A stretch of DNA of 64,000 nucleotides. Origin: Branchiostoma floridae. Lineage: Eukaryota; Chordata; Leptocardii; Amphioxiformes; Branchiostomatidae. The notes under the pieces are model-generated. The model was not told where the DNA came from, searched no databases, and worked only from the letters and a program-made list of their open reading frames with translations. Shown piece by piece: positions 1 to 64,000 of this stretch. The translations under genes and the position numbers were made by a program. Position 1 is the first letter of the stretch; each line of letters starts with the position of its first letter. The DNA is taken from positions 14,523,933-14,587,932 of the forward strand of contig NC_049986.1 in NCBI RefSeq assembly GCF_000003815.2, read 5' to 3'.

Positions 1-3000
1 CACCTAACTTTGCAAGGATGTGTGAATTGCTTTCTTCCTAGCCCACTGACCCAATATTACAAAAAAAATGGTAGAAATTGGTACATAATGGCAAAATGCT
101 GTTACCATTATTTACAAACGGTTAGAAGTATTCTGGTCCACATCGTGAATATTTCAAAGGTTCTGCACACCAGGGAAAATATTTAGAACGTTCTAAAAGC
201 ATTCAAAATATTTCCTAAGTATAAAATCTCCATATAATTCAAAACAATTGAAAACATTTGTAAATGATGACAATGGCAGTCCTCGCGGTGACTTGGATCG
301 ACTCTACCCTGTTTGGAAAATAATATTACATTTGCAATGTCTGAGGATGAGGTCATGATCAGCATCACAAGAACAATTAGGACAACATTTCTATTATTTT
401 AAGTACCTCTCCAAAACATCTTCATTGTTGTTCTGCCTGACAAGACATATACCTTGTCCTCAAACAGAACCAAGCAATCCATATTTCAAAAAACAGACAT
501 ATCTCATTATAATCTGTGATGCCTTTTATTGATTTCTGTGAGGAATTAAGGATGCAGTGATCCTGGTGTTAAAGAGAGCAATGGTAGGGTTGTGATATAA
601 TGTATTGTGATAGAAATGTTGCCCAGAATCGATACCCGTTACCATGGTTGTCCCATTAATTAAATATGTCTGATTAAGGTGGCAGGTCGTTCCAGCTCGA
701 ATGTCAATCGTCCCGCAGTCACGCGATGGGGAGGGGTGACCTACATTGACTAAGTTGTGCGGAGCATTTAGTACATCTCTGCTGCCTCGTGCTATGGCAG
801 ATCTGTGTTGTGATTTTTCATAGGCTTTGACACTGAGGAGAATACATAAAGCACGGCCAGGAAACTGCCTTATAGTTTAACACAACAGTTGTGTGGGCAG
901 AGTCAATATGTAACGCACGAGAGGTGTAATATAAATGAGTGGTTTGAGGTATCATTAAAGTATGCACTTTTCTAATTGGTCATATTACATGTGAGTTTTC
1001 TATTTTATGTTTCAGACCCACTGATTCATCTGATTGTATGTTTGTAATTGGGGTGTGTACTTTTTGGTCATGTAAGGAGACACACTAGAGAGACCAGATG
1101 CTCTCTTGTGTAGAAGCTTGCTGGGTTCTTTAACATAGTACCTGTTACAATGTCACACAATAAAGATCTTCATGTATGCTGTGACCACCACCTCATCATT
1201 AGCGGCTGTGCTGAACTGAATAACATTTTACAATACAGTATGATGGCGAGTGGCGCTGAGGTGGCCATTTACTTTTTATGTACAGGATGAATGGCCAACT
1301 CTCTTCCAACAGCCATCCCAATGGCTAACTCCCGTCCAACTACATTTAACGTTAGCGTGCAAATCAGCGCTCAGAGTCAGACAGTCAGGCTCCTACTGGT
1401 TTCATTTCCCTTCTCCAATCAATAACTAATTTTCTCAAAATCTGTGACAGCCAACGTCTCATGTTCTGAATATGATGACAAATTCAAACTAATGTGACCA
1501 TAACAACCGTGCAGAGACTCAATGTCAATGTCTAAACTGTGATAAAACCCTTCCCACTGTGCAGGTATTCTAATATACACCAGGTATGCTGAGAACTGCT
1601 AGGCAATGCCATACTTCTTTCTACATTGTAAGTGGAGTGCTTATTGTGTGTAGTGATTGCACTGTTTAAACTCAACAAGCTTATGGGCGTGAATTCCAAA
1701 CCAAATTGCGTTTTTATGATTTAGAAAAAATCCAGACACTGGCACGAGAAGTAACATTAATCCTTTAAGGGGAACATTAAGCAGCTGGTCCCTTGTTCAA
1801 GGACAGGCCCACATTCAGTGAACCAACCAAATGTTGTATTCATGTATAAAACAAGAAATCTTTTTTAAAAAGCTGTGCCTTGCCGCGTATTTTATGTTAT
1901 TTTGGTAAGTTAGACAAGATTCTACGCTTAAAAAATCCCGAGTTCCACATGTCGCCCCCCTCCCACCCAAGTTCCTACATGCGGAAAGCTTGGTCCTGAG
2001 TTATAAAGTCTTTTCTAACTTGGAAGAGACATGGCTGCCTGTCAACCAAACAAATAATAAGGTAAAAATAATCTATTCTTAATCAGGATCAGAGGGGATC
2101 ATCAGGGGATGTCTACAAGGGCAACTTAGGATTTTAGGATTTGGATCAGTTGTCTCAAAATGTAGTTAATGCCGGTTTAAGTTTATCTGTGGGGTAACCT
2201 ATATCCATTTTTATCGAAGACAGCGCATTTGGGGATACATGTATATAGTCAACGGGAACGGGTTTTAAGCTGTAACATTTTGAAAATACTGAAATTTGAT
2301 ACCATCGTTCGTCGACTTGATCTCCTAAACACCATGACTTTAAAAACAAAGGAAATAGGTTACGCGGTAGATAATGGTGAACTACAATGTAGCATTACCA
2401 CACTTAGACAGTGTTAGTATGCTGTTTTGAAGTTAAGCCTGGGAAAAAGCTAATGGATGAGTATGGATGTGATGCACTGTAGTGAGGTCCATCAAAACAG
2501 ACCTGAGTTAAGGAAGGTCATGTTTTGGGGAGCCCAGTGTTTCAAACAAAATGCTTCTCTTGCATTAACTGAATGTGTTATTCTGACATCACAGTCCCTG
2601 AAGGTCATGAAAAGTCATTGCAGTCTTCTCTAATCACATTTTTGCAATCATAATGAAATTCTCATGGGACCTGCTACTCTCCTCCCCAAATCTAAGCACA
2701 AACTATTAATTGTAGATTTAGAATTCATCCCTTGGCTGTTACATCAAAAGTCTGCTGCAGTTGCAGCAAATAAACTATGATTTGATTTTCATAGCCGCAC
2801 GCCAGTGGCCCTAATCCAGGTTATATAGGAAATCTATACCAGCCTCCCCTCAAGGAGCGGAGGTTCTGTCAAATAGACCGGACAGATCTGACAACTGAAG
2901 ACCCAGAAAAGGCAACTCAAGCAATATTGTGAAAACATTCAATGATATGGTGTATTTTTCTTTTTTTTCAGACAAAATCTTAACATCATTTGCAACTGAC

Positions 3001-5255
3001 CAGTAAACTAAGTCACAAATTCTCTTCGAACATTCAAAGGATAATATATTCTGTATATTTAACATGTTGGCTATAAATTAACAGAGATATATTTTTCACT
3101 TCAGTTGATTGTACTTCTCTTTCTGCTTCTTTAAATTTGATTTCAATTCCACAGATATTGCACTTCATCACACTTCAGAACAATATTGATACTGCAACAA
3201 TAAAAACATCAGATACTGGACAATATTAAGTCAGTAAACACAGTTAGTTCCTTTCACAGCATTACTCACTGGTTATGCTCTAAATCAATTATGTAATAAC
3301 AACATCAATGATACAGTAGAATCACATTATTCCAAAGACTCCATGACTGATCTAACGTACAGTTCAGCTCATTAGGGCCCTGCCCTTGACGAAAATCCAA
3401 GATCAGCTTTTGATAAGAAAGAAATAAACCATTTGTAAATAGATGGTCATCTTGACTCCATAGGAGTCAAAAAAGCTTTCTGGTAATTTACAAATGTACT
3501 TTTGGTTCCAAAGGCTGTCAGCTATCACAATGGACAAAGGATAACATTATTTGAAGTTTCAAGTTAATGAGCTGTACTTTGGGAAGAAGTTTCGAAACTC
3601 TCTATATATGTGGGATAGAAAAAAACATATTTTAGATTCTGCATTTAAATGATGACTATTCTGATTATCCTAACTAATTGTCACATTGTAATCTATCAAT
3701 TTGATAATCAACCAACCTATAACTGTAGTTGGAAAAATCCAATACACCTGTCAGTTTTTTACGTATGAAAAATCCAGGCTTTTCCTGCTGGTATTCGTGA
3801 TGTTTCCCTGATGACATGTTTGAGACATGGCTCTTAACATGACATCAAATAGAAGTGAAACAGACACAAAACTAGCCCACTGTTACACACTTACTACACT
3901 GCTCAAGGCTTGATATACATTACAATACAACTATCACAGAAATCACTTTCTTCAACAGACCACAATGATAATTAACAGCAAACGTCTATAATAATCATTA
4001 AATACATTTAATATTCCATTGTCTTGTTAAAATCCTTTTCTTCCAACATTGATATATTCACTTCTCTTCATGAAATATAAAGCAGGCACTAACATTGTAA
4101 CATACTATACTTTAACTTGCATCAATACAGCTAACTACATTGTATACCAAGACAAACAAATAAAGCACAGAATATTATTATTGTATTCCATTTGAGTACA
4201 GTTTAATCCTGCTTTAAGCAAGATCTGTGTTTGAAATTGAGCCATAAATTTTTCACAACAGACACATCTTGAAAGGCAGATATTTGTAAAACTCTGGTTA
4301 CATCAAAGTTTAACAGATTCATTCTGTATTCTGGAGACATTCAGTCTGAACCATTCTGCAAATGGATTCCTATCACATAATATACTTTACACGACTCTTT
4401 ATTACAAATACATAACGGTCTCTCTTATCTTTATTGCACAAAACTGTGATTTTTACACATTTTCACATTGATTTAGGATATGTATTACGGGTCTATATGC
4501 ACTGTACAGCCTTTTGTACACGTTATAAATCTCTGACACTCTCTACAGCAATTTGTCAGCCCTTTGTGACTACATGCACCCATCAATGACATCTGCAACA
4601 ACCTCTGCATTTCCCGTCAAGCCTGAACAAGCCTGATCTCTTGACTTTGACGTGCATGTACATGTATTTACATAACAACATTCTGCACATCTTTCTTTTG
4701 TCAAGTAGATAGCAAAGGGTTGCCATTCAAGGAAATACAGGGTGCACCAGCTAATATACATAATGTAGATCCATACAATGCAGCAGCATCACTCTGAAGG
4801 TGTGCCAAGGAAAAGGCGTCAGAACTATGTTTGGTAGAAATGACATAATGATGAACTGAGGCTTGTTGAATATCAGAACGGCATAATTGCTTGGACATAA
4901 AAATTTTGCTTTCCGACAAAATTTTCCTGTGAGAGACTCCTGTAAATTTGTCTTTTAGTTGTATGAATCTGAGTCAAACAAGGGCCATTTACTCGCAACA
5001 TCTAACATAATCACAGGCCTCTCAACAGTTCAACCGAAGATTTGTAGAGTGGCTATCAAGCTTTGAGTCCCTAACTGAGTGCACTGTGGCATTCATAGAA
5101 TAACAAAGGTAAAAAAAATCCACTGGTAACATTTAAGAATGAAATACTAAGCAGGATAAAAAGCTGGCTTGTTGGAAAGTACAATGATAGGTGCATCGTA
5201 ATAGTGGTCAAAGTACAAATGCTGCAGAATACCTTCTGGTAGAGCTTCTCCCATC
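1..5255. other. No exon seen; probable RABGAP1 intron and possible GPCR 3' region
   Basis: I find no conserved coding exon on either strand. It holds one MITE (2165-2397) and a weak foldback at 3357-3580 (ends GTACAG..AGCTCATTA and TAATGAGCTGTAC). The part nearest the GPCR, about 4.4-5.25 kb, may be its 3' UTR. Confidence 0.4.
2165..2397. mobile_element. MITE family A, copy 1
   Basis: This is a foldback element with ends like GGGGTAACCTATATCC and its complement GGAAATAGGTTACGC. It shares its ends with copies at 17109-17327 and 23726-23932. The outermost bases are TTAATGC..GCATTA. It has no coding capacity. Confidence 0.6.
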
Positions 5256-6467
5256 CTACACTTTTGGCACTGCTGTGAGGTTGAACGGGTCATTTCCGCG
5301 TCGAGTGCACTTATTACACGCGCTGATCACGAGATTCTTCAAACCTTGTCGAAAGGCACTGTTCGATATGCTGTAGATGATGCAGTTGAAGAAGCTGTTG
5401 CTGATCCCGAGCCACGACAAGCCGAACCGGACGATGGGGTTGAGTTTCATCCCCATTCCCGACTGCACGACACGCACGATCGTGTATGGCAACCACGAGA
5501 CGTAGAAAGCAGTGATGACCGTGAACAGCATCATTGCGGCTCTGCGCTCGTGGTGGCTGCGAGACTGGGACTCGCAGTTTGGGGTTTCCTGCGACTCGCG
5601 ACTGGACCCTTTCCGGTACATGGACTCGCCACGGGAGTTGGTCTGGTGCTTGGCCTTGGTCGTGTACGAGGTCGGGTAGTGGTCGCTCTCGCTCTGGAAG
5701 CGCGTCTCGAGCTCCCGGACCTTCCCGATCTCCTTGGAGTGGTGTCGGCAGATCTTGAAGATGTGGTAGTACGTGAAGCACATGATGACCGAGGCAGGCA
5801 GGTACAAGATGCAGATGATGAATATGGTGAAGTATATGTCGGTGGCCCATGACTGGACCTCGCACTGGAAGGCCTCCATGTCGTAAGTGCTGGTACCCCA
5901 GCCGATCAGGATGGGAAAGCAGATGCAGATGGAGAAGACCCATGCGAAGATGATGCAGATGCGAGTGTTGCGCATGGACATGATGGCCTGGTAGTTGAGG
6001 GGCTTGATGATGGCAATGTACCGGTCAATACTGATGGCTGCCAGGTTGGCGATGGACACGCTGGTCAGCATGGACACAAAGTAGCTGTAGACAAGGCAGG
6101 AAGTGGAGCTGTACGGGCCGAGCTGGTGGAAGGTGACCATCACAGGGAAGATGCAGGTGAAGCCGACAGCGAGGTCTGAGATGGCCAACGTCTGGATGAA
6201 GATACTCATGGTGTTGCGCAGGGAGGGCTCGTACTGGTACACCACGATGACGATAACGTTGCCGATGATGATCAGTATGGTGACGATCAGCATCAGCACT
6301 CCTTCGATCAGGTCCACCACCAGGAGAGCACCTGGTGCCTCCTCCACACAGTTCGTGAAGTAATCCGTGAAATTCCCTGCTGTCTGACAGTTGTATGCCC
6401 CAGCCGTCATGTTCCACTCTCCGTCGGGAAACGGCACCAGGGCACTGTCGTTGGGTTGGGCCGTCAT
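5256..6467 (-). CDS. GPR21/52: Class A GPCR, GPR21/GPR52 group, single exon
   Basis: This is an intact 403-residue rhodopsin-family receptor in the plasma membrane. The N-terminus has three N-glycosylation sequons (N6, N19, N32). Visible landmarks are N70 (TM1), D98 (TM2), the C124-C202 disulfide pair, DRY at 148-150, W176 (TM4), P224 (TM5), WLP at 325-327 (TM6) and N361-xxx-Y365 in TM7, where the usual NPxxY proline is Cys. The TM5 end CFTYYHIFKIC and the TM7 stretch SNSFFNCIIYS closely resemble vertebrate GPR21 and GPR52, which also lack introns. GPR52 is known for high basal Gs coupling; that activity is inferred here. The third intracellular loop, about 241-307, is longer than I recall for the vertebrate proteins. 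C384 and C387 could be palmitoylated. Candidate poly(A) signals on this strand lie near 4398 and 4430. The gene appears to lie in a RABGAP1 intron on the same strand. Confidence 0.93.
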   Translation of the reverse strand: MTAQPNDSALVPFPDGEWNMTAGAYNCQTAGNFTDYFTNCVEEAPGALLVVDLIEGVLMLIVTILIIIGNVIVIVVYQYEPSLRNTMSIFIQTLAISDLAVGFTCIFPVMVTFHQLGPYSSTSCLVYSYFVSMLTSVSIANLAAISIDRYIAIIKPLNYQAIMSMRNTRICIIFAWVFSICICFPILIGWGTSTYDMEAFQCEVQSWATDIYFTIFIICILYLPASVIMCFTYYHIFKICRHHSKEIGKVRELETRFQSESDHYPTSYTTKAKHQTNSRGESMYRKGSSRESQETPNCESQSRSHHERRAAMMLFTVITAFYVSWLPYTIVRVVQSGMGMKLNPIVRFGLSWLGISNSFFNCIIYSISNSAFRQGLKNLVISACNKCTRRGNDPFNLTAVPKV

Positions 6468-7189
6468 TGTTCTGCACTTTTTGTCTCAAAAGACACGGAC
6501 AAAACTGGCAGCGTTTGTGTCCATAGCTCAGGGCATAAACGATGTGTCTCCAATGAGATGATTCCACTGCAAGTGTCTGTCTGCAATCAGTGAAGCAGTC
6601 ACATTTTTCATCTTGCCTTTCACAATTCCTGAGCTTACAACCTTTCCTCGCCCTATAGCTTCTAACTGTTGGATGGATGGGGCAGGAAAATATGACTCCT
6701 ATTTGACTCTGTCGGAAGCCTCTGTTTTTTTTCCAGAAAAGTTCTGCTGGTTACTATTAGCAAACAGCTCAGGCAACAAAATTCATTGCACGGCTTTGGG
6801 GTGCCTCGAGAGACCGCTCAACAAAATCCATCAAAGCACTGTTCGTTGAATGTCTGAATGAAGCAGCACTTGCATCGATTCATGGTCCGGGAGCAGTTAC
6901 CCTTCCGGCATCTTCTAAGCAAAAACCTGGTATGGCCTGGTAGGATCAAAATTCTCTCTACGGCACATACCCCATACCAAACAGCCTTTCTCTGCAACTC
7001 AAAATCTCCTGAGGTAGACCGTACTCACAGTGCACCCGAATCCTACCGTTCCCTCCTCAGAACTTTGCGAGTAACGTCGGGAGCTCGTTTTCTGCGTCCG
7101 CTCCCCTCCAGTCGGCACGGCAAATGCTCAGTCAAATCACCCGTGGTCTACCCATTACCTCATATCCCGGCAGCGCCAAGTGCAGCGGG

Positions 7190-7240
7190 GAAAAAATTAT
7201 GCAAATCCTGGCCTGTCATTGGTGCACGTGAATCATTACT
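7190..7240. promoter_or_regulatory. Octamer, inverted CCAAT and E-box cluster upstream of the GPCR
   Basis: About 0.75 kb upstream of the receptor start codon lie a perfect POU octamer ATGCAAAT (7199-7206), an inverted CCAAT box ATTGG (7218-7222) and a palindromic E-box CACGTG (7225-7230) within 32 bp. The surrounding 6.9-7.3 kb is more GC-rich than its flanks. A promoter or proximal enhancer for the receptor is plausible, but no transcription start can be seen. Confidence 0.35.
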
Positions 7241-8596
7241 GGGAGGGAAGAATGGCGCCACCTCCTTGTTAAACATCGTGGTATGAATAATTGTCAGAGC
7301 GTTATCTCCCAGTAACAGAGAGGGGTGGAATATCTGAGTCTTCAGATGGTTAGACACAACTGCACATCATGCAAATGAACTTTTCTCGGTATTCGGGAAT
7401 GGTTCTCATTGCCCAGATGTCAGTGGTTTATTAATATTGATCACTTCTAAAAATAGCGTCACGCACCGGCGTGGCAGCATCAATAATATATGTGGCCCTC
7501 ATCACCTACATACCAATCCTACCTAGTTCATGCAAGCCTTGATTCCTAGAACTCTGGCAAGGCTGAACGGTGTTGAGACAATAGAAACCGTGCGTGAGAA
7601 TTGTTTTGTCAAGGCTCAGGTACTGACAAAAGGCAGTGAAGGCTGGGCAATCAATGAAGCCACAGCAAACAAGGTAATTATATTCAGGAGATTTAATATG
7701 CACTCAACATTTCCCCATGAGACTCTATTAAAAGCTGAAGCTCTGCTCAAGCTTTGTTGCTCCCAGGGGACCAGGGTAATTGTTTCTTTGGCTCTTTCCC
7801 TACTTGCGCTACAGTCTATAGTCACACGGTGTGTGGGGGCGCTAGGAACTACATTCTATGACTATATGCTATGCTAGTGTACATTATACTGGTTTTGTTG
7901 GGTTGGACTTCTTCTCTTTAGGCAGTGGAAGACGAATTTACCCACTTCTTTTATAATGTGTGGGTTCTTTGATTTTAATAGTAGGATTGATTTTTCATCG
8001 TCAGGAATAGTTGGAAAGTAAGCGTGTATGTTGGATACACTCATAAATAGTTGGTTTGTAGTTTAGTCAGCCAGACCATATTGAGCTTAATGTTTCGTGG
8101 TTTTCATACAACATTTCATTGGCACCAAGTTCAGCAAACTAATAATTTCAAGGAAGTTAGGAAATTTTCCTCACCATTAAAGTTTAATGTTAAATGTCTC
8201 CAGTGTTACCATGGGGTGTCGAAAGGAGGATTCTTATTGAATACATCAATTTGTAACAAAACAAAATTCAGCTATCAAAATTCTACCCTGGGAGACCTTA
8301 CTGAAAATTGGGAAGAAGACATATTATAGATCATCTCTCCACTGCTCCTAACTGGACAAATCCATCTGTATTTTGTTACTGCATTGAAAGCAGAGCATAA
8401 TGAAGAGTGATTCCTAAATGTGCCTGTTTCTTTTGGTTTATGATTTTGATAAATATACAAAAATTATGGACAGTCCAAGCTTGGAGAAAATTTCTTCTTG
8501 AAGAAATATTTCTCAATATCTATTGTCATCTGAAATTTGCAGTACTAACGTTAGTACTGGTAGTACATGTAGACTTCCTCCAAAATAGAAAAGCTC

Positions 8597-8619
8597 ACAC
8601 ACACACACACACACACACA
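8597..8619. repeat. (CA)n microsatellite
   Basis: An uninterrupted CA dinucleotide run of about 11 units. Confidence 0.9.
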
Positions 8620-8876
8620 TGAACACAGTCTCTTTTAGCTTGAGTTATCAAGTTCATACATCAATATTCGCCACACATCTCAGCTCATTACAAGTCTGGC
8701 ATTCCTCAGCATTACCTTCCACCAGCACCCATTTGTCTACGTGACCCAGTAACCCCTGCCCTCTGTGGTTCCAGTTTAAACTCAGATTTATTCTCAGGTG
8801 CCAGATTACTTCTAGGGGATAACAATGTGTAACACTACCTGATACAGAACATTTCTGTACATTTGTAGTATAGTCA

Positions 8877-9172
8877 CCAAAAAGCAGTTACTCAAGCAAC
8901 TAGATATGATTTTGGAAATGGTCAGACGTTTCAGACAGCCATCCAGTGTCTTTCATCAGTGACACTGGAGAAATCTTGCTGGAGAGAGTTATTAGAATTT
9001 ATATATCCCAGCTGTGAATTGATATGCAATAGAGGTCTAGTTGGATAGGAGGTTTATCCTAACTATGAATTGACATGCGAAAATGGGAAGACAAATTTTT
9101 AGTGGTCCAAACCTTCTGACTGTTTCCAAAATCATATCCAGTTGCTTGAATGAGTAACTGCTTTTTGGTGTA
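8877..9172. mobile_element. Foldback element family B, copy 1
   Basis: The left arm is AAAAAGCAGTTACTCAAGCA followed by ACTAGATATGATTTTGGAAA. The right arm is its complement, TTTCCAAAATCATATCCAGT then TGCTTGAATGAGTAACTGC. The loop holds a shorter hairpin, GTGTCTTTCATCAGTGACAC. It is related to the copy at 31159-31293. Confidence 0.75.
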
Positions 9173-9179
9173 TCTTATC

Positions 9180-11500
9180 ACCTAGATGTCTGACCTTTAT
9201 CGAGTACATTACAATCAGTTTCCGTGTACTAATCAGAAGCACCCACTAAATTCAGAGGAAATGATGGTTGCACCAAAGACTGAGGGTAAACAAAAACAAT
9301 GTGGAAATACCCACACACACAGACAGCCAAAACTATACAACCATTTTTCAAGCCTTCTTGCCTTTAACCATTTCTTATAACCTTTATTAATGCAATTTCT
9401 TTTTCAAACATTCTTGTGCAGAAGGACATAATTATCTGGGAAAGGGCTTGCTCAACAAACTCTGTTACAATAAAATTTCAAAACATACATAAGTCACAGT
9501 CAGGGTGCAGTAACTCTATCCATTTACTGCCATGATCAGAATGTAAATTCCACTGCCTTTTTTATGTGATGACCAGGGAATCTGACAGGATGCTGTACCC
9601 GTCAGTAAAAATTGCTGGAGCATTCACATAAACGTACAGAAATTGGAACCCTTTAACCTGTTCACCCCTGTTAAATTTGAGATATTCAACTATTACAGTT
9701 GCTTTGACTGGCATGCGGACCATGTTCACACCAGACAAGGCTGGGCATTCACAAAGATTACTGGGCCCTGTATGGAGGAAACATTCATCGACTTTATGGC
9801 AAAAAGGTGTGACGAGAATAAAGAAACGCAAAAGGTTCCCACCTGCATATAAAAACGACCTTATTTCATGGTCTGAAAACTGTAAACCAGGTCGTACTCA
9901 TAAGGGGCAGCTATCATTGCTAACCTGCTGGTAGTGGTGGGTACATTTTAGTTAATAACGTTGTCAGGACCCCCTCCACCATTCAAGGATCCCTTTACAC
10001 ATGTAATTTAAAAACTAAATAAATCATGTGACCTACTGACAAAGGAGACTTTTCTAAACTATTGTAGACTTTTTTTGGCTAATATTTCATTTGTTAACAA
10101 ATGAGATCATATATAAGCAACTTCATCATCAAAATCAAGTTGACGTTATCTGTGTGGTCCTGAGATACAGGTACATTTGTATATCAAACACTCCAAGTTT
10201 TATCAAATGCAGCTTTTAGATAATGGACAATGTCTTAATGTTTTAAGTACTATTTCGGCTTTTTCCACGTTTTACGTATTGCTTGAAGGTGTGATCATAT
10301 CTACAAAGCTGTTTCCAAGAAACACATTAGTCATTTCCAGTTGCTGACAGCTGGAGTGCTGCATTGCAGTCAGACATCCATTACAAGTCCTCTACTCATT
10401 CATCATCAAACTGATGGGCGGGTCTCATTCCCTGAAGTAATATTTTTGCAAGCAAATACATTTTGAAACATAGGACTGATTGGGACCAAACTTTTTGCTA
10501 TACTGGAGCTGACATCTTCATGTTTTATACTGCTGTATTGTATCATATTTTAACTATTATATCATATTTTATCTTTTTATTACTCCCCTACTTGTTAGCA
10601 TTTTACTTGTTATATTGCATCTCTCAATGGGCCTTATTTGCTGTGAACTTTGCAAGAAGCTTCAGAGTCAAGAGAAAAGAAACCTTGCTTCTCCATGAAA
10701 ATCTAATAACCAATTTCCATCAGTCTCAGTTTTTCCCACAAAGCATTATATTCTCACATGGGCAATGCTCATCCTCTGTTGCATGTATTTAGATACAAGG
10801 ATATATGGAAAATCAGATGAGAATTTTAATGGGTAATAGCACAGTGCATTAAAAGGTACTCTAAGCTTAAGGAGCTTGAGGTTCAATTGGCTCAATCTAC
10901 AGCTACATGTCTCCTCAAAAACATCTTATTTCAAAGCTTTAGATGCAACATTATTGATTTTTAGACAGAGTTTTGAGTTTACTTGCATCATAAGGGTGCT
11001 CTGGAGGGAGCTGTACTTGAATATGTATTACTTGACACACTGGTCCAGAAGAGAGGATATTTGGTCTCTTAAGAGCCTCTGTTCTCGATGAGCGACAGAT
11101 TGGGAACACGCTGATGAAGAGGGATATGCACAATCCATATTTCCCACCGACTAGTGAAGACATAGAGGACATGATATCCACACCAAGGTGTACAGACACC
11201 TTCTAGAAATGGGGATTGGTTTGGGGGATTATCCTTAAACCGATGGACCATTGAGACCAACTTACAATCATATAAATATCTCTGCCAAACCAATCATAAC
11301 CCCATATTTGCTGGAAAGGTCTAAAAATCAAAAACAGTGGACACATGATCTACCTGTGACCTCTGACACATATATGAAGGAAGTACAATGTATTACTGTG
11401 ACCTGGTTAGGAAAAAAAACCCTGATTACTAGTACTGTTATCATGAAATATCACCATCATTGTAACTAATACTACCAGCACTTGTACTTCCCATTCCTCC
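9180..11500. other. No gene or clear element seen
   Basis: This is AT-rich sequence with only short unrelated open frames. The open frame at 10463-10792 is hydrophobic (YHILTIISYFIFLLLPYLLA) but reflects a T-rich tract and has no family features I know. Confidence 0.3.
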
Positions 11501-11510
11501 CTACCGACTT

Positions 11511-11660
11511 AGTGAAACTACCAGAGGGGCGAGTAGAACAGAAAGAAACAACATGCCGCCACCCGGGATTGAACCTGGGCCGGCAGATCACAAATCGAAC
11601 ATGCAAGCCGTTCGGCGAAAAGGCTTAAGCCGTTAGGCGTCTTCGGTTTAGCAGTCCTTG
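11511..11660 (-). mobile_element. tRNA-derived SINE, copy 1
   Basis: On the minus strand this carries a perfect B-box-like GGTTCAATCCC (11565-11575) and a decayed A-box part, with TGCCGGCCCAGG between them. It continues into GGGTGGCGGCATGTTGTTTC. A second copy lies 118 bp away in the same orientation. It is not a functional tRNA: the cloverleaf is incomplete. Confidence 0.6.
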
Positions 11661-11778
11661 AATACCACTGTTACATTACTCCCCCTTTTCTTGTCAAGAT
11701 TCGTCCTCGAATCTCCGAGTTCGATTTCCCTGTGTGGCACATATCTAGCTTGTTACTCACAGGGTCGACATGGGAACC

Positions 11779-11930
11779 AGTGAAACGACCAAAGGGGCGA
11801 GTAGAACAGAAAGAAACAACATGCCGCCACCCGCGATCGAACCCACGCCGGCAGATCACAAATCGAACGTGCAAACCGTTTAACCAAAAGGCTTAAGCCG
11901 TTAGGCGTCTTCGGTTTAGCGGTCCTTGAA
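11779..11930 (-). mobile_element. tRNA-derived SINE, copy 2
   Basis: Same structure as 11511-11660. The A-box-like TTGGTTAAACGGTTT is better kept here, and the B-box-like GGTTCGATCGC lies at 11833-11843. The two copies share the outer flank CGAGTAGAACAGAAAGAAAC. Confidence 0.6.
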
Positions 11931-12547
11931 CTGTTACATAAGCACCACTGTTACATAAGCACCACTGACTTTACCGGGTACGTAGCATATGCTTCATGTC
12001 AACCTGTGACTACATGCCATAACCAGAGTCTTCCATCATGCTATTTTTGTGTCACAGCTCCAAATTTCACCTGTTCTAACTCAACATTCACCAAGCTTAC
12101 ATGAAGCACTGCTGAGTGTCATGCTTACCACATCTTACAGGACACTTCTATTCTTAGTGTCATGTTTCTTCTTTAGCTAGATGCATCAAATTTGTCATGG
12201 TAAGAATTCAGTATAAGCTGAAAGGATCTGAGGGGGGAAAACACATGTTTTACTCACTTCATAAAAAGTAATTGATAATAGGGGATTTTACAACTTACAA
12301 CACCCATTCGTTTTGTAAAAGTAATCAATATGGGGTTTTACAACCTATGGTACACCCTTTTCTTTAGGCAACCAGTTCATAAAACATTCATGAATCAAAT
12401 ATTTATTACCTTCACCTGAACCTTTCAAATGATCTTAAAAATTCTTCCTTTTTCTCCCTCTGACTGATATGGCTAAAGAGGATGTCTTTTGCTATTTAAG
12501 CTTACACAAAACCAAGGAGGTTGACAAAACATAAAAATGACAAAACA

Positions 12548-12764
12548 TACTGTAAATACAGAAACTTTCGCAGTGGATTAAAGTTTGCGGTTTTCACGGT
12601 GGCCGCTTCACTGCGAATTTAAAACCACCGCGGACATTTTTCCATGGCAGTAAGAGACTACAGTGCATGGTGCTATGGTACCGCAAACTTAAAACCACCT
12701 CGAAAAGTCCTTTTTCTTGCTTCCGCGAAATTAAATCCCCGCAAACTTAAATGCATTTACAGTA
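12548..12764. mobile_element. MITE family C, copy 1
   Basis: The ends are TACTGTAAATACAGAAAC and TTAAATGCATTTACAGTA, flanked by TA as in Tc1/mariner-type elements. The inside has repeated GCGAA.TTAAAACCACCGCG motifs. There are three more copies in the window. Confidence 0.75.
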
Positions 12765-15586
12765 GTCATATAGTGCAAGGTGACATGGCCTTGCATGATA
12801 TAAAATGATATGCACCAGGCAACCTCCGATACAAATCCAAGCCTGTATATAATATTATACATATGCACTGTAACATGATTGATATGCATGTCCTTGGGAG
12901 AGGCATTATCTTTGACCACACGGCTATCGACAAAGTCATCATGGAAAGATTTACGATTTGTCTCCATGTCATTGTCAGTCATGCAGACAGCTGCTGAATT
13001 ATCTTGTCCTTCTTCTTGAGGTTAAGTAAGGACACGGTCTGAAGCATGTTGCCCAGATGGCAGACCATCCATCTATGTCAAGCTCCTGGGTGGAAGTTAT
13101 TCTAAAGATTTCATGACTTGATGTACATGTATATGGTTTATAGACATGTAGATAGGACCTTAAGGTCTGCCATATGTAACGCATACAAAGTAGAAGTTTT
13201 CAGAAAAAATAAAACGAAATCCAAATAGCAGTTCAAAACTCCAACTTTATGTTTATCTTTGGTATTATTTTGATTTGTGATCTGCAAACCCAGCATAGTA
13301 CATGTACACTACATAAAAGAAATGTATATGTACATGTATGGGCAGATAACAAAACAACATGGCATTGCATATATTGATAAAATTATTATTGAAATATGAT
13401 AACAGCAGCTTGAAAATATACCTCACTGACAAAACTGTGTATATCATATCAAAGTATTTTACTTGTCTGATCAGTTTCTCTTGTACCTCACCCATCGTTT
13501 ATTTTCAACCCTGTTTCTCTCTTCCTGAATGGCCCCCATGCATGTGCCATCCTGCCTTTGATCTTGAGAGTCTTTAGAATTCCTCCTTCCCCGAGGAGAG
13601 GTAACTAATCTCGAAGGTCCCATTAACTAGGATTAAATGAAAGAGGCGGAAGGGGAAGGTAGGAGCCATTAGAGACTGTTCCTGAGCAAAGTTGTTTGGT
13701 TTTCCTGCCATTTATCTTGTAAGTAAGGGCCAGGGTAATCCTTTGGAGACTACAAAATACTGGCTAATGTTTTTCAAGGGCTTCACTGGAATAGACATTG
13801 CCACCTTTTATCAAGGACAGAAGGTGGGGATCGTACAAGTGGCACTTTTTTTACCTCCATCTGCGTAAATTATGTTCATCAGCAATGAATCAATCCTCAC
13901 ACTATCGTAACACACAGTTGGAACAATATAAGTGGCCATCGGAGAATTGATTTGACCTTTGACATGGTACAGTTGGAACTATATTGGCGTTAGGATTTAT
14001 TGCACACTTGTGCAGCAATAAGGCAATCGACCACTCAACAGCTGCCGAGGACTAACCCATCTATCATGGTCAGGTGCCCCGGGAAGGACAATTATATGAC
14101 CACATGGTGTCATCAAAGGTTTATCTATTTATGTAGAATTTTAATATCTAATTTTGTTTTGTCAAACAGAATTGGTTTTAAATGTGACACCTCCAGAACA
14201 AAATGTGATACGTAAGGACAAAGATGAAATGAAAGATGAGACTAATAAAAAACATAGCATCTAGATTTTAGAACTCAAAAACATAGAAATCATGGCCATA
14301 ATGAGAATTTAATAGGAGGAATAAAGCAAACCAATTGTTAATACAAATGCCAATCTTCATCTATTGTACACACACGCACAAAGCAGAGATTTGGAGCAGG
14401 GTAAGTTGACAGGGAAACACTGAAATCATGTGCACAGAAAGGCAATGGAGACTTTATCATGTGAATGGCACATACCATATTTTATGCACATGCATCGATT
14501 TCAGCCTATATCATTGTGCTTCTTCCGTGGGCATTCTAAGAAAGGAGTAGCCATGCCCTCAGAAAGGTTTAAAGGTTTTTCCATGAGTTCCATGCTGGCA
14601 TCGTCTTTAGAAGATCTTTGTTCTAGACTGACACTCTGACATCATCCCTTCTGCTCATCTTTCATGTGGGCACATCCATTCAACCAAGGAGCTTTCATGA
14701 TGAAATCTCCTTGATCCAAAACAAAGCAGCACACACTCTGAAGGAGGGTAAAACCACCATATTAAGTACAAGGTACATGTATTTAAAAATGCTAAGATGT
14801 AAAAGGATTTCCTGCATGGTACAGAGATACTTTAGTTACAGGGTGGACATGTTGGGAGCACAATGTGTAGAGAGAGAGATAAAAGCTAGGCATTTTCTTT
14901 ATAATATAATGCTCTCATTTGTTACTAATACAAATGTCCTTCCTTGCAATGATGACATTTCAACCAGGGCTAATGTACGGACAACTTTTTGAATTTGGGT
15001 TACTGGACCGGAAAACTGCAAGTCAGATCATTTTATTATGTTTTCCCTTTTCCTTGATAAAATTCTGACTTTGGCAGTGTGACATTTCATGGAAACAATG
15101 GTAACTAACCTTATCATAAATACGAATGTACTAGCAAAATCATTCTAAACATTAAATCAAATGTGTTCCTTTGATATCAAAATGATAGTCCAACTTTATA
15201 AGCTTTGATGGAATTCAATTGTTAAAATGATTAGAAATAAGATGCTCTACCAAATATCCTTCCAAGCATTGAATTCTGCAACATTCTTAAATGTTTCCTA
15301 GAAATTTCACAACTTTCTGTTCTTTTGAAAAATGAGATGTCCTTTTTACTGGATTTTCCATCACAGTAGGCAAAGGCACAACGGATGTACTCTCAAAAGC
15401 AGAATTTCAGATTCCTGAGCTCCTGACAGCTTACGATAAGGCTGGCCAATATTTCATGGACTCATGCCTCCCTACACTGCAGCAGAATCAACCATACATC
15501 ATCCCATAGTTACAGAGCAAGCAGAAATGCCATTTATCTCTGCTATGACTCTGTATGAGCTGTACCCCAGCATGAGACCTAGGATA
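12765..15586. other. No gene seen
   Basis: AT-rich stretch between two family C MITEs. I see no conserved exon and no clear element. Confidence 0.3.
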
Positions 15587-15782
15587 TACCGTAAATGCAG
15601 AAACTTTCGCGGTGGATTAATGTTCGCGTCTTAACCGCGAACTTGAAACCACCACAAACATTTTTCCATGGCAGTAAGAGACACAGTGCATGGTGCTACC
15701 GCAAAATTAAAACCACCGCAAAAAGTTCTTTTTCCTGTTACCACGAAATTAAATCCCCGCGAACTTAAATGCACTTACAGTA
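15587..15782. mobile_element. MITE family C, copy 2
   Basis: The ends are TACCGTAAATGCAGAAAC and TTAAATGCACTTACAGTA. It shares the stretch TTTTTCCATGGCAGTAAGAG with copy 1. Confidence 0.75.
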
Positions 15783-17108
15783 ACACAGAGGCAGACTCTT
15801 ACAAATGTGGAAAAACTTTTTGCACACTGGAGAGGATATCAACTCTTATAATTCTACAGGGTGGTACCACCACTTAAAATACAACGCTATAGAGGGCTTC
15901 TCAAGATTGTCTTGAACATCTAAACACCAACATGTGTAAAGTGTATACTGATGCTTCATTGGTACATCTCTTTAAATCACTTTAAATACATGTATTTTTT
16001 TTCACGTGGCAGTATTATGGGATATGGTATTCACAACATAGGCTTCTATCAGTGCAGCTAAAAAAGAAAACAAAAGCAGCATTTTTTTTTGAAAATTTAT
16101 ATTTTTTAGTCAACCTTCAAAAAGGCCAATAAAGATTAATAAGTGACCTTCCTATACTGCATAACCTTTGATATCCTGCATCAGGCTCTATTTTTCAAAC
16201 TGCTAAAAGTTACAAAACATATGAATCATATATATGCCTACTCATCAAAAGATACATTAGGCATGGCTGGAAATGCACCTGGTGCACGTGTCTGTTTCTG
16301 CTTGAAGTTGGATTAGCACTAAAAGGGAACTGGCCTGTCCACACATACTGATCTGGCTAAATCACAGAAACTGAATCTGGTATCCTCCTGCTTGAAACAT
16401 TAACTCTAGCAAACTCTTAAGATGGCCCTTGGGCAACGGCAAAGATCATGGATTTTAATGCAGGGATAAAGGATGGTGAGATAAGTACCCATTAGCAAGG
16501 GCAGATGGTGAATTCGGCAAGGGCATACTAATCACCCCTATTGAACACAGGAACCGAAGCGCCAGGAATAGCCTGGAGCATCCTTCATGCTCTCACACTC
16601 TTAACAAGCTTTCTGACATGCAGGAACTTGTTTTTATCTGATGGGCACTCTTAGCTAATGTGTACAGAATTTCACCTTCACTGAGTGTGTAAAGTTCTGC
16701 TGTAAAGTTGTTACTTCAAACATTTTGCATTTTTTGCTGCTTTTCTCAAGCATGATTATCTGCTCAAAGAGCCAAAGTACATTGTTGGATTGCTTCTCAT
16801 GAAGGTGATGCCAACTAAAGCATGCTGCTGGTTGGGGCAGAATCAAAGGCATGGCTGAAAACTCAGATAATTCACAACAGAAAGGAAAGAAAAGTGAGGT
16901 GACAACATTAGCCTGTTGGAAATGAAAAGAGAACCTTAGCCTAAAATCCCTTACTATGGTCTAACTGATCAATAATTTTTCTGGAAACTTTGGGATTAGG
17001 ATGTTACATAGACGACAAAGTATTATCCGTTAGGGCAATGTAATCTAATGTAAAATAAAGAAGATTTTACATCATCAGCTTTTCATAGGTAACATTCATC
17101 AAAGTACA
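15783..17108. other. No gene seen
   Basis: AT-rich sequence with short unrelated frames only. Confidence 0.3.
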
Positions 17109-17327
17109 TTAACACTAGTTCATCTTTATTCGTTGGGTAACCTATATCCATTAATTTCAAAAACAGGGTATTTGGGGATATCACATTGATGGAAATTGGT
17201 TTCAAATTGCAATATTTTCCGTATATTGCCGTTTAAAACTACCACCCGTTGGCTAGATGTCCCTAAATACCCTGTTTTAAAAAATGGATATATGTTACCC
17301 CCACGGAGAAAGGTCAACTAGCATTAA
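17109..17327. mobile_element. MITE family A, copy 2
   Basis: The inverted ends are TTAACACTAGTTCA and AACTAGCATTAA, with the GGGTAACCTATATCC motif inside the left arm and its complement inside the right. The middle is diverged from the other copies. Confidence 0.65.
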
Positions 17328-17639
17328 CCCTATCTAGCAAAAAAAGCTGGCAAGAATAAAGTGAAAGTATGAACTCCAATCAGAGACTCGAAGCTGTGAA
17401 GGCAGTATTCATACAACACACGTTTCAGCACCATGGAGAGCAACTTCTTCTTTTTTTTGCTTCAAGCCAGACGAAGACAATGTGGCACTGCACAAGTGAT
17501 AACTTATTGTAACAAAGCCCCATTCAAAGGACAGACAGAAGGTTGTCTCATTGCCTTTGAGGCTGCAAGGGCAGTGCGTTGTTATCCACTGTGTTTCCCA
17601 AATGGTATTGGAAAACTGAGGCCAACCCACTCCCTCCAC

Positions 17640-17800
17640 TGCCTTTTACCTCCACAACGGATGTCAGGTACCAATTTTTACACCTGGGTGGACTGAGGAA
17701 GGTAGTGTAAAAAGCCTTTTTTGAGGGCACAAGATTGGTGACATAACAGGATTTGAACCCGGGCCAAACACCCTGCCGTTATGCCACACAACAGTTGCTT
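17640..17800 (-). mobile_element. tRNA-derived SINE fragment
   Basis: On the minus strand the A-box-like GTGGCATAACGGCAG (near 17773-17787) and B-box-like GGGTTCAAATCC (17749-17760) are at tRNA-like spacing. They are followed by a degenerate form of the TTGTGCCCTTGGGAAAGGCA motif also seen at 20.07 kb. Confidence 0.6.
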
Positions 17801-18850
17801 GCAGATTCAGCAACTGAAGTAGAACAAAAGGGGAGGAATCCATTTGGGACTACAAACTTGAAGTGCTGAAAAAATCAGATATGAAAATATCCCATTCTTT
17901 CCCATCTTTATGACATGAAGGTATCAAGTCAAAACTTTTAGATCATCAGTAGATACAGTTGAAAGATGCTCAGGCAAAGATTGATATCTTGATTACCCTC
18001 CTCCCTAAAGTGCAACCCTTCCTTATCACATGAAGTCCAAACAGACAGCAATGTTGATAACAGACAAAGACATAAAGAAAATCAACATCAAAGCTATTGT
18101 ATATGTGTCTGCTGTGATCAGGAAGAATGGAAATGGTGCCTTCAGAAGATATCACAACTTTGTGATTAGGAGAAACTAACTGTCTGCAAGAAAAACATCT
18201 ATCATGACCTATGTGTTATCATGTAATGGGTGCTTAAGCCTTATCTACACGTAAATGTCTCCTTCCCCTGACCCAAAACTGATCCAACAGCCCTATGCTA
18301 CATTTCTGAAGCTGTGAGTACACTAAAGCATGGGTACATATCATGGCTCTTTCCCCGATGTCAAGGATGTGAGGGAAGTTCTGGAAGGTCTGCAGGCCCT
18401 CGAGTATCATCATGTTACAATATACATTCTTTCCACGCATGTGTGCAAGGTGTACATAAATGTGCATGAGAAGCTCTAAGGGAAGGAAGGGGACCAGTGC
18501 CAAAAAATCTTCCTGAAATTCTGTATATTTAAATGGGCCGTCAAATACATGCCATAATAAACTTTTCCTGCGTATTGATTTGACTTAATAAATATTACTA
18601 CAGATATACCCAAATTACTTAAAAACTACATGTATATCTGTACACAACAATTCACCAACATACCCATAACATACACATGTACATAGGAATAAAAACTACT
18701 ACATGTACTACTACACTACTATTTCATACTAAGTTGGCATAGTGATACCAGAACGTGCCGTGGCAGTATCAAAAGACTGTCCATACAATTCAAATTTAAG
18801 GGTTGTTCAAGCGATCACCCAATTTTCCTGCCAAAAATGACAGGAGAAGA

Positions 18851-19100
18851 GGGTGCTAGCCCACAAATGCAGTCAGGACTTTTCAGGTCAGACTGGGAAG
18901 AACTTTGTGTTTCTATAGTTATTGATAAATCCTCCCCATTGTAGACAATGTTTCCTTTTGAAGATGTATTTTGGAGACGACGATGCTTGCCCACGAATGA
19001 AGTCACGACTTTTCAGGTCAGACTCGGAGAAACTTTGCGTTTCTAATTATTGATAAAGCCTCCCCATCGTCGACAATGTTTCCTTTTGAAGATGTATGGA
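18851..19100. repeat. Tandem duplication, about 132-bp unit
   Basis: Two copies, each with GACTTTTCAGGTCAGACT, GATAAA.CCTCCCCAT and ACAATGTTTCCTTTTGAAGA. The second copy differs by several substitutions and a small deletion. Confidence 0.75.
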
Positions 19101-19636
19101 GCTTCATGCGCCTGTGACGCAGGTTTGCAGAGATTGCAGAGATGGATTGAGGACCTGAGCAGTGAGCGGGTCTCATGAATGCTGATAACAAGCCCAGCAA
19201 AGCTAACATAAGCTCTCAAGTGTCTCCTTCACCTTCCGTCACTGTTGCTAGGGAACATTTACATCTTGGAGACAAGACTGGAATTAGAAGCCTGCGATTT
19301 TGCCATGGACACCACACCATGAACATCGTAATCCCTAATCATGACACTGATATGGTACGAATCAAAGTACTATCATATTCTCAGAACTGGCATTACAAAA
19401 AAGGGTTTTGAAAAATAACACACTGAACGTAAGAGTATTACATGTAGCCTAGGTAGTTAGGAATGATTACAAAAACAATATGTCAGACTAAAAACGTTAT
19501 GCCATGTAAAGCTATGCTTACTTACCAGCTATATCATTCACCTTCCATCACAGTTGGGAAGGTAACAAAAAAGTAAACTACCTGCTTGTCATTTCTGCGT
19601 GGGCGTCCCAGTTACTGGTTTCAAAGTTTTGTGACG

Positions 19637-19760
19637 ATGGTGTGGTGTAACTGGTGGCGCGTTCGACTCATGATCAGAATTAAGAGGTCCTGAGATCGAT
19701 ACCCACCATGTCCTGACGTTGTGCCCTTTGGAAAGGTACTTAACATCGTTGTTATTGGGT
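19637..19760 (+). mobile_element. tRNA-derived SINE, plus-strand 5' part
   Basis: A-box-like TGGTGTAACTGGTGG, B-box-like GAGATCGATACCC (19692-19704) and then GTTGTGCCCTTTGGAAAGGT. It faces a minus-strand SINE of the same broad family just downstream. Confidence 0.55.
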
Positions 19761-19859
19761 GGGCCGACTACTCACTCTTTGCAGCCAGGGGCTGAATTGC
19801 GAGGAGCTTACAATAGGCGGGGCTAAATCGCAAGGGTCTGGAGCGAGCTGCCATTCGGC

Positions 19860-20292
19860 GCCACTCAGGTGACCTCAATACGACAGTAATTGCCCCAGGT
19901 GCGGCCAAGGAACTGTAGGTTTTAGACCACTCACACCGCACCATCGCACATGTGGCGGGTTCTTTAACGTGCCTGGGGTGTGTCTCTCCCCAGACACGGG
20001 ACCTCCATTTAACGTCCTATTCGAGGGACGACTCATTTTCACTTGAGTAAAGTGAGGAAAGTCGTGTTAAGTGCCTTTCCCAAGGGCACAAGACCGGCAG
20101 CACGGCAGGCGGATTCGATCTGTAAGTTGTTTTTATTTCCATGTATGTATATGTGAAACTGGGCCCTATCGAAAACCAGTGTATTGGCACTGAATAGGCT
20201 ACCCAGGTGTTTCAAAATAAACAAACAAACAAACAAACAAACAAACCTCTCGGTCACGAGGCGAACACAATTATACCACTGTGCTACGCGGC
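19860..20292 (-). mobile_element. tRNA-derived SINE, split by a LINE-like tail
   Basis: On the minus strand it starts with the perfect A-box TAGCACAGTGG (20276-20286). The B-box region GATCGAATCC lies at 20111-20120, displaced by an insertion. Then come GTTGTGCCCTTGGG-like sequence and a long body with GGACGTTAAATGGAGGTCCC and GGCACGTTAAAGAACCCGCC. Confidence 0.6.
20121..20246 (+). mobile_element. LINE-like 3' end with (AAAC)n tail, nested in a SINE
   Basis: This begins TGTAAGTTGTTTTTATTTCC, passes through GCACTGAATAGGCTACCCAG and ends in about six AAAC units. That is the layout of a 3'-truncated CR1/L2-type LINE insertion. It separates the A and B boxes of the host SINE. Confidence 0.55.
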
Positions 20293-20299
20293 TTCACTA

Positions 20300-21925
20300 T
20301 GTGTCATGTTAACATGACTTTAACATGACCGTAGGAAGGCCTAGTGGAGGCTAAACAAGCCCAGCAAAGCTGAGATACATGATTACAGCATGATGTGCAA
20401 GTGAAGCAAGGTCCCAACTAAAAACTAGTTCCTACATGGGCCCACACTTTGTACAATAAAACTGCTAATGGGAAAGCACTTCAAACAGGTGCTCATAAGG
20501 TCTAATGGGTATTATTCTTACAGGAGTTACGACATGACATAAAAAGAATGAAGCACTGAATATGCTGAATCAAGTAGCTAACAATGTTGCAGGAAAAATT
20601 TATGTAACTATTAGTATTACGACTGTGAAACTTTTAAGGGGAAGACTTTGATAAAGTTTTGACAAATGATAAATGTTGATAATGCCAGCTGGGTCCTTCA
20701 TCTTCTCCTTAGTGTCAAATGTGTAACAGTCTGAGAACCATTCCTGGAATTCTGCATTAGTGTCATACTGTTCACCAATTGCAATTGTTAATCAGAAAGC
20801 TCTTATCATAACAAAAAGCAAGATTTAAATCACGTTCTAATCACTGAAATTACAGGAGGAGCAGAAAAGAGTGATGTTCTGAATGTATAATCATGTACAA
20901 TACATCACAAGGTAAAGAATGTTTATAGAACAACAGATGGAAATAGAAAACTCTTACAGAGAATGATGAAGGATTTGACACTTAAATAGGGTGTAATGAA
21001 CGTATCATGTTGTTAAAAATGCCATTAGAAGAAAAAATGTCCCTTCCAATAATATGTGACATTCAAACAATAAATCTAAGTCACAAGTTTGAATACAAGA
21101 TGAATTATTTCCCGTCAAAACCTCAGAACTATCATTTACACATCATGACTTAGGTACCCAAGTTCTACAGTCTCCACCTAGACACTATTCATCAATGTCA
21201 AGGTGCTCAGGTGCTGATTATCACCGCCAGTTCTCTGCTGCATCTGATCAATACTTCTCCCCTCCAGCAACAACCTGGCAGAACTGGGACAAACCCATTT
21301 GTTTAAAAGTCAAGAGTTTCCTTTTGGGTACTCCATGTGGAGTTTAACTTTGTTCTGATGTATGATTATGATGAATTAATTACATGTGATTACTGTGGCA
21401 AACTTGATTATAGGGCAAAAGTCAGCTGCCTTTGATTTGACTAAAAGACACAAAGTCAGTAGACAAATTGAAGATTACATGTTATCCAAGGGGAACACAC
21501 CCAAAACAGCCTTTGAATAGACTTGATTAAGAATTATAATTGATGCACTTAAGAACATTGGCACAGTAACCTAAGATGATAGTACCCAAAGATGATTACT
21601 TTTATTCAATAATTTTCACTTCTTTTCAGCCTATTTTATGGCTTATGGTGTTTTTAATCCATTGCTACAACATTCACCTTGTATCAAGGTAAGCCATGTA
21701 ATAAAATGACAGACAAAAACTAGAAGATTTTTTAAATTGTCTTGCATCTTTACTAACATTCACATAACAGTGTACAGAGAATATAATACATAAATGATAA
21801 TACATAAAAAAGCAATTATGATCAAGTTGTGTTCATGAAATTTCAAAGATTGTTGTCTTCTAAAGTATTGCCATTGTTCATTGTGTTTGTCTACTCTCTT
21901 TTATGTCTTCTTCAAAAACTAGAAG
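20300..21925. other. No gene seen; TE remnant at the start
   Basis: The stretch at 20333-20356 (GTAGGAAGGCCTAGTGGAGG then CTA) matches the right end of the element at 32752-32948 and may be a fragment of that family. The rest is AT-rich and unassigned. Confidence 0.35.
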
Positions 21926-21930
21926 ATGAC

Positions 21931-22224
21931 GTACACCTGTTTGGAGAGGTACACCTGTTTGGAGAGGTACACCTGTTTGGAGACTCTGAGGTACACCTGT
22001 TTGGAGAGGTACACCTGTTTGGAGAGGTACACCTGTTTGGAGAGGTACACCTGTTTGGAGAGGTACACCTGTTTGGAGAGGTACACCTGTTTGGAGAGGT
22101 ACACCTGTTTGGAGAGGTACACCTGTTTGGAGAGGTACACCTGTTTGGAGAGGTACACCTGTTTGGAGAGGTACACCTGTTTGGAGAGGTACACCTGTTT
22201 GGAGAGGTACACCTGTTTGGAGAA
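21931..22224. repeat. 18-bp minisatellite, 16 copies
   Basis: The unit is GTACACCTGTTTGGAGAG. Sixteen copies fill 294 bp with one 6-bp insertion (near 21982-21987) after the third unit. Units are almost identical, so expansion or homogenisation is recent. As 18 is divisible by 3 and the unit has no stop in any frame, all six frames are open (VHLFGE, YTCLER, TPVWRG; LSKQVY, SPNRCT, LQTGVP). I see no sign that it is translated. Confidence 0.95.
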
Positions 22225-23725
22225 CTTGAAAGAAATCATGATGAGTTCCCTCTGCCCCGACCATGTAATTGTTATGCAGGTGGAAGCTTAAGACCACCAC
22301 TTCCCATGGGCTGTGACCCTTTAACATGCAGGTTGTGAGTATGAATACCGGTGAATGAATGGTTTCATTGGCACCCACTTGATGTAGCACATTGTAGCTG
22401 TAATCTCAGCAAAAATGGTGTGTCCATAACAAACATTAGGACCTGAAGATCTTCCCTTTCGTACTCAACTATAATAGTCTCATTTCTGACATTGTTTCCA
22501 AGCTGATTTCACATACTGGAAGATTTATCTACTTACCATGCATCTACATGTACAGCTGTACATTAATTTGATACCCATGTGTACAGATTACTATGGCATG
22601 ATGTTGATTTACTTTGACTTGTTGTTTACTTTGATTTGTCTTCTTTTTCAACTCTGGAGATAGCATTAAAATATGAAAGTCTATGATACAAAATAAGAAA
22701 GTTGTATTGTTGGGTAGTTTTTTCCATACTTTTGCTTCACCATGGACAAAAGGCAACCTCCAGACGGGTTGAAAATCATGGTCCAGGACGAGATCCAGCC
22801 AGACGGATGAAAACCTGAAGGATATAGAATTGCCATTTCTCCTCAGTCCGTGTTGGACACCACCCAAGGACTGTAAACAAACCATATCCATGCAAGTCAC
22901 CAAGCCACAATCCTCTTTGGCTCTCTTTCTGAATTTAGATTGAAATTTTCTACACTCTGAAGACCAGATCTATTCAAATTCCCTCCTGTTATAAATCAAG
23001 GAACATTTTTTACTAAGGTGAAGCCAGGTTATGAGAAACCAGTCAACTTTTCTGACATGTATATACACGAAATATCATCCACCTTCATTAAAAATATAAG
23101 CAGACAGACCCAAATACTTGACCCATGGGAAGAAATGGCTTTTCTACAAAGAACAATGCCTGACCAGTGTAACTTTTCACTATCAGTGTTACTGAAGGTT
23201 ACACGTATGGTGAAGAATTGTGCTAGGATGACCTAGCTCCACGTGCACAAGGTAGACACAACAAATTTTCCCTATAACTAAAAGTGGCAAAAATATTAAA
23301 ACAAGTGGACAACCTGCATTGGTTACCACACCATCTTCATGCCATTTAGGAAAAGGGAAAGAAATATAGTAAGTCAAATTCACAGGGTACATTCCATTTT
23401 AGATGTTTAATGAAACTCTTCTATCGTTCGATACAACTTACTTCGAGACAGACTAGAGATCATACTATAAGTATATAAGTGATTCTTCATTCCTCATGAG
23501 AATGGCTTTTTAATAAAACACACGGGGCAGTGCATGAGATATAGTAACACTGGTGCTGCATATTAACACTCTCCAGCAGTACATGTAGCTGACTGTGTCC
23601 CAAGACAAACATAAAACATCAAGATATGGGTGCAGGCTGTTTTTGAAACTAAAAAGGCACGACCTATCAAATGCAAGGTGACCACTCCACTCTCTTGGCC
23701 ATTGCACCAGTCCTGATGTAGAAAA
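22225..23725. other. No gene seen
   Basis: Unassigned AT-rich sequence. The minus-strand frame at 22544-22903 resembles no family I know. Confidence 0.3.
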
Positions 23726-23932
23726 TAACGCTAGTTCACCTTTTATCTGCGGGGTAACCTATATCCGTTGTATAAAAAAACAGAGTATCTATGGTTGTCC
23801 AAGTGGGAGTTTCAAACATTTTTCGAAAATATTCCAATGGGACACCGTACTTCGACTTTATAAACCTATACATGACCTGTTTTGAATACGACGGATATAG
23901 GTTACCTTGCGGATATAGGTGAACTGGCGTTA
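23726..23932. mobile_element. MITE family A, copy 3 (best preserved)
   Basis: The ends are TAACGCTAGTTCACC and GGTGAACTGGCGTTA. Both arms carry the GGTAACCTATATCCG motif. Together with two other copies this defines a dispersed family of about 200-230 bp. Confidence 0.7.
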
Positions 23933-24313
23933 CATGTACATGAAACCAATCAGCAGTTCAGATGTCATTGAAAATCTCTATCTCTAGCTCTATCAACAAG
24001 ACTGAACACATTTCAAAGATTTCCACTATTACTGTTATACTTTCAGGTCCCGAATAGGGACTTCCAGCAGGTAATTAACAAGTTCCCCCAGGTCCCAAAC
24101 ACAGGCCTCTCCATGCACAGGCATATAAAGTCCCATTGAATGTTGTACATGTAAGTCAACGGTCTTTTGATACTACTGCATTCATATGACAGTCACGTTT
24201 TTACTTCCTGTCTACAACCCAAGTCTGCCAAGGTGCTCGTACATGTACATGGTATTAAAGAAATTAGCTTTCATAGGGCACAATCGTAGCTTTGACTTCA
24301 CAGCTTCCATGCA

Positions 24314-24526
24314 TACTGTAAAATGCATTTAAGTTTGCGGGGATTTAATTTCGCGGTAGTGGGAAAAATACTTTTCTCAGTGATTTCAAGTTTGAGGTAG
24401 CACTATGCACTGTAGACTCTTACTGCCATGGAAAAAATGTTTGCAGTGGATTTAAATTTGCTGTGAAGTGGCCACCGCAAAAACTGCGAACATAAAACCA
24501 CCGCGAACATTTCTGCATACACAGTA
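24314..24526. mobile_element. MITE family C, copy 3 (opposite orientation)
   Basis: It begins TACTGTAAAATGCATTTAAG and ends TTCTGCATACACAGTA, the reverse of copies 1 and 2. The inner CTCTTACTGCCATGGAAAAA is the complement of the shared core. Confidence 0.75.
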
Positions 24527-24659
24527 GCCTATTGGGAGGGAGCATTCCTGGTAAATACAGTCTAGTTACATAAAACTCCAATTCCAACTAGACTTCAATG
24601 ACCCCATACCTTCAATGAATGATTTTAACCTTTACAACTGGTGTATTATGTACGCTTGT

Positions 24660-25020
24660 CATTTATAACGCAAATTATGCAAATAATGTCCTCATTTGCA
24701 TAAATTATATTTGCTGATCATTTCCTCCACTCAAATAACAGAAACAATCTATTTGAGGAAGGCTATAATGGCATTTTTACCAAAATGGGATTATAGCATC
24801 TTCTCACCAATTATGCAAATTAGGTCTTTATTTGTATGTTTATCTATCAATGTTGTTTTCTTTCTCAGTTACAAATGTTACATGTTGGAATAGTCCAATG
24901 GAACAAAGTGGGTTTAGACAATTTCCTAATTGGTTATGCAAAATAGATTCCAATTTGCATACTTGATATTTCACCAAATGAAGCATTACTTAGGCTATCT
25001 ACTTACCAAAAGTCATTACA
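24660..25020. repeat. Diverged copy of the TTATGCAAAT repeat
   Basis: Recurring TTATGCAAATTAG, TCATTTGCATAA and TACTTACCAAAAGTCATTACAATCC match the better-kept array at 44.4-45.7 kb. Likely an old copy of the same element. Confidence 0.5.
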
Positions 25021-26114
25021 ATCCGACAACCCCTTCTTGAACTATTCCATTTCACAGTCTCAGAAAAGCGGGCAAATTTGAACACAAACAGCTTTCATGG
25101 GGTTTGAACCCATTGCCCTGTACTAGAAGTGAAATTATTTCTTCACACCTGGTATGTATTTCAAAGCACACATCTTTTACATTCTACAAAACTTAACATT
25201 GGTATAAGTCACATTTAAGTTAGTTTGCGGAAGATTTTCCTATGTGTAAATGTCTGAAAAAACAGCCGACTCACTGCACAAACAACCTTCCCCTATCTAC
25301 ATGTAGATCTGTCCTTCCCTACTGATACAAACGACCAATACTGAATAACTTTCATCTCCTACATCTGTAACACTTACCCATGCCAACCTGGCCATCCATC
25401 GAAATATAAAACAGTCAACTGTTCTTTAAGTACCAGCAGCATTGACGTCAACTGGGACAAAATTGGACCATAAAACCGCATGAATAGGACACGCCCGGCT
25501 GGCGCTACATTGTTGTTCATTGCCCGTGAAGCATTTATTGCCGATTTTTGCCGAACGTCACAGTTTTTGAACAAAATCCACATCTGCCTTGCCTGAAGAT
25601 TTGCTGGGGTCCGCTCGGCTGAATGGTGCCAACTCAACTGGACTTCTTTTTTTGATGGAGTTTTAATGGACTTTGGGATGTTTGATTCTGCCCCAGGCAT
25701 GGATTAATAGAATTATGATGTCTCTCAACTACAAGGCAATTGTCACTCTGCCCTTTTCCCTGATTGAGGCCAGTTACTCCCAATCTAGCGTCATGATTCA
25801 CAGGTTATACAGTACTCTTCACTTGTAAAACTTTGAAGAGCATGCTATACCCTTATACAGTATAAGCCGCTTAATTGCACTGCCTATTTGCCAGTGAATT
25901 TTGTGCAATTATCCAAATGGTGCAATAATATGAAGTTTTCTGGCTGGACTGCACTGGTTTGGGATTTGGGGATTCCGTGCAGTTAACAGAAGTGTGCATT
26001 AATCTGTTGTGCTGTATTTTGCATCATTTCCATTTTCTGAAATGTAGGTAAGCCCTGGTCATGTGAAGATTATTGTTGAATATTGAGCCCCCTAACATCT
26101 GTGAAACTGCAAAA

Positions 26115-26332
26115 TTAATACAGAAATGTTAGCAGTAGTTTTACATTCACAGTTTTTGCAGTTGCCACTTCACCACAAACCTAAAACTACCGCAAAAATT
26201 TTTACGTCACAGTATGTGACTACAGTCTATGGCACAGCCGCGAACTTAAAACCACCGCAAACACTCCATTTTCCAGCAAAAGTAAATCACAGCGAAAGTA
26301 AATCCCAGCAAACTAAAAAACATTTACAGTAT
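26115..26332. mobile_element. MITE family C, copy 4 (diverged)
   Basis: Recognisable by AACTTAAAACCACCGCAAA and the right end AACATTTACAGTA. The left end is degraded (AATACAGAAATGTT). Confidence 0.6.
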
Positions 26333-26334
26333 TT

Positions 26335-29300
26335 TGTGCAAATACATGTCCATTAAATTTGGAAAAAGGTCAATTCTATGGGTATTCAGGTCCAACAGTG
26401 TGTGCTAGCCATTACAAAAACACTACAATCTTTGTGGCTCTAGTGACCTTCTAATGTAACAGATGATAAGGCAGTTCACTGCACTATACAATAACTATGC
26501 ACAATAGCCTGATTCCCATTTAAGTCAGGGCCACGGTGGGGTCTCCATTTAGATGAAGTTAATTTGGAGCCCCGCAATTTGTGCAACACTGTATTAAACA
26601 AGATTAGTGACCATGGTAAACTGTAACGAGGTGCTCAACCATTTGGCAACTTCAACGCTCATAGATTACGACCACGCAGAAGCTTTGCATGTCTAAAAAG
26701 TCAAACGTTTCTAGAATACAAAATCATGTGCTAGACAGTTTGCCAAGCCTGCCCGACCAACTCTCATGATGCTAGCACATGATGCACATTACATAGTAAT
26801 AAACCTGCTAAATTACAGTGAGTTACCTCATTACAGCAACATACATGTAGTATCACATTTGGAAATGTCATTTTTACCTCAGAGCCTTGCAACACTGCAT
26901 ATAATCAGATTCAGAGTCAGTATACAGACACCTGAAGTAGACTGTATCTGTATCTATATAGCCGGTATAACTGCCATTCGGCATAACACACCAGCTTCAC
27001 AGGCACGCGGCACGGCAGCAGCTGGTTATATTACACCGAACGACCCGTCACACCTAACCTTTGCAATCTATCTGCAAGGGTTCCTTTAAACTACCCAGAG
27101 AAGATGCCCCTACTGTACTTGGTGATAACAAATTCCATTCTATGATTCTGGGAAAGTACGATAACAAATTCCACTTTATGGTTCTGGGAAAGTATGAATT
27201 GCCACATTGCTGCACAGTGTGCAGCTGGTCTCACCAGTACCAGACTCCACAGATTCCTGGAAAAGTAGTAATGTAACTGCCATAGTTAGTCAGTCAATGA
27301 AGTACATGTTGTACACTGTACAACTTGCGACCTCAGGACAGACTCTCCTGCAGCTGGCCACCTTTTCCACTTTTTGCAGAATTCTACAATCCGTACCCTG
27401 TAGAAAGGCTTGGAGGAAACTAAATAAATGTGTAGCTAGGGAATGCCGTCAAACCTCACCATATGCATTAGGCAGAAATTTTGATACGCAACCCATGTCC
27501 TGACATACATTTCTCAGATTTTATACAAAGGAGTTGACACTGCACCGATCATCAATAAAGGAACAGATAGTATTAAGATGCAGGGTTGTGGTCCATTGAA
27601 GTTGGCAGACCAAATTGGAAAGCCTAATGCTTGCAAACTTTCTAGCCCTTTTCAGACAAAGGTTACTGCAAATGTGTACAGCACTTCACAAAAGTGATAG
27701 CGCATTAAGCACGGCGACAAGGCGTATATGATATAATCATAACACAGTCGTGGGCCGTGGAGATACAGGAGGTGTTGACGTCATTCCGCTGACCCTGGAG
27801 CGATCTTGTTGAGGAGTAGATAGTGTTTAGTGAAACGTTACCCTCGGGTCTTTGCATAATCACTGCTGTAGGCGGCCAAATGGAACAAAAATTACTGCAC
27901 TCAAAACTTGATGAAAGGTTTGCAAGTTGACTCATCATAACTTGTTAATTGGTTTCAGTTGGTTTGAAAACCCCACTTTTTCCTTTATAACACGATTTAG
28001 CAACCATGTTGATATTTATCATATCTTTATGGTCAGCAATTGAACAGGAAGATAAACATAGAAAACATAGAAAGATAACACCAGAAAATGGAACCATGAA
28101 AACTTCTTGCTCATAAAAATGGCACAAAAACTGGAAACCATCTGCTATCTAGCAGGATGAGATAGATGTACATTCAATAGTAAAATATGGCATGTAGCTG
28201 TACTTTCCGCAAAGTTAGAAATAATCAGAAAATCATTTCATACAACCAAGCACAAATTGTAGAACCAACGAAGAAGTTCCAGTATGTTGTCTGCTGTCTA
28301 GCTGTACTTTTGGCAAAGTTAGAAAGTAACAGAAAATCATTTCATACCTAGTACCAATCGTAGAACCAACAAAAAATCCAGTGGTTCTTTGTAAACTGTA
28401 GATTCAGCAAACTATACTTTCGACATTTTTCCTTTTGGACCTTCACCTTCAAGTAACAAAATAAATTCAGCAGATGTTTGCTAAGGGCAAAATGCAACGA
28501 TTTCTGTAGTGCATAACTGGTTCCGATGGGTAAAAATTAGAGTACATCGATCAAACTCTGCTGGCTGTCGATGAAGGATTGAGTGTGTTGGCCAGTGAAT
28601 ATAATTTCCCCACAAACTAGTCCTGCACCGCTGAGATACCGTGAGCGCTGACGTCAACATCACCAGGTATACGCCTCACGGAGATAAGTCGTCCTCAATG
28701 AAAGGTGTAATCCGCGGCTTCCTGTCCTCGTAAACACATACAGGATGTAGACAAAAGCTGTGAAGCTTTTCCCTTTGTACAGTAAGGGTGTCTTTTACGT
28801 GGAAGTAGCAGGATTTTCATGGTTTCAGCGCCTATCCTTTAACTGCTGTAATGGGATTCAACAGGAGGCCATTCAACTTTGGAACTTGAACAAGAATAAA
28901 GATTAACTAAAGGAAACTTTTAATGAGTCAAGAGAAGATACTTCTGACAGAAAAACTTTATTTCAATTTTGAGGAATGTAAGTTTTGAAGAACAGGGTTA
29001 TCAATCAGTTGCTGTAAAATACTAGTAATGGAATTTATAGGATTTCTAGAAAGAAGTGTAAAAGTGTGATGATAATTCATTCAAAGTTGATACAGGCAAA
29101 ACCAACACATGCTAAAAACTTAATTGCTCTGATTATATTTTCACCAGTCTGCAGCAGAACTCATTGATTTCCAAGACATACTACAATGAGGATATTGTTT
29201 CTGAAAAATCTTGATTCCAAAGGGGTTCAAAACCATCAATTTTATTAGAGCATAGTGCCATCATGGCATTATTTCCTTTGTGAGCACCAAACATACAGTT

Positions 29301-31150
29301 ATCAATACTTTCATGCAAATGTTTATTGGTGTTTTTTCCAACAGTTTGGTTTAAGTGCAGTGTAACATGATGGTGGATTGATTTGGAACCTCGTGCATTG
29401 GGGCTTCTGACTGCAAACAGATTTGGTCACAGAAGTTTGAGAGTTTTCTAATTATGACACATCTGTACTCATTGATGGATCTTCATGCAGGTATGCATTC
29501 TTTGATGGAAAATGGGTAGAACATAAACTGCTCAAGCAAGCATGGGCAAGCCAATCCAATAAACTTTACAGTGATGAAAGTGAGGTATGTTGCCTCAGAA
29601 CTCCATTTTCAAAATCCTTAAGTCAAGTTCAATACGCAGAGAATACAAATAAGTTCATCAACACGTGTTTCCATTAAAACCAGCGGCGCACGTTACGGCA
29701 CGTTTCCATCGATCACCGTGTCTGTGCGGCACGCAGCTCATATTTCACCAGACCTCCACAGGCGCTGCGCACTGTGATTCATGAGAAACCTGATAATTTT
29801 CAAAGTAACCATCACGCACTGTTTGGCTAGTGTCACTTCAACATGTACATCTGACCTTCAGTCAACACCTTTCAAGTCAAGGTCAAAGTCAACGGCAGGC
29901 AATACAGAGTCTATACGCTGTTTCTTGCGTCTCCGTGCAACAGACGGCACATTCTCTGTACAAAGTTTGGTACCTCATTGCTGAGCTCTTCGTCTTTCTC
30001 AAAATTGCTGCCGCCAAACCGTGTGAGCCTACATGGCAGAAACCTCAGGTCCAAACGCCACTGTAAATCAGTTATACAACGAGAAAACCAAATTCCCTTC
30101 TCGGCATTATAAGAAGTATGCCATGTACAGATGTTTGAGATCAAAATGATGTACAGCAAAATCGTAACTATGACTACAAGCAAGTGACATTGTGGTGTTA
30201 GAGAGCTATATTGACAGCACTTTTCTTGTCACAATCCTTGAACTAATGAATTAAATCAGTCACAGTGGGATAAACTAGTGTCTGATTAGTGACCTTTTCT
30301 GCAGCAGGACTACAGAACATGCATGAAGTGAGCTTGACAATGATATATCATCATATATAACAGTCATGGGTGGCACCTCTGATATACAGCCTACAGCCTG
30401 GCACACTCCCATCATCATTATGTACTGTAGTCAGTATGTGTGATGATCTATCATTATCCTAATCAACTTCTGAATTACTTTTTTTCTGAAACCTTGTGAG
30501 GACATCTGGAATCTACATGGATTGTTCATCTGTAATAACTTCCTCTGACATTTCTTTGAGTAATGGCTGTCTCAAATGTTATGTTCTTTTTATTCTCACT
30601 CCCATGGGAAGAATAACGTCTTTTCTCAGTGTCCCCTATATCTGCATGAGGTTTCTTGTTCAGATAGCCACACAGAATTATATTAGTTGTTTTTAAGGCT
30701 TCTTGATATGAGAGCTAGTACAGTAGTAGACTAAGAGAAGAGGAAAATTGGTTGTACCAGAACAACAAAGTGAGGCAAGTTGGTCGCTCACTAAATGAAT
30801 GAAACAACCTTGAAATGCATCAAAAACAATTTCAGCAAATCTGCATGATACATTAGTACATAAATCAAACAACATGGAAAACACTTTGAATTCAAAGCTG
30901 GAACCATGGCTCATAACTCATCAAGACTGGAAGCCCCTCAGCTTTGAAATTGCATGTGCAAGCATTAATGACATGTTGACAAGGCAGCATTCAAACTCTG
31001 TAGGGGATAGCTGTCATTAGTAGACCTGCTGATCATTCTTCATCTATTACTATTAGACACCTTGTCATCAGTGTATGGAACGATTGTCAACATCCAAAAC
31101 AAAATGAAGGAAAAATCATGGCCAACTTTTCCTCCTACAGACCTTTCATT
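26335..31150. other. No gene seen; two local duplications
   Basis: A 36-bp tandem pair (27124-27195, GATAACAAATTCCA...) encodes a 12-residue repeat in one frame. An imperfect direct repeat of about 120 bp (28195-28385, TAGAACCAACGAAGAAG and TAGAACCAACAAAAAAT) also occurs. The GC-richer stretch at 29.65-30.07 kb could not be assigned. Confidence 0.35.
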
Positions 31151-31158
31151 CCTGCAAA

Positions 31159-31293
31159 AAAGCAGTTACTCAAGCAACTGGATATGATTTTAGAAACGGT
31201 CATTTCAAACACAATCCGATGTCTTTCGTCAATGACACTGATCATTTCCAAAATCATATCCAGTTGCTTGAATGAGCAACTGCTTTTGGTGTA
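31159..31293. mobile_element. Foldback element family B, copy 2 (short)
   Basis: It has the same arms as 8877-9172 (AAAGCAGTTACTCAAGCAAC and its complement) and the same inner hairpin, but with a loop about 160 bp shorter. The 3' flanks of both copies are also alike (GTGTATCTTAT..ACCT.GATGTCT), so the true element is longer than the arms. Confidence 0.75.
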
Positions 31294-31299
31294 TCTTAT

Positions 31300-32750
31300 T
31301 ACCTGGATGTCTAACCTTCATCGATGGACCTTTAGTTTAATTTCCTTCAGAAATTCTATATTAATTGAATAGAAATAGCAACATAATGAAAAGTCTGCAT
31401 TTTGACTTAATTTGTTGGAAATAACCTTAATAATATTGCACAGTAAACTTCTGCATACATGTAAGTCACCTCTTGTCCTAAAGGCACAATGTTTTAATTA
31501 ACCATCTGCAGGTTAGATATGGAACCCTTATGGCAACAAACACATTAAATTGTTCTGCCATCCTTTATAGGTCTCCCTTGGTATCTCCGGGATTCAGATG
31601 TGCCATGTACATGTTGTATATTGATGATAGAATCCCTTGGTTGCGTTGTCCCAGTTTCTAAGACACTTATCGATCTGCATCTCAGTGTTGTCTTATATTA
31701 CATGTAGATTGTAGATTACGGTTTGCCCATTGACTTTCTGTATCTTGCCTTATATCAGAAAATAGAACCATGAGTTCTGTTTGTCAGGCATTCATCTCAC
31801 AGACGTAGGTGATTGAGTAGGTTGCAAATGACAGAAGGTTTTGCAAACTGCCACTGACAAATGTTGCTTCTCATTTGGATAGAAGTTGCAGCCAGGAATG
31901 TCATCTCACCAAAATGATGAAATTCAAATTTCATCAATACTAAGAAAACAAAAATTAAGAACATAATCCTATCATAATAGGCCAAAAATACATCTGTATA
32001 TACTGGTAGGTAAAATTTTCACTTTTATATCTCATTGTTTATCTCTTGCGCTCAACAGTCACAATCAATGTTATATATTAACCATTATGAACTTCACAAA
32101 ACTTCACTTCCAGCAAGGCCGATGAACCCGTTTTTGATCTGTTGAGCAGAAGGATGTTATCCATATTCTCCACTGTGGGATGGACAACTTATAATAGAAC
32201 CTGTCCATCTCTGCCACTCTTGTTCTTTGCTCTTTTGAACACTCCTTTTGAACCTGAGGACATTCCCTGTCCTGACATTTCCTCATCTTTACCCTGACGT
32301 CCAGAACTACCCACTGATGAAAGTGGCAGGAGAGAAAGATATGCGGCAAGGATGAGTGAGAGTGAGTGAGTGAGGAGAGAAAGGTCAGGATTTGACAGAC
32401 GCCATCAGGGTGAATCCTGATAAAACGTCCGACCGGAAATGCGAAGCATGCGCCTTCATCAAACTACATGACGTAAAAGAGTAATCTGTGCTAAGCCTTC
32501 CGTCGCATATGAAAGTCACACACCACATTCTACTCAATTTGTCACCAGACTGGAAATTAATCTTTCACACGTCCAAATTAGTATTGGTATCCGGTGAACC
32601 CAAGACATGTAAGGTTAACCAAAGTTAACACTGAAGCTGGCAGGTGATACCTGTATGCTCATCAATTCAAATTATTGCATTACTGTTCCATGTAGCCTTT
32701 AGCCTTATAAGTTCTTCATTAACTGAGCCACAAACCATGCATCTATTTAG
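31300..32750. other. No gene seen
   Basis: AT-rich and unassigned. The minus-strand frame at 32104-32349 has no recognisable features. Confidence 0.3.
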
Positions 32751-32751
32751 C

Positions 32752-32948
32752 TAGTCTCTACCAGACTGACTACGCTGGCTATTATAGGGAGGATAATTTG
32801 CCAGGGAAGTTTTGCTTCCAGAGGAGTTGGTCGGCCGCCCAGAGGGGAAACATGAATCTAAGCGTGGACTGACTCCCCTGGCAAATTTCCCAATTTTTGT
32901 CAAATTCTACGATCCCCGCACCCCTGTAGGAAGGCCTGGTGGAGGCTA
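32752..32948. mobile_element. MITE with 9-bp target duplication (MULE-like), short
   Basis: The ends are TAGTCTCTACCAGACTGACT and the complement of TAGCCTCCACCAGGCCTTCC. The flanks CTATTTAGC (32743-32751) and TTATTTAGC (32949-32957) agree at 8 of 9 bases. Nine-base duplications are typical of Mutator-like elements. Confidence 0.7.
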
Positions 32949-32959
32949 TTATTTAGCCG

Positions 32960-35165
32960 ACAATAGCAGCTTTTGTGGATACTGACGAATCAATTTCATA
33001 TTCATGTACAGATACATGTAGAAATCTGTCCTTATTCATGATGTGGTATTTTATTTTACCGATTTCCTTATTTATGATGTGGTATTTTTTATCAATTTCT
33101 TCATCAGTCCTAAGGGAAGAAGCAGACATTGTGGCCCTCATGATCAGACAGGACAGGCAGTCTACAAACCACACCTGTGGTGAGACAAACTGATAACACC
33201 ATCATTATCTCATCTTGACCCAGTTTCCCATCACTCATTCCCCCTGGGGGCAGCTCACAATCAATTCTCTGTGTAAGATCAGCCCCCATCAGCTTCTGTG
33301 ATGAATTGTTTATGTCATAAATACAGATCTCCATTCACTTCTCAAGATTATCAAGGGATAACAGCAACATGTTTGACCCAAATCACAGGATGAGAGGCCT
33401 GTCTTTTATGGGTCATCTACTAAGAAACACTCCCATTTTTTCTGCACAAGACAGCTTTTGAGATTGCAACTGAGATGTCCTGGAGGGTCATTTTCAGTGT
33501 GTAATGGGTTTTTCAGCTGTGGAGGCTTGTTATGAAGATATTCTTCTTCCCCATTACAAGATGACCGGGACGATAGTAGTACATTCACTCCAGAGTTCTA
33601 GCCAGTGTCCGTCCTTCCTTCCTTTGACGGTATTTTGCTGCTGGGGACGGACATAAATTTTGCCATTCTGTCCTCCTTGAAGGACAAAAATCGGCATGTA
33701 AAGATATTAAAACAGATGCCATTGAACCAAGCAGAGTCTACAAGCATCTGCCCCTCAAAATGCAGGAAATAGTATCTAAGATGGTCTAGATTTAAAAATT
33801 TTCCAGGGGGGAACATGCTCCCAGACCCCTCCTAGGATCTGCCTTCTGCGCTCCACACAATTTTCAAATTCAAAATCCAGGGGACGGAGAAAAAAATCAG
33901 ACTAGAACACTGATTTACTCTCTTCTTGAATACCACAAACATTCAGTTCTCATTTGTGAAACATGAGAGTACGAATGGGGCAGCATGCTTGACCAGTCCT
34001 GTATTGGTAAACTTATTAGCTGGAGAATAATCTACACCACTACAAAATAACATGTTTCCAGTACATGTGTTTGTATTCTGAAGACCAAATGATGGCAAAG
34101 TATGTATTACCGGTAAGAATACATTTCTAACAAAGCAGACACATGCCACAAACTGTTATAAAAAATGGGGTACATTCCATCTGTTAGTATAACACTACCA
34201 GTCATACCAGTAATAGATATGACTAATTGCTTCAGGAAGTTATTTCCACATGGGAAAGTTCAATATCAAAAACAGGCACAGCTCAGCTCAATTTCCTCTA
34301 AATATCTTTATTCATTAAATTTCCAGACTATTTGTTGGTCCACACAGCTAAGTTTTGGGGGGCTGGTTTATACAACAGAACAGAATCTAAAGAATACAAA
34401 CTGGAATGCAATAAGAATAACAATTTATGAGTTTTACAAACAAGGGAAAGGGAATATCTGAGGATGCTTCCAGAATACTGACTGATAAAAAGTTCAACTT
34501 GTTGAAAGAAGTAAGGTAGGACATCAAGCTACAAGCACCATCTAGTGATTTAAAAGAAAACTGCAGTATACCTCTATCTAATTGCAACTTTATATCAAAC
34601 ATTGCAAATAATCTTCAATGCAAATCATCTTCATTGTACTGTAACTCAAAAGCTAGTAGTTGCAGAAGACTGTACAAAAATCCATATGAATACAAATCAT
34701 TGAATGACTCAACTGGTAGAAACAAGTAGGAAGGGTCACAGCACCGCCTTGTGATCAATAAGAAAACTGCAGCCTGCCTGCAAAGTATCTAATCCTAAAG
34801 TTTGTCTCATTTACAGAGAATACTAAGAATAGCACACCACTTCCCCAAATTACTTTGAGAACAGCAACTTAGCACAACAAACAATGCCAACCAACATTGA
34901 TGAACAAATGTCAACAAATGTGGATTCAGCACCAAGGACAGAGGCAACCTTGTCTGACATCCGCACAGCTTCAAGGGTTCTCAGGGCACTGGGAGATCCA
35001 ATAAACAGTGGAAAACTTTGGAAAGTCAGTATGCCTTTCTGAGGATGGTTAACCCAATACTTTGGGTCATTGACCAGGCAGCCATGTTGTCGAAAATGTA
35101 GGCTTGTCGTAAAAGGAGAAATCTGAACCCAGACAAATCTACCTCACAATTATCACTTCCAGCAG
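32960..35165. other. No gene seen
   Basis: Probable RABGAP1 intron. Only short unrelated frames are present. Confidence 0.3.
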
Positions 35166-35174
35166 AGAAAGACA

Positions 35175-35581
35175 TAGCCTGGATACCATACCCCAACCTC
35201 AAAAATATCTTTCGTGTTGGGGTCTGGCAGGATGGCTGTAGAAATGTTCTCGAAGGCCCTTGCTCAGAGGGAGGAGAACCTAGGATTTATGACCACTCAC
35301 ACCACAGGTAGCCAGCTACAACACACCACAGTTGGTCAGCAGGCTATCACAGTAGCGAATCAGGTATTTGGTGGCCACTGTTATGGATTCAAAAAATACA
35401 GTTGAGGGTCATTAACCAATCATGGTAGGGGTGTAGTACCTCCTGCTGATCCTGCTGCTGTTCTATTGGTGGAGTTTTTTGCCCACTATAAGGTGCAAAA
35501 TTGAGAACCCGGCCTATGCCATCCTGCCAGACCCCTGCACGATAGATACTTGAGGTCGGGCTGGGGTTGGTAACCAGGCTA
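35175..35581. mobile_element. MITE with perfect 9-bp target duplication (MULE-like)
   Basis: This is a 407-bp element. Its ends TAGCCTGGATACCATACCCC and GGGGTTGGTAACCAGGCTA are inverted repeats, with inner arms GGGGTCTGGCAGGATGGC and GCCATCCTGCCAGACCCC. It is flanked by AGAAAGACA at 35166-35174 and 35582-35590, a perfect 9-bp duplication. It lies 238 bp downstream of RABGAP1 exon 12, in the large intron. Confidence 0.85.
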
Positions 35582-35818
35582 AGAAAGACAAAGTTCTATT
35601 GGACACTGTATTTAGTGGGAGTTTAAAATGACTCCTAATCATGGCCCATTGCGCTGAACTGCAAAGCCATGACGTTGGCTCATTGTGTTGAGCTCATGAT
35701 AGGGTTATAAATATAAGACCATTTTACATATGGCCACATACCGTAAAGCCTAAAACTCTTCACACAGAGGCACTCTTCACTCAAGACTTACAAACTAAAA
35801 CAGAAGTGTGAGCTGTAC

Positions 35819-35920
35819 CTTAGTGATGAGCACCCTGTAGTTCTCCATCATCTGTGTTCCGTTCTCATGGCAACCAGCCAATAACTGCCACACCTCCCCT
35901 CGCAGGGCCTCGGGTACACC
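35819..35920 (-). CDS. RABGAP1: RABGAP1 coding exon 12, start of the TBC domain; last exon seen
   Basis: This exon is 34 codons in phase 0 and encodes [20 protein letters not shown] and YRVLITK. This is TBC motif A (RGxxW). The acceptor is cctgtag and the donor is gtacagct. The next expected exon, with the Arg finger, was not found between here and position 1. Confidence 0.95.
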
Positions 35921-38900
35921 CTACAGGAGAACATGGGAAACTCATCAACACTATTCCAACAAGACTTACACAAACTATCAAAAGTACTTCAGGTTAATTT
36001 TCATGGGCTTATATTCATAAAGGTGAGATTTATGCTTTTACAATTCCATGAGGATTAGAATCATTTATGTTAGATTGCTTCATTGAAAGCTTATAATCAA
36101 GAGGACTGACTGTTGTCAAAAGTTATCAAATGTTAGAAAGGCAAACAAAATTTTGTTGTTTTCTAAATAAGCTGGCTCGAATCAATGATTTTAACCAGCA
36201 AAAAAGTTTCTTCTATCATGAAATGTGCAACAAAAAGCACCAAGAGCACTTTCTCTGTTGGAAATGAAAGGGGTGGGTGGGTTGGCTTGGTTCACCAGGC
36301 ACGCCAGAGTCTGGCGCGACAGAGTCCGGCGCGACAGAGTCCGGCGCAACGGAGTCCGACCAGCACGTCAAATTACAAATTACCAAAATACAAGCCAAGA
36401 GCTCTGTTCTTAGAATATGAAACAGATAGTGTAGACAATTTCTCACACAGGAACACAGAGCCAAAAGAGAATTCCTCACCTTCCTGCAGAGCTGGTGCAG
36501 CTGTTTGGGGCGGGTGCTGAGGTTCTGTCTCCACTTGGCCAGCATGTCTCCCCACGTCTCCAGGATATCACCTTCACACTCCTTACTCACATCACCCGAA
36601 CCACTCAGCAGGGGCTCGTCGTTTTCTGAAGAGGAAGGAAAACTACACGTTAGGCTGAAGAATGAGGAACTGAAGAGCGTTGTCTTGAACAGTACCGTAG
36701 GAAAATGCCAGGTAAACCATTTTTGAACCTGGCCTTCCTTTCCACAACCGCTACAAACCTACCAAAAATCACAAAGTTCCTTCCACAATTTCTAGAGCTA
36801 TATGCTGTTGACCTACATAGAGACCCATCACCCAATGGAATAACCGAAAACATACCCTTTTTGGCGAAGGCAACTAGTGGTCATTTTTTTAAACATACAA
36901 TCACAACATTTGTTTTCAGCACCAAGGACAGGGTGTTTATAATTGTGCATATACTAGTTTTAACAATCGTTTCCTGTTTTTAACAACTGATGTAACACGG
37001 CAGCACAATTCAGGGTTGTGATAGTCACCATGCTACCTGTCCCGTGAAGTGTGTGTCAGAACAAATAAACCAGTATGATGATAAGTATGCCTAGGATCCA
37101 TCAGAAAATTTTAGATCAGGATGGTCATTCCAATTTCAGTTACACATGTCCTTAACAAAAACTGCAGATGGGAAACCTCTGGTGGCTTGGTCCTGTGCTG
37201 ATTTATTGTGGGGCTTAATACAATAAATAAAGGGGTTCCGTTGCAGAATGTTTTGTTTTGCGCATTCTTTTTAAAACACTCAAAGAACAATATAATGACA
37301 CAAATGTGCTAGTATGGTGAAGTAAATGTTGATACCGTACCGATTGACTAATCCAGAATATTTCCAATTTGAATGCTCTAAAATTGTGTTGGGTGCTTTT
37401 AACACATGTCAGGAAAGGTTACATGTAGGTTAATACCTTTATAGCTCTGTCAAATGTACAAATACAACTGTATTCTATTCTTCTCTGTAATTAGCTTCAT
37501 CAGAATTTGTAGATCATAGAGAAATTAATTTCTTGAACCTCACTTTCCCATTTTTCTTCCTTTGCTTCTACATCAATCACCAGGCATCCAGAAATTTCCA
37601 AATATCTATTTCAGCTCCTCCAATTTGATTAGAACTACAATTTCAGTAGAAATGTCTCATGTGATAGTGAGTAGCCAGTTGCATTCTTATCATCTTACTT
37701 GTCAGTGTCACAACGGTCTACATGTAACAAGTGCTAATCAATAACAGACAGTAACAATCTCGAAGTATTTTGTGTTATATACAAGCATATGTACAGTACA
37801 ATATAACTTCAGCTATTTCTCTATCCTCAGCCTTTTCATTACTTCTCTTCTGTTCCTTGATAATCATAAAATGGGCACAGAACAAATCATTTTTCCTATA
37901 ACACATGATTGTACACGTAATTTTGGACGTGCCATGCCTCCACAATTCTGATTCAATTACAGGCTACATAGAAGGTTGATGCAGTTATATATAAGAAATC
38001 AATTACTATAATGATAGGGATTTTTTCCTAATCATAACGTCATACATGTTTGATGTAGACTTCTATATCCCAGTGTGAAATTCATGATATTATCATGATA
38101 GTCATCTTCAACTACAAGATGCTATCCTCAGTGTGATATTGCACATACATGTACCGAGTGGGAGGTAACAAATCCTAAAAGAATCACAAAGGTCACCTTG
38201 AAAATCAGAACATTTGATTTTACAGTGACAGAGAATATTTCAAGAGTCCTGACATTGTAAAAACATACCTTTAGAATATTCAAGAACTGTAGTCTGCTCT
38301 TGTGTATAGACGACAGTTTCCTGATTCATGGTGTCTACATGCAGCTGGAGGCATTTACACTGAAATAGCTGTCCCAAGTTCAACATGCTTCGCCTCCCTA
38401 ACTGATTTAGCATTCTGAATGCCTCACGCCAAGACAAGACAAAATCCAATATGATTTGGGTCTGATGTCTTCTTTCCCATTCAACGTGCTCTCATGTAAT
38501 CAAAATGGAAGAGAATATGTCAAGAAATACTTCCATATTTCCGTTTTGATTTCTACTCTGGCAGTTGTAAATTGCATCTCTTGAAAAGATGATTATGAAG
38601 ATAACTATCGTTCCCTGTACTTTCAATCTGGAACGGTCTTGACACTGAGCCAATGTTATGCAGCAAAAAGCCATGATTAGTATTCTTTACACACAAAATC
38701 ATTGTAAGACTGACTGCACATGTTGACGTACACTGGACACCACCTATCCATCTGCCTTTGTAACGCTGACCTACACACGTGGGAGGGCAGTGAGTTTTGG
38801 CTGTGAGGAACATTGATGAGTAGCAGCTGCAACTCAAACTGTTGTGTCTCATCACTTGTCTGAGGGAAATTTGGGGGATTCTTTTAAACCGACTAATGTC

Positions 38901-38943
38901 TGTCAACACTGACTAAGCCCTTACAAATACACACAAACACACA

Positions 38944-38985
<42 letters not shown>

Positions 38986-41900
38986 TACACACACACACAT
39001 GCATGCACATACACACACACCAACTTACCTCAATATCGTTAATACATTTGACCAATGCAAAAGTCAAGGAGACCTATTCCATCCAAATAAGTAATTTTCA
39101 ATAAGGTAATTCAGAGATTATGTCTGAGTCTTCTTTGGAAATATACTTTTCCTATTTTTTATAGCTTAGCAACTGTCAAGGCAAAGTACGAATCTTCATT
39201 TCACATCAATTCACAATGTACAAACACTGAGATTAAAATGGAACCTACCATCTTCCTCTTCAATGGCGGGGGTGGCAGGGGTAGGAGAGGTTTGAGTGAC
39301 GGCAGGCGGGCTACGCGCTGGAGACAGCGGAAGATTCATGCTCGCTTTTTTTCTGTCAATCTCTGACTGACTCTCCAGGCTCAGGACTTCATAAAGCTTT
39401 TCATTTGGACTGCTTCCTTCAATCTACAACAAAAATCAATTCTTATTTCATTAACATTGTAACAGGACAACACTATGGCTAACTGTACATGTGTCCCTGG
39501 GTTTGAATCCGAGCATATCTTATAGCTGTAGAATTATGTTGTTTTCAGATCACAGATCACAGAAGTGAACTAGAAGGCTTACATAACTTCATCATCATCT
39601 TGTCAGGATGATTGTACAGAATGATGTACATGGTTTCTTCCATTGTCTTCAAAAATTTCCATCCAATTATTTTGTCCATAACCGCAGGTGCTGTCAAAAT
39701 CTATACAATGTATGTCTGCCAAGATTCATTTGTAAGTATTTGAGGATCAAAAACAGAAAATACAGTTATCCAAATGGTGTATTACATAACAGCTATACAG
39801 GGAGGTCTGACACCAGCTGTTCAAGACCATAAAAAAATGGCTCAAAAGTATAATCATAATGGCAGGGCTCTTAATTTTTTCCAGTCCCACTCATCGACCC
39901 AAGATGTTCATTTACGTTGCTCAATCTGTCATTTTATATAATATCTTAGCCTACAAAAACACATTTCATCAATTTCAAGTCATGAAGTTCATCTTTATGG
40001 GAGGGAAAATATTTCTTGCCCCAAGAGTCAAAGGACAGAATGAGTGGTCCTGGAGACAGCCCTGCATTGTGGTACTCTGGTCTCACCTTACAAGTAAATT
40101 CATTTGAAGACCATAAAAGAAAATACAGTTCACTTCAAAGGATGTAAAATATGTTTACTAAAAGCTATACAGGTTTGTCTGACACAAGCTGGTCCATCAC
40201 TTATTTTTGTTCAAGACCATTAAAACAAATGGTTCAAAAGTATAATCATTATGGTCCTTTGGTCTCACCTGCTTGAGCCTCAGGTTGTACTGTTCGTGAA
40301 AAGTCTTCTTACTGAAGTACCAGAAGCGCTCGCTGGCGGGGTAGATCTGAGCCTTGGTCTCCACGACAAACCGTACCGGCTCCTGGATCCCCGTGATCAC
40401 AAGGTCAATGGCGATGGTCATGAACACCCGCGTGTCTGCAGGAAACAGAGCAGTATTGTGGGTAAGATTCTGATATAGAGGTAACAAGAAAGCTTTTGAA
40501 AAAAGCTGGCTGGTGCATATTTTGAAAAAAAAGCCTGGATATTAAACAAAATCACAATCATGAAAAGAGAGCGGTTAAACATCAAAGTCTTGAACTTGTC
40601 TATTTTCTATCAAAAGACATTACTTGGGATTTGTTGAACAAAGGAAAAACACTTGTAGTGCAAAGTAGAACCAATCATTATTGCCCCCAGAAAGGTGACA
40701 GCCACCAAAATGTCGGCTGTTGTAATTCTTGAGTTTTGGACAGAGAACTTTGTCATTCAGTCATTTACCAGCCTGATGACATTATTCACAGATACTGTAA
40801 TCTTGTATGCCAGACAAGAGAGTAATATGGCCTAGTGTTTATCATTTTGGATCATGTATGGGGGTTCAAATTCAGTTTTATCTGTTGGTATACTACCCTT
40901 ATTGGGATTGCAATCCATAGGAGGAAACAGAAAGCAAAGTGACTTTCATTCTTTAATAAAAGGCACACCTCAGGCATGTTAAGAACTCACAGAAGTTGTT
41001 GATAAGTATAGGCCTGGGGTACAAACCAATGGGAGATGTCACGGTTTCTTACACATCTTTTTCTAGCAAACTGTAAGTACAGAACTGAGTGTATAATAAT
41101 GCTACCATAAGACATGTACAGGTATGTAGCCTTACTTTTTGGAGTCTCAGTGTTGAGCACCACAAACTGTGGGTCGGAGGGATTCCAGTTGCCAGAGATG
41201 AGGTAAGACTTGCCATCTGCACTGTTCCCCATCGAGTCCTGGGAAATGATACATGTTAGTCATCATACATGTACTTTTGCTGTATGGAGTAGTCTCCATG
41301 CAGACATTGTGGTGGAAAATTATTAAGGTTTATTTCAGAGTGCAATGCAATATTTACCTAACTCTACAATTACAACATCAGTTAAAAGACTGAACTGTTG
41401 GCTTGATTTCTTCCTGGGTCTCTGTGCTGTTGATATTTTGCCTACCTGTACAATTCTTTCCATTGGAACACAACTTTGCCTAACACTACTGACTGAAATG
41501 AATGACATGACAAAGCATTCGAAATAAAATATTTTTGTCTTGATTTCTTTTTCCAGAATGTTTTTCCCATTAGTTCTTAAGTATTATTATTGTGTTGTTA
41601 ACAAATGAAGCAGCAGATATGGCTGTACATGTACCTCCTTACTTCTAGAAATTCTATGACATTCCAGATATAGCTGTGGTAGGCCTTCAGAAGTATATTG
41701 TAGGTAGTAAGTACACCATAGCCTCTTAACTACACTCTTCAAAAAAATTATGCAACAGCCACCAGGTTTGCTGTTTCATATTTTGTCACCTATTAGTATT
41801 ACCCAACTACCACCAACTTTGGTAACAGTAGCATTCCCTAGAACACTTGAACCCTACCACACTTTTCACCATGTGCTGCTTTGTCTCAATCTCTCTACAA

Positions 41901-44900
41901 CCTGGAACCTTACTCCACCTCTCATCAAGCATTACACATGTACAGTAGACCTGACTCTGTCTCCCTAAAAACCACAAACCGTATAGCACCTCTCACCCAG
42001 CACCTTAACAGACCTGACCACTTCTCTCTTAACTTGTGGCACCTCTCACCTACCACCATGACAAACCTGACAATGTGTCCCTACATGAACCCTACAGTGT
42101 ACATGAAACTTCCTGCACCTCTCACTCAGCACCATAACAGACCTGACTGTGTGTCCCTACATGAACCCTACAGCACCTCTCACCCAGCACCATGACAGAC
42201 CTGACTGTGTGTCCCTACATGAACCCTACAGCACCTCTCACCCAGCACCATAACAGACCTGACTGTGTGTCCCTACATGAACCCTACAGCACCTCTCACC
42301 CAGCACCATAACAGACCTGACCGTGTGTCCCTACATGAACCCTACAGCACCTCTCACCCAGCACCATAACAGACCTGACCGTGTGTCCCTACATGAACCC
42401 TACAGCACCTCTCACCCAGCACCATAACAGACCTGACCGTGTGTCCCTACATGAACCCTACAGCACCTCTCACCCAGCACCATAACAGACCTGACCGTGT
42501 GTCCCTACATGAACCCTACAGCACCTCTCACACAGCACCATGACAGACCTGACTGTATGTCCCTACCCCCCATCCAATCTTATCAGTGACAGGTACAGCT
42601 GAAGAGTGGACCGGGCTCACCATGTCCAACAGGTGCATGTCGCTGTGCTTCACGTTCCTGCCTGGACACAGCAGCAGTCCAAAACACCTGCAGGGGTATA
42701 TAGGTAAAAAAACAAATATCATAATATACAATGTACTGTATTAACAAAATATGGCAAATTCTTATTCTCGGCTTGTACTTGCTGCCAAAGAATGGTTCTG
42801 AAGGTAGTAAAAAATGTGGGTATGGTCTCTAACTAGCTGTTTGCCAATCGTAGAATCAGATTACCAAAATAAAACATTGAGGGGGTTCCCTGATTGTCTG
42901 ACAGCTGGTTAGAGGCCATATACAAAAATGTGGAAATCTCAGCCCAGTTTTCAGAGCCTCTCCAAGGTATACAAGTGTTGTATAGGCTGTGGTAGAGGCT
43001 CTGCGGAGGAGAATGTCTTAAACTTGACAATGATATCAACATTTTTCTCACCGCTCAATGGTGAGATCCTCGTTTGTCATCTGCTGGACATTGATGTTGA
43101 TCTTCTTCTGAAGATCTTTCCTCAGCTTGAAGAATTGCTTGTCCTGAATACATACAAAGAGGATTATTAAGTACATGCACAACATACAGTTCTAGGTAAC
43201 TTGCCTTTCCCACAAATACTTTGCAATAACACTTGTTGTCCTTTATAATGACTATGTGCTGGTTACTGGTTTAGGCAGCAGATAAAAAGGTAAAGGTAAT
43301 AACCTTTTTCAGACCATTTCCGGTTGATATCTTGCAAAGTTGATAGTCACCTGTTAAGTCAATCCTTCCACAAATGTGGTAAAACTGAATTTAAAAAAAA
43401 AACTTACCCGAGGCACAGTACTGTAGGTCGCTCTCCCATCATCCTCTTTGATCTCCAGGGTAACATCAAAACGAAACAGATCCTCATCGTCCCCGCCTGG
43501 TTCATACATGCTCAAGCTGCGGGGAGACTTGGGGACGGCCTTGAAGGCTCGGGCAAAGCTGAACATGATCTTGGGAACCTGGAAGCCAATTAATAGATAT
43601 CAATGTCTTCATGCAATCAATCAATCAATTAACATATCCATCAATCAATCAATCTCTTGCAGGAATCAATGGTTGATGCATGGCATCTGTAGACATGTCT
43701 CTTAAGGGTGTTCTATTCTCGGCACAGGACCTCCAGTTGGCTCTGGTAACCCCTAGCACACTGAATAATTTCCTTTTGTCATCATAACAACATTGTTAAT
43801 GTGTTGTGTAGGTCCATCAGATTTACCAAACCCCAAACCAACCATGATCTTACCTATACTTGCAAATGTCATTGGCTCGGACCACACAAAAAATTACCTT
43901 TGTTTCATCCAACTCCACTGTTCTAAGTGCCAAAGGTCAGTCCATGAGGCATCACAACTTATCATTACCTCCTTATACATGTTCCTACAAAACAGGCTGC
44001 CTTAATTAAGTTCCTAAGTAACTGTACATTTAACCTAAAGGCAGCTCTTGGCAGTTAGATAATCAAAACGTCCTTTGTAACTGAAAAGCAAGTGTTCTTG
44101 ACATCAAACCATTTCAAACCTTTGGTGAAAGGTCATGTCTATCCACTACAGGTGCAGTTAAGGGTAGCAAACCTGTCTGTGACAAGACATGTGAGTTGGT
44201 GCCAAATCATGTCATTCTGATGTCAATGTGCCAATATGTGAAACATGAGAATCCTGAGAAAAACAGAGATTAATCCTCAAATATCAAAACAATACCAAAC
44301 TGTCTTTACTTCAAATCTTGAAATCTCCTTCCAAAGAAAATATGATTAACTAGAGTTCCACGAACACATACCTTTGCCAAATAAACCAGGTTTGTTATGT
44401 AGAATGTGTTACTCATTACATTTTATTTTATATGCCTGGAGTTGGTTCCCATTGCTCATACAAATTAGATCCCTATTTACATAATAATGTTAAATTTTAT
44501 CAAGCATCACTTAAGTTATCAGCATACCCAAAATCATGATGATACTTTCATCCTTATTGAAACCGGCTCCTGCAGTTCAAGGAAAGACGTTAGCGGACCC
44601 AAACATACACCTCTTACTCTCTGCCATCTTTTTCAGTTACATATGTGACAAATTTGAAAGTCCTATCACTGAATGCAGTGGATTTATCAACTTCCGTCAT
44701 TAATTATGCAAATTAGCTGTTAATTTACATAACATAACTAGTATCTCATTGTGTAAGTTTTTACTTAGGCTATCTACATACCAAAAATCATGACGATCCG
44801 TCAACACGTTCATATTTTCCCATTAATTATGCAAATGAGATCATCATCTGCATAATTAATAATGTATTGATATTTCTTTCTTTCTCAGCTACAAATGTGA

Positions 44901-47900
44901 CAAGTTTAAAAGTCCTATAAAGGAATGCAGTGGATTTACAAACTTTCCTCATTAATTATGCAAATTAGCTGTCGATTTGCACAATTAGAATTCCATCATG
45001 TAAGTCTTCCCTTCGGCTATCTACATACCAAAAATCATGACGATCCGTCAACACGTTCATATTTTCTCATTAATTATGCAAATGAGGCCTCATTTGCATA
45101 ATTAATATGCATTGATATTTCTCTCTTTCTCATCTATATATGTGACAAGTTTGAAAGTCCTATCGTGAAATGCAGTGGATTTATAAACTTTCCTCATTAA
45201 TTATGCAAATTAGTTGCTGATTTGCATAATCAGTATTCCATTATGTACATTGTTACCTGGGCTATCTACATACCAAAAATCATGACGATCCATCAACACG
45301 TTCTCCAGTTATTCTCGTCCAAAGTTTGAAAGGAAATCGGTGACTGCAGTTCCAAACAAGCCGCTAGGGGGTCCAAACTTACGGCACTTACTCTCTGCCC
45401 CAAGGGCTATCTACCACTAAAAAATCATAACCACAGCATGTCCAGAACACGAGATATCAAAAATTGAGGTTCTGCTGCAGTACCTTAGCAAGCCGCTAGG
45501 GGGCCCATTATCAAACTTGACCTTTGTTTTCCCGACCCCTACCCACCTACCAAATATAATCGGGATACATCAAAGGCTTCTCGAGTTATGCTGTTAACAG
45601 ACACACACACACACAGACACACAGACACACAGACTCACAAGCCTAAAACATAACCTTAGCCATTCTGGCAAAGGTAACTAATCAGACAGTTATATATGAT
45701 ATCTACACTGTATTAGTCTCCAAAGATACTGTAGGTTGCTGCAGCAATATAGATAACTTCCAACACACAAAAACCTTAGATATTCACACACAACTAAAAA
45801 CCATATACAAATGTAGTTTATACTTAAACAGTAGATCTGACACAGACATTTGGATACAGAACATGTAATATGGAACGTGTTACCTGTAGTCCAATCTGAA
45901 TTTCATATGTGATCCATTTTCTACTCAACAGGGCTTTTCTGGCACCTAATTACTGAGCTGGAGTGATACTCGACACATACGTGTGACTAATTACTGACTT
46001 GGAGTGATACTCGACACATTCGTGTGACTATCACTTAGACAGGCTTAAGGCAAACTAATGCTATTACTTGGTTTGTGATAAATTCCAGCCAGAAGTATGA
46101 CAACGCTTTGTCATTTTTAAGTTGATTTGCTTGCAAGGAATGAATATGAAGCAACATTTAAATGTAAAGCGTAATTTCCAACACAAAAATTTGACTCACA
46201 TGTCATGAACTTTTTGAGTCCAATTTTTGAAAATCACGGTACTGTTCAACTTTGTTTCAGAATGATTTCCACCATCACTGATGAACTCTCAAGACATGGT
46301 ATGAACAATTTTAGACTGTCAATTCACATTCTACACCTGCTTGCTTTCTCAATATACTTAGTTGTCACTTAAAAACATAGCTTGAAATAACTTTTTAACC
46401 AATTTACACCTAAAGGGCACAACCAATATGTTTTTTTAAAAATGCTATACAAAAATTGTACCTTTCAATCATCATGAAACTACCCTATAAGTGGCAGCTA
46501 AGTTGCTCCAGTCTGAGTCATCTTGTGGTACTTGATAGTCTGTCCTGTTACTTCCCACTATAAATGACAGATGGGCCATCTCAAACACATAACTACAAAG
46601 GAGACACATCTAAAGTGGGCTGGACATATACGAGTTATCCCAATAATGTCACGGTGACGCAGTGGTAGGCAAAAAGCAGTAATTTGCAAAACAAGTGATT
46701 TGATCTGCTTATATAAACATCAATTTTTAGATCCAATCTACTGACATCCTGGTAGGCACCAGCCTTCAAAATACCCGCAGATACAAACAACAACAGCAAG
46801 TCATCATACCTGAAAAAGCTTTACCATGGCAAACTCCACAAAACAGTGAAAAATTGTTACTAAAACTTACAGCTTCCAGCAGCTGGCACCTGTACACGTG
46901 GCACTGGAACAGGTCCGAGTTGCCATGGCTACTGGTGAAGGCAAAGCAGTCCTTCTCCCTCGTCTCCTGCTTCCCACGGCAGCAGAACAGGATGCGGTGG
47001 ACGCGGTAGTGCGCAATCTCCGCACCGTCCGGCTCCAGCACTCTGGAAGCACAATGTTTGGGTTTGGGTTAGTCAGAGAACTACAGCAGCTGCACTTTAG
47101 ATCAATTCTGCTAGGTGACCACAAAGGCCCATTGTGGAAACTTTATAGCAAAAGTGCCAGATTGTACATTTTGTATCTTGATGTTGACTCTAGGGCAACA
47201 ACCGGTTATTGACACACAGTAATAGCACATGTTCTATTAATTCTATATAAACGTACTGTACATGTGGACAATCTGCTTCCCACTTCAAATATGACCTTCC
47301 TGACAGACAAGCATGGTCTACAAAATGTCTGCCAGGCCTAAAACTTCCAGAAGTGCTATTATCATGATCAACACGATAAGTCACAAGAGTGCTATGACAG
47401 GATGACTGGGAATCAAACCCAGGACCTTCATGTCCACCCACCTGACAGTTCCCTCCGAGGTGGTGGGCACAGACAGCACCACGTCTATGGACATCTGGGA
47501 TGACTCCCGCAGGATGGACATGCAGCGCTGAGCCTCCATCTCGCTGCGGGGGGCGTTCACGGCGGAACAGCCCAGGTACGTCACGCCGTTAAAGATCACG
47601 CACTCCTCGTCTGCCCCAGGGGTGGGGGGCTCTGATGTGGAGCGTGCACGAGCTGTGGCAGGGACGGTACAAGAAGGAACAATCAGCTGTTGGGCAGGCT
47701 TATTACAGTCAAACCTGGCTGGTCAAACACCTGGCACAACCAGCCACCTCCAGCCATATGCCACATGAAAACAGTCCCATCCAATTTTATATATCTCTGG
47801 TTTGCAACCGTCTTATTAAGAATTCACCATAGGTCTCCCATATCTTTACATATTTTAAGTAGCTATGGTATGCAATGTGAATATTCAGAATGCAAATCAA

Positions 47901-48694
47901 AATGTTACCATGAGTCTTACAATGCTCGTTGTTGCCTAGTACAAACATTTAAATGTTAATGCTCACACTCTTATGATTCATGTTGACAGATGATATGATC
48001 ATATGACCAATCAAGGGCACAATCACAATCAAAGAATCATAATCATTTACCTTCTTTTCCTGCCTTCTCACCCCCTTCCAGCTCAACCCCACTCTCACTC
48101 TTGGTGGCTGAGTCCGTCTCAGCTCGAGGACGATTGCTGAGAGTCTCCGTCGTGTCGGAAGCCTCGCTGTTCCCAGACGCCATCCTGGCTCGCTGTCGGT
48201 TCTCGATGTTGCTCGGCACGGAGCCATCGTCTTCTGATTGGTCGCTCAGCACCTCTTCCAGGTGCTGCTGCAGCTCTTCCTCATTTCCATTCCCACAAAT
48301 CTGAGTTGGAAACAGAGAAAATGACCTTTCTTGCTTTCTTACTCTTTCTTACTCATCTTTCCTTCACTGAACTTTCAATGATTTCATAACAAAAAAAAAT
48401 CAAATACATGTACGCTTAAATTCAATTGCAATACAAAGCAAGGCATAGTGGAACAAATGGAAGAAAGACTGATAGCAACTGCAAGAGGTTTGTTCCTATG
48501 GCTGCAGGTAATGATAATGATAATCAAAAACATAAATTTGTCCTGCAAATTTGGTAAGTTAAATTTACCTTCAACCCAAGCTCCTCACTTGACTTCCCAG
48601 CAGCCTCCATGTTTTGTTCAGTATGTTCTGGGGTAGGGACTAGAACGTACTCCTCTGCAGACAGGGAGTCATTAGAACTCTTGTTGTCCTCCAT
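35819..48694 (-). CDS. RABGAP1: RABGAP1/RABGAP1L orthologue, 5' two-thirds (12 exons), partial at the 3' end
   Basis: This is a Rab GTPase-activating protein with a PTB domain followed by a kinesin-like (DUF3694) region and a TBC domain, expected to act in endosomal and Golgi traffic. Twelve coding exons with GT-AG junctions join in phase to exactly 594 codons. Residues 1-125 are an acidic, low-complexity N-terminus containing EEYVLV. The PTB domain spans about 146-266 (VTYLGC to FARAFK). The next region spans about 284-453 ([35 protein letters not shown]). A Ser/Pro linker follows, then [15 protein letters not shown] and the TBC start [17 protein letters not shown] at 561-577. Human RABGAP1 is about 1,070 residues. 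The catalytic IxxDxxR and YxQ motifs and the C-terminal coiled coil are not in this window, so the gene continues beyond position 1 or is incomplete in the assembly. It appears to be the single pre-duplication counterpart of RABGAP1 and RABGAP1L. Confidence 0.93.
36307..36361. repeat. 15-bp GC-rich tandem repeat, about 3.7 copies
   Basis: The unit is GAGTCCGGCGCGACA, in the RABGAP1 intron just downstream of exon 11. On the minus strand it reads as SDSVAP-type repeats if the intron were retained. Confidence 0.8.
36480..36625 (-). CDS. RABGAP1: RABGAP1 coding exon 11, pre-TBC segment
   Basis: This exon has 146 nt and encodes [36 protein letters not shown] and KQLHQLCRK, almost the same as vertebrate [20 protein letters not shown] and ILETWGELLSKWHLNL. 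The acceptor is ctcttcag and the donor is gtgaggaa. Confidence 0.96.
36626..39248. other. RABGAP1 intron 10, nothing else recognised but a CA tract
   Basis: Intron between exons 10 and 11. A CA-rich microsatellite occupies about 38930-39020. Confidence 0.6.
38930..39020. repeat. CA-rich microsatellite
   Basis: Interrupted (CA)n with CAAA and CATA variants, in RABGAP1 intron 10. Confidence 0.9.
39249..39423 (-). CDS. RABGAP1: RABGAP1 coding exon 10, Ser/Pro linker
   Basis: This exon has 175 nt and encodes [19 protein letters not shown] followed by a Pro/Thr-rich tract and EEED. Vertebrate RABGAP1 has LYEVVCLESESERERRK at this place. The acceptor is gttgtag and the donor is gtaggttc. Confidence 0.9.
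40269..40435 (-). CDS. RABGAP1: RABGAP1 coding exon 9
   Basis: This exon has 167 nt and encodes [40 protein letters not shown] and NLRLKQ, matching vertebrate FMTTAVDLVITEVQEPVRFL. The acceptor is tcctgcag and the donor is gtgagacc. The exon ends in phase 0. Confidence 0.96.
41136..41238 (-). CDS. RABGAP1: RABGAP1 coding exon 8
   Basis: This exon has 103 nt and encodes [18 protein letters not shown] and [10 protein letters not shown], closely matching vertebrate SSDGKSYVITGSW and VVNEETPK. The acceptor is tttcccag and the donor is gtaaggct. Confidence 0.96.
41990..42545. repeat. 58-bp tandem array in RABGAP1 intron 7
   Basis: Unit starts (CACCATAACAGACCTGACCG...) fall at 42130, 42188, 42246, 42304, 42362, 42420, 42478 and 42536, all exactly 58 bp apart. 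Diverged units precede them from about 41990. The middle units are nearly identical, with a single T/C change (GACTGTGTG, then GACCGTGTG) marking two blocks. The array ends about 75 bp from the acceptor-distal side of exon 7. Confidence 0.93.
42621..42687 (-). CDS. RABGAP1: RABGAP1 coding exon 7
   Basis: This 67-nt exon encodes [20 protein letters not shown], matching CFGLLLSPGKDVRNSDMHLL of the vertebrate protein. The acceptor is cccctgcag and the donor is gtgagccc. Confidence 0.95.
43052..43143 (-). CDS. RABGAP1: RABGAP1 coding exon 6
   Basis: This exon has 92 nt and encodes [17 protein letters not shown] and [12 protein letters not shown], matching the vertebrate FKLRQGIDKKIVIYVQQTTNKELAIE segment. 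The donor is gtgagaaa. The exon ends two bases into a codon. Confidence 0.94.
43408..43578 (-). CDS. RABGAP1: RABGAP1 coding exon 5, end of the PTB domain
   Basis: This exon has 57 codons in phase 0. It holds the PTB C-terminal helix ([15 protein letters not shown]) and the start of the following domain ([20 protein letters not shown]; vertebrate [20 protein letters not shown]). The donor is gtaagttt. Confidence 0.95.
43612..43655. repeat. (CAAT)n-like microsatellite
   Basis: Two runs of ATCA units separated by about 15 bp, just upstream of RABGAP1 exon 5. Confidence 0.8.
44355..45690. repeat. Tandem array of about 240-bp units rich in TTATGCAAAT, inside a larger dispersed element
   Basis: Three head-to-tail units (starting near 44630, 44885 and 45125) share TGTGACAA.TTTGAAAGTCC, AATGCAGTGGATTTA, CATTAATTATGCAAATTAG and CTACATACCAAAAATCATGA. 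The outer parts carry ACCTTTGCCA (44370) and TGGCAAAGGT (45669) in opposite orientation, as if terminal repeats of one element. CA-rich tracts lie near the right end. It sits in RABGAP1 intron 4. Confidence 0.7.
45945..46032. repeat. Tandem duplication, about 42-bp unit
   Basis: Two copies of CTAATTACTGA.(C/T)TGGAGT then GATACTCGACACAT.CGTGTGA in RABGAP1 intron 4. Confidence 0.85.
46871..47042 (-). CDS. RABGAP1: RABGAP1 coding exon 4, PTB domain
   Basis: This exon has 172 nt and encodes [20 protein letters not shown] and [20 protein letters not shown], matching the PTB core of RABGAP1 (ILFCVRG, DCFAFTESH). The donor is gtaagttt. The exon ends in phase 0. Confidence 0.95.
47442..47652 (-). 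CDS. RABGAP1: RABGAP1 coding exon 3, start of the PTB domain
   Basis: This exon has 211 nt and encodes [19 protein letters not shown] and [17 protein letters not shown], nearly identical to the first strands and helix of the vertebrate RABGAP1 PTB domain. The acceptor follows ctgccacag and the donor is gtgggtgg. Confidence 0.95.
48051..48300 (-). CDS. RABGAP1: RABGAP1 coding exon 2
   Basis: This exon has 250 nt and ends one base into a codon. It starts [18 protein letters not shown], like the vertebrate IVGNGSEQQLQ segment, then runs into a Ser/Glu-rich, probably disordered tract. The acceptor is ccaactcag and the donor is gtaaatgatt. Confidence 0.88.
48569..48694 (-). CDS. RABGAP1: RABGAP1 coding exon 1
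   Basis: This exon has 42 codons from the initiator Met ([19 protein letters not shown]...). The donor gtaaattt follows position 48569. The exon extends 17 nt upstream of the ATG to an acceptor at 48712-48713. In the joined frame a TGA lies just upstream of the ATG, which supports this start. The segment resembles the SEDFVLV segment of vertebrate RABGAP1. The exon ends in phase 0. Confidence 0.88.
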
Positions 48695-48711
48695 AGTTCA
48701 TCCTTGAGACA

Positions 48712-51690
48712 CTAAAGAAGATAAGATTAGAAACAACTTAACATCAAAATCAACTCAGAATCAGCAATTAGACAAAGTAACTAGGACTGGGAGCAGTCTG
48801 TGTTCTGCATCACACATTGTCTGAAATCTTATATTGGATCAGTCATATTGGAGATAGGCCCATGGTATGGATAAACTAAACTTTAACTAACAACACTTAA
48901 TAAGCTGGGACTTACCCCAAATTTACCCCAGAGGCCATGGTGTTCCTTCTCTTTTTTTTAGTTCTAAAGTCTTATTTTTAGTCCTTAATTCTGCTAACTG
49001 CTCTTCTCCTGCAAATCCCTTGCCCTTACTCAAATTAACATTTTACGTAAAGGGCCAAGGACTCAGACAGCATAGACACAGACACATTTATCACTCTGGC
49101 ACACGCTACATTAACATCAGCAAGTACATTATCACTGCCTCGAGATGAAGTAAACTGGGAATGCAACTACCAACATATATGCAGTACGTATTGTTCAAAA
49201 CTGCATTAGATTGCGAATCTTAAAACTAAAACTTACCACTTACTATCATATCCTTTAGCTACATGTAGTTCAATCCCCTTGTCCCGACATTTACAAAGTA
49301 ACTAACCCCTAACCTACATACCCAGTCTTCCATCCCACCATCTAATGCAACATTCATGACCCAACCCTGAAGCTAACAACAATGTCTCCACCTCTGCTGT
49401 TCTCCGACTCCTGACAGGAATACTGGATGACATTTAGAGACACGCCCACCTCTCAAACTTATACAGATTGTCACAAACACGATAACGGTCAAGTTAAATC
49501 ACTTCTGCAATTTGTACTGGTCTGCAGACTAACAAGAACGTCAGCCACTATTTGGGGAGTTAATTCTACATGCAGAATAATCAATACTTCAATGGGCTGA
49601 TATAAGAGGCTTGACATGACCGTACAATATTTGCTCTTATGAACACAGACGAACATAGTACATAGATTGTACATGCTCAAATGGGCACAACATCCATTTA
49701 TCTGCTGAATTACATTATGTTGGACTATATTAACTTTTAACGCTCATATCTCGCCAACAAAGCACCAGATCTCAACACAGTTTATAAGTTACTTAGTCAA
49801 TCAAGCAAATTTAAAACGTTGTCCTCTTTTCTCACAAGTTTCCTTTCCCATGCTTATTCTACTGAAGGCTTTGTAAAATTTTAATTTGTTTTCAATAATT
49901 AAAAGTGTAGATTGCTAGCCCAGCTGTATTAATTGAGGTAACAATTATTGGTATACAAACAACAGACATGGACAAAAGAGCTTATAACCCTGGTAGCAAA
50001 ATCTACATCAATCCAGAAATACAGAAGAAGCTCATATATATATAAGTAAATACCAAATTGCAGTCATTTTCAAAATTCCATTCTTCTCAAACTAATAACC
50101 ACATTCAAAATATATACAACATATATACAACCCGGGATTCTATCTGTACAGTTTGTACCAACTGCAACTGGTATGAATATGATACTGTCACTGGTGTTTT
50201 ACCAACTGTAGTTTTATAACTTAGGTCAGGCATCAAGTCATTACTCCAATGTTCAAGGAGAACCACACCTCAAGTCAATGATATTAGGTAAGAAAACAAC
50301 AACCACACTTTGATTTGAAGACTGACAATATGCAATAGCCCAAACCTTCATGCAGCAATTCCAAACTTAAAAAACAGCCTATATACTATTACTGCAAGTC
50401 AGCTGAACCAACAGAAATAAATAAATAAATCTAGAGTAAATAAAATATAGACTATATACATCAGATTTGCTGCATTCATCAATTGCAAGCAGTCACTATT
50501 AAATGAGACACTAATGTGATACATGAATGCGTCAAAGATCATTTTTCCTAGCCAGTATGCATTGTAGATTTTGAAAATAGAAAATTCTTTAAAGCTCATG
50601 ATCAACATTTACTGCATCACTGACACTAAACACACAGGAGAGAGGGACCTGATGTGTGCCAAGGACTCTGATTAACATCATATGCAAGCTGAAACAACGT
50701 ACCTGATACTGACCTGATCTACCAGTCTCTTGCTTTATAATTAATGCAACCCTTTTATTCTGTTAGACATGGTGCTTGCTGGTTATGTAACATAGGGATA
50801 TATCAACAACAGAATCTCTCATATAAGGTCTCATTCCGGACTTTTGCTCTCTCATTGAAAACAACGTATTATTATGCAACTTTAATGGGCGAAAATCCAA
50901 TAAAGAAACCGTTCTGCTGGAGATGTTTTAATTTCTATTATACGAGCACTTATCCAGTAATCAATCAAAAAAATACCCTCAAAATCTGACCGATGGATCG
51001 ATTTTTATAATATCTATAACTGCACAGAAAAACTATCCAGAAAGTGGGGCTTTCCTTCAGTGACCCGCTTACCGCATTACTCAGGACAAACAAACGTACA
51101 CGTCCGAGAATCGCCCGAATGCCGAAACTTTTCCAACCGATCCTGTCAGAAATACACAACCTTTCATCTCAAATCCTTCGATATGACATGGGGGCGATAA
51201 AAGGCAATTTATCACCTACATAAACACACGATGCTGGGCCCCATTTATATTTTGGAAGGATCTACGTTTGAGTGTCCACCGGCGGAGTAATACCGGAACG
51301 AGACCATAATCGGGATCTTTGATCAAGAGTACTGGTATGATATGTATGTGTTGTTTTATGTTAATATGAATTTCATTGCTTGTTTTCATTGCATACCCAG
51401 TAAACCACCTCATGGCAAAATGCATGGATTTGTACTAAAAAGTATAAGCTGCATACCCTGACAAATTTGAACTTGCATATGAGCAAATGTAGCACTATTA
51501 CTTATATAAACCCATTAGAAATAGAACTGAATTTGCACACATAAATTTTGTAGTTCAGGAATACGTGGTTCTAGACACGTCAACAGTTCCCGTTATTAGA
51601 TGACCACTTCCCTACAGTACAGATGATGGACGCGGCAGAGAAAGAGGAACAAGACTACTGTAAGTTCCCCACCCCCTTTTCTTGTCACCT
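48712..51690. other. Upstream of RABGAP1 exon 1, no coding exon seen
   Basis: Probably a 5' UTR intron of RABGAP1 if its promoter is near 52.1 kb. AT-rich, with no conserved exon and no clear element. Confidence 0.35.
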
Positions 51691-51691
51691 A

Positions 51692-52110
51692 CCTTCATCA
51701 AGTTCATGATCCACCTTGACCTTGTGATTTCAGCATCGGATCGACAAGCAAATCTCATCAATGACAACATCAACTCTTCGTTTTGATACCTCATGCATTT
51801 CAGATCCGTGACGATAACTTTTCTTTGCTAAGAAGTTCAACGTCAACAATTTCCCAGGGTTTCCCAATTCGATGATGTCAGTGATAAGGATAGAGAAATC
51901 ACCAGCTGCCTTGGCATATTTAGAAGACCCTTGAGACATCTACAATGGTGTAATTTTCCACAAAGAACCCACCTTTGTTGGACTACAGCTTGCGATTGTT
52001 GTTTACTCCCCGGCGGCTTGCTGTCCGGAGATTTTGGGTCAAATCTCGTATAAATCGGTAAAAACAGCTGAAAACAGGCTACAGCTTCGCGCATGCGCAA
52101 TGGTGCATGA
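51692..52110 (-). other. Possible minus-strand first exon(s), perhaps the RABGAP1 5' UTR
   Basis: The minus strand here carries an ATG-started 69-codon frame (51939 down to 51730, MSQGSSKYAKAAGDFSILIT...) that ends in a stop before a good splice donor, AAG|gtaggtgac, at about 51692. A second overlapping open frame runs into that donor. I do not recognise either peptide. The position next to a candidate NRF1/ZNF143 promoter fits a leader exon of RABGAP1 that splices to the acceptor at 48712-48713, with the 69-codon frame as an upstream ORF. It could instead be a separate short gene. Confidence 0.25.
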
Positions 52111-52120
52111 TGGGAGATTA
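52085..52120. promoter_or_regulatory. NRF1-like and ZNF143-like sites, candidate divergent promoter
   Basis: GCGCATGCGC at 52089-52098 is a perfect NRF1 core. The minus-strand CCCATCATGC at 52104-52113 fits the ZNF143/THAP11 core CCCAKMATGC. Both lie between a possible minus-strand leader and CREBL2, about 0.3 kb upstream of the CREBL2 start. This layout is typical of TATA-less housekeeping promoters. Confidence 0.5.
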
Positions 52121-52329
52121 CCTCAGAGGTCAATGAACTAGTTTACTTTTTTAAAGGGGTGTAAAATATCATACACTTTTCAAATTTGTTAACTAAGAAA
52201 ATACAATTGACAGATATTGTCATTACACATTGAAGAGAGAATATCTTTTAATTCTCAACTTAATTCTTTTGATAATTCATCTTATTTTACATTTCTAGTA
52301 AAAATGTTGATTTCACCGTCTGGAATATT

Positions 52330-52380
52330 CCATGGTGAGTCACGGGTGATGACGTAACACCAAAACATTTCGGAAGAAGA
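52330..52380 (+). promoter_or_regulatory. AP-1 and CRE-like sites upstream of CREBL2
   Basis: TGAGTCA (52336-52342), TGACGTAA (52350-52357) and an ETS-like CGGAAG (near 52371) lie 60-95 bp upstream of the CREBL2 ATG. The first two are bZIP binding sites, so regulation by CREB/ATF or AP-1 factors is plausible. Confidence 0.4.
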
Positions 52381-52429
52381 CAAGATGACGACAGGCTGAC
52401 CAGCTCGAGGTTTGTAGGAGCTCACAAAT

Positions 52430-52495
52430 ATGAAGACAGAAGCTTCAAGTCCAGAAGATACAAAGGATAAGACTCAGAAGACGGCAGATGGGAAG
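52430..52495 (+). CDS. CREBL2: CREBL2 exon 1 (coding part)
   Basis: This is 22 codons from ATG to the donor gtaacaag at 52496. The frame joins codon to codon with exon 2, giving DGK|VKK, as in the vertebrate GGKVKK. Confidence 0.88.
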
Positions 52496-55400
52496 GTAAC
52501 AAGGAAAAAACTGTTTGCTTGTATCTCAAAAGGATGTTTTTAACCCTACAATGTCTTTAATAGCCAGTAGCGCTATGTTTACAAGTGCACTGTCGGACTG
52601 TTTTAAAAGGACATGGTATTTAACCAGAAATTACGGACGAGTTTCACCTTCCTGTCATCTGACAGCTCAGACTTTCAATGTTTCTTAACACTTAGGACTC
52701 AGAGGCTCCTTTCGCTAATACTATAGATTCTTTTCGTTATTCCAAGTTTTTTTTACTGAAGCACCCACATAGAAACTTGCGGCATCTCACCTATGGAGAA
52801 TGGCGGCCATCTTGAATTCAGTCAAACCTCACGAGATCTCGCGATTTTAGCCCCGAGATTCAGTCAAACCTCACGAGATCACGCGATTTTAGCCCCGAGA
52901 TTCAAGCAGATGCATGGTAGCAAGCATTACATACGCACCTGAATAAAGTTTTGTTTAGAATAGGGTAGCCATTTTCAAATGTATTTTTACACAAAAAGAC
53001 TACCGGTAGTCTTTTTGTGTAAAAATACATTTGAAAATGGTTTGCTTGTTAATTTGACATTTTTTGTCTACTAATTTCCAAATAAAGGTGCAAATGTTAA
53101 GACCACTGACTGAGAACTGACTGTATTATATATAGTTAATTAAGTAGAAAGTGCAACAATAATTGAGACATTAAATATTTTGTCAAATATATTTATTATG
53201 ACATGAATAAAAACACTGTACAGACGTTTCATTTAAGAAGTATGACTTTAGATACTTTAGTATAAGTTATTGAACCTATTGTCTACTTCATGGTGGTCCT
53301 ATCCATGTGATCATAATAAAAGTCACTATAGAATAGTCTTTGTACACCAACAGTTACACAATAAAAACAATAAAACAAATTGATAATCGTGAAAACGTAT
53401 CTAACAATCAGTAATGAATTGTTTCGGGTTGCTAATTTGGTGGCCATTGAAATAATATTGTAATAAAATGTATACAATAACATTTTATGGTGTATTTCCC
53501 TCATCAAAGGGGAAAAGGCTACAAGCATCAGAGCTAGACTATATGTTCTTAAGTTATCTTATAAATGCTGCACAAATGTGGCCTATAAATTATGATATAT
53601 CATTTAATAACATATTTTGAAACTGTTGAACTTTGTTCAGTTAAGCCACATAGTTTTTTGGCTCAACAACAGAACCCTCATGCAGTGGTCAGGTAGACTG
53701 AGAGGATGCTACAGCAGGCATGGTACTACTACTAGTACTAGGGGACAGCCAGTTCCCAGTTCTCTTCAACTTTCAGCTGCTCTTGGGAGTCCTGCCAGGA
53801 TGACAAAAAAGAATGATTAATCTACCGCTCAAAACAGTATTCTAAAAATACATGGCAACTTCTAACGTTACAATTCAAGGAAGCTATTGCATAGTATAAA
53901 CATACTATGTAGAATGGGATGAGGCTATATAGTCTTCAGTCTTTCATGGAAATCAGCAGAATAACTAACACAGAACCGTGAGGGAACTGAACATTTGTCG
54001 AGATGAATACATAATGAATTAAAAATATATGTATATATATATATTATTGATATTATTAATAATCAAACAAGATGCAAAACTCTTCAGTTTTTCCCTTTGT
54101 TTAAAATCACCTATATACACATTCTTTTATTTAGAGCATATTTATCAGCCCTGTCAGTCTCCTTTCCTCTATATACTACTTACTTGTTACTTGATAAGGT
54201 CTATATACATTTATTTATCACTTGCGGCTTTCCTGGCTAAGAAAGTTTTCATGTCTTCAGAGCATGCCAATCATAATGCTATGCAGGTATATAAGCTATA
54301 CTAAGACAATGATCATTTCTGCTATTTAAGCTTCTGCGTCTAGAAATAAGCCTTACTTCGAAAACTTTAGGCCATGCAATAACATGCCAGGCCCCCTGGG
54401 ACAGAGAGTTCAGGCGCACTTTTCATGCCAAAAATCCATGCATATTGCTCGCGACTAAAAATTTACGGCCGCGTCTAGAAAAAGTTCCTATGTAATAACA
54501 CGCCATGACGTGTCTGGAACCCACACAAAAATCCGCTAGTTCCAGAAAAAATTATGCAGTTAATTACAGACTAATTACTCCAAGACATCCTTGAGATCAT
54601 TAGTCATCACCTCATGGCCTTGTAAAATTTTCAAAAATTCATATCTCACCCGAAATTCGTCCTAGAAACCTCCGGTTTTTTGTATTCGGTAGGACGTCTT
54701 CTCCATTATTGAAAACACAGCCAGTGCGCATGTCTAAAGCCCGCTCTCTTTCCCAGATCAGTCTGCAAGCTAGGCAAGGCATTAGTTCTACCGACCCTGG
54801 GGTCGAGATTTTCCCAGGTCACGTGGTACGTTAATGAGCCAAGCTTTGCTCAGATCATCATCATCATATCCAAGATGGCGGCACCGGTTGTTCTATAGCA
54901 GGTTTCTATGTGGCACCTGCCTTTTAATACGTTTACGTAAAACTGGCATATGTTAGCTAGTCGTGGATGGCCTGATTTTCACATCACTTCCTCAGTCAAA
55001 TTGTCAAGGAGCATGTTTTTTCTCCCACAGATCTCGTCAAGTGTTAGCAAGTCCTTTCAAGTGTTAGCATTATTTACTTAGCTACCAAGGAACCTAATGA
55101 TACTGTCACTCTGGCATCGATGTTCATATGTTAACAAACATTGACCTTGTCACTGTGTAACGTTACATGTAACAGTTAGCTGTCATCAAAAAGCTTCACA
55201 GTAATGAAGGTTAAGATGTCTCTTTAATAACAGTTACTTTGGGGAGATTCATTAGTCACATAGGTAACTAGTTAATAGAATTTTTTCATCAATCAGTGAC
55301 TAGTCCATCATGATCACGGAGTGACCTAGTTCTCGCGAGAGTTGCGAGAACTAGGCCGAGAATTGCGTAGATCTAGGTCACTCCGTGATCATGATGGACT

Positions 55401-55869
55401 GATAGCCATCGAAAATTTGGAGGTATGTGTGTTTACCTGTCAAAACTAGTCACTGGTTGATGAAAAAATTCTATTAACCAGTTACTTTGGGGTATCCTTG
55501 AAGAAGAACACCATCAGAGACCTCATTAACTCATGATGACGTGCAAATTTGATCAACCTGTAGGTGAAGAAGCAGGCTAAACGTGGACGGAAGCCCTCCA
55601 AGATCGACATGAAGGCGAAGTTAGAGAGAAGCCGACAGAGCGCGCGGGAGTGCCGGGCCCGCAAGAAGCTCCGCTACCAGTACCTGGAGGAGATGGTGGC
55701 CAACAGGGAGAAGACGATCATCACTCGCAGACAGGAGCTGGACAAGCTGAAGAAGTGGTGTGAGGAGATCGATGCGGGGACTGTCCCTCCACAGGCCGTA
55801 CAGATGGCCAGACAGGTGCAGGAGGAGCCGGAGGACGATGATGACGATCTTCTGTCTGCTGACGAATAG
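52430..55869 (+). CDS. CREBL2: CREBL2 orthologue, bZIP transcription regulator, two exons
   Basis: Exon 1 is 52430-52495 (22 codons, MKTEASSPEDTKDKTQKTA...; donor GGGAAG|gtaac). Exon 2 is 55564-55869 (acceptor cctgtag; stop TAG). The join is in phase 0 and gives 123 residues; human CREBL2 has 120. Residues 23-60 hold VKK, KRGRKPSKID and the basic region ERSRQSARECRARKKLR, followed by a short zipper to about residue 88. The match to CREBL2 through residue 65 is nearly complete. The C-terminus is acidic (EPEDDDDDLL) and differs from the vertebrate Ser/Asn-rich tail. CREBL2 is a nuclear protein reported to work with CREB in metabolic gene control. The 3,068-bp intron carries a palindrome, a 42-bp tandem duplication and a foldback element. 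Confidence 0.95.
52816..52904. repeat. 42-bp tandem duplication near the CREBL2 promoter
   Basis: Two copies of ATTCAGTCAAACCTCACGAG then ATC(T/A)CGCGATTTTAGCCCCG, plus a partial third. Directly upstream is GGCCATCTTG, a YY1-type site. Confidence 0.9.
52969..53040. repeat. 72-bp perfect palindrome, no spacer
   Basis: Both 36-bp arms match at every base: CCATTTTCAAATGTATTTTT then ACACAAAAAGACTACC, and its exact complement. The centre is between 53004 and 53005 (ACC|GGT). It is in CREBL2 intron 1. Confidence 0.97.
53050..54780. other. CREBL2 intron 1, middle part, nothing recognised
   Basis: AT-rich sequence with short open frames only. Between 54.35 and 54.8 kb it becomes more GC-rich with CG dinucleotides. 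Confidence 0.35.
54815..54885 (+). promoter_or_regulatory. E-box plus perfect YY1 site in CREBL2 intron 1
   Basis: TCACGTGG (54819-54826) and CAAGATGGCGGC (54871-54882) lie within 64 bp. A YY1 site of this form usually marks a transcription start just downstream. This could be a second CREBL2 promoter 0.7 kb upstream of exon 2, but no alternative first exon is evident. Confidence 0.3.
55264..55485. mobile_element. Foldback MITE in CREBL2 intron 1
   Basis: The outer arms GTAACTAGTTAATAGAATTT and the complement of AAATTCTATTAACCAGTTAC pair, as do the inner arms CCATCATGATCACGGAGTGA and TCACTCCGTGATCATGATGG. A small central hairpin, CTAGTTCTCGCGAG, AGTTG, CGAGAACTAG, lies inside. The 14-mer CAGTTACTTTGGGG occurs at both sides (55231 and 55479). 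The right end is about 75 bp from the CREBL2 exon 2 acceptor. Confidence 0.8.
55564..55869 (+). CDS. CREBL2: CREBL2 exon 2, bZIP domain and stop
   Basis: This is 101 codons plus TAG. It starts directly after the acceptor tag at 55561-55563 and contains the entire bZIP domain in one exon. Confidence 0.95.
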   Translation: MKKQAKRGRKPSKIDMKAKLERSRQSARECRARKKLRYQYLEEMVANREKTIITRRQELDKLKKWCEEIDAGTVPPQAVQMARQVQEEPEDDDDDLLSADE

Positions 55870-57275
55870 GGAGATTCTTCCAGGAGGAATGGGATAAAGA
55901 CACTGTTGACTTGAGATTCCCTTTAAAAATAAGCCTCTTAGGCTGTCGTCTGGACCTGTTTGTTATTTATGAAATCTTTCAAAATCATTCTGAGACCACC
56001 GGGATAGCACGGTGATTGGTGAATGTTAAAAATGTAACTGTTCTTGTCAAGATGTGGATGACCCTCATTATAAGTTGAAAGTATATTGAAAGATGAAATA
56101 GCTTATTTAACAATATCTGATGTATTCTGCTATCTGAGGAATTGGACAGCTGAGTACACACTGTAGATGTTTGTTGTTGTGGCAGAAAGCTACAGACTTT
56201 AAAACATGGACTATCTAATCGAATGTACTGTTACATATGGTTAGCCCCATTTGCTACTTAAATGTCACATAGACTGTTGCACTTGGGCTGTATGAAATTG
56301 TTTTTGTTTAGGTGTGGATTGCCCTCGGAGCTCCCATGTATTTTGGATGTTTGAACTACTACTACTAACGTTACTAAGATGAAATACAACTGAAGTATAA
56401 TCTGTAGATGTTTGCTGTTGTGACATCAAGTATCAAACATACTGTTATGTAGAACTTTGGTCCAGGACAAGAGTTGTGATGACCAAGAATGATTTTAATT
56501 GGAAGAGGGAGGTTGTACAGTGTTGGTAGTTAGGTTTTTGTTAAAACTATGAAGCAGTTTTGTGGTACTAGTATTCACGTGGAAAAGTTCTGCAATGGGA
56601 GAATAACAGTATCGGTAATATAATTTCAAATACTGGTATGTGGAATAGGCTATGGCACAGAAAATTGCCCTGTCTTATTTATGTTTTTGTGGCATACTTT
56701 TCTCTGCAAGTGGTAGCCCTTTAGCAGTAACAATAGAAGACAGTGGCCCAGTTGCAAGATGCACACATGTAGCTTTCAGTATATGGACTGTCTGAAGTGA
56801 CAAACTGTAACTGTATTTTTTTTTCAAATTGTATCCATTGTAACATTATCTGATATAGTATGGTGTATATACAATATACAAATGAATATTTGCTAATATC
56901 AAAATAAGAGAGAGTCACACATGAACGACAATGTATAATCAATGAATTATATTACATGTATATACTCCAGATATAATGAACAATGTGTTTGAGCTGTGCT
57001 AATGATATACAATAGTAAAATTAAGAGTATACACTGCAATGTTGTTGTAGTTGCTCTGCTTCATTAGTCGATCAAGTCGTTGTAATATATAGGAAGGAGA
57101 CGCCTTTGTGCGTAAGCACCACAATCAATGATGACGAAAGAAAGGAACACTAGGTAAGAACTAAGAAGTAACAAAGAAAACTGTCAACAAACTACACAAT
57201 AGACAACTTTCTATTCTTCTAAACCTAGGGGTAATGATTTCACTTTTTCCAAATGTCACACTCAGACCCTCTGTA
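55870..57275. other. CREBL2 3' UTR and MRPS2 3' region
   Basis: Convergent intergenic space of 1.4 kb with no coding exon. The first part is probably the CREBL2 3' UTR. No canonical AATAAA was identified for CREBL2. Confidence 0.4.
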
Positions 57276-57964
57276 TCATGCTCCTTCTTTTCTTGTTTTT
57301 TCCTCCCTTTCTTTAGCTATCTGCTTCTCTATCTCCTCTCTCTTTGCCTTTCCTTTCAAAATGGCTTCTTTGAGGAGCCTACAGTAGAGTTCCACTGCTT
57401 CCGGACTATCGTCGTTCCCTGGTACAGGGTACGTGATCAGGTTCGGATTACAGTTGGTGTCCACGATCCCGACAGTGGGGATGTTCAGCTTTGCTGCATC
57501 TCGTATCGCTACGTGTGACTCAAACACATTATTCAGCGTGTGGAGGAAGATCACAAGCTCTGGCAGCCTCACCCCCTCCCCGTACTGTAAGGTAGCGTTA
57601 GTGAACATTCCCCCCTGCCAGTAGCGCGTGTGAGCGTACTCTCCACAGTCCTTTGCCGTGTTTTCAATGAGATGTGTAAACTGGCGGTGGCGACTGATGA
57701 ACAGGACGATAGCTTTGCGGTAAGCCATGTGTGCCGTGAAGTTCAGCGCACGGGTTAGGAGCTCCACAGTTTGGTCCAGGTCGATGATGTGAACTCCGAG
57801 ACGAGCGCCGAAGATGTAAGGATACATGTTTCTGTCCCACGCTCCCTCCTTGTGGCCGACATGGACGTTAGCCCTGAACAGGTCCCTCTGGGTGAAGAGT
57901 TTGTTGACCTCAAAGAAGTCAGGATGCTTCAGAGGTTCCAACAGAATCCTCTCTATTGTTGATT
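57276..57964 (-). CDS. MRPS2: MRPS2 exon 2, uS2 domain
   Basis: This exon holds the whole uS2 domain and the stop. The open frame runs on upstream past the acceptor (to 58028), but that part is intron. The use of gtcgacag is supported by frame and by the [12 protein letters not shown] start. Confidence 0.95.
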
Positions 57965-58354
57965 CTGTCGACATTTGGTAAAAAAACACAGTTAAAAAGG
58001 GTAGTTGAGAGAGGAAGAGTGCCGACAATGGACAAGAGGCTATAACTATAAAACACCCCTTAAAACTCTACAGTTTAATAAAGTTTATTGTGTGAGAGAG
58101 ATAACTTATTGTATTGCTGAAAACAGAATATTCTTCATTTGTATTTCTAGTACATCTATATACCTGGTATGTCTATATGACCCTATAAAAGTGCTGAAAC
58201 TTAAAAAGTTCTATACGTAGAACATACCATCGTTCTCGAGGACTGATGGGGCCTCCTTTGCAGATGTTTCTTGCTTGGCGAGGTCACTTAATGGCGTGGC
58301 CGCTGTCGAGAATAATCGTGACCTAAAGAGTCCCCTGGTGACTACGGACTGCAT
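57276..58354 (-). CDS. MRPS2: Mitochondrial small-subunit ribosomal protein uS2m, two exons
   Basis: Exon 1 is 58228-58354 (donor gtatgttc) and exon 2 is 57276-57964 (acceptor gtcgacag, stop TGA). The join splits one Glu codon and gives 271 residues; human MRPS2 has 296. Residues 1-20 ([20 protein letters not shown]) are a typical Arg-rich mitochondrial presequence. The uS2 fold follows with [88 protein letters not shown] and [20 protein letters not shown], all close to MRPS2. The C-terminus is a short charged tail. The protein is a structural part of the 28S mitoribosomal subunit. It converges tail to tail with CREBL2; the gap between stop codons is 1.4 kb. A large TIR element begins 280 bp upstream of its ATG. 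Confidence 0.95.
58228..58354 (-). CDS. MRPS2: MRPS2 exon 1, mitochondrial presequence
   Basis: This is 42 codons plus one base. The presequence is rich in Arg, Ser, Thr and Ala with no acidic residue before position 24. Donor GATG|gtatgttc. Confidence 0.88.
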
Positions 58355-58633
58355 CACAGCAGCTGGAAATCATAATTAGCAATTGTACTTTATATAAACA
58401 TACAAGGCAAATACACAAGACACTTTTAACCACATTTAATCATATAACATAATATCTATGTACCAGCCACCTCTGACCTTTATACTTAATCAATTTGCTA
58501 TTATACTTTATATATAAACATACATGGCAAACACACAAGACACTTATAACCTAAAATCATATATCATCTCTAGGTGACATCCATCCATTGATACAATATC
58601 AATCGTTTATATTTTGCTGGAAATCATCGTCTA

Positions 58634-61600
58634 CAGCGGCGATCGCGTCATAGTTAACACCCGTCAGCGTCAGTGACGCGTCAGAAATCGTCAGTGACGC
58701 GTCAGTAATCGTCAGTGACTGGTCAGAAACCGTCAGACATCGTCAGATGCCCGTCAGAATTCGTCAGAGTCAAACGCTGACCAGTCAGCGTCAGCGTTAA
58801 TGATATGTATGAGATGGGGTCAGGTTTCATGTTTATTTTGTACCCCGACAAGACAATAGCAATTTTGTCACCTCCTAGTGTGCGAGTTTTCGTTGCGATG
58901 TTGCGTCAGGTCGTTGACCCCCGAAATACGCAGCTTACATGTACGTGATATGCTGCGCGCTTCTGGGAGGGGAAAGTTGTAAACTTAATACTTGCTCTTC
59001 TGAACAGCTTAAATACACACATAAGACTAAAAGGAGTTGGCAATGATTAGATCATTAGAGTATGAGTCATTTTTGTTGAAGATTGATTGCTAAAAAAAAA
59101 ATTTAGTGTTGTCTTCTCGAACCGACTGTGGCCATGTTGTTTATCACGTTGTTATTTGGGCGCTAACCGCTCGACCGATCTGAGACTGGGTGGGTCTTAT
59201 ATACGGACTTTCAGTGCTTTAGCGATTCATTTGTTAGGTCGTTATTTTCTACTGGTTTCATTTGATAAATGTAAGAAAATGGCATCGTGGTCGAGAATGA
59301 CATCGGGGAAATCGTCTGACACGGCCGGGTACAATCGACATTTTGATCATGCAAAATTTTCAGGTACGGGTGAAGAAAAGCCGGCCTGAGAAACCAATTG
59401 TTATATTCTTTAGCAGATAAATGACAGCTTTTATCGAGATCGATTCTTGTCTTGCACTTGTCAGCAAATACGAATATTTTTTGTCTTGCTTCAAAAACTC
59501 GCACATCGACGGGAAACACGTGAAGTTTCCAATTTCCCGAGCCGAAACAGTCCGTGCGATTAGAAAAACAGCTCACAAAACTGCGATCTACGTAGTAGCT
59601 AAGTGAATACTCGTATATGATTGTAACGCAGTTTAAAAAGCTAGCAATGATATCCGATGTTACAAAACTGTGTCAGCGTTTTTATGTATCCACGGAACAA
59701 AGAAAAATACGGCAAAATGTAAAGCAAAGCACATGTTAAAAAAAAATGTTGGACCCGAACGTACCTTACGTGTAAACAAACATGAATGCTAGCGGTACAA
59801 CTTCTCTGCGGGTTCAAACTACGATTTATTAAGCCGAAGATTTAACTAAAATTTGTGCACTGTAACAAAAACAGCGAGAATCGTTTGGGATCTGGATGAA
59901 ACTGAACTATAGATTATACGATATGATACATCGGCTTCTGATCGCGCGCGAAACAGCAGCTCCGAGGACGGCCACTACAAATGTACACTCTCCCACGATG
60001 CGCGATCTTGATTGACAGATCGCGGTTGTTTGAAGATCGTGCCGCCCGCGCCGGACTGTCTGAAACTTTGCAGGACGCTAATTCAATCATTTTTGACAGC
60101 CAATCAGCAAAGAGAAAAACTGACAGCAAAAATAACTTGATACTTGTCTATAAATGAGGTTCTGTCGTTCGAAGAACCCCGAAACATGGCTCGCAAAAAA
60201 TAAACGAAAGACTTGCAGTTCGAAATCTAAAGACCGGTAAGACGGACAATTTGTGGCAACCAGGAACCGGGATAAATCTAAAAGAGGGACGGGCCCATGC
60301 AGAAATAAATATCTTGTCCACCAGCCGTGTCCGCCGAAACATTGAATGAGCCAACTGTCTCTTTCTGTCAAATTTATGCATGATCAACATATACGATGCT
60401 TTATTTAGTACATTACTTGTGCTCGCAATTATGAGGGTAACGAATTTCTGTTTAGGCTCTGGAAACTACAAGGGCGTGTTTCCCGCCGGCGTGCGAGTTT
60501 TCGCGGGTGATTACAGGGGATTGTTGTAAACAAAACAAAACATTATCGTGTTTGGCGGTAAGTGGAAGACAAGAATTGATCCGGTAAAATCTCTTGTTAT
60601 TTATTAATGTTTTGAGTAGAGTTACTACTATATGGTTCCTCAAGGCGGATTTATTAAATCCTTAGACTTTTGAGTCCATGGTAAACGTGTACAATACATT
60701 TTACCGCCATATTAAAGATCACCGTAACTACGATAAGTTGATTATCAATTAGACATCATTTATAGCTACTTTTGTATGCTAGAAATTTAGGTTTTCGTCC
60801 GCCGGCTTTTTCCTGGAAACACTGCTGCTCGTACTGTCGAGGGCGCAACTAAGCATGAAGACCTACCTGTTCCCGAGGGAGCTCTTGGGCCGGAACATCG
60901 CCATCGGACGTTCCTGCTCATCGTACAGTCGACCAGGGCATATTCCAACCATACGCCACGGCATATATTCAACCTTATGTGTTTTTGAATCTATTTATTA
61001 AGTGTGTTTTGTCTGATATCAGTTCAAAAGTTCTGTTAAATTCACTAACACCAGTTCTAGTTCCACTTTGTTTAACGGTAGCTAGGCTAGAAAAGTAGGA
61101 TTCAGGTCACCATCCGCCGGCTTCCTTGGCAGTTGTCGAGGTTGCAACTCGGCCAAGACCTACCTGTTCCTGGCGGAGCTCTCGGGACGGAACATCGCTG
61201 ACGGCCGCTCCTGATCGTCGGGCAGTCGACCGACGAAACCCTACTCCAGGGCATATATTCAACCTTATGTGTTTTTTAATCTATTTATTGTGTTTTGTCT
61301 GCTGTTAGTTGAAAAGTTCAGTTGTATTAACTAACATTGGTTCTATTTCTACTATGGATAAAGGGATTCTGGTTTCCATCCGTTGAGTAGCTTCCTTGGC
61401 ACAATGATGATCGTTGAGAAATCTTACGTGTGTGCAACTTATGTACGCTTCATCATAACATATAACGTTTAAAACCTGGAAGGTAAGTTTATACCAGGTT
61501 TTCCATCATCATTCTGCTGCTATCCGATCGAAAATCATCTATTCCGAGTGTTGGAAATACGGTAAGTACGTTGCTAAATGCACTAGTGTATGAAGAAACC

Positions 61601-63499
61601 CAATGCCTTTGTCATCTCGAGTCGCGGTGGTACCACATACGAAATGTTTCAGTATAAACCGCAACTGAATCTGTCTAACAAACAGAGACGCTTTGTGTGG
61701 AACATAACGATGTGGGTTTACGATACATGTCGTTCAAAAATATTCAAAATATATTCATGGACACTAAATATCGCTATCAAGTAGAATAAACCAAGAAAAA
61801 AATCAAACACGGTGGAAAAACATGCACCGTGCTGATTGTTCTTACAATAAATGAATGAAGACCTTTATTGAACATTTTGCCATGCCGGGCTATCAAGTAC
61901 AGTACCCGCGGGCCCGTTCTTTGAGAATGCCGCCAAACCAAGGTCCTTGGTGAAACTCAAAGAAGCCGCGCCCCGGCCGCATGTGTCAATCAATTGAGCG
62001 GCGCGGTGGGAGGGTCCAGGTCAGACCCATTTTTGCTACAATTCTACCGGTATCTGAACATCTAATAAACATATTCACATGCACAAAACATCTATTGATT
62101 TTGATTTTAACAATGCAGGCCTCATATTTTCACCCAAAACCACAAAGATTGACAACATTTCCCACTTTCTAAACGCCACACAAAACTCTATCCTCGGCTG
62201 TGACATCGTAATTACGGCGTGTACACACCGACTGCGCGTGTCATACCGAGGAGAAAATTGTCTCACTATAGAATCTTTGGTTATAATTAATAGGAAGCGA
62301 GGACGAAGTAGCTCTAAAATAGCTCCACCATTCCAGGTATGTATTTGTCGAACGTTAATGGTGCAAAGATATTCCTATCAAAATTCGTAGGTTTTCCGCG
62401 TGCGTGCGTGCGGATGTTCCCGATCGCTGACAAATTCGGCGGCAAAATCTTCGATAAAAACACACCAAAACCTCTTCAAAGCGGATTATTAGACAGAGAA
62501 CTCCTTTTTTTCAGTGCTGTGCCGTTAAATTCACTGATATAAACATAGCCATAGACGTAATTCCTGCAAGCGTCATGTAATATTTACATACTGTTACGCA
62601 ATGGTGGGCCCGTCGTCCGTAATGGAGCAGCTAAACATGGCAAAGTTTTCAGTTGAAGTTTACGCCGTATTTAACTTAAAAATACCGGGACTCGAACTTA
62701 TATGATATTTTTACGTCTTGCACAATAATTATATGAAGGTAGCCCAGCCAAAAATGTATTGTTGTAGTCGATTATGGCCTGCAGCTCGCTTGTTTTGTCT
62801 GCCGCCAGTGTTTGACCGATGGGCGTGCTTAGCGCTTTGCGTTGCAAAAAAAAATATATATATATTTCCGCGTTCTTCGGGTTGACTTTTTGAATTCACC
62901 TTTATTCTATTCAAAGAAATAGGTATCCGGAGAATGTTTCCCGACCACAGAACTCTTTTACTACGAGATGTTTTGAACATGATTGCTGTTGACAATTTTG
63001 CTCCGATTTTTTTGCAAATGTAACGTTACACTACCTCCCGGCCGGGAGTTTTATCGAGGAATGATACTTTCGTGATAAAATCAACAACAATAATTAACAG
63101 GCAAATGAAGAGCTAATGAGCAAAATAAGTAATTGATAAAGTAAGATAAAACAGATCCACTCTTAGCAAGCAGTAACAGAAGAAAATGTCTGTATAATTC
63201 GATCTACTCAAATGCAGGCAAGATCGCCGTCTCTTTCCGCTGTTCAGTTTTCGTATCGGCAAGTTTCTGCGCAGCATGACGCAAATTACTTCTCCTCCCA
63301 CTAATCTGTGATGTTACCGCAGCCTGCATATGAATGGTTCGTCATTTGATAACGCTGACCAGTCAGAAAAGCGACAGTTTCCGTCAGTGACGCGTCAGAA
63401 AAATGCTGTGACGGAATAATGTCCGTCAGAAATCGTCAGTGACGCGTCAGAAATCGTCAGCGTCAGTGACGGGTGTTAACTATGGCGCGAACGCCGCTG
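58634..63499. mobile_element. Large TIR element, 4.87 kb, TA-flanked, transposase not recognised
   Basis: The outer terminal repeats match at 32 of 34 positions (CAGCGGCG(A/T)TCGCG(T/C)CA then TAGTTAACACCCGTCA). TA flanks both ends (58632-58633 and 63500-63501). Subterminal tracts of about 140-160 bp are packed with CGTCAG and hold TGACGCGTCA twice on each side. AACGCTGACCAGTCAG marks the inner edge of both tracts (58772-58787 and 63351-63366) in the same orientation. The body has short open frames only (for example at 59281, 61590 and 62079), none of which I can place in a transposase family. It is probably non-autonomous or of an unrecognised type. Confidence 0.8.
60790..61365. repeat. Tandem duplication inside the TIR element, about 300-bp unit
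   Basis: Two copies (about 60790-61075 and 61100-61365) share TCCGCCGGCTT, AAGACCTACCTGTTCC, CGGAACATCGC and GGCATATATTCAACCTTATG. A degraded third start follows near 61375 (CCATCCGTTGAG..CTTCCTTGGCA). Coding phase is not kept between copies. Confidence 0.75.
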
Positions 63500-63555
63500 T
63501 ATATCAATTATCAAAGCTATTGGACTGATGATGATAAATGCTGGTAGGCTTGGAC

Positions 63556-63900
63556 CAGGGCTCTAGCCAGCTCGAAATTTTTTTCCGTCAGCCAATTCCC
63601 ATTGTCGCGAAAATAGCGAAAACACTCTTCCAGGAGTGACTGAACTGAGACCTTGAAAAACGGGTTTTTAAGGAGATTATCGTATGCTAAAGGGCGCCGA
63701 CACACTTTGTCAACAATAATAACAATAGCAAAACAAACAGTGTGTGGCTTTTACGGCCGTGGACGGCGTCCCCAAGCCGCCTGTAGATTCCAACAAGGAT
63801 TTTTGTACGTCAAGATTGACGGATTGGTTTTAAAATTTTTCCGTCACACGCAGCAAATTTCCGTCAATCGACAGAAAAACGGACGCTGGCTAGAGCCCTG
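63556..63900. mobile_element. hAT-type MITE with perfect 8-bp target duplication
   Basis: This is 345 bp with ends CAGGGCTCTAGCCAGC and GCTGGCTAGAGCCCTG, exact inverted repeats, flanked by GCTTGGAC at 63548-63555 and 63901-63908. The CAGGG start and the 8-bp duplication are hAT hallmarks. It lies 49 bp outside the right TA of the 4.9 kb element. Confidence 0.93.
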
Positions 63901-64000
63901 GCTTGGACAGAGAATTTTTATGGGGGAGGGGGGAAGCTGGGAGACATGGGGACTGGGTCGGTGTGAAATTCGTTTGTAATTTAACGGAGTCCCCATCTTT

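Follow-up and report, generated by a model that had tools for sequence, protein, structure and literature searches.

The window analysed here, a stretch of 64,000 nucleotides, encodes on its minus strand a class A receptor of the GPR21/GPR52 type and, upstream of it, the first half of a RABGAP1 gene. The receptor occupies positions 5256..6467 as a single coding exon of 403 uninterrupted codons (403 aa), with an ATG at 6467 and a stop codon at 5258-5256. Twelve host coding exons run from 48694 to 35819, also on the minus strand. Exon 1 (48569..48694) carries the start codon and is followed by exon 2 (48051..48300), exons 3 and 4, which encode the PTB/PID region (47442..47652 and 46871..47042), exons 5 to 10 (43408..43578, 43052..43143, 42621..42687, 41136..41238, 40269..40435, and 39249..39423), exon 11, where the TBC domain starts (36480..36625), and exon 12, which extends the TBC domain and ends in the residues VLITK (35819..35920; phase 0/0). 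The joined exons comprise 1782 nt, or 594 codons with no stop, and are bounded by GT donors (12/12) and AG acceptors (11/11).

Of the 12 exons, 11 are matched by the N-terminal part of human RABGAP1, with scores between 30.8 and 91.7 bits. Coding exon 1 is missed and was placed by its open frame and splice donor, and exon 2 combines splice sites with a weak match (30.8 bits). The other ten exons are supported by both splice sites and the human protein, with additional Pfam hits for exons 3 and 4 and additional matches to RABGAP1 4nc6 for exons 11 and 12. Pfam searches of the host recovered PTB/PID and DUF3694 but not the TBC domain, of which the window contains 63 residues; these residues match RABGAP1 4nc6 (1.6e-24) ahead of RABGAP1L 3hzj (5e-21). 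The remainder of the family's domain order (PTB/PID, DUF3694, TBC domain, coiled coil) would fall beyond the window. The exon set, the domains, and the order of these two matches bear out the first-pass annotation, which had named the host as RABGAP1. Across 62 comparable TBC-start columns, the host is 71.0% identical to RABGAP1 and 62.9% to RABGAP1L, while RABGAP1 and RABGAP1L are 71.0% identical to each other; six sites are common to the host and RABGAP1 alone, and one to the host and RABGAP1L alone. A host position outside the RABGAP1/RABGAP1L split is not supported by these 62 columns.

Host coding sequence breaks off inside the TBC domain at VLITK. The phase-0 intron that would follow exon 12 is predicted to cover 1..35818 of the minus strand, to be at least 35.8 kb long, to run off the window, and to contain the receptor, whose ATG lies 29,352 bases from exon 12 on the same strand, matching the 29 kb given earlier for a receptor downstream of the last RABGAP1 exon. 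When the 471 residues that complete human RABGAP1 were compared with 1-35818, the best match scored 22.7 bits, which 23 of 60 shuffled queries matched or exceeded. Missing RABGAP1 exons between the receptor and exon 12, which the same annotation had named as speaking against nesting, were thus not found above chance in 1-35818. Because the host is cut within its TBC domain and this region holds no above-chance match, the exons not seen are expected past position 1, provided that the gene is intact.

Base composition bears on this point. The CpG observed/expected ratio is 0.39 on the 3′ side of the receptor (bootstrap 0.26-0.48), 0.39 on its 5′ side (bootstrap 0.32-0.45), and 0.37 over the host body (bootstrap 0.29-0.44). 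Such depletion is not confined to the host: 53-54 kb (0.33) and 56-57 kb (0.24), outside the host coding span, are low as well, and certain kilobases inside the host intron reach 0.6-0.85. It seems very unlikely that the host is split by rearrangement or misassembly, with the other half of RABGAP1 located elsewhere and the receptor no more than a downstream neighbor. The 35.8 kb in which no further exon was found would fit such a break, as would an intron exceeding by at least tenfold the length of any other coding intron in the window (11 introns of 0.26-3.3 kb); against it stand the canonical donor after exon 12 with its open frame, the CpG depletion that runs on to the window edge, and the mouse guest, which is likewise reported within the gene (PMC4813635). 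The half TBC domain with its canonical donor, together with the continuing CpG depletion, points indirectly to a host gene that would continue beyond the receptor and make this a true nesting, with host exons seen on one flank of the receptor.

The receptor itself contains the Pfam domain 7tm_1 (1.3e-50). In a phmmer search of the PDB, GPR21/GPR52 chains take ranks 1-9 (E-values 9.5e-73 to 1.2e-63), followed at rank 10 by the beta-3 adrenergic receptor (1.6e-34), among the best 60 of 688 distinct matched sequences. Three of these nine top chains are GPR52 fusion constructs. Uninterrupted codons and this ranking confirm an intact receptor of the GPR21/GPR52 group, as had been proposed from the initial reading. 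The receptor is 45.0% identical to GPR21 and 46.0% to GPR52, which are 73.7% identical to each other. Building a receptor tree had been suggested as a check, and in a tree of six rows, with three aminergic outgroups (ADRB2, HRH2, HTR1A) and part of ICL3 omitted, the receptor groups with GPR21+GPR52: it falls outside the GPR21+GPR52 node (support 99.7/100), and the three group together against the outgroups (support 100/100). An extra residue after the TM5 proline is likewise present in the receptor, GPR21, and GPR52, and in 0/3 outgroups. Rfam, tRNA, and bacterial-type promoter scans of the window returned nothing of use.

CpG-rich stretches beside depleted gene bodies form a mosaic that is an invertebrate pattern, and the window contains such a stretch at 57973-64000, where the observed/expected ratio is 1.19 (bootstrap 1.08-1.30). 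The window also encodes MRPS2, 69.0% identical (145/210) to its top PDB chain, which we take to be that of pig. An alternative reading, in which the window is vertebrate and the receptor a third paralogue, GPR211, nested in RABGAP1 or in a third host copy, is unlikely in our judgment. If it were true, the window would add one more copy of a known pair and be silent on invertebrates. A third vertebrate clade, GPR211, with members from gar, ten fishes, coelacanth, amphibian, and lizard, has been listed with GPR21,52 (PMC6504862), and a GPR211 gene could likewise branch outside GPR21+GPR52 in our six-row tree, whose rows include neither GPR211 nor invertebrate sequences. Arguing against a vertebrate origin, although not decisively, are the mosaic CpG, with 1.19 over six kilobases against 0.37 in gene bodies, the host TBC start, which at 71.0% is no closer to human RABGAP1 than RABGAP1L is, and the divergence of MRPS2.

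Within the intron, the receptor coding sequence has a CpG observed/expected ratio of 0.84, moderately above that of the pooled host exons (0.61). Among the 65 other 500-base windows in 1-35500, one exceeds 0.84 and two more contain at least 20 CpG. A CpG-rich patch at the receptor was considered as a sign of separate regulation and dropped, since similar patches occur elsewhere in the intron.

If exon 1 is non-coding, as in mouse Rabgap1, the guest in the window, which follows the 12th coding exon, would follow exon 13, and mouse Gpr21 is reported to sit between Rabgap1 exons 13 and 14 (PMC4813635). The mouse pair unites the same guest and host families (PMC4813635), but the window receptor lies outside the GPR21/GPR52 split, and the introns are likened by exon number rather than by exon maps, their equation resting on one exon number in that report and the non-coding exon 1. 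No exon map of RABGAP1 appeared among the literature matches listed for it. Gpr52 is likewise described as a single exon inside a Rabgap1l intron in the same orientation from human to zebrafish (PMC4372774), and that paper also mentions Drosophila homologues of the two genes. This vertebrate pair shares with the window a one-exon receptor of the GPR21/52 family on the same strand in an intron of a RABGAP1-family gene, and differs in that the window receptor branches outside GPR21+GPR52, the genome looks invertebrate, and one host flank is seen. Among the literature matches listed for nested genes with amphioxus or GPCRs, the sole comparator was a paper on LRRTM genes in alpha-catenin introns, which describes a nested pair multiplied by early-vertebrate duplications (PMC3933685). 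There, however, the guest is on the opposite strand and was not found in lancelets or tunicates, whereas the nest in the window would predate vertebrates. Judged by title and the start of the abstract, none of the matches listed for the receptor and host genes themselves linked both vertebrate pairs or reported an invertebrate arrangement.

Taken as a whole, the nested pair of RABGAP1 and a GPR21/52-type receptor is probably older than the vertebrate genome duplications, and would have been copied as a unit and kept mainly by topological lock-in. An invertebrate deuterostome, probably a lancelet, would carry one GPR21/GPR52-type receptor gene in a long RABGAP1-type intron on the same strand, the guest-bearing intron splitting the TBC domain after VLITK; host and guest would then have duplicated jointly, producing the pairs RABGAP1/GPR21 and RABGAP1L/GPR52. 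The receptor may have its own promoter, with host pre-mRNA running through it and the receptor being spliced out. Consistent with such read-through, a cassette in mouse Gpr21 is reported to reduce Rabgap1 mRNA downstream of the insertion and not upstream (PMC4813635). Nesting would persist chiefly because a break that frees the guest will in most cases disrupt the host as well. We infer, rather than observe, that host exons continue past position 1, which species this is, how many copies it carries, how the pair is transcribed, and why the nesting persists.

The first-pass annotation had taken the long maintenance of the pair to suggest shared regulation, a step that is not supported, as a guest gene could hardly escape from a long intron without damage to its host and persistence is expected from lock-in alone. 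Shared cis-regulation, or a functional link between Gs-cAMP and Rab signaling, may still have helped to keep the ancient nest; this addition to the preferred explanation does not exclude it, and we regard it as possible but doubtful. In its favor, knock-down epistasis and a joint fall in Gpr52 and Rabgap1l mRNA are reported for mammalian cells (PMC4372774). The same study proposes that the two genes are co-regulated there, and the effect of both on huntingtin levels has led to a functional interpretation of the nesting (PMC4372774). Weighing against it, topological lock-in predicts the same persistence, the CpG-rich intron patches are not unique to the receptor, and a deletion of 29 bp from the mouse Gpr21 coding sequence is reported to leave Rabgap1 mRNA unchanged (PMC4813635), a result that tests the guest protein and not shared control DNA. 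Should the nest prove older than vertebrates and have passed intact into both pairs, its age would be fixed and the nest could be separated from functions specific to vertebrates; an invertebrate with single copies would then offer a test bed for shared regulation of guest and host.

We tentatively raise, at somewhat less than even likelihood, a narrower joint reading in which the guest occupies the identical phase-0 intron (after VLITK) in the invertebrate and both vertebrate pairs and the built-in-agonist ECL2 was perfected later, in vertebrates; a single pre-duplication event would then have fixed the receptor in this intron for >500 million years. The ECL2 part draws on an ancestor-like receptor that lacks two of four contacts and has its ECL2 cysteine shifted by one. 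The agonist-like motif of GPR21 ECL2 is described as making the contacts K170-D176, H174-Y268, F178-F105, and C181-C102 (PMC9839698). Single-sequence structure prediction of the receptor gave a mean pLDDT of 42.2, too poor for ECL2 contacts, and these sites were compared by alignment. The receptor has T for K170, E for D176, and D for H174, so that K170-D176 and H174-Y268 are not retained; F178 is retained opposite a Y for F105, and the ECL2 cysteine is present, offset by one position.

The receptor of the GPR21/GPR52 type is encoded by a single intronless frame of 403 uninterrupted codons (5256-6467, minus strand), which matches Pfam 7tm_1 (1.3e-50) and carries DRY and, in TM6, SWLP motifs. 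Among the best 60 of 688 distinct matches to solved sequences, GPR21 and GPR52 chains, including three GPR52 fusion constructs, occupy ranks 1 to 9 with E-values no worse than 1.2e-63; the receptor ranked tenth has 1.6e-34. A six-row tree with GPR21, GPR52, ADRB2, HRH2, and HTR1A groups the window receptor with GPR21 and GPR52 against the three outgroups (100/100) and leaves it outside the GPR21/GPR52 pair (99.7/100), bearing out the sister position envisaged in the first-pass annotation. Identity is 45.0% to GPR21 (134/298) and 46.0% to GPR52 (133/289), compared with 73.7% between those two (213/289); the receptor agrees with both at 114 sites, with GPR52 alone at 18, and with GPR21 alone at 14. 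All three share one extra residue past the TM5 proline that is found in none of the outgroups. These sequence comparisons fit one gene predating the GPR21/GPR52 duplication. At the NPxxY place the receptor has NCIIY (5373-5387, minus), GPR21 NCVIY, GPR52 NPVIY, and all three outgroups NP, so either GPR52 reverted or NC evolved twice.

Four published contacts of GPR21 ECL2 involve K170, D176, H174, F178, and the ECL2 cysteine, according to the available text of PMC9839698. In alignment, the receptor retains F178 with an aromatic at 3.28, its ECL2 cysteine is displaced one position relative to GPR21, and K170, D176, and H174 are replaced by T, E, and D; its built-in agonist may be different or weaker.

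The RABGAP1-type host lies on the same strand, with 12 coding exons (48694-35819) of 594 codons, GT at all 12 donors, and AG at all 11 acceptors. In its product, an N-terminal stretch is followed by PTB/PID (1.1e-05) and DUF3694 (1.8e-29) domains and by the first 63 residues of a TBC domain; these 63 residues are closer to RABGAP1 (1.6e-24) than to RABGAP1L (5e-21). Over 62 columns, identity is 71.0% to RABGAP1, 62.9% to RABGAP1L, and 71.0% between these two, and the host leans to RABGAP1 at six sites versus one, a comparison that does not settle the age of the pair. A human RABGAP1 query matched every exon except coding exon 1, at 30.8 to 91.7 bits.

The last exon ends in VLITK, in phase 0. 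The remaining 471 residues of the human query, 251 of them checked against 4nc6, scored at best 22.7 bits in 1-35818, equalled or beaten by 23 of 60 shuffled queries (top shuffle 26.2); this search thus found no missing RABGAP1 exons between the receptor and exon 12, as the first-pass annotation's intronic placement implies. Given the scores of the exons present, complete TBC exons are unlikely to have escaped detection there, so a working host would extend below position 1 and enclose the receptor in an intron. We consider it likely that this nested pair is older than the vertebrate genome duplications and was copied as a unit.

The CpG observed/expected ratio is 0.39 on both sides of the receptor (1-4800 and 8000-35800), 0.37 over the host coding span (35819-48694), 0.50 in 48695-52000, and 0.60 in 52000-57270. 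It jumps to 1.19 in 57973-64000, versus about 0.4-0.6 across the remaining window, a contrast that is a mosaic methylation pattern; CGTCA-rich repeats occur in this part at 58668-58768 and again near 63400-63480. The depletion agrees with a host continuing past the receptor. Low values are also found outside the host coding span (0.33 at 53-54 kb, 0.24 at 56-57 kb), so the depletion is not host-specific, and two unlikely alternatives gain slightly: that the second half of RABGAP1 is located elsewhere, and, as the chief caution, that the receptor belongs to the third vertebrate set, GPR211, which PMC6504862 lists under GPR21,52. The mosaic profile and the moderate identities speak for an invertebrate, and the style of the sequence may be that of a lancelet.

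The guest follows the 12th coding exon of the host; mouse Gpr21 lies between Rabgap1 exons 13 and 14 (PMC4813635), and the positions would be equal if one putative non-coding first exon is counted. There is room for such an exon in the 3.7 kb that separate the start codons of the host and of a head-to-head bZIP gene (52430-52495 and 55564-55866, plus strand; KRGRKPSKIDMKAKLERSRQSARECRARKKLRYQYLEEM), which we take to be CREBL2-like. Vertebrate Gpr52, a single-exon gene, has the same orientation as the Rabgap1l gene whose intron contains it, from human to zebrafish (PMC4372774). A promoter of its own probably drives the receptor gene, which is probably spliced out of host transcripts together with the intron. 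In the available text of PMC4813635, a cassette in mouse Gpr21 reduced Rabgap1 mRNA downstream of the insert and not upstream, which fits host read-through of the guest. Rabgap1 was unaffected by a 29-bp coding deletion in Gpr21, so in mouse the host is not under the control of the guest protein. The same text places Strbp on the opposite strand, that of Rabgap1 itself being unstated. The earlier suggestion that long maintenance points to shared regulation is not supported, as a nest can persist without it; huntingtin epistasis (PMC4372774, whose available text names neither GPR21 nor RABGAP1) is compatible with such regulation.

The vertebrate pairs, GPR21 in RABGAP1 and GPR52 in RABGAP1L, are already published, each singly. 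PMC4813635 was the one published text naming at least three of the four genes as whole words, in a search whose scope mostly excluded subscription papers and bioRxiv preprints, and GPR52 appears in it solely for 71% identity. The arrangement may be known elsewhere, for example from genome browsers.

Further along the window, a PDB match identifies an MRPS2 (mitochondrial uS2m) gene on the minus strand (57276-57972, likely first exon about 58228-58354), its product 69.0% identical (145/210 residues) to the top MRPS2 chain. The host intron holds a pair of CpG-rich 152-nt repeats (11511-11662 and 11779-11930; 91%), perhaps a young SINE, in which inspection by eye suggests a tRNA-like stretch; ARAGORN called no tRNA. 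An 18-bp minisatellite of 15.9 copies in the same intron (21931-22223) is open on both strands for about 175 codons, and a 58-bp minisatellite of 8.1 copies (42100-42566; 97%) begins 55 bases past coding exon 7.
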